This document shows, one piece after another, positions 1-64,000 of a stretch of DNA of 64,000 nucleotides. The notes beneath the pieces are model-generated. The model did no database searches and was not told the origin of the DNA. It saw only the letters and a program-made list of their open reading frames with translations. The stretch is taken from NCBI RefSeq assembly GCF_026151205.1, contig NC_087073.1, positions 3,431,001 to 3,495,000 on the forward strand, written 5' to 3'. Position numbers and translations under genes: made by a program. The number at the start of each line of letters is the position of its first letter. Position 1 is the stretch's first letter. This DNA is from Bolinopsis microptera. Taxonomy: Eukaryota > Ctenophora > Tentaculata > Lobata > Bolinopsidae.

Positions 1-635
1 CCAAAATTGGAACATTTTGGAACATAGGTAACATCGGTTCTAGACATGCAGTGATTCCCAAACTTGGTTTGAGTGGTCGCAGGACCAATATAAACACTTT
101 CCGAGCAATTTTAAACCGTTCTGAGCATTTTTAGGACAATGTTCAATTTTGTTCATTTTCGTTCATTACATGAACCTGGGTAATGTTATTTGAGTTTTGA
201 TGGCTCTTAGGCCTAGTTTTTACCTATATCCATCTTAGAAAACCGAATTGAGGCTTCCCAGCACTTAAATACAGCCAATACTTCGATGTGCCCATGTTCC
301 AAAAATCTGGATTCTCAGGAGGATTATTGTCCCAAAATTGGAACATTTTGGAACATAGGTAACATCGGTTCTAGACATGCAGTGATTCCCAAACTTGGTT
401 TGAGTGGTCCTAGGACCAATGTTAACACTTTCCGACCCATTTTAAACCATTCGGAGCACTTTGAGAAGAATGTTCATTTTCGTTCATTTCTGGTCATTCC
501 ATGGGTAATTTTATGCGACTTTTGATGGCTCCTAGGCATAGCTTACGGCTATATCCATCTTAGAAAACCGAACTGAGCCTTCCGAGCACTCAAATACGGC
601 CAATACTGCGATGTACCCATGTTCCAAATTTATGG
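1..635. repeat. 331-bp tandem repeat, two copies
   Basis: The block starting CCAAAATTGGAACATTTTGG at position 1 recurs at 332, giving a period of 331 bp. The second copy runs to about 635 and has diverged by scattered substitutions. The window begins inside the repeat, so the array may continue to the left. No convincing coding frame is present; the short open frames are not shared by both copies. Confidence 0.85.
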
Positions 636-3279
636 ATTCATCTACTGTCTAAATCCATGGCGCGGTCATTACAATTGTGAGATCAGTCGCGCTAAGCACG
701 TACGTTTTCACGGCTGATTGTGTAGATTTCAAGCTCAGTGGCTGAGAGTGAGACAGCGCACCAGTGGAGTGGTTGTTAAACCACGCCGGGAAGTCTTGTG
801 GCGAACCTCTTCTGAGACTCAAGAACGGATGTCAATTAGAGTCAAACTCGATGTAAATGTAGCGTTATTAAAGTGGGCAGAACTTAAGTTCATTGTGTAT
901 TAAAATGTATGTGCTGACCCCACACTAACATAAAACGCCGATTATAGCATATACAGGGTCATCTTGCGTATGCCGATCATGAGGGCTTTCGACCTTTATG
1001 TTTAAACATTTCAAAGAAAAGGAAAGGAATTACACCAGAGTAATTATTTCCAATGCTCTCAAATTCATGTAAGATTGATGGAAGGGAAAGCAGGAGACTG
1101 GACTCAGGAGGTAGCCAAATATCACTGACGCGATGTGAATGGGCTCCTAGTTCCTAGTCCTACTGCATTTTAAGAAGTTACCGCTTTGTACTGCAGGCAG
1201 CAAGGCTAATCTATTTCCACGGTTATTTTATTGTGTAATAAATTGAATTTATTTATCATTTTGGAGACACATGCTATCCCATCATGTACATACTTTATAG
1301 AAGGAGCAATTATGCTCTACATTTTGGTTAACTGAGAGCTCGAGTCGTAGGAATTATCATTTCCGGTTATTCGGTTTCAAATTTAAGTAGAGTTATTTTA
1401 TCCAAATACGATGCTGTTGGCTGTATGTACACTACTAGAAATTACAATTACAGCACTAAACATGACATTTTGTGGAGACGAAGGACACGTTTACTGTTAA
1501 TTTTAGTCAATATAAATTACTGCACCAACAGCAATCAAGAGTTGCATAAAATAACATAAACACAACATATCAAAAGAATTACTTCTTACGAATTATGAAC
1601 AAGGGAAGAAGTATATCTGAGCAAGGCTGAAACAAACCTGTTCAATTTATGCTATTCAGTAAAATTGTAACGCAACTAAAGCATATTAAAGAATAGGTCG
1701 AGGGATCTTAAAGGCGGATAATAAAGTATATATGTGAAATTTTGTACACTAAAATAGCATCAAACAATTTTATTTTGGACATTATTTAACACCGAATAAA
1801 AACTCACAAAAAGCTGCCCATTAGGTGCAATCCATATAAATGGCATTCCGTTAAGCGCAATTGGAATAATAACAAACTAGAGATGAAAGAAAATAGATTC
1901 TAAAATACATTAAGCATTGCTTCAAATTGTCCTGTCCATAATTTGAAGCTGTTCCGTCCTCTCTTTCCTGGGAGCCCTCCATCGCTGAGTTTCTCTCTGA
2001 CTCATTGAGCATATTTCTTTACCCATTCTCTAGCTGAAATAAGTTTCTTTGTGATGATCGAATAGGCCCTAATTAGTAACGAAAGATACATTAGCCCCCA
2101 GCTCAACCGTAGCTTCCAAATATAATATTAAATAAAAGAGCTGCTTGATTTTAGACTTGTTTTACAGCTCAATTCGTCTAGGCCGGGGCTCATTCTTTCA
2201 TCGCCTTAGTTTGAGAAGATCTGTTAGAAGAATAGTACAGCGTAAATGACTGCAGTAATGGTATCTATTAATAGGATCAACTAGCGCCCGACCACTTTCT
2301 AGCTTACCCGGATGCATGCTCATTGCATCGTTCAAACGAGTGGACACTGGTCGAAAGACACTAGCCGAAACTTAAAAACTGGATCGTTTTTTTTCGGTGC
2401 TGGCGGCCGCGCGGCCGGAAAAATCTGACTGTGTGCGCGGGATAGTTAATGAAAAAGATCTCGGCGCGTTCCTGTAAAGTAGTGTATCAGAACAGTTTTC
2501 TGGCAACTTTTGTCCCATCCATAACCATGGCTGTAAAAAGAACAAAAAAGGAATCCGCCTTTGTCAGCAGTCAGTTCTTGCTTCGAAATTTAATCACTTC
2601 TACGAACGCATATTTATCATGAGCATAAAAGATATACTGATGATGTAGAATAGAATTGAATCACATGTAATGTACGTTGTCACTATACTTCATAAATGCC
2701 TGGCCTCATTGCTCTTAAGTAATGATCAAATGTACATTGTATATGATACTCCAAATACACCACTTGATACCCGTATATTGTGGGATAGACGGTTACCGCC
2801 CACGCGCGAAAGTTGATTGGAAATACATTAGCTGTAATGTGTCATGTTACACGTGTAGGGATGAATTGTATAATGTATCACGTATACGTAACCATCGTAA
2901 TCATATTACATCATGATTTTATCACATACCTACCAGTATGAAGTACCAGTGTAGCATATGCTAACTGTGTGAAGTAGTAAAGAGCCCGAGTGACATTGGA
3001 ATGTTCTACCGCGAGAATATACTGCGCTGCAGTTGATTTAACGAAAAAGGCGAGCAGAAAACTGGGAAACTGTCAACTAAACTGTTTGGTGAGGTTAACC
3101 ATCTTTCTATAAGGGATCACGTGGAATATAATAGTGAAGTAATATTTAAAACGCTTCCCATCCAATTCTAGGAAATTATGACCTGGGTAAATGCTAACCA
3201 ACTAACGACTGTACCGTAATGTATTACTGTGGGAACTCAGTTTTTTCACTGTACGCAAAAAAAAGATACACAAATTGAT
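636..3279. other. Non-coding stretch, no gene recognised
   Basis: AT-rich sequence with only short, low-complexity open frames. A small GC-rich palindromic patch lies near 2401-2420. I see no recognisable domain, tRNA or rRNA. Confidence 0.5.
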
Positions 3280-3350
3280 GGGGGTCGGGGGGGGGGGGGG
3301 GGGGGGGGGGCCGGGGGCGGAGGGGGGGGGGGGGCGGGGGTTAGCTGCTT
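3280..3350 (+). repeat. Poly-G tract (G-quadruplex potential)
   Basis: A run of about 24 consecutive G starts near 3287, followed by further G blocks interrupted by CC, C and A up to about 3350. The tract could form stacked G-quadruplexes and creates a spurious poly-proline frame on the minus strand. Homopolymer length may be affected by sequencing error. Confidence 0.8.
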
Positions 3351-4441
3351 TAAGGTTTAAAAACAGCGATGCCCATGCGAATTTAACCAAATGTTTGTGG
3401 CAGCAATGGATTGATATTAATATTTGATCGAGCTAGAAATATGCTGTATACATATTACATAATATAATACATAATGATATTGTGGTTATACACTCTTATA
3501 ATTGTAATTATCTCAAAATGCCATTCACTGAGTTTCTCCTAATTATGGAGTAAACTCCGGTTTTACTGATGCTAAATTACTAAGATTATTGATCCACTTA
3601 CAAAGTGGAATGCAGTGCCATGACCAAAAAAGTCCACTACACTACTCTACAAAGATACTGAACCAAGTTTTATATGAACGTTTGTTCGGCAGGATATGAT
3701 ACTTTTTTTTTTATTGAAATCTTTCAAATCAGTCAATTACATACAAGTTTACACAATGAATTAGTTAAATATAATATTGTCCTCTAAGCATGGATTGTCA
3801 AAGTTGAAATTGTCTCGGACAAAATGTATGTAACCAAAGGACCTGAGGGTCACCAAAACACAGATATTGAGTGCAAATGCAGCTCCTGCACAAGCATGGG
3901 CCCTTATAAAATTGTAATAAGTTACTTTAAACAAAATCACACACCCATTCAATCAATTCATAAAATATTGTGCTGTGAGATGAAATTGAGAAATATGTGA
4001 ATGCAGACAGCAAGAATAGATACTCTTGAATAAACTATTTTACGGATTTGTTTCTATTGAATAGTCAAGTTCAGAGTCCGAATCCACCGGGATAATTTTC
4101 CCCCACATGTAAGTGGAAAGTTTACTTTTAAAATCAGTGATACTCTCTATCTCACGGATATCTAGAGGAATGTGATTCCACTTAGTGTGGGTCCTATAGA
4201 AGAAATTCCTGGCAAAAGCGTTGAAATGTTGCCCTCACAGTATAGTGAACATGTTAGATTAATTCCCTGCAGGCTTTTCGTATAAGACTTGAATTTTCTA
4301 GCTCACAATCTTAGCTTTACACAATTAAAATGCACACGTAGTTTCCAAGCCAAGAATCATTTTACATCAAATTTAAAGTTTGATAGTTCCCTCCACTACC
4401 CCTCTCCAGAGGGAACAGTCCCTTCTTCACCACAGGGAAGG
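3351..4441. other. Non-coding stretch downstream of the LDLa gene
   Basis: AT-rich sequence without a recognisable gene. It lies 3' of the minus-strand LDLa gene, so part of it may be that gene's 3' untranslated region. Confidence 0.4.
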
Positions 4442-5629
4442 TTACTCAATACTACAGCCTTCTTCGTCGTCCTTATCGACACAGTCCGCACCACCGTCAC
4501 AAACCCAGTGAATTGGGATAACAGCGCTCCCGTCACGACAAAAGTAACGAGATGGAATATACTCAGTGCAGTTCTCCTCGTCATCTCCGTCAGGACAATC
4601 CGTGATGTTGTCACAGACCCATTCCTCGGGGATAGTTTTACTTGCACCATCACAGCTGTACTGTGCTAGGTTTGGGCAGTTTATCTCATCTTCTGCGAAC
4701 GGGCAATCAAAAATGTTATCACAGACGTATGCCTCTACGATTTTTCTTCCGTCACTGCATTCGAAAAAGTTCTCTTCTTCAGTCCCTTCTTCACCACAAA
4801 GGATAGGGTACTCCATACAGCCTTCCTCGTCGTCGTTATCGACACAGTCAGTGTATTCGTCACAAACCCAGTACATTGGGATAGCAGCGCTCCCGTCACG
4901 ACAAAAGTAACGAGACGGAATATACTCAGTGCAGTTCTCCTCGTCATCTCCGTAAGGACAATCCGTGATGTTGTCACAGACCCATTCCTCGGGGATAGTT
5001 TTACTTGCACCATCACAGCTGTACTGTGCTAGGTTTGGGCAGTTTATCTCATCTTCTCCGAATGGGCAATCAAGAATGTTATCACAGACGTATGCCTCTA
5101 CGATTTTTCTTCCGTCACTGCATTCGAAAAAGTTCTCTTCTTCAGTCCCTTCTTCGCCACAGAGGATAGGGTACTCCATACAGCCTTCCTCGTCGTCGTT
5201 ATCGACACAGTCAGTGTATTCGTCACAAACCAAGTACATTGGGATAGCAGTGCTCCCGTCACGACAAAAGTAACGAGACGGAATATACTCAGTGCAGTTC
5301 TCCTCGTCATCTCCGTCAGGACAATCCGTGATGTTGTCACAGACCCAATCCTCGGGGATAGTTTTACTCGCACCATCACAGCTGTACTGTGCTCGGTTTG
5401 GGCAGTTTATCTCATCTTCTCCGAATGGGCAATCAAATGAGTTATCACAGACGTATGCCTCTACGATGTTTCTTCCGTCACTGCATTTGAAAAAGTTGGA
5501 GTCGTCCACTTCAACTGGTGGATCCACAAGGTTTACGTTGCGTTTCAAGATGTCAGGGTGACCATCATACCATGCTTGCAGGCATTGTACGGTGAAAAGT
5601 ATCACTATTAAGAAGACTAGGAGGTTCAT
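4442..5629 (-). CDS. Secreted LDL-receptor class A repeat protein
   Basis: A single uninterrupted frame of 395 residues. Residues 1-19 form a hydrophobic signal peptide ending near QAWYDG, so the protein is probably secreted; no second membrane segment or anchor signal is seen. After it come nine LDLa-type modules in three sets of three, each set 121 residues (363 bp) long and almost identical, which points to recent tandem duplication. Every module ends with the calcium-box pattern CD...DC...DE..C. The modules keep only four of the usual six cysteines: the first and third, which pair with each other in canonical LDLa domains, are missing. NIT N-glycosylation motifs repeat in each set. Classic LDLa modules bind calcium and ligands such as lipoproteins or proteases; the ligand here is unknown. 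The start is the only Met before the signal peptide. Confidence 0.85.
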   Translation of the reverse strand: MNLLVFLIVILFTVQCLQAWYDGHPDILKRNVNLVDPPVEVDDSNFFKCSDGRNIVEAYVCDNSFDCPFGEDEINCPNRAQYSCDGASKTIPEDWVCDNITDCPDGDDEENCTEYIPSRYFCRDGSTAIPMYLVCDEYTDCVDNDDEEGCMEYPILCGEEGTEEENFFECSDGRKIVEAYVCDNILDCPFGEDEINCPNLAQYSCDGASKTIPEEWVCDNITDCPYGDDEENCTEYIPSRYFCRDGSAAIPMYWVCDEYTDCVDNDDEEGCMEYPILCGEEGTEEENFFECSDGRKIVEAYVCDNIFDCPFAEDEINCPNLAQYSCDGASKTIPEEWVCDNITDCPDGDDEENCTEYIPSRYFCRDGSAVIPIHWVCDGGADCVDKDDEEGCSIE

Positions 5630-5960
5630 TTAGCAGCCAACAAGGTAGATTAAATGTATTAAAACAGTTTACTGAAGGTGGAAAATGGCAAAAGATTCGG
5701 TTACTGCGTGCAGTGCGTCTAAAACACCTTCCAAAATTGAAATTTGAACGACATTTACAGATACTTAACACTTGCAGCAGAACCCAATATTTTATGCAAA
5801 AGCTAAACAAATTGGTGTTTAAAATCAGTTTGAAAGTTAATATCCTCATGTCACATTTAGCAGGCGTATAAACGATGGTGAACTTTAACCTTTAAAGTAT
5901 TTCGTTTCTCATTCCTTTCATCGATTACACAGTACACACGTCACACACTCTCACTCATTG

Positions 5961-7523
5961 TCACCATGACAATGGGTAAAACTTACTGGCTGTTAAAAAA
6001 TTGATCACATAACAGCGTATAAATTTTGCACCCCCACCTCATAAAATTAAAAGCTATTTTCATATATAAAACTAACCTGTGGAGATGGCAGACATCTCAT
6101 CTCTCTTCCAATGCTCGGCGACATCGTTTGCGAGGGGATCCTCGTGGTTTGGCTTACTTAGAAGAGCCTGGATGCTGAGCAGGACGGTTCTGATCTGCAG
6201 GGCAGGGCTCCACTTCTCTGAGACATAAAATGTGGTTAAAGTGGTAAAACATCAGAGTGGTAAATGTGGTCAGAATCGCAGACCTACTGCCTACATCGAA
6301 ATTAAACGTAAATCATTAAATTTCTTAAGGGACTGTTTGCTGTAGATGTCAAAATCAATGGGAAAGATATTAAATTCAGTACAATGGTATCATGACATCG
6401 ACCGACATTGACACATCAGAAGTAATGTTAAGACCCTTAAAAGGAACAAGAGAGAATGTTAGAATTCACAAACCTTTGAGGATGTCAAGACATATTCTTC
6501 CCAGCTTGTCTATGTTGGGGTGATAAATCTTTGTGAGGAGCCGAACCTTCGGGGCAGACATGGGGTACTCTTCTGGTAAAAACAACTCCAGCTTAAACTT
6601 CCCTCCCTCGTAAGGCGACTGAAAAGTGAAAAATAGTACATTACTTAGAAACTGCTAGAATATTTTTATACAATATTTATATAGACATTATTCTTTTTTG
6701 AATAGTTTTCGCACATTTCAAGGAATGATAATTATTACTGAAGAGATTAACAAAATATGTAGCTTGCCGTGAAAAGAACGTTTTTAGTCTTTCAACGAAT
6801 TTAAACACCCCCTTCCCCCGTTCATTTCACTACAATGCTTCTTAATTGACAATGTTGATACAATGCTACTTCACTACAGCTTGTAAAATATGATTATCAG
6901 CTATGTTATGAGCGTGTGTCCTGTATTTTAATTATAGGTCAGTTGTAGCCTGTATACGTGTAATCCTCACATTACTAATTATTACTGATACACACTTGTA
7001 ACGATCGTGACCTCCCACGTTGAAATTGACGTTACATGTATCAGTGTCTGCAAGTTAACTATTTTCGAATTTCAAGGAAGAAGTCATAGACAAATAATAA
7101 GAAATTAGAACTATGAAATTTGGAGGCATTGAAAAAGTCCCATTTCTTATCGAAATATACGTCGTTTAAATCTCAAAAGTGATGAAGTGTAATAGTTAAG
7201 TTATCTTTTTATTTACCCCTCCTGGCCCATCAATGACGACGTGGAAATGCCGAGCATTCGTCTCATTGACGATAGCTTTGATTCCGTCAATATTTTCTGA
7301 CTGTAGACGCATCGTCTCCTGCAATTAAATCATGATTATTCAAATCACTTTAATAAACTTGCGTTGATGATGGAAATGTAAAATCTGGCCCTAACGAGAT
7401 ATCAGTTTAAAGAGTAATATATTAAACTAAAAATAGAACGGTAAGATATAAGAGTCTTAATTCTACATCTCGTCCAAGAATATGTTGACTTACTTTAATG
7501 ATTCGACGAGGAAGTTCTGCCAT
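5961..7523 (-). CDS. UBE2N: Ubiquitin-conjugating enzyme E2 N (Ubc13)
   Basis: Five exons: 7494-7523, 7217-7318, 6474-6618, 6077-6217 and 5961-5989. Joined they give 447 nt, 148 residues plus stop, with consensus GT-AG boundaries. The product starts [10 protein letters not shown] and has the E2 core: YHPNIDK with the HPN motif at 77-79 and the catalytic cysteine at residue 87 in GRICLDILK, the same number as in human UBE2N. Ubc13 with a UEV partner builds Lys63-linked ubiquitin chains in the cytosol and nucleus for DNA damage tolerance and signalling. The core is strongly conserved, but residues 14-33 differ from the vertebrate form and the last exon codes only nine residues that replace the usual C-terminal helix end. 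That last exon is the least certain part of the model. Confidence 0.93.
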
Positions 7524-8255
7524 CCTGTATAAGCAGCTGTCTTTCTAAATGTTAGATTGTGTTAAAATGGCGAAGTAAATATCAGATTCAAAATATATTA
7601 ACGATATTACAAAATATATTAACTCTTACAGTTTACACCATAAATTATTCCAAGATTCAGGTAAGCTGCTTAATTAAATTTTCGTTATAGACCTACATTT
7701 TCAATGCGTATGTAAGTCCGATCAACAACTAAGTTTTGTAAGACTTGTCGTTATCTCAAGCCCATATCATAAGTCATTTAAAGATGATTAATAATAATTA
7801 TAATACAATTAGCAGAAATCAGAAATGAGAAGTGTCATTTGTCAGATTGAATTTTAAAGGAATGTGAATTTTCGAATCACTGCCTCCACTTTTAAGTGTA
7901 CGTTAAGTTGACCAACAATGTATGGAAGCCGGTGTTGCTCGACTAGAGACCCCGACTGGAGGCCTCCAATATAGGACTGTGAATGTAAGATTCGAGAGCA
8001 TGGCAGCTCTAACTAATGAAGAGGGAAGCTGAACGGGATGAAAAAAGATTTTCAATTTCTTGTCCCGTTTCGCTATTCTTACCATCGGAATTTCTCATTT
8101 AAATGGCGACCACTATTTTTAATGTAGAGGAATTATCCATTGTCTCACCATTATACACATTTTCTAATCATTATACACTGCAACAGTATCATATTTAAAT
8201 CGCATAAAACATAATTACATAATTGAATCATACAAAAGATACAACTATACAGTAT
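7524..8255. other. Upstream region of UBE2N, no gene recognised
   Basis: AT-rich sequence 5' of the UBE2N start codon. It probably carries its promoter and 5' untranslated region. Open frames here are short and match nothing I recognise. Confidence 0.4.
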
Positions 8256-8770
8256 ACTAGAAAGCCCGTGGTCACAGAGAGGAAGCTAATAGTATTCTTT
8301 GGTAGTCAGTTTTTAAACGCATCAAAAAATATCTGTCACAACCGAAGATACAGCCGATTAAAATGTAGCTCGCACTGAACACCACGTAATTACCACAAAA
8401 CCGATCAAAATGTCGCTCGCAAATCTTTGCACGTGCATGTGCGCTTTTGAACACCATTACCATGGTTACTATGCAGCTTCCTATTCTCATATAATTTGCA
8501 CGTGGGCGGTCGTACAGACAGACAGAATAATTCTCTGAATTATAATATAGACTAGAAAGCCTGTGGTAACAGGGACGAAGCTAGTATGAAGTAGTATTCT
8601 TTGAAAGAAAGTTTTAATCGTATCAAAAAATATCCATCCTAGATACTGGCGATAATAATACAATCGACACTCTAAACACAACGTAATTACCACAAAATCG
8701 ATCAAAATGTCGTTCGCAAATCTTTGCACGTGTGCGGTTGTACAGACAGACAGAATAATTCTTTGAATTA
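8256..8770. repeat. Interspersed ~295-bp tandem repeat, two copies
   Basis: Two head-to-tail copies start at 8256 and 8551, each opening with ACTAGAAAG then CCYGTGG. Later in the unit come ACCGATCAAAATG, a GCACGTG-rich block and GCACGTGGGCGGTCGTACAG; the second copy has lost an internal piece and is shorter. The same family appears three times in tandem at 50056-50945 inside an intron on the other side of the window. No ORF is conserved between copies. Confidence 0.85.
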
Positions 8771-9014
8771 TAATAATGATAGCTATAGATAGCTAAAAAT
8801 AGTTGGTATTTTCAAAAATAAAAGTTGTAAGCTTTTGTATAAAAACTGTGTACAATGATCAAAATAATACGTAATTTTAAAATAAATCCACTAACATCAA
8901 TCAATATCGAGACCATGTCAGCAACCACAGCCTGTACGGTGATCTTCCCAAAGTCAGCTCCAAGATAACCCAACGAAAGCTCAGACTTGCAGGTCATGCT
9001 CACTGACATCCGGA

Positions 9015-9230
9015 GCTGACACTGAACCAACTGATCCTCTGGAAGCCGAGTCATGGGCATACTAACAGGGGGCGACCTCACTTAACACTACTAGATAACC
9101 TAAAAGCAGATACTGGGCTGAAGTCAGTAGATGAGATAGCTAGACTGATGGAAGACAGAAAGCTGTGGAGAACTGTTGTCAATGGATCTCGGGAATACTA
9201 CCCGCCTTAAGTCAAGTAAGTCAAGTCCAC
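9015..9230 (+). mobile_element. LINE 3' end fragment
   Basis: Translation from about 9015 gives a degenerate C-terminal tail of a non-LTR retrotransposon ORF2: LILWKP, then RGRP followed by DTGL, then LMEDR.LWR and a stop near 9208. RGRP...D.GL...L..DR..WR is the usual last segment of many LINE reverse-transcriptase proteins. It is followed by a short AAGTCAAGT direct repeat of the sort found in LINE tails. Upstream of 9015 the frame is broken, so this is a 5'-truncated dead copy. It abuts the 3' end of the BTB gene. Confidence 0.7.
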
Positions 9231-9258
9231 TACATACGTTAGCAAATTCAGTTAACAA

Positions 9259-10905
9259 TCAGTTATTGACATGAACAAACAATTCTGGTAAAAGTTTAGC
9301 ACTGTTACTCAGGAGCCAGTGTCTTCGGAAATACGGCTCAAACTTGCCCACAATATTTTCAGAACTATCTGTAAAACAGTTAGCCCCCCATCTCCAAACA
9401 GTTTTATCAGTGCTGACCTCAGGTTTACCGCTCCAAGACACAGGAAAATATCTCCACCTGTTTTGAGATGATCGGAAACATTTCAATGCAAAAAATGCAC
9501 TGTCAATGGAAAAGCGGACTCCACAATAATGTACGTTACTAGGGTACTCATGGGGGTCCAATACAAATTGAATATCAAACATGGAACCATCCTCTGTAGT
9601 ACACGGAGTCAGCTTTGCTATGACACCACACCTACCCTCTTTACTGCAAGGTTTGATTGTGGTAGAATTTTGGGTATCAATGATAAATTCAATTTCTTGT
9701 TCCTGTAACAGGAAATCTTCTGAATTCCATTCCTGAGATGAAGAAAGACGTAATTGTCCTTCTGTGGTGATTAAATTAGAAGAATTTTCTTTTATCAACC
9801 TCAGTAGAGGCACAGTGCCTGCATCTCTTGGCAAATTTTCAAAGTAATTGTTGGAGACTGAATTCCATTTTCGTTTATCCTTCAATGATAGGATTTCAGC
9901 AATGAAATTACTATGTATTTTTGTTTCTTTACGATCAAAAAGCCAGCAAAGCAGCCCCTCTATAAACATGTAGAGACTTGAGACTTTTTCTGAGGTAGAT
10001 AGGAATTCCACAAGATCTTCAAATTTTGTAAAGCTATTTATTGAAGAGGGTGAGTTAAATAAGTTAGAAACTCTTACAAGCCCTTCATCCTTCTTAGTCG
10101 AACTGCTGAAAAGTGACAATACAAGTCTAAAGTCCTCAGCTGTGGGATTAGCTATGGCATCTAGAGACTGAATGAGGCGATGTTGAAGATCAGGTTTTCG
10201 TCTGAAACAAGATGCTAATTTGAGATTCTGAAGCAAATATCTACAGGTATTACCCAAAACATTGTCATTGGCCACAAGCAAATCTATTATGCAGGTTACA
10301 AGTATTTCTGTTTCCTTGCCAGCAATACTGATTGCTAAGTCCAACTGCTTTTTATCAAGAGATGGAGTTCTCATAAAATTTTCCAAGAAAATCTGTTTAT
10401 ATCCTGGGGTACAACTGAATTTCAATACAACTTTGTCCATCAGATTTGTGTTTTGAAACTTAGACATGACATAAAATGCTTCATCGAAAATAAAAAAGAG
10501 CTCATCATAACTAAAAATAGGAGAACTGATTGAATTTACAATAGTATCAAAATATTCGGCACATCTATTCTCCATCCAAGATACTTCAAATACTTTTGAC
10601 ATTTTGTTAACCTCCCTCAAGATACCCTTGTTAAGCTTTTTTAGTTTTCCTTCATAACAACCGTCGATGAAGCACTGCACTGCGTCTCTCTCAAAATCTT
10701 GGACATCGATAGACTGAAGAGATAGATCGGTTGTGATATGGTCAATCACAGGGCTGTTTAATGATATAATAATGGAGTTGGCTAAGATGTCACTGCCATC
10801 CTTGAGATGGAATTTTAAGTTACTGTGGGAGGGACTTCCAAGACGATGGACACCAAAATCAGCTGGGACAGCAACTTTCAGTGGATCATTCTCAGAGCTT
10901 GACAT
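9259..10905 (-). CDS. BTB/POZ domain protein
   Basis: An intronless frame of 548 residues. Residues about 28-125 look like a BTB/POZ domain: FHLKDGSDILANSIIISLNS, then AVQCFIDGCYEG and FEVSWMENRCAEYF. A helical BACK-like region follows. The C-terminal 150 residues contain a beta-rich, Trp- and Cys-containing segment (for example RWRYFPVSW and KTVWRWGANC) that I do not recognise. BTB proteins dimerise and often act as cullin-3 substrate adaptors, but no Kelch or MATH domain is visible, so the target is unknown. The start Met is preceded by a possible splice acceptor (TCCAG about 15 nt upstream), suggesting an intron in the 5' untranslated region. No signal peptide or membrane segment is seen. 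Confidence 0.8.
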   Translation of the reverse strand: MSSSENDPLKVAVPADFGVHRLGSPSHSNLKFHLKDGSDILANSIIISLNSPVIDHITTDLSLQSIDVQDFERDAVQCFIDGCYEGKLKKLNKGILREVNKMSKVFEVSWMENRCAEYFDTIVNSISSPIFSYDELFFIFDEAFYVMSKFQNTNLMDKVVLKFSCTPGYKQIFLENFMRTPSLDKKQLDLAISIAGKETEILVTCIIDLLVANDNVLGNTCRYLLQNLKLASCFRRKPDLQHRLIQSLDAIANPTAEDFRLVLSLFSSSTKKDEGLVRVSNLFNSPSSINSFTKFEDLVEFLSTSEKVSSLYMFIEGLLCWLFDRKETKIHSNFIAEILSLKDKRKWNSVSNNYFENLPRDAGTVPLLRLIKENSSNLITTEGQLRLSSSQEWNSEDFLLQEQEIEFIIDTQNSTTIKPCSKEGRCGVIAKLTPCTTEDGSMFDIQFVLDPHEYPSNVHYCGVRFSIDSAFFALKCFRSSQNRWRYFPVSWSGKPEVSTDKTVWRWGANCFTDSSENIVGKFEPYFRRHWLLSNSAKLLPELFVHVNN

Positions 10906-12399
10906 GGCATGTATCCTGGAATAATTAATGCCAATAAATTTTAAAATTCAAGGTCAAAGTGAAACAAATATTAGTGAAACAAGTTTGGTAAAGCTCCTAT
11001 GTTCTATTAGATATAAAGTGGAAATATCAATATTTGAGCATGCAAAAGGTTAGAATCATCAATCATTGCTATCTATTGATCAAATATTTAGTTTTTCGGA
11101 TCAACATGGCTAAATTTGTTTATCCATGGTGACCTTAGCTTCAGAACACAAGGTCATGCAGTAAGGTTTATAATACTTTCCGGGAATTATATGCACTAAA
11201 ACCCGTGGACACTGAGAGCTGATAATTTGCAGATATATCCCGCAAGGGAAGCGAAGGTATTATCAGCATAGACTCAGACTGACTGGCGGCAAGTTTCAAA
11301 ACAAATAACTCTGGCGTTCTATATATTACACACTATATTGTATCATGCGCACGTATCACATTACACCCCTTCCAATCGGAACCGGAAAGTATTATAAAAT
11401 ATAATGCCTTCTCTGTTTCGTGCCCGCGCGTTCCCTCCAGCAAGCTGTCGGGAATTATCACGCTCAGCACTCAGAAGCGAAGGTATTATAGTATTATAAT
11501 ATTGTACCAATATCCTCAATTTCATATGAACATATCCATTACATAATTTTTTCCTGATCCATGACTCAAAGTGCTGAAGGCACAAAAGAGTCAAGGAAAA
11601 GGGTTAGCAAACGAGGTTTTTTTTTGTATATGGTAGCTTGCGACCGTGTGTGCGTGCGTACGTGCCCTTGCCCCCAGTTATCGCCTACGTTTCTACCTGC
11701 GCAAAGTTATTTTTCACAAGTTAGGGTTTGTGTTTAAATGAGGTTTGTGTTTAAATAGGCTCAATAATATACAAGGGGGTTGTGAATAAGACAAGGGTTA
11801 CAGGTCAATTTTTAACTTCAAGAAAACAACAAATTTGTATTTAAATCAATTATATAGCAACAATTTAAAAAATTAAAGTTATTCTATTACTAATATATAA
11901 GGAATATTCCACGGATATGGTGACTTGGACTATTGAGTTGTACCCAGGAGTCGACCGAGCCGGGATGACCCTCATCCTGGCCGAGACCAGGACTGGGACC
12001 GGGAGCGGGATGAAAATAAAAGAGTTGTTTCATTTGTCTAAGTTAAAGTAAAACAATATGAATTTGAAGCTAAATTGGATTAAAAGGATCGAAATTCTGT
12101 TTTTAATATCCCGGCTTATATTCCGGCAAAAATGGTAATCCCGGCCTATACCAGGACCGGGACAAGAACACCAAATCCCCGACAAAAACATCATGCCTAT
12201 GCGTATCAAAATGCCTTAGGGCGTTCTAGAAACAGTTCAGAGCTGTTTTCCTAAGTGCTAAGTCAGCAGACTCTCCTTCTTTAGGAACAGCTTAGCTTAG
12301 CTTAGCCTACCCTGAGTAGAGCCAAAGTGAATGTCATGTATGATGGTTATGTCATTATACATTTTATATGGGGATTTAACTGCGTGGGTTCGTTTCTGG
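10906..12399. other. Non-coding stretch with degenerate repeats
   Basis: Contains the probable BTB gene promoter. Two related pieces near 11200-11265 and 11450-11510 share GAAGCGAAGGTATTAT. A GC-rich block around 11930-12175 repeats ACCGGGA and CCCGGC motifs. No gene was recognised. Confidence 0.4.
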
Positions 12400-12468
12400 T
12401 TGTAGGTTTACAACCTACCAGGACGCGCGCCGAGTTGGAACAGATATTTTACGAGTATCACCCGTTAA
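12400..12468 (+). mobile_element. GC-hairpin mini-element, family A copy 1
   Basis: Starts TTGTAGG with the perfect hairpin GTAGGTTTACAACCTAC, then CAGGACGCGCGCCGAG, and ends ACGAGTATCACCCGTTAA. It is bounded by exact 8-bp direct repeats GTTTCTGG (12392-12399 and 12469-12476). Compared with copies at 23600 and 59855 it has lost its centre (the GTCGAC and ATATATGG part). No ORF. Confidence 0.8.
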
Positions 12469-12771
12469 GTTTCTGGCCATTAATTGATCCGTCGATGGGT
12501 TACTAGACATGAAAACATGTGTCTTTCATTGTTAATAATTTGATAGATTTTTCAGTACACCCCAATATGACTTATAAAATAAACATTTGGTTAATGTTCC
12601 CTTTAAAATTGTAATGAAGGATGCCTCTAAAAATCCATAATATCTTAACAAGGTCCCTAATAAAGCCCTTTTAATATTTAACACGCTTTCTTCTTGAAAC
12701 ATTCTTTTGTTTTCCTTAATTGACAATCATAACCACCAAATTTAATTGCTATTTTGTAATAGCTTTTATAT

Positions 12772-12916
12772 TTGTAGCACAATGCACTACTGGGCCGCGC
12801 CGCGCATCAAATAATTCTTCTCACAACACACAATTAATTTTTCTCTTCGATAGATTGGCGGGATGCACCACTGGGCCTCACCGAGCTGCGAATTGAGGAT
12901 TGACATCGTGAATCAA
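12772..12916 (+). mobile_element. GC-hairpin mini-element, family C copy 1
   Basis: Starts TTGTAGCACAATGCACTAC, contains GGGCCGCGCCGCGCATC, and ends GATTGACATCGTGAATCAA. It is bounded by exact 9-bp direct repeats CTTTTATAT (12763-12771 and 12917-12925). This is a long form of the family, with a second GATGCACCACTGGGCC block inside. Confidence 0.8.
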
Positions 12917-12989
12917 CTTTTATATGTTAATATTATAATAGACTAACAAGGGCGCGGGCGGCTTTGCAGCACTATGCCTTGATCAGCAG

Positions 12990-13090
12990 TATTTTAAATT
13001 ACCTAGCTTGCTATACTAGTCTATTCACATATATACGAGAAGCTTGGAAACGACGCCGCGCATTGAGATTGGCACGCCTGCCTTGACACA
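12990..13090 (+). repeat. GC-rich repeat, family F copy 1
   Basis: The segment from TACCTAGCTTGCT through GAAGCTTGGAAACGACGCC and CGCGCATTGAG to GGCACGCC matches, with substitutions, the segment at 60146-60232. The copies are far apart, so this is a dispersed repeat. Boundaries are approximate, and no direct repeats were found at the ends. Just downstream (13110-13160) lies a GCGCGCGAAGCGCGCGC hairpin followed by GGCTGGC repeats. Confidence 0.55.
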
Positions 13091-13224
13091 CGCTGCAACC
13101 CCTTTTGATCGCGCGCGAAGCGCGCGCGGCCGGCTGGCTGGCCGGCTGGCCGGCGTGCACGAGAGGTATACAACGTGTAGCAACGCCTGCCAAATCACAA
13201 ATCATATTTTAAAAGGGGAGTATT

Positions 13225-13282
13225 TTGTCATACGTTGTATGACCCGCCGCACACGAGTGCGCGGCTCCCCCTGTATCGTCAG
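13225..13282 (+). mobile_element. GC-hairpin mini-element, family B copy 1 (partial)
   Basis: Matches family B: the hairpin GTCATACGTTGTATGAC, a GCCGC...GCGCGGC stem and CTCCCCCTGTATCGTCAG. The 3' part found in the copies at 33895 and 59312 is missing. It runs straight into a reversed family C piece. Confidence 0.7.
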
Positions 13283-13313
13283 GTTTAATTGACGATGTCA
13301 ATTCATGGCAGCT

Positions 13314-13418
13314 TTGTAGCGCGATGCACTACTGGGTCGCGCGCGCATCAAATAATGCTTCTCGCGAGATGCACCACTGTGCCTCACCGAGCTGCGAAGG
13401 ATTGACATCGTGAATCAA
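13314..13418 (+). mobile_element. GC-hairpin mini-element, family C copy 2, nested
   Basis: Starts TTGTAGCGCGATGCACTAC and ends GGATTGACATCGTGAATCAA. It is bounded by exact 9-bp direct repeats ATGGCAGCT (13305-13313 and 13419-13427). The flanks, if rejoined, form a reversed family C element (left GACGATGTCAATTC, right CGGCGCGGCACAGTAGC), so this copy inserted into a relative. The uninterrupted site can be compared with copy 3 at 32562. Confidence 0.85.
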
Positions 13419-13427
13419 ATGGCAGCT

Positions 13428-13705
13428 CGGCGCGGCACAGTAGCGCATCTCGCCGATCTAGCCAGAAGCCTTATCAAGTGCGCGGCGCGGCACAGTAACG
13501 CATCGCGCTACAAGATAAAGGTGAAACCAGAAACGCTAAAGTGAAACTTGGAGGACTTCGCTGCTTCGACGCGCCGCGCAAACTAGCATTCTTGCTTCGC
13601 ATCGTCGTCGATCGTTGCTTTGCTTCGCAGAGCAACGATCTCGATGGATTGACATTGTCAATCAATAGTGAAACGACCGTGGGGTCACAACGCGATACGT
13701 TGACG
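13428..13705. repeat. Rearranged GC-hairpin repeat fragments
   Basis: Contains reversed family C sequence (GGCGCGGCACAGTAGCGCATC and again GGCGCGGCACAGTAACGCATC), the palindrome GATTGACATTGTCAATC near 13653, and a family B 3' end (GTGAAACGACCGTGGGGTC) near 13667-13690. It looks like several nested and truncated insertions. No gene. Confidence 0.6.
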
Positions 13706-13806
13706 TATGGTAACAGGTAAACAATGCTTTCCTTGGAGAGTTATATGGGCAATAAACCGTTTTGGTCTCGTGACAGGCTAGTAAAACATGATTTGAATTC
13801 GATTGT

Positions 13807-13876
13807 TTAGGGCTAGGGTTAGGGTTGTGGTTAGGGTTATGGATAGCTTCGAGGTTATAGTTAGGATTAGGGTTTC
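13807..13876 (+). repeat. Degenerate interstitial telomere-like repeat
   Basis: About 70 bp of degenerate TTAGGG units: TTTAGGGCTAGGGTTAGGG, then TGTGGTTAGGGTTATGG and GTTAGGATTAGGGTTT. TTAGGG is the usual animal telomere unit. The surrounding sequence is ordinary, so this is an internal site and not a chromosome end. Confidence 0.75.
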
Positions 13877-13894
13877 TGTAAAACCGGTATTTTG

Positions 13895-14007
13895 TTAACG
13901 GCCGGGTGATACTCGTAAAATTTTTGTTTCAAATGTAGGTTTATAACCTACCAGGACGCGCGCCGAGTAATATTTGAAACAAATATTTTACGAGTATCAC
14001 CTGTTAA
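13895..14007 (+). mobile_element. GC-hairpin mini-element, family A copy 2 with inverted arms
   Basis: The family A body (GTAGGTTTATAACCTAC...CACCTGTTAA, 13935-14007) is preceded at 13895-13934 by an inverted copy of its own 3' end (TTAACGGCCGGGTGATACTC, then GTAAAA and TTTGTTTCAAAT). The whole unit is therefore a large imperfect palindrome. No flanking direct repeat was found. Confidence 0.7.
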
Positions 14008-15051
14008 ATTGTCGGCGAGTGTGCTCAGTGCTAAATCACTCTACACTCGATCTTTCAGATTTTTTTAAACAGTTGAAAGTAACTTGAATCGATGTATTTT
14101 CGAACGCTGATTCCGAATCACTGGATCACCCCACATGACATGACATAGGGTTAAAATGCTGCCCTAGTCTCTGTGTTCTGATCGATACCATAATTATTTT
14201 AGAGCATCCCAGCTATCTTTTGTTTGAGTAAGTTATGATAAGTGAAACAGTTTTCTTATTTATTCTGAAATTATAAGTTACAGTTTTAAGAGCAAAAGAA
14301 GATATCAGTAGAAGATAAAGAACGAACCGAATATATTGTTAAAGCTGAAAGTGAAATTGTAGCTTGATGCTGGCATCCAGGATATGTATACAATTTGATA
14401 GAGGCGAGGTTTTCAAAAATTGGAGCAAAGATAATATTATGGGCTTTCTAATAACCCGAACCATATAAACTTGTAAATCATATTCAATTTTTCATAAAAT
14501 CCATTAATCATATCATTGATCGAATTCACCTTGCATCACAAGTTTATTTAAAGAAAAAAAATTAAAGGTTAAGTTTAATGTGCTGAGTCGTACCAATTGA
14601 AATTAATAATTACTAAAATCTAATCGTGAATTGGAGACTGTTGAAAGGAAAGTGACTAAGGCTATCCAAGTACTGCATAGTAACACTAATATAGTAACAT
14701 GCAATTGTATCATCTTTTATCCATCTAATGAGTTACTAAGTTATATCTAGGACTCTTCAGAGCAGCAAAGGAGCGAAATCATCAGAATCAAAGTTAATTG
14801 CTAACACACTACTCGATAAGCACGAGCACTACGTAAGTAAGCGCAATGTGCATACCCGATTATAAACTATAATTCAATACGCATTATATATACATAGTGT
14901 TAAGGTTCTAGTGCAAAAAGAGGTGCTGTATGTACAATTCATTACAGATTATTCACATAGTAATAACTTAATTAAACAAAGTAAAATGACGTGATATGGC
15001 CGGTCGGGTTATTTAAAGTAAAATTTCTAAAATCTACAACTACACGCTTCC
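14008..15051. other. Non-coding stretch, no gene recognised
   Basis: AT-rich sequence between the repeat cluster and the 3' side of the tektin gene. I see no domain or RNA gene. Confidence 0.4.
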
Positions 15052-16080
15052 TTAGTGGTATAATACAATCATGTTCAAGGGTACATCAAATTTGAAGAAA
15101 AATTCAGAAGTTCCTAAATGATAAGGGGGACCTTGTTGTGGCTGACAGTCCCTGCCGAGAACATCGTTGCTGGTCGGAAGCTGGAGAAAAATATGAGTTA
15201 CTGAGTTAGTTCACAAAAAACATCCGAAAATAACATTATTTTGTCGATGCAACTTGTGTTGACACCCTCATGAACTTATAAAGATCATAGTTGATGATTA
15301 GATCACAATCTAAAATAAAAAGCAAACACGTGGTTAGAAAAACTGTATGACACAAAAAACATGCTAAACATTGACCACTTAGCATGCTTGATTGAAGTGG
15401 TAGTAACTTTTTATAGACATCATCAATATGTCATTTTATTTGTGTTTGTGTAGAATCTGGATAGAATGATTCATAAAACAAAATACCGCAGAAGTTTCGT
15501 AAAATCAAAGGGCACCAAACTGTGCTTTTCGTAACAGTTCAAAAATAAAGTATATTAGAGTTCCAGAGCCAAAACAATCCGATCAAAGTTTGTGAAGTTT
15601 GTGATTAAATGGAAGCCCATCGTTTAGTAGTTGTATATATGAGATTGACTATGAGTGAGTTTTTCTGCGCTGTCTGACTCTACCCTGAAATGATCAATCG
15701 ATTAATTAGTTGATCAAATGTGTAACAGCCAGACAGGACAGAAATTTGAATACAAGATTCTTCCAAATGGCATTTAGATTGTCAACTAACTCAATACTCA
15801 TTTCTAATATGGATTTTCCAGTGTTAAAATTTAGGATGTCGCGACAAATTTTTCCAAATCGCCGAAAATGCAGAGTAAAATCATGGAGATGAAATGCCTG
15901 ACTGTATTGTGAGAAATAATGAAGCCACATAAAGGAAGACGACAGCACAGCTCAACTGTATCAAACTTAAGACAGCCCTGCACAGTTTGTGTATCAAGTC
16001 TGTCACAGTTGCACAATTAAAAGTAATGAGGATGCAACACAAGTTAAAACTTAGCATTGATAATTGCAGAGTCATACTCA

Positions 16081-19000
16081 TTAAAAGTTAATTTCATGCC
16101 TTCTCCAAACAAGGGTTTTTCGGAGTCTCAGGCACTGAGACTGGTCAATGTTCAGAGAGTTTGTCTTTACTGCAATGTCTTCCTCAAGAGCTTTCTTGTT
16201 TGACTCTAAGTTACGAAGCTTGGCGTTGCTTTCGTTGAGCTTAGACTGAAAAATTATTCAATATTGGCGTTTGACAATTGTAAATTATTACTTCAGAATA
16301 CGAAAACTGTATATATTACATTTTGAATCAGTACATTTTGATATTTGTTAAACCGATGCCGATATATGATTTGTACCAAAAATGGATCCATTCCTTCTAA
16401 AAGCCCCTACAAGCCATGCTCAAAAATAATAAGTAGGAACTTTAACTTACACCCAGAGCTTCAATGGAGTCGGTGATTTGAGCCACTTCTTCAACAAGAC
16501 CATATTGTACGGGGTCACGAACAAGCTCAATGTTGGGTCTGTAAGAACGGGTGTTGAGTCTCATGTGTGCAACTCTCATTGGGGATTCCTTCAGTCGTAT
16601 AGCCTCCTTTAGAGCAGCAATATTCTCGTTCATTGAACCGATCTCCAGGCATGTCTGAAAAGTATGAAATATAAAAACGTGGTTTAAAACGCGCGCTCCG
16701 CTTCGCGCGCATAGTTGGTGAAGAAAATTCATGCTCTGATAGTCAAAAACGTATCGCTCCAGCTGTTTATATTTAGGCCACATTTAATAATGCCCAAGTT
16801 TTCCTATTATTATAGCCACGGCATGCTTATTCGATGCCAGCACCCTCGACAAAACCTTAGTTTTAAACATTAGCTTGCAAGAATCGTAAAAGATTTCACG
16901 TTATTTAATTCAATTGTACTAATTGTTAGTGGTTTTACTAGCAATGATTATTGGCTGCTATTGTCAATGCTTATCAAGCGACATGTTTAACTGCACTTTT
17001 GCAAAATTTAATAAGCAACTTGTTAAAATAATAGGTTGTTTATTTGAGCGCGTTTTACTGTGGTGTTTACTAAACAATTCGATGGATAAAATATTGCAGA
17101 GAAGCTAAGGGAGTCGTGATTGAGGAATTCATCACCAACGATAAGTTCTATAAATTTGCTATTGTCCTAACAGGACAGCACAGAATTGATGCATGTTTAT
17201 TCATTCCTGAAATGTTTACGTCTTCGACATAAATAGTTTAGTTATTAAGCAACTATTCAAATGTTGCACCACTGCAAGCAAAAAGATTTGCAAGACGTTT
17301 AAGTAAATCATATGCACGAAGCATGAGTAGTAATTATGAATAATCCGCCCTTGGCCATAGTCGGAAACATTTCACATGATATATTAAAAGTTAGACAAAC
17401 ATCTCTTATAAACTAAAAGACAAACCTGATTGAGATTTTCCTCTAGGTTTGTCTTGGCAACGATCATCTCCTTTGTTCGGATTCGGAAAGACTCGTTGAC
17501 GGTCTCAGCCTGCTTGTGCAGGTCGTTGGAAGTCTGGTGCATGGTGTGCTCGTTCAGCTCACGCTGACGGCACGAGGACACGCGCTGCTTCTCAGCGTTT
17601 GTGATGTTGTCGTGAGAGAAAGCTTCGTACGAAACTGGAGTAGCAGACCTGAGATATTTTGTGCACTATTTAGAATACTACTTAATATTTACGCCGACTA
17701 AAACATAAGAATTCACTATACTATCCAAAGGAGCCTTCTTGATTGGCGGTGAAATATACAATTTTAAACTTTTCCATTACTATATTTAGATTTGAAAGTT
17801 CCATATTGAAAAAACTAACTTAGGATCAATCTTGACAGAGTTGTTGTGGAGAGACATTCCAAGGGATCCGTTGCTTAGGCCAGCACATCGAGAGTCAAGA
17901 CCATAAGAAGTGCACTTGTCCTTCAAGTCCATTTCCAGATTGCTCTTGCAGTGTCTCAGCTCACTGAAATTAAGTATAGATGATGGTTCACTGACATGGA
18001 CATCTTGTCAGATGTGGAGATGTTTGGTTTACTTTCCCAGTTGTCAGGACACTTGTGTCTGAACTTCGTTAGAATACCTATTGAGAATTAAGAAGCGTAA
18101 TTTTAGTCGATTACAGAGCGACTTGCTACTTTTAGGACAACATTATCCGCCGTAGAACATTCTCGACTGTTTGTCAAATCACGTTGCCAGGCAGCTGTAC
18201 TTAAGCTCCTCTCAGTATAAGCTTACATCTTAAGATCGATCGCTCGATACACGAACGTCTCAATAACCACCCATTAACTAGATATAGAGGCCTAAAGTCT
18301 ACAAACGATCGTTAATTGCTTAATCGACAAATCGCAGTCTGCAAAGCCTAGAATTGTTTTGTAGTGGTTCCGTTGCTAAGAAATAAACGGACAAATTGCC
18401 GGCATAACAACTAAATCGTTCACTTTATTAGGCACACGTCGTTGTTCATCCACTATAAATACCATAACGTTTCGTAAGCGTACTATAAATACCAGAACTT
18501 TTCTGAACGTATTCAAGAAACTAGCTGGGGTTTCTAACAACTGGGCAGTGGGCATATGACGTAAAGTTTATACCAAAAACACATTTGTAAAATGATATTC
18601 TCATCGCGTCTACCTCTGATTTGATTAAGTAAATAAGGTCTTTTAAGTTCTACAAATTCCTAGCCGCATTACGTCCCCTACTAAAGTAAGGTTCTGATAC
18701 TGTTGAACTTTAGCGGCACTGGACATGATGTTAGGAAGAATCACATTTAATGGATCAGACCGGTGGTCGGTAAGGTGAACCTCCTCGGAAATGGCAGTCA
18801 ATCACGTAATTCCATCTAAATCGAATCGTGTACACTTAATAAGATCAGAACGGGTGGTATTTGGAGACCACATTAATTGGTTGTCATAGAAATATGCAAC
18901 ACATTTGCAAGATGTATTGGGTATACCAAGTATCAGTGCTCAGCTTTTATCAATCAACAATGATCTTGATAATTGGTTGGATTATCATCACGCACTGAGG

Positions 19001-22000
19001 TATTTAAGAACAATGATCTAAGTCACAAAGCAAGGACGGAGTGACACTTACTAAGTTCAGCTAACAGATGGGTCATGGAACGCCGGGTCAGCGGATCGGG
19101 GCGCAATGTAGCGACTCAATGAGAACGAGTTGATAGCGATTATTTCCTGTCGTTTTTCAGTCATCGTCAGAAAAGTTTTAATACCCTCGTTACTCTACAG
19201 TTGATCTCACCTAAAACCTACCGTACACGACTTATTGTGAAAGCTTCACTTCAACTTTTACGAAATGGGAAAGTTTTTGTGAGTCCTCATCTTGTTGAAT
19301 ATGTCGATAAAAGACAAGGCCAATAGGGTGAAAACTACAAATCTTAGGACACATGTAATCATTTTGACGACACAGATTTCAACACTCATCTAACAAGGTT
19401 TTCACGAAGTTTTGACCAATCCTCAGTTAAAAACGTGCGAGATAACACCCGCGGCAAACCTTCATTTGATGACATGCACATCATACTACAGCAGTATGCA
19501 TGCGATGAACAGTCAAGTCACCAATTGCTTACAACTTGAGACAAAACGACTAGAATAAGTTAATCAACTCAAAATATAAGACTTTCTATCTAGTTTAGTG
19601 ACATTTTCAAACCTCAGTTGTCGGTCACTCTCCAGGATCCTCTGTTGAAGAAGCGCCTGAATGTTCTCGATCATCTCAACCTCCTGAAATAAAATAAAGT
19701 CGAGCACTTAGTTCAATTCATGTCCATTTCACTGCTGAATAAAATAGCCAGGTTCTTAAATATAAATAACATAAAGAGATGCGGCCCCGTAAAAGCTTGC
19801 TAAAGTACCGTAAAATGAATGACTTACATGTTGCGCGCTAAAAATCAATCACTTTATATCCACGTGAACATAGTGTTCGGTCTGATATGAATCATATCAT
19901 TTGATATATCTGCATGCGTCACTAATATGAAGGAATTTGTATCACATGTAGTCGGTCAATTGATTAAAACGATGTGACGAACTCCTGCTGAAGGTGTACA
20001 GCAGAAAAGCTCTCAAACTCGTGGTATGTACGCAGGTCGGCTCTATAATGTCGTTTAGAAATGTGCATGTCGATGGTGGGGTAATTTTCTAAAATGCTTG
20101 TTTAATTAGGACACCTGGACTGCGCATTGTGCAAGCTCGCCTTCACAACTGCACTGTGTTCAGCGGCTCATGCTGCAGGCAACGTTCAACACTCATTTAT
20201 CATCTCACACAGCACCGGGATAACATGGATTTTAACAAAACCCGATGTTAAGAAGTTCAGAAATGAAAAGCTTTGGAGTTGACAAAACTGTCAATTTAAT
20301 CACAAGACTAAAGGATCTGTTTCAGTTTTAAAGCAAGGGCTGCAACCCCCCCCCCCCTCCTCAGGGGCTCGGGTCCCGTGTTTAGCTAGAATAAGGCTAA
20401 ATTTAATTCAAATAAAAATCTGAACGTTCGCTTGACACATGGGTCGATGATTCTGAATATAAAGTTTACAGTTCGATCAATGTTGCTGCCTGAGTTTTCC
20501 ATTTTTCTACAAGAGTATTCTGCTGATTAAAAAATAAAAATTGATTTGTAACATTTAAACAACGATCACGAGAAGTCAGCTGATAACAATCGCTTTCCTT
20601 CGAATTCGCAAGAATTGGCCAATATTAAACGCTTTGGATTCATGTTATAAAATTGGTCAGTAAATGCTTACTATCTTATCTTAAAATAACCCAGCATCTC
20701 ACAAAATATTCTCATAAAATGAAAGGTGGCCATAACTATCTGTTGAGAGAACATAAAATATCATGAAATGAATTGGCCGGTGGTACATTTGCGTCCTGCA
20801 CTAGAGGACCACATAATGGCAATCTTAAAATGATCGTGTATAGCATGGTGAATGAATGACATGACACTCTAATGATAATAGTCACGTGGACACATTGTCA
20901 GTAATATAGGTTATGCGAGCTCTTTGATTAAAATCACCCAGGTAAACGTTAAAATGCTTCTATTTCTAAGTGTGTTCAATTTAACCTATCAAAAACAAAA
21001 AATAAGTTAGAGTTCCTAAATTAAACAGTGGCATGGTATTCGAAGGGTGAATGAACGGTCAATGTGGATGACAGTTAAATGATTTATGAAGGAGCAACTT
21101 GATCGAAAACACTTGTAAAGATGATATATTTGATATAAATATTCTAAGTTTATAAAATGGAAAGGTGTTCCATTTACGTTCTATGAATCGAAAAGAGTTA
21201 TGGGCTCATAAATTCCTACTGCAGAAACAACAATTTGATAGTATCAGTCTGTTTTATAGCCGAAAAATAAGACCATTACCATCATTGCTATCGTTACCAT
21301 CACTCTTCAGCGATATATCAAATCGGCAATTTTTGTGGAATTTAGACATGAGAAGTATCCCACACTGAGAATCTACTCTAAATATTTTCCCAAAATTGAG
21401 AAAGCAACAGTTAATAATAGCATGTTACTCTGAGAGTCTATTTTTATTAACATTCTCATTACTGTGCTTATGAACAATATAATCTTGTCTTACAGACCTA
21501 GCACTAACTAATTTGATCAACCACCAAATGTACTTTTTGATTTATTATTGACAAACTTTTATTAAGTGAAACATCTGGATTATGACTTTACTTCAGTTAC
21601 TATAAAGTGCTCAAAAATTATCATGATAAAACTGATAGCTTTTTAATCGATAGTATTTTCATTTTCAAAAGGTACTTAACAGAGTGGTCCCAGTATAGTG
21701 TTACATTGATTGCCTTTCCCATGCATTAGATTAAAATATATATTCTGTTATTATGATTGGAGCACTACAATTGACTTTAAATAGCAAAAATTGATTGTTT
21801 AAATTTGTACTTTTGACCAATGTAATCACAGATTTACAAGCAAGATCATCAATTATGCATATGAAATGCATGACAAAATACAGTAGTTTCTCAATTAGTG
21901 GCGAGATAAACATAGATAGCTACAGTTGGCTTCATTTTCAAGTAAAACCACTGGTACCCTGGCCCTGCCTAAGATCAAGAATTGGGGCAAGGATCATTCT

Positions 22001-22797
22001 AGCGTAAATGTTGCACAAAAATTGTGCCTACCCTCTTGGGAGAGCCACGGTCGGATATAACAAGGACTGAATTGGTATGGATATTAGTTCTTACATCAAT
22101 TTGATGTCATTCATTCAAAATAATTGTAAGGGGTCGTTCACATATTACGTAAGGAGGAGGGGGTTTTCAAATGATTACCTTAGTGAAATTTTGACACAAT
22201 AGCTATGTGTAAAACTGATTACGGAGGTGGGTTAAAAATTGTCCAAAAAGTGATTACGTAATATGTGAACTACCCTTAAAGACATAGATAATCTATAGAA
22301 AAACTTACCTTCAACAGTTGAACCTCTACGTCATCGTGGACCAAGTCAATAGATAATCTGCCTTCTCTGTGCTTGAGACAAGTCGTAGCCACCTCATGAG
22401 GAAGTTGGGTTGCCACGTGAGCCTGTTCAAGCTGTTTCTTGGAGGACATTAGATTAGCAATTTCTTGGTCGGTTTTCTGAAGCTGCCTGTCAACCTCCGT
22501 CTTCCAGTAGGTGATGTTATCGATTCGGTCCTGGAGCTTGACATTAATGTCATTCTGGGTCCTCCTGGTTCTATCAGCTGTCTCGCACCTTAGCCTCTCA
22601 GCTTCTAGACGTAGGTTGTTGGATGATGTCCTCTCAGTACTCGAGGTCAGGTACTGGTTGGCATTTGAACCTGTCCACTCATGAATGGTATACCTGGTAG
22701 CAGGTAATGCAACTCCATTTTGTGGCATACCGTAGCGGGTGTGCTCAGGAGTGTACTTTGTTGAAGGCACAGTGTAATTCATGGCTTGACTAGTCAT
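16081..22797 (-). CDS. Tektin (tektin-3/4 type)
   Basis: Six exons: 22309-22797, 19613-19683, 17820-17963, 17426-17648, 16451-16654 and 16081-16245, together 1296 nt or 431 residues, the usual tektin length. Tektins are coiled-coil filament proteins lining doublet microtubules of cilia and flagella. Visible hallmarks are CLKHREGRLSIDLVHDDVE near residue 140, long heptad-like coiled coil, and the tektin nonapeptide in the variant form RPNIELVRD near residue 348 (canonical RPNVELCRD, so the Cys is replaced by Val). The third and fourth exons carry the IDPKSATPVSYEAFSHDNI segment typical of the tektin-3/4/5 group. Start: the first Met after a possible acceptor (GATAG|GTCAGGT). An alternative last exon at 15052-15180 (-) encodes LPTSNDVLG, which resembles the normal tektin C-terminus better than the annotated WRRHEINF end. 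Confidence 0.9.
22131..22275. mobile_element. MITE with GGGTCGTTCAC ends, inside upstream intron side of tektin
   Basis: Inverted ends GGGTCGTTCACATATTACGT (left) and ACGTAATATGTGAACTACCC (right) enclose about 145 bp without an ORF. The same end motif occurs at 54188-54724 and as partial copies near 59115 and 61240. It sits in the first intron of the tektin gene, about 35 bp downstream of exon 1. Confidence 0.75.
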
Positions 22798-24869
22798 ACC
22801 TGACCTATCAAGGAGTAAAGAAGGTTATAAGTATATTAAAATTTATGTGGTGGTTTCATTTCTGACCGCACGACATTTATTAACATTCCTGACCACGTGC
22901 CGTGGCCGGTAATACGTTTTGAGGTTTAATATTTCGATTCTCCCTGGAATGAAATAGTCAATAGAAGAGGTTATTGGCTGTTGATTCATGAAAGATTGGA
23001 AGTAGCAAACGATGAAAACCTTGCGACTTTTTAACAAATCCAGATACTTGACAAAAGCGCTTTGTTCAATTGCCACCAAAGCTCTATTACAGATTAGTAC
23101 GGCTAGTGATAATTACGAAAAAAGACCATGTGTATGGAGGGATCGATGATCAACTAAAAAATGAGATGCATAATCGAAATGAATGAGATTGAATTAAATG
23201 CTAAGTCAACGATTAACCTACGGCAAATTGACAAGGAGCCACGAATAAACAGATTGCTTTGAAGACCATCACCGTACTCGTTGTGGTAGCACACATGCTC
23301 TGGTAGCTATGGTTATGCGCGTACTATGAAAATCTTTTAATGCGTGCGGAGGAAAAGTATTTCATAATTATTGCGCGGCGCTGTTTATTTTTTTAAATTT
23401 GGGCGAGCGATTTATCATTTAGTGGAAGCGGTACATGGACCATGGTACTATATGATTAATAATACATGGTACCGCTGGGGATAATGTAGTAGTGTGAATG
23501 TTACATATTGTTTCGAATTTTATAAATTTTGCACCAAAAGTTGTTTGTAAACGTAAATAACATATTTCCATGCCAAAACAAAAATACTGCTTGGCGCTTG
23601 TAGGTTTATAACCTACCAGGACGCGCGCCGATTTATAACTCGTCGACGCGGTCCAATATATGGAACAGATATTTTACGAGTATCACCCGTTAAGTATGTT
23701 GTGGTTATATGTTAGTTTTAAACATTAAAAGAATAATGTTTTCAATTAAATGTTTGATCACCCGTACACATTCATTGCACATTGCATTAAATAAAATAGG
23801 TTTTGTATAAACATTTAAAATGTTTTGAAAAAGTTGTTTCTTCAAGACGGTCGTTCACATATAATGTATAAATTTTTTGGCAAATTATATATTTATATTA
23901 CACATTAGTCTGATCGATCCAGACGTCATCACATTTTTACTGGTAAGATGTAATGAAAATATAAAATCTATCGCGTCGTAGTATAAGCTGCATCACATAT
24001 ACAATTACATTTCATGTTTCTGGTCTATCTTGATAGTAGAATGCCAGAATGGACACCTAACATGTGGTATGGCAACGTCGTGGTCAGTGGTAATAGGATT
24101 TGATGCAGCATACTTGAGCATATAATTATGATAAAAACTAATATGGTAATATATTTAATATTTATTCGGCTTTATATTGCTCTTAAACCGTGAGACATCA
24201 CCGTTATATAGTATTACAGTCTACATAATATCATTGATTTATACATATATTCAGCTATCAATATTCTTGTCAAACATTTAGTACATAGTATAGACTCTGC
24301 AGACATAAAATGGTTTGAAAGCGATCATGGAGATCGGAGTGAAGTTGAGCTGGTGATCCTTAACCATATCCCCAGATTTTCCTTTTAAGTTAAGCTGCAA
24401 TTTTCTCCGCTGGGTATTTAGCAATAATCAAACAGAAAATAATGGATATTCCTTCCAGTTTGTTGGGTAAACTTTCTTACTATTAATTGTACAATCGCAT
24501 CAGATCGACTGATAAAGAAATCTACAAAGTTTCAAAATGTTAGTACGTGCGCTGAGAGACATTTTCTGTAGTAAAATGTTGTGCGGATTGTGCGCCTGGA
24601 CAGCAGTTGATGAATTTGGAGCAATTGGATGAAGCGAAAGCTACTACATTTGTGGTGTTTATGCGAATTATCGTCCAAATGTAAATGGTTGAATCAATCG
24701 ACACGAATTCAAAGATTTGAACTTTATTGCTTGGAGAACTTTTAATTGAGAAATAAAACAGGAAGTATCTTAACTAAGGAACGTATTATATATATGTCGA
24801 TCAAGAAATAGCAAATATAAAAAGCCCTTAAAGGCAAACTTAACATTCTCGACAATGTTGCCGAAATGT
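22798..24869. other. Non-coding stretch between tektin and uL16m genes
   Basis: Holds the tektin upstream region and, at about 23519-23600, sequence related to the repeat at 58600-58840 (shared ACCAAAAGTTG and GGCGCTTG motifs). A family A element is inserted at 23598. No further gene was recognised. Confidence 0.45.
23598..23693 (+). mobile_element. GC-hairpin mini-element, family A copy 3
   Basis: Starts with hairpin GTAGGTTTATAACCTAC, has GGACGCGCGCCG, CTCGTCGACG and GTCCAATATATGGAACAG, and ends ACGAGTATCACCCGTTAA. This is a near full-length family member. It is inserted after GGCGCTT of an older repeat. I found no clear flanking duplication. Confidence 0.75.
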
Positions 24870-26514
24870 TCAGTGTGGAGTACCACACTTATCTCTTAAT
24901 CGATCATTACCAAAGGACTTGTGTTTCCAATGGGAATAGTCCAGCTGCATATCTTGCATTACAGCTTTCCTCATCAAATTGTCTTTATACATTCTTTTCG
25001 GCAATTTAAAATCAGATTCAGTCCCGTCTGCATATTCTAATTTATAGTCGTAAATCTTCAGACCTAATCTATCCCGTTTGCCAACGTCGATAACCTGAAA
25101 TTCAAGCGGTGTCAGCTGAAGGAAATACCATGTATATATTGATCGTGTATATTAATATTTGATTAAGTCCACTCTAAATATTCGTATCGGATTTAAACAA
25201 TCTCCTCTCACCTCTTAAAATTTCTGAACAAATTTAAAACCAATAAAGATTTAACAAATAAAACACGTTTGTAGTTCATAGAACAGTTGGCACATACCTT
25301 AGCAGGATTCCTATGTTTGTCCCCATCCACAAGCATCACAGCCAAAGGCATCCTCTTAAAAACACCATCGTATATTATAGTTGCCACAACGGGTGTGCAA
25401 TCAAACTCGAACAATACCCGACCTAAAATGTAAAAGCAGATAATTAGCATACCACAAAAATCATGATGGCATTGAACGTCTGCTCATGCAGTAAGGTAAT
25501 CTTAAGGTCTAAACCCATCTTACATTTAATACCCATCATTACTAAACGTAACTACTCCATTTTTGGCAAAGATACACTGGATACACTGGATACTGGATAC
25601 ACTGGATGGCAAACATTAATTAAAATATCTAAAAAGAACGAACCAGCCATGACATAATCTTTGTACTCGGCAACTTTGTTTTTGCCCCCACCCCTCCGAG
25701 TGTTGCTGGGTCGGAGAGATATCGGATAGTCTGGAAAGTACCGAACAAAGAGCCTGTGTTTCCCTCGCTCAATGTTGTGAGCTATAAACTCCTTTGAAGC
25801 CTGGAAGATAGATGTATAATATTGAGATGAGATTTTATAAAACTATGGGGAGATTAAATACCTTGAATATTTATAAAGTACTCTGTATACTTGCTCTATC
25901 TCTTAGTAAAAGTAGCGGGAGATTAAAACAAGTAATACTAATTTACCAACCTTGACAGCCTTGTGAGCTAAGGCCCCTGTTTCAAGAGACACAATTCCAT
26001 ATCTTGCAACTTGGACAGGTTCTATGATGAACTCCTCGGGCCACCGTGGTCTCAACAAATTGTCTCGTCGAGGCTGTTTTCTGTCTACTCCGCCAGAGAC
26101 TTGGGGTTTGTCGTGCACTGGGGGAAATAGTAATCTTCAGAAACTGGGTCGTCATGAAAGATAAACATTATTGGAATCCGCTTGGATGACAACTAAAAAA
26201 CAACTACCTGATGAGTCATGAGTCATGACTTCGGGAACAAAGCTTACGTTTGGAGCACTAGAAATGATAGCAATACAACCATTAAAAGCTAGAGTGGATT
26301 GAAATGTGCATTGGAATGTAATAAACATTATCTCACCAATAGTAACGCTAGTTATTTTCTCTTCTGGTTTTCTCAGTGGAAGATTAACGAGTCTTTGCTC
26401 AGAACTAATGTCAATAGTTTGGTCTGAAGGTTTGGTGTCCGGGTGGCGGTATCGGGTACAGATCAAGGTCTGACCTCCAATTAGAGTCTGTCGGGCTAAT
26501 GTCCTCAGCAGCAT
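24870..26514 (-). CDS. MRPL16: Mitochondrial large-subunit ribosomal protein uL16m
   Basis: Five exons: 26337-26514, 25951-26117, 25644-25800, 25298-25422 and 24870-25094, total 852 nt or 283 residues, all with GT-AG boundaries and a closed frame. The middle shows the uL16 pattern: RYGIVSLETGALAHKAVKAS, then RLFVRYFPDYPISLRPSNTR, GGGKNKVAEY, and GRVLFEFD. uL16 sits near the peptidyl-transferase centre and peptidyl-tRNA path of the ribosome. The first 30 residues (MLLRTLARQTLIGG) are basic and hydroxylated without acids, as expected for a mitochondrial targeting peptide. The C-terminal exon, ending HWKHKSFGNDRLRDKCGTPH, extends beyond the bacterial domain as in other mitochondrial versions. 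The gene lies 0.6 kb downstream of POLR2K on the same strand. Confidence 0.82.
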
Positions 26515-27121
26515 AGCCGAACTGCTAGCGTTACAAATTTATCATGAGCTAAATAATGAATATGACAATAGTCAGGAAAGAAATCTTAAATCACGATTTA
26601 ATATAATAACTGAGAATTTATACTTTTCAAAAGATAGATAAACGCAAATGATTTATGTTTTTGATAAACAGATAATAATTCTGAATTAAGACAACAGTGA
26701 TAACTCGTAATGATAATAAAATGCAGTAAAAGTTTAAAATGTTAAGTTTCTAATTTAAATCACCAACTGTTAAACATTTTATCATGTCTAGAAAGAAATT
26801 TGATAAATCGCAAGTTCGGATTTATATAACTTGGATATTTTCTTTGCAACAGAATGGCTAGGGCTTTCACAACAACGAAATTGCAAAAACATTGTTCTTT
26901 TCGTCCCATCTATAGTTAGGATAAAGTTCAACCGGTGAAATCTTTACAAACCTTTCTCCAGCGGATTATAAAAAGTATCGAGTTATAAAGGCACCCTAAA
27001 AATAAATAAGCATCAGTCTCAATAAATAAGTCGTTAAAAAAGAGCTCCTTTCCAGACGAAAGCTGCAGGTGCGAAATTTATTTTTGTGAACTTTAAAAAT
27101 CTATGTTATAAGAACTGTATT
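26515..27121. other. Intergenic region between uL16m and POLR2K
   Basis: AT-rich sequence holding the uL16m promoter and the 3' end of POLR2K. Nothing else recognised. Confidence 0.4.
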
Positions 27122-27490
27122 TTATCTGGCGTTGAAAACCATCATTCTGTTGGTTCTCTTCTTGTACATTATTCTGTGTCCACACTCCCTGCACCTGATG
27201 GGGTCACGTGACTTGATCTCATTGTCACTGCGACACTCGCCGCACACGTATATCATTGCTTTCTTGACTTGGGATCCAACACTAGCCGCCGCCGCATTCT
27301 GGACATTCTGATCGTGGATAGTGGGTGAGAGGCCACTTGGTGAAGCTCGAGCTGGAGGGGAGCCGACAGGGGAACCCGGACCACTGACAGTGGGAGAAAG
27401 AGAGCCACCAGCAGCCGGGGAAGTGGGTGGGGAGAAGAGAGGAGAGGAGGCGGGGGAGTTGCCCGACCTGGGGTCTGATACTATCGACAT
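27122..27490 (-). CDS. POLR2K: RNA polymerases I, II and III subunit RPABC4 with extended N-terminus
   Basis: A 122-residue frame. The last 48 residues, from AMIYVCGEC through [19 protein letters not shown] to MMVFNAR, are the zinc-ribbon subunit RPABC4 (Rpb12/ABC10-alpha) shared by all three nuclear RNA polymerases. The four zinc cysteines are two CxxC pairs, CGEC and CREC. The family is normally about 58 residues, but here about 70 extra residues rich in Ser-Pro precede the ribbon ([14 protein letters not shown] and [14 protein letters not shown]). The extension is open from the first Met and has no obvious intron donor or acceptor inside, so it may be real; a start within an unseen upstream exon is possible. 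The gene is divergent from nothing and lies 0.6 kb downstream of SUPT5H, same strand. Confidence 0.9.
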
Positions 27491-28073
27491 AGCTACAAGG
27501 GGATTAGGGTCAAACTTAGGGACATTTTATTTGATTTAGTTATGCAATAATAGATAATCATAAACATTAATCAAAATTGAAGGATCGTGAATTTCAGATA
27601 TATAACGAAAAACACCTTGAAGTAAATCATTAATATTCGTTTTAAAATTAATTTTCAAATACGATATGATACTGAACTGTCAATTTTGTAGCAAAATATT
27701 AATTTAGTAATTATTCAAAGGTGGCTGTAACTTCCCCAACTTATAACGCCAGGCCAAGTTTATTGATAATCTCAATATATGTTTCATTATTGAAATTGAT
27801 TGTGAAATTGGTTGGCTGTCCAAAATTAAATCATAAAACCCAACAATTTATGATGGAAAAAAGCGGTTGAGACGCTTCAAATGTTTCTCAATCGCAAAAA
27901 TCGCTAGAAAAGTTGGCACCAGATAACAAGAATGATAAATCACGCGGAAGTTACTACAGTACTACTTACCATTAAATACAGCAGTTATAGTCGAAAGTTT
28001 ATTTTGCCGTAACGCAGGGTAACGTGGTAACCTGGTAACGCAGGGTTCCTTTAAAACAATTATTCACAGCTCC
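27491..28073. other. Intergenic region between POLR2K and SUPT5H
   Basis: AT-rich sequence. It should contain the POLR2K promoter and SUPT5H 3' end. A short GGTAACGCAGGGT direct repeat lies near 28009-28047. Nothing else recognised. Confidence 0.4.
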
Positions 28074-31000
28074 TCAATTGTGGTGTGTGGAGAGTTTTGC
28101 CAACGAGTCTAGTTTCAGGATTCTCAACTCTAACGATTTATCTGCCTTTACAATGCCATCATCGTTATCAATGTTTATAAGCTGTCCGTAGTTGCCCCGC
28201 CTATTTCCAGTAATTATAACAACCTTGTCCTGTTTCTTTGGAACGACAGGTTTCATCTGATAAGACTGACATTCGAACTCCCGTTCCTCCTCGTACAGCC
28301 AGACAGTAGATATCATCCCGGACACTGCCCTGATGTAACCAGGCTGACCGATGTACTGACCGTCCTCAAAGCTGTCCAACATGACCACCTCGATACCAGG
28401 CAGAGGCCAATTCTCGTTAGCTGTCTGGGGTGTCATGGGGCTGGGTGCTCCGGAACTGGTGCTGTACGGACTGGGGACTGACTGCTCAGACCCGGGAGAG
28501 GGAGGACCTAAACTAGATGCACCAGGAGAAGGACTGGGTTCTGTGTAGGGGGAGGCGGGGGAAGCTGGAGACGGAACACTGGGACTGGAGGGGTTGTAAT
28601 CTGAGGAGGTCCCTGGAGTGGCTGGGTTACCCAAACTATCCATAGCATACCCTGGGGTCATTGGTTCCCCATAGCCTGGGGTCTGAGGGTTTGCAGGACT
28701 GAAGGGAGCTGGAGAGGGTGAGTTGTCGTAGAAGTCAGTGTACTCATCTGACCGGGCTGGGGTGTTAGGATAGTTAGGATCCCAGGCACTGAACCCTCCT
28801 GCTCGGGGAGTGTTACCTCCATCATGAGTCGGAGTCTGAGCACCATAGTACGGAGTCCTGTCTCCTGACCCTCTTGTTGGAGTCTGACCTCCTCCGGACC
28901 CATACATAGGCGTCCTGCTACCTGAATGTGAGCCATACATTGGAGTTGCTGATCCAACTCCGCCGTAAGCTGGTGTTTTTGTAATGTAAGGTGTGGAGGG
29001 TGTAGTGAACCCTCCTGTAGCTGTTGTTACTTCTATCAAATGTCCCTTCTCCACTGAAATAACCTTACAGTCCGTGTGAAGTTCTATTCTGGCAGTTGTA
29101 TCAGTTGAATCTCTCACGATACCCACATATCCTTTGTAGGCTCCCTGTTTAACTCTGACTGTCTTCCCAATGAACTCTCTGTCTCTCTTATCTCTTCCTC
29201 CTTGTCTAGCACCATGACTTGGTGTCCTCATTGGGGATCTCATGGGACTTCTCGAGGGCGAAGCCAGTCTGGGCGAGGCACCAGCAAGATCCGAGGGAAG
29301 TTTCTGAGCTCCTGCAAGAATGGTATTTCTCGCCTTAACGACGAAAATTCCGCCATTTTCACCGTGACACCTGTTGAAGAGGAAGAGAAAGTGTCTCCAG
29401 ATGTGTTTTATTTCACCTTGAGAACCAGAATCCAGCACATTCACAATGTTCTTACTTCTCACGAAGTTCTGCTGTGAGTCCAGAGCTTGACCACATCTCA
29501 GCTTCCTGGCGATGGCATTGTTTCTCACTGACTGAGTCTTGCCGTGCTGAGTTAGGATTCGGACGGATTCCCTCTCAATCCTGACGATATATCCAATGGT
29601 TGTCTGATCTACCTCCACCACGTCCCCAATTTGGTACATACCCTGGCTGTCAACCCCCGAGTTCATCTCGGTACACAGCTGCATGTCTCTGGGTCTGACC
29701 TTCATCTCGGAGTATGTTGTGTCAGCCACGATCACCGCCACGTTGTCGTCTACTCGTACCACTAACCCTGTCTCACCTTCATATTTGCCGTGTATCACTC
29801 TCACGTGATCTCCATCCTTGAAGATCTTTCTTAGCTCTCGAGAAGGGAAATCGAGGGCTCCTGCATTCTTTAAATCTGCATGATTTGGGACAATCGTGAC
29901 TTTGTCACCAGAAATACTGATGATGGTACCAGTCATGTGGATCAGCTCACCCTCGCAAACCTCAACAATGTCTCCAGCGGAAAATATCGAATCAGAGTTC
30001 AGCTTCTTATCGGTCGGTAGCAAGTCTGGATCTACGTTTTCGGGTAGTTCGTCGAACTTTTCTAGCTCTTCCAACGTTGGTTTTGGTCCGTCAATAGTTA
30101 TACCAGTAAACGCTAGTGTTTTAAAGAGAAAACCATTCCTGTATCGACCGCTCTCGAAGATAATAAAATCTCCGTCTTTTTTCAGTTCGCCACCCAGAGA
30201 TCTGACGAGGTCAGCATCAAACAACTTCTGAGCTGGACGCCCCTTGGCTGATCTGCCGGACCTAGACTGGACTGGTTCCCGGTCCTTGTACATGCTCTTG
30301 ACTTTCTTGTAGTCAACACGAGGCAGCATCTTGCACACTACTTTGTTCTGATTGTGTTCTACGTAGTCTATTTGAGCTAGGTCGTCACGGTATACTCCTC
30401 GCTTTATTCTCACCCAGGAGTGGGTCTTGATAGCCATCGGCTCACTGACCACCTGAAAATGGAATTATTCAACTGTTAAAAGTTGAAGTTCTTACATGGC
30501 TATTAACATTGTCTTGGCCACGGTCTGATTTTCAAGCTGCGTTTACTAATTAATTGTGAGAAGTAACTGCAAATGAAATGACACTATAAAGTAAACTAGT
30601 AGATCGACCTGATAAAGCTTAATCTCACCTTTAAAACATCAGCCATCTCATTGATAGGAACCATAGGTTGCTGCCACTTTCCCATTCCGAGCGCATTGAC
30701 CCCGGCTAAAGCTGCCTTGACGTGTGACTGTTTGAACGCCTCAATATAAATACACCCCCTCACTCCCACTGGAACTACAACTGATTTGATCTGCAGTGGA
30801 TCGCCGTTCACTTCCAGGTTTATGTACTTCCTGAGCAGTTTTATTGCTGTTTGCTTCTCCTCGCCCATTCGGCACTTGACCTGCCACAATCTAGGATCTT
30901 TTACTCCCGGCAGTGCACTCTGTTGTTTTACTTCCTCGTTCTTGGCGTAGTTGCTGGTGTCGATGGCTTCCTCTGCGTCCACTTCAGCGTACTTCTTCCT

Positions 31001-31792
31001 GGGTTAAACGGTCAAATATAAACAATCACCTAAAAGCAGATCAACTAATTCAAGTTAAGAGCTTTCATTTGGGGCAGAAAATTTGTTACATAAGTTTTTG
31101 AAAGTTCAAATTTACAAAACTGAAATACACAAATTAGCACACACCTGTAATACTCTTCAAGTTTATCCTCTTCCTGCATTTGTAGGAGATGATCCAATCG
31201 TCTTTGATGACGGAACGATTCACTTGTTCCCTCCTCCTCGTCTTCATCTTTATTGATGAGCTGCTCGAAACCCTCTTCTAGGTCGTCATCATCGTCATCC
31301 TCTGCGTCATCATCAACCTCTGCTTCGTCCAAGATGAATTTGTTCACATTCGTCTTCTTCCTGAGGGAATGATTGGTTAACTGCAGAGCAAACCCGTATT
31401 TGCCAACAATATTTTCAACAATTTCTATGGATTTGAAACTTTACTCTGTAGAGAACATTCATTTAAGTTATCTTAATATTTAGTTCTTTCATTGTCATTT
31501 GTATATTCAGGCAGAAAGCAGAAGGTATAGGATTGCTATAGGTTCGTTAAATCTTATTATTTTAGCAAATAATCAATAATTTTAAGGGTGAAATAAACAT
31601 TCCCATTTAACTCACTACACAGGTGTGCTAGATCTTATTTCTGAGTTCTAAATTTCAAATTTCTTACTTCTTTGATCTTGAGGCAGGCTCGTCCTCCAAC
31701 TCATCGTCATCATCACTGAATTCATCATCAACATCTACATCAGAGTCGTCATCATCTGACTGAAGATCTGTGATAGGACGCTTCAAACTCAT
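28074..31792 (-). CDS. SUPT5H: Transcription elongation factor SPT5
   Basis: Four exons: 31668-31792, 31145-31360, 30629-30998 and 28074-30452, total 3090 nt or 1029 residues, close to the 1087 of the human protein. With SPT4 it forms DSIF, which clamps RNA polymerase II and controls promoter-proximal pausing and elongation in the nucleus. Domain order: acidic N-terminus (DDDDSDVDVDDEFSDDDD), NGN domain (WQVKCRMGEEKQTAIKLLRK, about residues 145-235), several KOW domains (for example VRVIHGKYEGETGLVVRV and VRVKQGAYKGYVGIVRD), then a C-terminal repeat region (about 715-930) with GSRTPMYGS and TPTRGSGDRTP units that P-TEFb phosphorylates in other animals, and a final KOW (NRRGNYGQLINI). All KOW domains and the repeat region lie in one 2.4-kb exon. 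Confidence 0.96.
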
Positions 31793-32561
31793 AACTAGCT
31801 GATTGTTAAATGTTATTGTCAAAAAGTAAGTGTAAGTTTACATAATCATTGACACACATTCGATAACAAGGTAGGTTTCTACTAAGACCGAGATATGATT
31901 CGATATTAGCACAGTATGTTGAATCACAGTATGTTAAACAGTTCAGTAAACTTTCTCTGGTATTGTCTAACCAGGCTGTTAAGAACATCCGGGTGATGTG
32001 TAGAGGGAATTTTGTATCACCAAATTTTGTATATATTAATGTGATTGTGTTCAGGCATTGCTCCAGCTCAAAATCTTTGGGTGGGTGCAGCGCAGCGCGC
32101 AGCCGAGTGTGAAGCCCCCTGGAAAATTTTGGAATTTTACCCTCCTAAACGTATTTCAATATCTCTCAAAACAGTCTCAATTGAGTAGATGTCAGAAGAA
32201 AGTAATCAAACAAATTAACAGATTAGACATAAGAATTTAGACAATAGACATAAGAAGACAATTGACCCGTAATTTATACAAAATTTGACAATTTTGGTGA
32301 ACAATTTTCAAATCGTTTGGGTGGGTCCAAGTCCAAACTGAGTGGGTGCAACATCCTTTGGGGTGGGTGCGCAAAACAGTAATCATTCAGAGGAATCATT
32401 TGATTGCATGTCAGAGTGAGCAGTTGGTGCAATACAAGAAACAGTTAAATGGAAATGGGAACATAGCAATTGTCTACGGTTGTGGCAAAAACGATACTGC
32501 GAACAAATTTACATTTGCTGTGGGGGTTGGTAAGGCTCACCAGACTGATTCTAATTCGAAC
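31793..32561. other. SUPT5H upstream region and unidentified repeat
   Basis: The first 250 bp probably hold the SUPT5H promoter. From about 32070 to 32380 GGGTGGGT motifs recur (TTTGGGTGGGTGCAG, TTTGGGTGGGTCC, GGGGTGGGTGCGC), suggesting an old repeat. No gene recognised. Confidence 0.4.
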
Positions 32562-32621
32562 TTGTAGTGAGATGCGCTACTGTGCCGCGCCGAGCTGCGA
32601 TGAACTGACATCGTCAATTAA
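32562..32621 (+). mobile_element. GC-hairpin mini-element, family C copy 3 (60-bp minimal form)
   Basis: Starts TTGTAGTGAGATGCGCTAC (7-bp stem, loop GAT, one mismatch), then TGTGCCGCGCCGAGCTGCG and ends with the hairpin ACTGACATCGTCAATTAA. Bounded by direct repeats ATTCGAAC (exact; 9 bp if one A is counted) at 32554-32561 and 32622-32629. It is the shortest complete family member and shows which part of the longer copies is the core. Confidence 0.82.
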
Positions 32622-33438
32622 ATTCGAACCGTTGACATTACAGTAAAGCTAAACATTCGCACGAAGGGCCCTGCTGACGAAGGGCCCCGTTGACCCGATG
32701 TGCGGGGTGAGCGCCGTCTTAGGGGGCGCCAAATCGTCGTTTGAATGTGGGACAATTTCGAAAACTTAACTAATGTACTAGCAAAACTGCGCTTTTTGCT
32801 CTAGATACACACTTTTTTAGAGATTTTATCGGCATATCCTCTAAAATCACCTAATTTGTTCAACTTTAGGGAGGGGGCACGAAAAGGGGAGTGGGCGCCC
32901 CAACCAACAGGGGGGCGCTTTTTCGGCAGGGGCGCCAACAGGCAACGTTACGCCACTGAGTCGCATTTATATTCAGGGACTGTTTATGGGACGAAAAATC
33001 AAAATTGTGGTAGTGCTCTTTCACAAAGGCAGGGGCCTTTGAAATTGTTTCATGGTTGATTATTTTATGATTTAAGTGTTTTGAACCACAACACTGCTCA
33101 ATAAATTAATAAATCAAGCTTGTTACTAAACTAACAACTTTACATGAAATGCATCTACAAATATATAGCAATCGGATAAGCCCACTAGCACAGTCGAACA
33201 TACAAAAACTGAGGAATTATTCTATTAAATGGATGAGAATAATCATTAACTAATGACGCTCGATTTTGAATGACACGAATCACGAGTGAAATGAAAGCGC
33301 GAGGCTCAATCATAAATCTTTTATCTAATCCTTATATCGTGTTTTATTTTTGCGTACATTTTTATTTTGCTGACACATGAGTCATAAGTGAAGTCACAAG
33401 TAAATAAACCCAGCTGACAAACTGATGCAAGCTTAAAA

Positions 33439-33518
33439 TTGTAGGTTTACAACCTACCAGGACGCGCGCCGGGTTGGACTCGTCGACGAACAGATATTTT
33501 ACGAGTACCACCCGTTAA
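33439..33518 (+). mobile_element. GC-hairpin mini-element, family A copy 4
   Basis: Starts TTGTAGG with hairpin GTAGGTTTACAACCTAC and ends ACGAGTACCACCCGTTAA. Flanked by exact 8-bp direct repeats GCTTAAAA (33431-33438 and 33519-33526); the match continues into TTG on the right, so the duplication could be read as up to 10 bp. The GGTCCAATATATG centre is deleted. Confidence 0.85.
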
Positions 33519-33564
33519 GCTTAAAATTGATTCAAAATAACTATAATATATAAAGCTAAAATGT

Positions 33565-33767
33565 TTGTAGCGCGATGCGTTACTGTGCCGCGCCGCGCAC
33601 TCAATTATGCTTATTCTCGCAACGGCGAGATTTGACCATTGTTAATGATTTGGCCCGGCGCGCGCTACTTCGAAGAAATTTAGACGAGTAACATCCGTCA
33701 ACGGCGAGATCTGCAAGATGCGCTACGGTGCCGCGCCAAGCTGCGATGAATTGACATCATCAATTAA
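33565..33767 (+). mobile_element. GC-hairpin mini-element, family C copy 4, hosting a family D insertion
   Basis: Starts TTGTAGCGCGATGCGTTAC and ends AATTGACATCATCAATTAA. Bounded by exact 9-bp direct repeats CTAAAATGT (33556-33564 and 33768-33776). A family D element (33632-33701) sits inside it with its own 9-bp duplication, so two insertion events can be ordered: C first, then D. Confidence 0.87.
33632..33701 (+). mobile_element. GC-hairpin mini-element, family D copy 1
   Basis: Starts TTGACCATTGTTAATGATT, contains GGCCCGGCGCGCGCTACTTC and ends GACGAGTAACATCCGTCAA, so both ends read TTGAC inward. Exact 9-bp direct repeats CGGCGAGAT lie at 33623-33631 and 33702-33710. Its 3' end resembles the 3' end of family A (ACGAGTATCACCCGTTAA). 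Confidence 0.87.
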
Positions 33768-33894
33768 CTAAAATGTATGCAGTAGTAGTTCACTCAGTAG
33801 TTCACTCAATAGTTCACTCACTAGTAGTTGGCATGTGCTTACTTAGATTCACTATGTCAATCATTCGTATCTCGCCGATCTGCATACGTGGTTG

Positions 33895-33984
33895 TTGTAT
33901 CACGTTGCGACCCCCACGGTCGTTTCACTATCGTCCTGACGATACAGGGGGAGCCGCGCACTTCGTGCGCGGCGGGTCATACAA
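33895..33984 (-). mobile_element. GC-hairpin mini-element, family B copy 2
   Basis: In plus-strand order it starts TTGTATCACGTTGCGACC and ends GCGGGTCATACAA. The two ends are inverted (TTGTATCAC and TTGTATGAC). Internal stems are CGACC/GGTCG, TATCGTCCTGACGATA and CCGCGCACTTCGTGCGCGG. Exact 8-bp direct repeats CGTGGTTG lie at 33887-33894 and 33985-33992. Confidence 0.85.
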
Positions 33985-34003
33985 CGTGGTTGCGAGTTCA
34001 GAG

Positions 34004-34096
34004 TTAACGGGTGATACTCGTAAAATGTCTGTTCCATATATTGGACCGTCGACGAGTCCAACTCGGCGCGCGTCCTGGTAGGTTGTAAACCTACAA
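34004..34096 (-). mobile_element. GC-hairpin mini-element, family A copy 5
   Basis: Reverse orientation: starts TTAACGGGTGATACTCG, has TTGGACCGTCGACGAGTCCAA (a 6-bp stem around GTCGAC) and ends at the GTAGGTTGTAAACCTAC hairpin plus AA. It is close to full length. The right flank GTTGCGAG matches the left flank GTTCAGAG at 6 of 8 positions, and an exact GTTGCGAG lies 8 bp further left. Confidence 0.75.
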
Positions 34097-34267
34097 GTTG
34101 CGAGAAGCATTATTGGATGCGCGCAACAAGTGCTTACTGGGCCGCGCTCAGCCTGTCATTCGATCCGCCGAATCTCTGATCTATGATTATGAACATAAAT
34201 GTATTAGCATGAGATCCCCAAGTAAGTCTATTGCTTGCTCCTCTCAGTCGCACGTTTGAAACTTGTC

Positions 34268-34412
34268 ATACGTTGTATGACCCTCCGCGCACGAGTGAAT
34301 TTGTAGCGCGATGCACTACTGGGCCGCGCCGCGCATATTCTTGCAACCACGTAGATCGGCAAAATACACCACTGGGCCTCCCGAGCTAGGAAGGATTCAC
34401 ATCGTGAATCAA
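34268..34412 (+). mobile_element. Family B fragment followed by family C copy 5
   Basis: 34268-34292 is the 5' part of family B (CATACGTTGTATGACCC). A family C element starts at 34301 (TTGTAGCGCGATGCACTAC) and ends at 34412 (GATTCACATCGTGAATCAA). Its flanks share AGTGAAT with a 1-bp offset, so a duplication is likely but eroded. Confidence 0.65.
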
Positions 34413-34423
34413 AAGTGAATCAA

Positions 34424-34500
34424 TGCCTGATTCGAGCAACGTGAAACAGGTATGGTATGCAGATGATGCAGCAGGTGGATTTTCTACAGCAACTACTAAA
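34424..34500 (+). pseudogene. Reverse transcriptase fragment with YADD motif
   Basis: The frame reads SNVKQVWYADDAAGGFST before decaying into stops. WYADD with its flanks matches a reverse transcriptase family common in cnidarian and other invertebrate genomes. A piece like the C-terminus of the same family lies at 39764-40117 in the same orientation, on the far side of the Copia insertion. The open frame between them (34597-34890, starting NWTLILVNVYDF) is not one I recognise. Confidence 0.5.
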
Positions 34501-34924
34501 TCATCCATCCATAAAAGTGATTTACAAAATTACACATAAACCTCGTGTCTCGGTGTTCACTTAAACGGTACTTGGCGGCTGAACTGTGTTTAACGTTTGC
34601 AGCTAAATTGGACTCTGATATTAGTAAATGTGTATGATTTTTTAAATATTGAACATACTCTGCAACCTGGTAGCGCGACTGACACAAAACCAAAAATGTT
34701 GGCCTGGCTTGTGCATAACCTAGTAAGTAACCCGCACTCCGATAAAAGCCGTCTGGAGAAACTCCGCAAAATGTTCATTGTAGTCAACGGGTACAAAGAA
34801 GCATTACTAGCAATTGTGTCCTTTACCGACCTACACAATTTGAACATTTTCGTGGCTAATTCATTGAACAACGTCAGATTTGAAATATAATGAAAGTGCT
34901 TTGAGGTAATTAGTGTGAATTGCA

Positions 34925-35314
34925 TACAACTCAACCCCAAGAGGTGGAGGAGGAAACTACAGAAGGATGTCAAGAGGACGTGGGAATCATCATCATCCGT
35001 ATAATCGACAAAAGAGTGCGTATACTGGATGCTATGCTTGTGGCGATAAAAACCATATTGCAAGATGGTGCACAAGCAAGAACAGAGCTTCTTCAAGTTC
35101 AACAGATAATGCACAGTATTTCGCACAAGATGGTGCTGAGAATGTTACGGCCATGGAAGCAGAGGGTGCATTTTTAACATTCATGGTGGTGTCTGAATCT
35201 GAAGATGTTGTTGAGATTCCTGAAGAGTGCCTGATGAGTGATACGAACCTTGGTTCTCTTGTATATGAGTCATTAGCATGTGCAGTTATTGATTCCGGAT
35301 GTACAAAGACAGTT
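34925..35314 (+). pseudogene. Copia gag C-terminus and protease start, broken
   Basis: The frame from about 34925 reads a Gly/Arg-rich stretch, a CCHC zinc knuckle (CYACGDKNHIARWC) and, after an acidic linker, the aspartic protease motif AVIDSGCTKTV. The coding sequence is cut at 35314 by an inserted segment. The N-terminal part of gag is missing because of the 5' deletion. Confidence 0.8.
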
Positions 35315-35806
35315 AGTGAAACAAATTTTAGTGAAACAAATTTAAAATTTTATCCTTTATTTTACAATCATAATATAATAATATTTATAAGCCTCCGTTT
35401 TGAAAGTTTTAAATTTTAATATATTCACATTTATATTTAAAATCCAATTTAATGTATAAGTCAATAACTGGCCGCCAAAGCCGCGCATTCTTGAAAACAG
35501 GATTAAATTGTTTATGATTATACAACAAATAGAAATAAATTTAAACTATCCGTGGTTTTTCTAAATTAATTATAATCTTACCTAAATCCAAAGCCAGCTT
35601 TGTAAAATTTACTATCAGATCATAATATATCGTCAATTCTCAATATTTACAATGCAACATTTCATTAATCTACATACAAGCGTACTCCAGCCCCTGCACG
35701 CATCCGTTCTTATGCCATGCGGCGCGGCTCAAGCCGCGCACGCACGTATTATTTTATACTTTTTGCTTTCTAATAAAGCAAAAAGTATAAAATAATAAAT
35801 AATAAT
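35315..35806. mobile_element. 492-bp insertion in the Copia protease
   Basis: Sequence unrelated to Copia separates the two halves of the protease frame. AGTT precedes it (35311-35314) and is repeated after it (35807-35810), consistent with a 4-bp target duplication. Near its right end are two perfect hairpins: GCGCGGCTCAAGCCGCGC (35722-35739) and a 23-bp stem with 5-nt loop (35747-35797) of TA-rich sequence around TTTTTGCTTT. No ORF. The element type is not recognised. Confidence 0.65.
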
Positions 35807-35810
35807 AGTT

Positions 35811-38345
35811 GTTGGTAGGAACTGGGTGAATCACTACAGAGAAACTCTGGAAGAAAAACAACTGAAAATGATGGTTAGTGAACCTTGCTCGATGCCTTTT
35901 AGATTTGGGGATGGACTCTAAGTCATTTCCACAGAAAAGACTATCATCCCTGGGCGAATAGGAAAGACAGATGTTCGGATAGAAGCAAACATTGTTAAGA
36001 AAGAACTGCCGTTGCTTCTCAGTAAAGCATCGTTAAAGAGAGCTGGTGCTGTGTTGGATTTCACAAATGATACAATGAGATTCAGTGGAGATTGTGTTGA
36101 TTTGTTTGAAACTAAATCAAAGCACTATTGCGTTCCTCTTTGTAATAAAAGACGCATGACCATTGGGCCGCCAGATCGAAAGACCCCACATCTGGTGATG
36201 ACAATCAGCGAAGAAGGTTTGTTTGGTACTGACGAAAAGGAGATTAGGAGGAAAGTGGAAAAAATCCACAAACAATTCTCACACCCTCCTAGTGATAAAC
36301 TGAAAACATTGCTGAAAACTGCAGGATTTAAGAGACCAGAATACATGAAAGCAATTGATGAGGTATCCAGCAGTTGTAAAATATGTCTGATGTACAAGAA
36401 ACCCAAGTCAAGACCAGTGGTGGGTCTCCCAAGAGGAAAGGTGTTCAACGAATGTGTTGCAATGGACCTTAAGAATGTTCCTGGCACTCCTAATGTGTAT
36501 ATCTTGCATATGATTGATTCGGTGACAAGATATTCAGCAGCTAGAATAATCTACAATAAGAAGAAAGAGACAATCATCCAAGGGATTTGCTCTGGATGGA
36601 TATCCATCTTTGGAAATCCAAAGAAATTCATGGCTGATAATGGTGGAGAGTTCGCCAATGAGGAGTTTACTGAGATGTGTCAAAGATTCAATGTGGATGT
36701 GCAAAATTCAGCTGCCGAGAGCCCTTGGAGCAATGGGATTGTAGAACGTCATCATAAGATGCTGACAGAGATGATGGTAAAAACGAAGGAAGATTCAAAA
36801 TGCAACTGGGAAGTTGCATTGTGTTGGGCACTAAGTGCGAAAAACTCCATGCAGATGTTTGGTGGGTTTTCTGCAAATCAGTTGACAATGGGCCGTAACC
36901 CTTCACTTCCGAATGTCATCGATGATAGACTGCCAGCTTTAGAAGAAACAACGGTGAGTAAAACCGTGGCTGATAATGTTAATGCAATGCACATGGCAAG
37001 GCAAGCATTTGCAAAGTGTGAAAGTAGCAACAAGATACGTAAAGCTCTGCAAAGCCAAGTTCGGACAAGCAATGATGAGTATTATAGCAATGGTGAAAAG
37101 GTGATGTACAAGAGAAAAGGATCTGCAAAATGGAGTGGGCCTGGTGTTATACTGGGGAGAGACATTACTCATTTATATATTTTAAAGCATGGAAATCAGT
37201 ATTATAAGTGCAGTGCATGTCATCTAACCAGGGATACAACAACAGGATATCCCATTACCTCAGAGTCAGTTGTTGGGCAACCTAACCCGAGTATTGTATC
37301 AAGTTCACCAAAATCCCCATTAGAGACGCAGAGAAATTTCCTAGAGGATCAACCATCTTGCTCTATGGAAACAGCAGTTTCTGTACCGGAAACAGAAACA
37401 CTGCCTCAAAGTGAGACAACAGCAACAATCAGACCTCAGCACAAATCAGGACTTCCTAAAGCAAGAAGTCACGTGGAGTTTCTTCCAAAGTATCCAGAGG
37501 AGGATAGTGAGATCTGGCATAAAGCTTGTATCCATAGCCGTGCAGGAAAATCAACTGGCAGTTACAAAAACTGTGTAAATATTCAACTTGATGGTGAGGA
37601 GAGCATCCAATGTGTGGATTGGTATGAGCTTGCTGTGAATTTGAGAGATGACCTGTCACCAGAAACAGAAGAAGAGGTGTTGCTGTCCAGTGTGAGTATG
37701 TATGACCAAGCAGTTGTAGATGCCAAGCTAGCAGAGCTTGAGAAGTTCAAAGTAAACAAGGTTTACGTGGAAGTTGATGCAAACGAACAGTCCAATGTTG
37801 GTGTTCGTTGGGTAATTACAAAGAAAGCAGAAGGTTCTGTTAAAGCTCGTTTAGTGGCACTTGGTTATCAAGAAAATAGTAGCAATATACGAAAGGACTC
37901 CCCAACATGTAACAGGGACTCTATAAGACTGCTCCTTACAATAGTTGCAACAGAAAGTTGGAAGTTACAACACATCGATGTTCAGGCTGCCTTCTTGCAA
38001 GGCAAGAAGATTTCAAGAGATGTCTTCATTATTCCTCCGAAGGAAGCTGAAACAAGGAAAATCTGGAAACTGAACAAATGTATTTACGGGTTAGTAGACG
38101 GACCTAGAATGTGGTATGTTGAGCTTCGTGATACTCTAGTGAAGTTAAATGTTGTGGTATCGTCATATGATGAGTCATTCATGTTCTGGTATGATGAAGG
38201 AAAACTCGAGGGTATCATTGCTGTGCATGTTGACGATCTGATGTTCAGTGGAAGCAAGAAGTTTGAAAGGGAAGTTATTGGGGAACTGAAGAAGAAGTTT
38301 CGTCTAAGTACGGAGGTCGAAGTTGAATTTGCTTACTGGTCTTGA
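35811..38345 (+). pseudogene. Copia protease end, integrase and reverse transcriptase, broken
   Basis: The protease frame resumes at 35811 (VGRNWVNHY) and meets a stop codon at 35929-35931. From 36012 an open frame of 777 codons holds the integrase zinc domain (H...H...CKIC), the DDE core (AMDLKN, ADNGGEF, NGIVERHH) and reverse transcriptase including LVALGYQE, IDVQAAFLQG and the catalytic box HVDDLMF. The frame ends at 38345 after a one-base shift. Confidence 0.9.
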
Positions 38346-39174
38346 TGTAAAGCAAACACAATCTGGAATTCTGGTATCACAACTGGGGTATGCAGACCAG
38401 ATTTCAAGAATAGAGATCGACCCCACCCGAGTGAATCGAAATACGCTCCCAATCAACGAGAAAGAAAAGCAACAACTGAGAACTGTGTGCGGACAGTTGT
38501 TGTGGGTATCAACACAGACACGGCCAGATGTAGCTTATGCTACATGTTTTGCTAGTAATTCTGTGACTGAAGGGACCATCGCAGATTTGAAAATGGTAAA
38601 CAAAACAGTAAAGTTCTTAGAAAAGAATCCTCTAACACTCAGGTTTAAGAAACTACTGTTGCCTGAGTCAGTCTTAGTGGTTTTCTGTGATGCATCGTAT
38701 GGAAACTTGAAGGATGGTAGCTCTCAGGGAGGCTTCATAATTTTCCTTGTTTCGCTTACAGGAAAATCTTGCCCCATTACATGGCAGAGTAGAAAAATCC
38801 GAAGAGTATGTAAAAGTACTTTAGCAGCGGAGAGTTGGGCAATGATCGAAGCAGTGGAAACATGTGAGTTGATCCAAGCTCAGCTGAGTGAGATCATGTT
38901 ATCTGGAAAACTTGATGTCATTGTAATGACTGATTGCAAGTCTCTACATGATGCTATCCAAACCTCGAAAAATGTTGATGACAAGGGATTGAGGATACCA
39001 ATAGCTTGCCTGAGACAGCAAGTGAACAAAAGTGAAATGACAGTTCGTTGGATTTCAACAAAGAAACAGCTTGCAGATTGTTTGACTAAAGCTGGAGCTC
39101 CAACTTCACTGCTACGGGAGGTATTGTCGTCAGGAGAATTTGACAATGACCTGTTTAGAATTGTATTCCAATAA
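38323..39174 (+). pseudogene. Copia reverse transcriptase end and RNase H, shifted frame
   Basis: Continues the Copia polyprotein in a different frame from the preceding part: TGLDVKQ, then CGQLLWVSTQTRPDV, then RNase H with its acidic residues in FCDASYG, STLAAESWA and MTDCKSLHD. It ends at a normal stop at 39174. The overlap with the upstream frame around 38323-38345 marks the frameshift. Confidence 0.9.
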
Positions 39175-39479
39175 TAAACATTGTATTCAAAGTTTTTAAT
39201 ATTGTGTGTGAAGGATTTTAATAATCTTAATAATTTGAAACTTAAAGAAGTTAAAAGAGTGAATATATTGGTATTTGTGATTTATATAATGTGCTCGTTT
39301 AAAAGAGTGAATATATTGGTATTTGTGATTTATATAATGTACTCGTTTAAAACGATTTTCTATTACATGTTGTGCATGTATCCACAAAGAGGGAAGTTAT
39401 ATTTAGAAAGATTATAGTCTTTCTTGTGACACCTTTATTTTATATTTAATATTTTAAATCTTTCAAAGCCTTTTTAAGA

Positions 39480-39657
39480 AAGAACGGGAGATTGTGAATT
39501 GCTATATATTTGGTTTATATATTTATGATAGTCGATATAATATATACTAATTGTGTTCTATTTCAGAATGTACCACAAACATGTTGTCTGTGGGGTTTGA
39601 TAATTACTTGTAACAACTGGTGTCTTTCATTGCATAGTGATCCATTTAAAGTTAACA
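39480..39657 (+). repeat. Copia polypurine tract and 3' LTR
   Basis: A purine-rich tract AAGAACGGGAGA immediately precedes the 165-bp LTR (39493-39657), which starts TGT and ends ACA. The downstream ATTAG is the 3' target duplication. The first 10 bp match the start of the element at 34914. Confidence 0.8.
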
Positions 39658-39763
39658 ATTAGGTGCAGTACCGTGAACTAATTTGTGGGATAATAGACAA
39701 ACTTTAAAGAATATTCGTTGGTCTATAGGGAGTATGTGGGCCTTCTTATAGAAAATTCTTCAT

Positions 39764-40117
39764 GTGGGCCTTCTTATAGAAAATTCTTATAGAAAATTCT
39801 TACATGAAAATGAGAAAATGCGATGTTACAACGCAAGGGTTCTTGAAGTGGAGAAAGGAAGCTTCTCACCTTTAGTTTTCTCGACTTCTGGTGGAATGGG
39901 TGGTGAAGCTGAAAGACTGGTTAAGAAGCTGGCCAGTAAGATGGAGTACCACACTGGCCAGAGGTACTCAGATGCTGTAGGATACATTAGAAAGCGTCTT
40001 CGCTTTGAAATCCTAAGAACAACAGTGATTTCTCTTCGTGGAGACAGAGGTGCGAGAAAAAACATTGTTGATATAAACAGTCTAGATCTTAACTTGGAGC
40101 CACAAGGCCAAGGGTAA
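39764..40117 (+). pseudogene. C-terminal fragment of an older reverse transcriptase
   Basis: The frame contains CYNARVLEVEKGSFSPLVFS, TSGGMGGEAERLVKKLASK, TGQRYSDAVGYIRKRLRF and a final SLRGDRG, matching the pattern NxRVLEVEHGTFTPLVFS...GG...R....IRxKLxFxxLR...LRGSR that I know from the ends of YADD reverse transcriptases in invertebrate genomes. It is preceded by a triplicated TTATAGAAAATTCTT. With the fragment at 34424 it suggests that the Copia element inserted into this older element. Confidence 0.6.
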
Positions 40118-40182
40118 TTTTTGATTGTTTAGAAATTTTTTAAATTCTTAAAGGGTAGATTTTATATAGGGTCATTGCTATA

Positions 40183-40745
40183 TTATGTGTATATTGTTTG
40201 AATAATTTTATTTATTAAAAATTTAAAAAATCTTATAGAAGGGAACCAGTCCGTGGTTCTGTCTTCTATGTTATAGATGAAACGAACTGCCCCATTAAGG
40301 GTGGATCCAAGTTTGTTTAGTATGGTCTTGGGTAGATTCATGTATAGAGAATTACAGTTATCTAATTTAGATATTACCAGTTGTTTCACCAACATCAATT
40401 TAATGTCTTCATCCAGGTAACGACCAATAGTTCTTAGGTTCATCATTATCCAGCTACATTTCCTTTTGACATTATTGATCTGTCTTTCCATATTTAAAGT
40501 TTCATCAAATTTGACACCCAGACTCTCCCAGCTGTCTCCTTTGCACTCCGTAGGTAGAATTTCAGTGCTTCCAAATTGCAGTCTGACACTGAGTTCACAC
40601 TTTTTAGAACATGGCTCTTTCCTAACACCAATAGTTCTGTCTTAGTTTCGTTCAGTTTCATGTAGTTTTTCACCATCCATGTTTTTATCTCTGCGAGATA
40701 TTTGTTTGTTCTGTCTCGGTCATCTGAGAAGCTACAGTTCTAATT
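40183..40745 (-). pseudogene. CR1/L2/Jockey-type LINE reverse transcriptase fragment
   Basis: On the minus strand from about 40745 the frames read NCSFSDDRDRTNKYL, EIKTWMVKNYMKLNETKTEL, then after a frame change ERQINNVKRKC, RYLDEDIKLMLVKQLVISKL and DNCNSLYMNLP. W.....LKLN..KTE and the LVxSxLDYCNSLxxxLP block are hallmarks of the C-terminal half of the reverse transcriptase in CR1/L2/Jockey LINEs. It is truncated on both sides and frame-shifted near 40494. Confidence 0.8.
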
Positions 40746-41016
40746 TTTTCAGGACAAACGTTATTCGAATGGCCAAACACAATTCAATAAAATTCAGCTC
40801 GATCTGACTATCCAAACTATCAAATAAATGCAAAAATGAACCTTCATTTAAAATAAATGAACTCAAATATTTTTCTCGAACCAGTGGTGGTAGTAAGTCA
40901 TACCAGAAAGAATTATTTCAATTGGTCACTCAGTGACTGAGCTATTAAGGCCAACTTATGCCCACTGACTTTTGGCCCACCCTGTATATATGCTAGCTTT
41001 GGTGAGAGGGCTATAG
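40746..41016. other. Non-coding, no gene recognised
   Basis: Short AT-rich stretch between the LINE fragment and the pogo-like element. Confidence 0.35.
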
Positions 41017-41018
41017 TA

Positions 41019-44000
41019 CAGTCAAATCCTTCCTAATTTAAGCCTTTGTCGGACAAAATTCGCAACAAAGCGATTTTAACGGGATATGGTCGGGACAGGT
41101 CACAGGAATCATTCCAGAGAGTTCCCAAAAAAAAGACTTCAGGAAAATCCACAATTACCACTTTTCTACCACCTTTTTACCACTTTGGTTTTCCGCAAAT
41201 AAGTCACGTTCTAAATATCCTAGAAGATTTTAGTTTAAAGCAGTGTGTTTAGAAAACAAAGAAGAACAACTTTCTCTTTAACAACTTTTTCAAAAATAAA
41301 TTATTTAATTAATTAATTAAATAATTAAAAATTTTTCAAATATTTCAAAAATATATTTTGTTAAAAATGTTCACAATTACATTCCACGTATAATGAACTA
41401 ATTTTTATAAAACTTTTGAAAATTTTCACTTTCAATATTTTGGACTTGTAAAATTTTCGAAATTTGTAAAGAATAACCACTATTTACCACTTTTTACCAC
41501 ATTGAATCTCCGCTAATAAAACAACTTCTGAATCTTGTAAAAGGTTCTAGATTGAACCAGTGTGTTCAAAACATAAAAGAGAACATCTTTTTATTTGACA
41601 ACCTTTGGATAAGATAATCAATTGATTAATTAATTAAATATTAATTAAATTTTTAAAAATTTAAAAATATAATTTTTATCAAAAATATTTGCCGTGACGT
41701 GAAACGTAAAATGAATTTACTTGAATAACAGAACATACATCGTCACATAGATTAGAATTAGATAACAGATAAAAAGAGATCCAGATAAATGGAATAAACG
41801 GTAAAATATCCAAATGTGTACGATACTATTATAGCTAATAACTATTAAATATTAACACATCATATCTCTCGACTTAGTATTGTGCTTAACTATATTGTTA
41901 AAATGGTTGTTTAAACAAGACTTAGCAATTTTTCAATCGCTAACTAGAGATCTTATCTCTGATTGTCAGTTTATCGTTTGGAAGTGTAAGCTTCAGCTTT
42001 TACTTTATGTTGACTTCTCTTCGTAAAAAAGTTAAATATGCTAAAAATCGAGGACTGAAATCACACCAAATAGTTGACATTTTGAAAACAGAAGAACACA
42101 TCGTGTGCCTGATACTCTACGCGTGCAGATTCTATGTAAGTAGCTGTCAACTAATATACAATAATAGTAATATGTTTTTACCGTTTTACTTTTCAGTTTT
42201 ATGTCAACCGAGACTCGAGAGCGCAACTAGAGGCATTCTCAACCAATACTATGTTTTAATTTACCAGGCAAATGAGGAGTTAATTCCGGTGAATAGGAGT
42301 TAAACCCCAGGTACTATTTTAACTATTTATCTTTTAAGTAAGTACACTAACTTTTAAACTATGCCCAGCAAGTTTGAAACGGATGGTTACAGTCCTATTC
42401 ATTATCCTGAGGCCTCTCATACTCTGTATAAATAAACAAACCATCGTAACACAGGTTGGATCAACATTCAACAACCCCTGGTCACTGAACGAAATTAAAC
42501 GGCAGTACAACGGCCTGACTGATTCTGCTCAGAGTGACGTCTATTGTGTGTTATTGCAGACAGTGATCATAGACCAGTTCCAAAGATTCATATCGGCCAA
42601 TGAAGATGAGTCCGTTGTAACTGAGTCAGAACCATCTTTAGTTCACGAACACAGTTTAAACAAATATCCATTCTGTAACGTAGAGATCGCACCAAATGAT
42701 AAATCCTCAAATCGGATTACAGACAGGGTAAGTTATTGTGTGGGGGAGGGGGGAGGTGGTATAGTACACATACGTTAGGCTCTTACTAATTCGCTCGCCC
42801 AAAAATTTCTCCGACGTGACTTTTATTATTATTATTTCTCCGTAGCTTAGTGCACTAGATTCCCACTATCGGAATCGTTCTGAATAGCCGATCCTTACCA
42901 ACTCCGTGGATCCGACTGGTGGTGTCTGATCCAGTGAATGAGTGGCATAGAAATCGTGCAGAAAGCCCAATTACGGTATCCTAACATCCTGTCACGTGAT
43001 TATCGATTGGGTAATCATTGATAACCCAATCAGTTTCGCTAACGAGATAAACAAATTGCTTGATAACTTCGTCATTTTCAATCCGTTTCGCGCCATCTTT
43101 TCAGATCATATTCCGAATGTAATGGCCTATTGCAATATGTTATAGTGCATTTTACAGCATGTTCGCAAACACGAGTACATGCTGATTATAAGACTCAACG
43201 TATGTGTATTGACTCATGGCACCCCCACTCCCCCTAAACGTAACTTGGAGGATATTTTGATTTCTAAGTGTTATTTAACGACCACGTTGCTGCTATAATA
43301 CCGATTTGAAACATTACTTATACAGGGGGCAGCACTTATCGTGTTTACCATCAGCTGCAGGCGTGGGATGAGAATGACCTTATAGATCCGATAAGCTGGG
43401 GAATGGGGATGGAAGATGAACAATGGGGTGCATGTTCCAGTGACCACTCTTATGAGTACAGCTCCGAAAAAGCTCATTCAAAACATCAGTTGCAACTGTT
43501 TTATGTTTAAAGTCAGGTTGTGGCAATGCTTGTTCATGCAGAAAAGCAGGAATACATTGTGGATCAACCTGCCTCAAATGTCAGCACAATTGCTTATTGC
43601 ACCAATGTGCCAGCTGAGGACTCATAAGTAAGACTCTTATCTAGTATATATGGTTATATAAAGTACTGCTTCGATTTTCCGATTAGTTTAATGAAAAGTT
43701 GTCAATTATTCGTGTTATGTAATTTTAAAATATTTTGATCGAAAATAATTATTATAATTTTTGAATATTTGTTTAATAATCGATTAACTAATTAATTAAT
43801 TATTTAATCCAAAGGTTATCAAATAAAAAGATGTTCTCTTTTATGTTTTGAAAACACTGGTTCAATCTAGAACCTTCTACGACATTCAGAAGTCGTTTTA
43901 TCAGCGGAGATTCGAAGTGGTAAAAAGTGGTAAATAGTGGTTATTCTTTACAAATTTCGAAAATTTTACAAGTCCAAAATATTGAAAGTGAAAATTTTCA

Positions 44001-44389
44001 AAAGTTTTATAAAAATTAGTTCATTATACGTGGAATGTAATTGTGAACATTTTTATCAAAATATATTTTTGAAATATTTGAAAATTTTTTAATTATTTAA
44101 TTAATTAATTAAATAATTTATTTTTGAAAAAGTTGTTAAAGAGAAAGTTGTTCTTCTTTGTTTTCTAAACACACTGCTTTAAACTAAAATCTTCTAGGAT
44201 ATTCAGAACGTGACTTATTTGCGGAATACCAAAGTGGTAAAAAGGTGGTAGAAAAGTGGTAATTGTGGATTTTCCTGAAGTCTTTTTTTTTGGGAACTCT
44301 CTGGAATGATTCCTGGGACCTGTCCCGAAAATATCCCGTTAAAATCGCTTTGTTGCGAATTTTGTCCGACAAAAAGACGTATTTGACTG
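41019..44389. mobile_element. pogo/Tigger-like element with ~650-bp inverted repeats
   Basis: The ends are CAGTCAAAT (41019) and ATTTGACTG (44389), each bordered by TA (41017-41018 and 44390-44391), the Tc1/mariner/pogo target duplication. Inverted repeats of about 650 bp (41019 to about 41690, and about 43740-44389) are highly similar throughout, including the GTCGGACAAAATTCGCAACA block found in pogo/Tigger ends. The 2-kb interior (41.7-43.7 kb) has no transposase signature; it holds exon-like open frames described separately. It is therefore non-autonomous, or a captured-sequence carrier. Confidence 0.8.
42007..43631 (+). other. Exon-like open frames inside the pogo-like element
   Basis: Three pieces look like exons. 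One at 42007-42135 (MLTSLRKKVKYAKNRGLKSH) ends at a GTAAGT donor with a matching TTTTCAG acceptor at about 42197. A second, 42374-42727, starts with a hydrophobic VTVLFIILRPLILC segment and ends AGG|GTAAGT. A third frame, 43327-43509 (STYRVYHQLQAWDENDL), follows a TTATACAG acceptor but its phase does not join the second, and it hits a stop, with open frame (VVAMLVHAEKQEYIVDQ) after it. I do not recognise the protein. Likely a captured or decayed gene fragment. Confidence 0.4.
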
Positions 44390-44391
44390 TA

Positions 44392-45167
44392 CTACTAGTG
44401 TAATTATTCCCAATTATTATACGATAGCTATGGAGAGGTATAAAATAGTGGGGGTCTGAAATGGCCAACATTTGGCTTTCATAATTATGTGAACAATCCC
44501 TCATGCTATTGTCAACTCTGTGCACTTTGAAATGTATCCTTTGCATTACACTGTACTGGATCTCAAGCCTTAAAAATTGCCTTTACTGCTAATTTAACTG
44601 AGTTTGATACTAGCAATTATCTTTGCTGGAGTCGTAAGTATGTTCTGTTCCATTAAGATACATGTGTGGATTGAAGCTATGTGGAGTTTTAAGGTACAAA
44701 GACTCTTAAGGGCCGTTATTGTAAAAACATTTTCAAATCCACACCCCATCTCCACCTTAGGTTGCTTAATGCTTATAGAATATTTGGACAATCCCTCACT
44801 GTATTATAGCTGAATGGTAGGTAATAGGCAGAGAAGTTTTCTCCTGTTTGATTAATTGCTCAGGACATTCAACCTATCACCTTATCTTCAAATACTTGCC
44901 CATGTTTAGTCTGTTGTGGACATATCTGATTGAAAGGATTGCTAAAGAACTTTGCATTATAAGTGTATATTTGAAAATGATAAGACTTGGTATACTGGAA
45001 ACTTGTATATTATTTTGATTTGATACTATTAACTATATTAGGATTTATTTTTGAATGTACAATTTGTTTTGAATATATGTATTAAGAAGCTTTTGCTGCT
45101 TGCCTTCTCTTGATTTAAAAGATAACAACATTATTAAATAAAATATCTGTGCAGCTAAAATGACTCA
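44392..45167. other. Upstream region of the SOD-repeat gene
   Basis: AT-rich non-coding sequence between the pogo-like element and the first exon of the plus-strand gene. It should contain its promoter. No clear TATA box was singled out. Confidence 0.4.
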
Positions 45168-56601
<11,434 letters not shown>

Positions 56602-58552
56602 GTCGCAACTCTAACTTATTTTAGGTGTCAATACGAGCATTGCCTCGAGCCAATCAAAGAACAATTTGAGATATGTAGCATCTAGATATCCAGTGTTCTC
56701 CAAATATGTCAGAGATGAACAGAGAAGAAGTATGGAAGATGATAACAAGCGAAAAGACTTAAAATTAGTTCCGAACCCGTTATATCGTCACAGAGAGATA
56801 CATTACTGTTTCTAGGATAGCTATTCGAAAAATGCCAGTCAGTATTTTTAATATATTTCGTAAACTAGGGCTATATAGTGTCCTAAAATTCTATGAAAAC
56901 GTGCTTCCGACAGAATTAGATTGTGAATTTTAACTTGATACTCGTCATGCAATGTACGAGATTTTTATCTCCAATTTCAACGACGAAAGTCGCTTGATTC
57001 GAGTGATATCCACGGACCCGTTACTCAAATCCCCAAACCACATGCAGTTAAAATTGTGATCGGAAAGGCACGTTTCTACAGAATTTAGTGGGGTTATACC
57101 TCGTCAGCCAGATTTAACAGTCAGAAAATAACTCTCTTGTGTTTTTGTTTTCATTTCAACTGCCAGGTATAGTTTCATTCTATACATCTGCTTTGATATT
57201 AGGTTTTGTAAAATTTAGGTCAAACAAAGTTGACAGTATGGATAGGAGAAGGTTTGGTTATTTTGGGACAAAATTTTACTTGACACCTGTGCCGGTTGAT
57301 TTTGGTGATTTAATTTATTTGTTGTTAATCGCGTATGCTTGTTTAGTTTGAATTTAGTTTAGTGTTATAGATAGTAAAAGGCACTGCTTATTTTTTACAT
57401 ACGATCTTGTTAATCGAAATTCAATAATAATATTTTGAAGCTGTCCAAAACACAGTCGGAGATTTTTAAAAAAGTTCCCTACCTTGATATTCTATTCATA
57501 TAGTGCTAACTTTCTGGTTAAAAGCGTCAATCAGCATGACCTAACTCAATTATCCTAATTTAGTTTTCAAATTAAATTTCTTATTATTATCTGATAGTAG
57601 GTATGAAAAGTAACACATGTGGCCACAATCCACACCGCATAAGATCCCTGAATGGACTCTTATTAGAGTTTTGAGTTTTGAGTTTCAGTGTCCAGAGTCT
57701 GTGTAGGACTCTGAGCCATCTTTGCTGCTGAAATTGGAAATGTTTCCGGCACATGGTCTTTGAAGACCATGCAAGATGCTAAGACCTGATCCTCTACTTT
57801 TAACCTCTAGGTCGATCATTAGTTAATCGATTTTCTTTGATTAACTCCCAAACTGCCATTTAATTGTTGGCGTATTTGCTAATGTAAGTGGCCAAATTTT
57901 CAAATAAAAAATCATGAATGTTATGGAGTTAGCTCATGCTGGATATTATAGGTAAAAATTCAGTCTTACAGGATTACCGCAGATAAGTTTGAGGTTAAGA
58001 ATTGAGGCGTATGATCATATAGAACATGTTATAAACTGTCATTGGTTTCATTTCATGTTCAACGTTTGAGCATAATTTTGATGAGTGTTTTTCTTGTTAA
58101 TTTCAAAATCACCCTTCTTACAAATATTCAATTTCAATAAGCTGCAGGATATTATAATTATATGGCAGGCCAATCCCGATTTCCCTAGGCTATATCAATA
58201 TTACATTAACTTTTTCCCGACGCGGTAGAGTAGAGTGGGAGAAAAAGGAGGCGATGGATAAATTGTCAAGGGTTGGTCGAGAGAAATGATGGTGCTATCT
58301 TGGAGATGACCAATGTAAGAGCATCCGTTGGGACAAATCGAATACATGCAGCATATTTGCTGTATTTTAATATATCGTCCTGCGCCATGTGCGGCTTGTT
58401 TCATGTTTTTATCTAGCTTTATGCAAATTTTGCCGATGTGCCAACGAAATTAACTAACTCAAAAAACATGGTTTTTGGCTTATTTAATTAGACCAAAAAT
58501 CAGTTTTTGCAATTTTACCCGGGGAAACTCAGTAGTCTATGTGCTATGTAAT
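56602..58552. other. Downstream of the SOD-repeat gene, no gene recognised
   Basis: AT-rich sequence including the probable 3' untranslated region. A perfect hairpin CATGGTCTTTGAAGACCATG lies near 57752. Open frames such as 57139-57351 match nothing I know. Confidence 0.4.
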
Positions 58553-58663
58553 AAGCGCCATGCCATGAGTTGACACCAAATTTTTTCCTCTGATTTCGAT
58601 AAATTTGGTACCAAAAGTTGTCTAAAAATGTGAATAAAATAATTCCGCCGTGTAGGCGTGTAG

Positions 58664-58780
58664 TTGACCATTGTTAATAGTCTGGATCTGGCCCGGCGCG
58701 CGCTACTTCGTAGCACTTGCCATCGAGAAGAAAGCGGCGCGCGCTACTTCGAAGAAATTTAGACGAGTAACATCCGTCAA
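58664..58780 (+). mobile_element. GC-hairpin mini-element, family D copy 2
   Basis: Starts TTGACCATTGTTAATAG and ends GACGAGTAACATCCGTCAA, with the GGCGCGCGCTACTTCG block present twice, so it is longer than copy 1. Flanks share CGTGTAG (58657-58663 and 58782-58788), a near-exact 7-8-bp duplication. Confidence 0.8.
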
Positions 58781-59039
58781 CCGTGTAGCAGCACTAGCAA
58801 TTTTTGCTATAAATTGAAAATGCTGCAAGGCGCTTGTTTGCCGCGCGTGCGTTTTTCGCGCAAATTTTTAGTTTTTGCCCTATAATTTTCACAGTTTCAG
58901 TTATTATGAAATAATTGTTATGGCATCGTAATCAGCTCATCGAGACGAAACTTTTTTGTTTTTATAGTACTAATATCATAAGATTTAACGGAACATTATT
59001 TTCAAATTTTAAAAACCTGAACACAAGGGTTCCGCCTTG

Positions 59040-59105
59040 TAGCGCGATGCGTTATTTGGCCTCGCCGTGTGCATCCAATAATGCTTAACTCGCGCGCAAC
59101 CTTCG
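59040..59105 (+). mobile_element. GC-hairpin mini-element, family C copy 6 (partial)
   Basis: Begins TTGTAGCGCGATGCGTTAT and continues through GCATCCAATAATGCTTAACT, matching the 5' half of the long family C copies. The 3' half is absent and no flanking duplication is seen. Confidence 0.65.
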
Positions 59106-59311
59106 TTAGGGCATAGGGGTCGTTTAAATATTACGTAATCAGCCGAGGGGGGGGGGGTTTTGGTCGTTGATAACGTATTATTCAACCCTTTGACACGAAT
59201 TACTTTGTAAGTTTAGATCCCTGTATTTTGAACGAGCACTTAAATGTAACTGTGCTGAACTTGTTCGACACTAAATGTATTATTGTCTATTTTAAATAAC
59301 TATACATTTTA

Positions 59312-59413
59312 TTGTCATACGTTGTATGACCCGCCGCGCACGAAGTGCGCGGCTCCCCCTGTATCGTCAGAACGATAAAGTGAAACGACCGTGGGGGTCG
59401 CAACGTGATACAA
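59312..59413 (+). mobile_element. GC-hairpin mini-element, family B copy 4
   Basis: Starts TTGTCATACG with hairpin GTCATACGTTGTATGAC (7-bp stem, 3-nt loop), then CCGCGCACGAAGTGCGCGG, CTCCCCCTGTATCGTCAG, and ends GTCGCAACGTGATACAA. Exact direct repeats ACATTTTA flank it (59304-59311 and 59414-59421), extendable to 10 bp because TT follows on both sides. It is the most complete family B copy. Confidence 0.87.
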
Positions 59414-59854
59414 ACATTTTATTAACAATGAATTTAAGTTGGTTTTATTTGTACTCTTAAAAGTAGCTGGACGTCCGGGGAAAGGGGTGGTTTTGAAAAT
59501 TCGTTGGCATACGTTGCATGCCACTTTTCGCGCGCGCCGCCGAAGATATTTGTGATACGCAATTAACGTACATGTATCAAAAAATTCGGAAAAAAATTTT
59601 CCCGGACAGGGGGGTGGTCTGAAAATCTGCGATTTTGGCGGACGTCCTATGTAGATCATAGATGGCCCCTTATCGTGCTACACGGTGAATTTGCATTATT
59701 CACACTTAGACTCTAAGTTAGAGGCAATGCAACTTTTGGTACCAAATTTATCAAAATCAGAGACAAAAAATTCTATGCCAACTCATGGCGCTTATTTGTT
59801 ATTACATATTCAATATTATATATATAAATAATATAATAAACTCTGACTACAGTA

Positions 59855-59966
59855 TTGTAGGTTTACAACCTACCAGGACGCGCGCCGAGTTGGACTCGTC
59901 GACGGTCCTAATATATGGAAAGGTCCTAATACATGGAACAAATATTCTACGAGTATCACCCGTTAA
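59855..59966 (+). mobile_element. GC-hairpin mini-element, family A copy 6
   Basis: Starts TTGTAGG with hairpin GTAGGTTTACAACCTAC, contains GAGTTGGACTCGTCGACGG and two copies of a GGTCCTAATAYATGGAA unit, and ends ACGAGTATCACCCGTTAA. It is the longest family A copy because of the internal duplication. No flanking duplication was found. Confidence 0.78.
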
Positions 59967-60145
59967 GCCGAAACAAGCGCGTCACGCAGTATGCAGTGCG
60001 TGTAGACTCGTGGCTATGTGATTGTGAAGTAATCAGCCGAGAGGGGTCCAAATTACTTGTCCCACGTCGCGATTTCTATTCGTGGCTATTCGCTGCGAAA
60101 TTGTGCATGGCAGGGGCCACAGTCAGTGTGGAGCAGGTTTAACAC

Positions 60146-60232
60146 TTACCTAGTTTGCTGGTATCATGCTCGCTTCTCTCACGTACAGGAAGCTTGAAAA
60201 GAGCACCGCGCACAGGGACTGGCGTGCCAGTT
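60146..60232 (+). repeat. GC-rich repeat, family F copy 2
   Basis: TACCTAGTTTGCT through GGAAGCTTGAAAAGAGC and CCGCGCACAGGGACTGGCG matches the piece at 12990-13090. As at that site it lies near family A-C elements. Confidence 0.5.
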
Positions 60233-60245
60233 AAGTTTAACGCTA

Positions 60246-61110
60246 CCTTATCGGACCTTATTTGGACGGACATTACATGAACGGACATAATTATGAACGG
60301 ACATTAATATGAACGCTCGAAGGCATTCAAAACCATCAAAAATCCGAACTTTTTTCAATTTTTTGACGTTTTTTTAATTTCAGCAAATGATTTTTAAATC
60401 CATTTTTTATACAGTAAGTAAGAAAAGGAGTCATTAAGCAGTAAAAATGTTAAAATATGTGTACATGATCAGTGTCTAATGTCACATATCATCTTTATCA
60501 AATGGGTTTTCGTGCATGAAATAGTCCATGCTTCTGTGATTTCTAGCTTTATGGAAACCTTTTTTATCAAACTACCCCGGTCCTGCATTTCAGTGTTAAC
60601 TTTTACAAGCCATTCGGCGTGAATCGGTTTTATCTTAGACAATTTTAGGTTAACCTTAACATCACGTGGAGCTTTCTTAGCACTGTTTCATTACCTCCCT
60701 CAGTAATATGAACTATAATAACGTCGGACAATGTCCTTCGCAACACGATTTACCGTAATATCTAGAGGCTGGAACAAGTTTGTCATGTGGGCGGGGACTA
60801 GCTCATGAACTACGTTGTTGAGTGCCATAATTTCGTTGACTTTTTCCGCCAAGTGACCCTTGATAACATCATATACTAGTAGAGTTTTCTGTGCCTCCGG
60901 CAGACCAAAGAGAACCTTTCCGTCGTTAACTTACGGCACAATAAAGTTCTCATAGTTGTCATATTCTGGACAAAAAGTTCGAAATGGAAAAATTTTTGAA
61001 AAAATTTCAACGGACTTTAACTTGGACGGACTTTATTTGAACGGACATTAAGATGAACTCTAGGGCCTCCAGCGTTCAAGTAATGTCCGTCCAAATAAGG
61101 TCCGATAAGG
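60246..61110. mobile_element. pogo-like transposon, 865 bp, with transposase remnant
   Basis: Perfect 31-bp terminal inverted repeats (60246-60276 and 61080-61110, outer sequence CCTTATCGGACC) are bordered by TA on both sides. Subterminal GAACGGACATTA motifs repeat at both ends. The interior holds a broken DDE transposase on the minus strand, so this is a dead, internally shortened autonomous copy. Confidence 0.85.
60480..60985 (-). pseudogene. pogo/Tigger-type DDE transposase remnant
   Basis: On the minus strand the frames read KVLFGLPEAQKTLLVYDVIK, GHLAEKVNEIMALNN, VVHELVPAHMTNLFQPLDIT and VNRVAKDIVRRYYSSY, then after frame breaks LSKIKPIHAEWLVKVNTEM. LxVxDxF/I...PANMTxxxQPLDxxVN is the C-terminal catalytic part of DDE_1 (pogo/Tigger/jerky) transposases. 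Stops and frameshifts make it non-functional, and the N-terminal DNA-binding part is missing. Confidence 0.82.
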
Positions 61111-61144
61111 TATATAATATTTATGTGGCGCGCGCAGCACAAAA

Positions 61145-61350
61145 CTTCACGTGGGGACCCCATGCTTAGTGTTTGTAGCGGAGTGACAGGCTGAGCGCCC
61201 TCCACTTCCAGTACACAGTAACACTTAACTTTGTTATAGAGGTCGTTTACACATTATTACCTGGGGACCCCACGCTATTATCAATTATATTTATGTTCAT
61301 AATAATCCGAATAGAGATTAGGCGGAATGACAGGCTGAGCGCCGCCCAGT
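61145..61350. repeat. GC-rich repeat, family E, two copies
   Basis: ACGTGGGGACCCCATGCTT ... GAGTGACAGGCTGAGCGCC (61149-61200) is partly repeated as CTGGGGACCCCACGCTATT ... GAATGACAGGCTGAGCGCC (61261-61345). An inverted piece of the same motif (GCGCTCAGCCTGTCATTCG) occurs at 34146-34164. A partial GAGGTCGTTTACACATTA MITE end lies between the copies. Confidence 0.55.
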
Positions 61351-61625
61351 AAACATATTAGTATTACGTAATCACTTAGGGTTGATCTAACCAGAGCCCT
61401 CGCGCTTCCCGATTGCATGTAGCACGAGTAGGCTCATGGTTAGGTGAAACTGAGGGGGGGGGGGGTGTCAAGTGTAGAGTGATTTAGCACGATCGGATTA
61501 ATCTTCATCCTGAGAACGATCCCTGGTTTAACTTTAATGAACCAAAACGTTAGGATCACATTTTCCTGATATGCAATATGCATTATGCATACATCTGAAA
61601 AAAGAATATGCTCTTTGTGATTGTC

Positions 61626-61668
61626 TGAACTATCAACCAACCAATTAAATTGGTTGGTTGATAGTTCA
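61626..61668. repeat. 43-bp perfect palindrome
   Basis: Arms of 21 bp (TGAACTATCAACCAACCAATT and its reverse complement) are separated by a single A. Such a loop-less palindrome would extrude as a cruciform and is normally unstable in cloning and replication. Confidence 0.9.
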
Positions 61669-63899
61669 TACACAAATTTCTTTACTGTTTACCGACAATG
61701 CTTAAGATAAAAGATGAGAGACGTCTCAAAAGCTGCCATGTGGCAGCGTAGCTAGATAACTTCTTAACTTCGCGAAATTTGCAATCCACTTTGCTGTGGT
61801 CGTGGAACAGCTAATACCAGCAATGTAACTGTGATTGTGCACGCCAGTGTCTACGTTTTTACAGCAAGTAGTCGATGGAACAACCTATATACACAATAGT
61901 AATACAACCTCTCATCTTCACTTTCAGAAATTGGCGTCCTAATCCGGTGCAGTCTTGCCAGATTTCACCCCCATTTCAAAATTTTGTAAGAGGTTGTAAT
62001 CTGTGATTTGCACTTGTGTCCATTTCCCAATCCTCTTGTAGTTAAATACGCTATAACAGGGTCCAACATTCAGTTCAGTAGTGCCTTGCTCAGCCTCGAA
62101 TATTAACCTATAGCAACATGGTATGGGGGAATTGGGGTCATGGCAAACCTTTGGAGTCTAGACCCTAGCTGATCGCTTGATACAGTGACAGGAATCAATA
62201 ATCATGGTGTTGAAAATAAGGTTTAACGTAACCATTTGCTCTCTAACCTTAAGAGATATCTGGAGTCTAGTTAATTCATAATTCAGCTGTAGATTTCAGA
62301 AACTGTAAGCGCTGTATGCCGCGCAAAATGGTCCCATGATTGTCAGCAACAACATTTTGAGCTGCTGCTCATCATCAATGATAGTGAAATAACAAATCGT
62401 ACATTTTAGCCAAATTAAAATATATTTTACTATAAAGCAATTTATAAAGAGATAAACTCATGTAGCAAACAAATTCCAGCTTAAATTTCATTCTAACTAT
62501 TTCATGGCATCTTAAAGTTAAACACAACCTCATGGTACAGGGACTGCAAACCAATTTGCAGTTTAATATTTCATTTTTAGTTGCAAACGCCAAACATTAA
62601 CAGCTGAAGAGGTGTAATCACCAAGGGTCTCGAAAAGATTTACCAATACGAAAATTCACATTCCACAACTAAAATACATTAATACAAGCCGAAATCGGCG
62701 ACGAAGAGGATTAAATTCATATTACCGCAGTAAACAATACTTACGTAAGGTTTAAAGGGACTGAATATAGGTTTACGTGTTAAAATAAGTGCTTTTCAAA
62801 AAAGAAATAGAGATCAGATATGTTCTGTTTAATCAACCATTAAATCAGCCCTTTATTTAAGGTAGGACATTGTGGATGTATTACAATTACGTAGGGTAAA
62901 ACTCTCGACAACTCATGAAGCCTCTTGATTGGTAACTGATTGCTCGGCCCTCAGTGGTGAGTCGCTAAGCTTGCAATTTGGAAAGATTTAATTTCCACCC
63001 AGTCTGTAACTACAATTCTTACCGCAACTTAAACCCCACCCTCATCCGTCTGGAATTTGAATCTGTTAAAGTTAGACTGGCCAATTTCCTTAAAGTTAAA
63101 TTAAAGGGACAACTAGAAAGTCAAACCGTCCAATCTTGCTCAAATTTCTGAATCAAGATGATTCACTATAATAACATCACCATCTTGGCGAATTTGAAAA
63201 ATGATTTAATGAACTAGGTGGACATGACCATTATATCACTGGGACCCGAGGAGACCCCCATTTACAAGCTCGGGGCTAGTAAGTGATGACAGTTAGACCG
63301 TCCCGCCTGTGTAACTACTACCGCCCCCTCCAACACTCGGAACATTCAGTTAATAGACTAGAGATTTCAGACGAAGCCCTAGCAGAGTGTTTGAAATTTT
63401 GGTGACAGGTCGGAATAGGGGAGAAACTTTTCATTTTTAGCGTATACACACTGTTAACGCACTGATTGATAAATTAACGGGGTTACCCAAGCTCACCGAG
63501 TTATTTACTTTTGTTATCACAGGATGACTGACATCTTCATAAAACTAACATAAACATGGCCTCAGTGCGGAAAAATAAAAGAAATTAAAAACAGAAATAT
63601 ATTCTATAAAATGTATTTTGTACATATCGATCGGTTCATGCAACATAGATGCACATCATGCTACGAAGAGTTGCGTGTATGTTATCTTATCACACAATAA
63701 CATCGCATATCAGGAACTGGTCCCGCTCATAATATTATATATGGAGGTCTTGTACATGATAAAGTAAGCGCAGAATGGGCGCTGATTGAGATACACGCTC
63801 TACAGTCGGAGAAGGAGAGATCAGTTAGAAGTGCACCAGAGGTAGTAGACAAGTATTTTTATATCAGTGTCCCGCCTGGATTAGTGAAGTGGTCAGTGT
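61669..63899. other. Non-coding stretch, no gene recognised
   Basis: AT-rich sequence with only short open frames and no recognisable domain. An exon of a neighbouring gene could be hidden here, but I see no support. Confidence 0.4.
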
Positions 63900-63959
63900 A
63901 GCCGGCTGTACGTACTCGGACCTATCAACGCTAGGTCAACACAGCGCCGGCCCACCGGC

Positions 63960-64000
63960 TGGCATATATACACTGTCTGTACCAGACTAATACAGTCCCA
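63960..64000 (+). promoter_or_regulatory. Possible TATA-type core promoter at window edge
   Basis: GGCATATATACA at 63961-63972 lies in a GC-richer context (GCCGGCCCACCGGC just upstream), and an initiator-like ACCAGACTAA follows about 25 bp later. This spacing fits a TATA-box promoter reading to the right, out of the window. No transcript evidence is available. Confidence 0.35.

What the first reader, a model, noticed from the sequence alone, without database searches (positions are those of the whole stretch)
12400..59966. A system of tiny GC-rich hairpin insertions with 8-9-bp target duplications
Seen directly: at least four sequence families (A, B, C, D; about 60-200 bp) with no ORF share a plan. 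They begin TTG and end CAA or TAA; A, B and C carry a 7-bp stem with 3-nt loop at the 5' end (A GTAGGTT/TAC, B GTCATAC/GTT, C GTAGCGC/GAT, the last with a mismatch or wobble) and most have a second hairpin at the 3' end. Nine copies are bordered by exact direct repeats: A1 GTTTCTGG, A4 GCTTAAAA, B2 CGTGGTTG, B4 ACATTTTA, C1 CTTTTATAT, C2 ATGGCAGCT, C3 ATTCGAAC, C4 CTAAAATGT, D1 CGGCGAGAT. Families A and B give 8 bp, C and D 9 bp. Inference: different non-autonomous elements mobilised by one or two related enzymes that recognise TTG plus hairpin ends. Known groups with 8-9-bp duplications (hAT, P, Mutator, Merlin) have longer inverted ends, so none fits obviously.
Basis: partly seen in the sequence, partly recalled or inferred. 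Interest (0 to 1): 0.9.

Follow-up and report, generated by a model that had tools for sequence, protein, structure and literature searches.

The report
Tiny jumping DNA with palindromic ends
An animal-like genome carries thousands of very short, gene-less jumping DNA pieces of several sequence families that share one design (a 20-letter, often palindromic box at each end and an 8- or 9-letter copy of the target), while the enzyme that moves them was not found.

Summary
It lies in a 264.65-Mb animal-like assembly (a ctenophore is my guess). Among 122 end pairs of eight families, 45 have an exact 8-bp and 21 an exact 9-bp flank repeat and none another length of 5-12 bp; re-paired flanks give about 0.6. 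Insertions prefer Y three bases outside one side of the repeat and R at the mirror position. Ends are TT plus a box of about 18 bp, better conserved than the next 20 bp in 9 of 10 end types tested. Ten of 18 end boxes are more palindromic than their shuffles at p<0.05, but conserved mismatches in several boxes favour sequence-specific binding of a dyad site over a read hairpin. One shared box consensus occurs 5,145 times, its reversed control 57 times. These are non-autonomous DNA transposons without ordinary inverted repeats, in part recently active, moved in trans by an unidentified, probably DDE, transposase. Phantom-type MULE and Merlin-type genes exist here; two complete MULEs have other ends, and six further transposase loci show no such boxes. 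New variant of a known kind.

The parts
12400..12468 (+). family A copy, 69 bp, TSD GTTTCTGG on both sides
12772..12916 (+). family C copy, 145 bp, TSD CTTTTATAT (9 bp)
13083..13183 (+). family G copy, 101 bp, TSD CGCCTGCC
13225..13282 (+). 5' part of a family B copy; B sequence reappears at 13665-13698, so the copy looks interrupted by nested C and F elements
   Evidence: interruption inferred
13285..13513 (-). outer family C copy that carries a nested C copy
13314..13418 (+). family C copy, 105 bp, TSD ATGGCAGCT, nested
13548..13665 (+). family F copy; flank repeat AGTGAAAC displaced by 1 bp at the 3' side
13934..14007 (+). family A copy with degraded tip, no flank repeat
23598..23693 (+). 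family A copy, 96 bp, no flank repeat
32562..32621 (+). family C copy, 60 bp, TSD ATTCGAAC (9 bp AATTCGAAC is equally possible)
33439..33518 (+). family A copy, 80 bp, TSD GCTTAAAA
33565..33767 (+). family C copy with nested D, TSD CTAAAATGT
33632..33701 (+). family D copy, 70 bp, TSD CGGCGAGAT, inside the C copy
33895..33984 (-). family B copy with half of its 5' box missing, TSD CGTGGTTG
34004..34096 (-). family A copy; flank repeat CTCGCAAC displaced 7 bp from the 3' box
34263..34294 (+). family B 5' fragment
34301..34412 (+). family C copy, 112 bp, no exact flank repeat
58664..58780 (+). family D copy, 117 bp; flank repeat CCGTGTAG displaced 8 bp at the 5' side
59312..59413 (+). family B copy, 102 bp, TSD ACATTTTA; identical over full length to two copies on C4 and one on C9
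59504..59580 (+). family E copy, 77 bp, TSD AAAATTCG
59855..59966 (+). family A copy, 112 bp, with a repeated interior, no flank repeat

Best explanation
These are non-autonomous cut-and-paste DNA transposons, mostly 60-150 bp (MITE-like in size and number, but without an extended terminal inverted repeat). Each family has its own left and its own right end: TT at the tip followed by a box of about 18 bp that is often an imperfect palindrome (7-3-7, 6-3-6 or 5-4-5). A DDE transposase supplied in trans most likely binds each box as double-stranded, dyad-symmetric DNA (a dimer or two binding domains), cuts at the TT tip, and joins the ends to the target with a stagger of 8 or 9 bp, preferring a target with Y and R three bases outside the stagger. 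Shown here: 8/9-bp duplications only, the mirrored target preference, conserved end boxes, pairing of left with right boxes, recent amplification of family B, clustering and nesting. Inferred: cut-and-paste (no excision site was seen), DDE chemistry, dimer binding, supply in trans. The enzyme was not found; my ranking is a MULE of the Phantom type about 0.4, Merlin type about 0.2, another or unknown type about 0.4.
For: Duplications only of 8 (45) or 9 (21) bp among 122 end pairs, none of 5-7 or 10-12; 56 pairs have none. Target: pyrimidine at -2 in 52 of 66 and purine at the mirror position in 53 of 66 (counts; binomial against one half 1.4e-6 and 3.6e-7; the position was picked after seeing 15-16 tabulated ones). 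When one end is defined by the flank repeat alone, the expected box lies there in 84 of 97 cases (families A, B, C, D, H; window and L002-L040 without L012), and positions 1-20 are better conserved than 21-40 in 9 of 10 end types, means 0.89-1.00 against 0.67-0.92; D3, four copies, is the exception. 75 of 76 TSD-bounded box pairs join the 5' and 3' box of one family, none joins two like boxes; the exception is two insertions sharing a site (not cleared of duplicate loci). Recent activity: four identical 102-bp B copies on C2, C4 (two) and C9, 185 exact 55-mers. Abundance: 23 hits, fragments included, in 200 kb; consensus box 5,145 against 57 for the reversed control. Possible enzymes: 88 MULE-domain and 58 IS1595/Merlin-domain matches, two complete FLYWCH-MULE elements with 8-bp duplications.
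Against: No long element with these ends was found. In eight fetched transposase loci (five Merlin, three MULE) no box came within 4 mismatches, only three single 5-mismatch hits; two MULEs are complete and have other ends. Of the boxes with another inner flank I read all 21 B5 places (20 stretches), two of 39 A5 places (L019, L069) and set out to read none of the 63 B3 places. Three of the 20 B5 stretches (L043, L057, L058) show no right end within about 650 bp, so longer elements there are not excluded. Of 131 box pairs 54 have no exact repeat within 12 bp and 13 have it displaced by 1-10 bp (about one by chance, my estimate). E3, F5, G5 are not palindromic. Purine at the first base of 8-bp repeats (37 of 45) has no matching mirror excess (pyrimidine at base 8 in 24 of 45).
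Confidence: 0.85

Rival explanations
1. The hairpin is read as a structure: the enzyme recognises a TT-tipped cruciform or single-strand hairpin regardless of its sequence, so one enzyme serves all families.
For: Unlike box sequences at the two ends of one element share TT and, in most families, palindromicity (Fisher combined p 1.4e-11 over 18 ends, which are not all independent). Box variants with the same ACGTTGT core show paired outer arms, GTCA/TGAC, GTCT/AGAC and GCCT/AGGC, the last two in one listed row each (about 100 of 5,145 rows listed), and F3 boxes carry either G-C (8 of 21) or A-T (11 of 21) at the outermost pair.
Against: Unpaired or wobble positions are conserved in several boxes: A.C in 19 of 19 D3 and 33 of 33 B3, G.T in 36 of 36 A3 and 26 of 28 H5; in C5, D5 and H3 both paired and unpaired states occur. 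Eight of 18 ends do not reach p 0.05, three of them not remotely. Half of the 5' box is missing in one copy with a perfect TSD (33895-33984), though later slippage between TTG repeats could explain it.
Confidence: 0.12
2. They are the short derivatives of a Phantom-type MULE of this genome.
For: 8- and 9-bp duplications in one family with a 10-bp imperfect terminal palindrome are reported for Muta1; asymmetric 7-bp outer motifs in Tm1. FLYWCH-MULE elements with 8-bp duplications exist here.
Against: The two complete MULEs begin GG or GA with subterminal tandem repeats and hold none of the boxes. A third locus (L066) could not be resolved. Only 3 of 88 matches were looked at.
Confidence: 0.4
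3. They are derivatives of a Merlin (IS1595-like) transposon.
For: 58 IS1595-domain matches, several groups with identical scores and open frames of 318-337 aa, which suggests recent activity; 8-9-bp duplications are typical of Merlin (recalled).
Against: Five loci with 0.7-0.9 kb on each side of the domain hold no box pair and no clear ends. Merlin ends begin GG (recalled).
Confidence: 0.2
4. The repeats and hairpins are chance or low-complexity artefacts.
For: Flanks are often AT-rich and 56 of 122 end pairs have no exact repeat.
Against: Re-paired and shuffled controls, target preference, 185 exact 55-mers, 5,145 against 57.
Confidence: 0.01

Closest known systems
Muta1 / Phantom-clade Mutator-like elements (PMC5225508 and PMC6446971, passages seen)
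   Same: 8- or 9-bp duplications within one family; a terminal imperfect palindrome; hundreds of non-autonomous copies with variable interior; no apparent target sequence preference reported.
   Different: Muta1 has 145-bp inverted repeats with tandem subterminal repeats and a 10-bp terminal palindrome; the elements here are mostly 60-150 bp, have unlike ends and a 14-17-bp palindrome. No MULE with their ends was found.
Tm1 Mutator/Foldback elements of root-knot nematodes (PMC3169594, passages seen)
   Same: Asymmetric short outer motifs, 8-10-bp (mostly 9) duplications, MITE-like members, Phantom-type transposase in the family.
   Different: Long composite inverted repeats inside the outer motifs; none here.
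MITEs in general
   Same: Short, no ORF, thousands of copies, fixed duplication length, moved in trans (inferred).
   Different: No terminal inverted repeat beyond TT and, in some families, a loosely shared core; left and right boxes differ; boxes are often palindromes.
Double-hairpin elements and GC clusters of fungal mitochondria (recalled)
   Same: Tiny, GC-rich, hairpin-bearing mobile pieces.
   Different: Those are mitochondrial; here they lie on a 23-Mb contig and have 8-9-bp duplications.

Membership tests
MITE / non-autonomous DNA transposon | short, no coding capacity, many copies | tested here: met
   TSD-bearing copies 59-372 bp, the longest with nested or expanded interiors; 23 hits per 200 kb sampled; 185 exact 55-mers of B
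MITE / non-autonomous DNA transposon | fixed-length target duplication | tested here: met
   66 of 122 end pairs, only 8 or 9 bp
MITE / non-autonomous DNA transposon | terminal inverted repeats | tested here: not met
   5' and 3' boxes differ in all nine families; TT and, in B and G, a partial core are shared
MULE, Phantom subclass | 8-11-bp target duplication (8 or 9 bp in Muta1) | tested here: met
   ranges
MULE, Phantom subclass | ends shared with a FLYWCH-MULE transposase element of the same genome | tested here: not met
   L067 and L068 are complete elements with other ends; 3 of 88 matches fetched, one unresolved
Merlin | 8-9-bp duplication (recalled) | tested here: met
Merlin | ends shared with an IS1595-type element of the genome | tested here: inconclusive
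   5 of 58 matches fetched, short flanks, no boxes
hAT | 8-bp duplication with T at 2 and A at 7 (recalled) | tested here: not met
   21 of 66 duplications are 9 bp; T at 2 in 16 of 45 and A at 7 in 13 of 45; the genome has hAT, 150 matches scored of 365 candidates; no hAT ends were read
P element | P-type transposase in the genome | tested here: inconclusive
   PF21787 0 matches, controls silent as well
KDZ / Zisupton | KDZ transposase in the genome | tested here: inconclusive
   PF18758 0 matches, controls silent
Helitron or SINE | no duplication (Helitron) or variable-length duplication and A-rich tail (SINE), recalled | tested here: not met
   fixed 8/9 bp, no tail in the family consensuses

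The most novel reading that the evidence does not exclude
A single transposase mobilises many families with unrelated end sequences because it recognises a TT-tipped terminal dyad or cruciform rather than a sequence; the palindrome is the signal, its letters are free to drift in pairs.
Probability: 0.1. Interest if true: 0.85.

Novelty: new variant of a known kind. Interest (0 to 1): 0.52.

Why it matters
It shows a large population (order of 10,000 copies by a rough extrapolation from 200 kb) of very small DNA transposons whose ends are dyad boxes instead of inverted repeats. MITE finders that look for inverted repeats between the two ends would probably miss them (inference, not tested). Identifying the enzyme would show how a eukaryotic transposase handles unlike left and right ends, and whether box symmetry or box sequence is read. 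Young, identical copies make an assay feasible.

Tried and rejected
1. RNA genes: no tRNA or tmRNA, no Rfam family at gathering score. Folding of eight elements as single-stranded DNA: B (z -4.6) and F (z -5.8) fold much better than shuffles, the other six do not (z -1.6 to +1.6); so a structured strand is not a general property.

2. Organelle genome with double-hairpin elements: rejected, a 23-Mb contig with SPT5, LDL-receptor repeats and a copia-like element.

3. A longer element with the same ends in the data held: among the 60 best TSD-bounded box pairs listed (to 14 kb) no convincing long one; the two longest in the window (8,109 and 4,971 bp) have a non-box second end.

4. 'Box with another interior' searches: B5 21 places, B3 63, A5 39. 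All 21 B5 places were read in 20 stretches of 0.6-0.9 kb: short copies, nested insertions, decayed copies, and three stretches without a right end. Of the A5 places one newly fetched is an A copy with a tandem-expanded interior and one was already held (L019).

5. Compensatory changes within families as proof of hairpin function: few. I do not use C3 there, because C3 and F3 differ at just the pair in question and the sorting of copies between them makes the count circular.

6. A sharp fall of conservation behind position 20 of B is an artefact: ten of the 15 B copies come from loci chosen by an exact 20-mer with altered letters behind it. The end-independent check replaces it and shows a milder difference.

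7. Insertion hot spot just inside the box: three B5 boxes (L042, L045, L053) and 13 of 63 listed B3 boxes (TTGTA 4, TTGTC 7, TTACT 1, TTGAT 1) continue with what looks like another element's tip at position 20. The patterns favour that position, so I do not claim a hot spot. Nesting: 9 of 66 TSD-bearing copies lie inside another copy; four of the nine come from loci chosen for an altered B copy.

8. Literature: listings showed no title or abstract start describing these elements; passages were seen of PMC5225508, PMC6446971, PMC3169594, PMC4079207, PMC7789003 and PMC11797021. The original Phantom paper is not held, nor are most subscription papers.


Full report
Setting. The window is G000:C2:3431001-3495000 of a 264,652,675-base assembly with 232 contigs. 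The thirteen contigs C1-C13 (lengths) sum to about 258 Mb. The window holds SPT5, LDL-receptor repeats and a copia-like element. Size and number match the ctenophore Bolinopsis microptera (265 Mb, 13 chromosomes, table in PMC11797021, passages seen); this identification is an inference and nothing below depends on it.

Checking the observation. I defined eight families (A-H) by their end sequences and looked for pairs of ends 35-450 bp apart in the window and in loci L002-L060 (L001 overlaps the window and was removed; identical flank pairs counted once). Of 122 pairs, 45 have an exact 8-bp and 21 an exact 9-bp flank repeat, 56 none; no pair has a longest repeat of 5-7 or 10-12 bp. Re-pairing the flanks 200 times gives 0.565 with 8-9 bp per 122. 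By family (8 bp / 9 bp / none): A 17/5/11, B 15/0/10, C 1/7/10, D 2/5/6, E 2/0/2, F 1/1/6, G 2/0/0, H 5/3/11. A search without any condition on the end letters recovered the main families and a ninth, I, with four TSD-bearing copies, all 9 bp.

Target sites. In the 45 sites with 8-bp repeats the base three positions outside the repeat on the left (-2) is C or T in 34, and its mirror (+11) is A or G in 36. In the 21 sites with 9-bp repeats the figures are 18 and 17 (mirror +12). Together 52 and 53 of 66, binomial 1.4e-6 and 3.6e-7; the position was chosen after tabulating 16 (8 bp) and 15 (9 bp) columns. The preference moves with the repeat length, so it is anchored to the two cut points, as expected for a symmetric transposase complex (inference). 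A second bias, purine at the first base of 8-bp repeats (37 of 45), is not mirrored (pyrimidine at base 8 in 24 of 45) and stays unexplained.

Ends. To avoid circularity I took copies in the window and L002-L040 (without L012) in which one end was found by its box and the other by the flank repeat alone, allowing a shift of one base (the 8/9-bp ambiguity). In families A, B, C, D and H the expected box sits at the repeat-defined end in 84 of 97 cases within 4 mismatches (A5 21 of 21, A3 21 of 23, B5 5 of 6, B3 5 of 7, C5 6 of 10, C3 5 of 5, D5 3 of 5, D3 4 of 4, H5 7 of 7, H3 7 of 9). Among those within 8 mismatches, positions 1-20 are better conserved than 21-40 in 9 of the 10 end types. Of 18 end boxes, 10 are more palindromic than shuffles of themselves at p below 0.05 (A5, A3, B5, C5, C3, E5, F3, H3, I5, I3), five are weak (B3, D5, D3, G3, H5; p 0.06-0.18) and three not palindromic (E3, F5, G5); combined p 1.4e-11, with the caution that some boxes are related. 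Stems are 7-3-7 in most, 6-3-6 in A3 and H, 5-4-5 in I. Over 14 box types with 3-41 copies, unpaired or wobble positions are fixed or nearly so in A3, B3, D3 and H5, while C5, D5 and H3 show both states. This favours a sequence-specific, dyad-symmetric binding site over recognition of a hairpin. The pattern TTGNNNNACGWTGTNNNNCC, which fits B5, B3, C3 and F3, is found 2,573 + 2,572 times in the genome, the reversed pattern 27 + 30 times. Among 76 TSD-bounded pairs of classified boxes (duplicate loci not removed), 75 pair the 5' with the 3' box of the same family and none pairs two like boxes; the exception is an A copy inserted at the edge of an F copy. Left and right ends are therefore distinct, though descent from single master copies would give the same result.

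Irregular copies. Allowing altered tips, 131 box pairs gave 64 exact placements, 54 without repeat and 13 with the repeat displaced by 1-10 bp. Whether these show flexible cutting or later change is open.

Abundance, age, distribution. Twenty 10-kb stretches at even steps on C1 and C5 hold 23 hits (1,476 bp, 0.74%), in 8 of 20 stretches with up to 8 in one, so copies cluster; the window is richer, 32 hits or 3.7%, fragments included in both. Extrapolated naively this is about 30,000 copies. Four B copies are identical over 102 bp on three chromosomes (41 rows listed of 1,312 candidates) and a 55-base stretch of B occurs exactly 185 times, so B moved recently. Nine of 66 TSD-bearing copies sit inside another copy, four of them in loci selected for an altered B copy.

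The enzyme. MULE domain: 88 matches; IS1595/Merlin: 58; hAT dimerisation domain: 150 scored of 365 candidates; KDZ and P-type: none, with silent controls. Two complete MULEs were resolved: L067, 2,051 bp, duplication GTTATTTG, and L068, 2,468 bp, duplication GCATCAGA. Both encode FLYWCH plus MULE proteins (467 and 487 aa), have unlike outer motifs and tandem subterminal repeats, and start GG or GA. That resembles the published Phantom/Tm1 architecture, but not the ends of the tiny elements. A third MULE locus and five Merlin loci gave no ends. A final scan of all eight loci found no family box within 4 mismatches. Hence the class of enzyme rests on duplication length and analogy only.

Verdict. 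Real, abundant, in part recently active non-autonomous DNA transposons with an unusual end design; mechanism inferred as cut-and-paste by a trans-acting DDE transposase that binds dyad boxes. New variant of a known kind; partner unknown.

Noticed in passing
window 8227-8775 and 50027-50947: Two clusters of related ~300-bp repeats (CACTAGAAAACCCGTGGTCACAGGGAGG...), two or more tandem units each, about 41 kb apart.
   Followed up: no
window 36012-39174: Copia-like retroelement frames (RVT_2 and rve domains in the first frame); a 48-bp tandem pair follows at 39251-39346.
   Followed up: no
window 41173-44142: AT-rich repeats around 41.2-41.7 kb and 43.8-44.1 kb that by eye read as an inverted pair about 3 kb apart; possibly the long inverted ends of another transposon.
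   Followed up: no
window 4442-5629 (minus): LDL-receptor class A protein with three tandem units at 363-bp spacing, 92-94% alike over 300 nt.
   Followed up: no
L067 993-3043 and L068 595-3062: Complete Phantom-like MULEs with open FLYWCH-MULE frames, 8-bp duplications and tandem subterminal repeats.
   Followed up: partly
L043: A B 5' box runs straight into a long CCCTGA tandem array.
   Followed up: no
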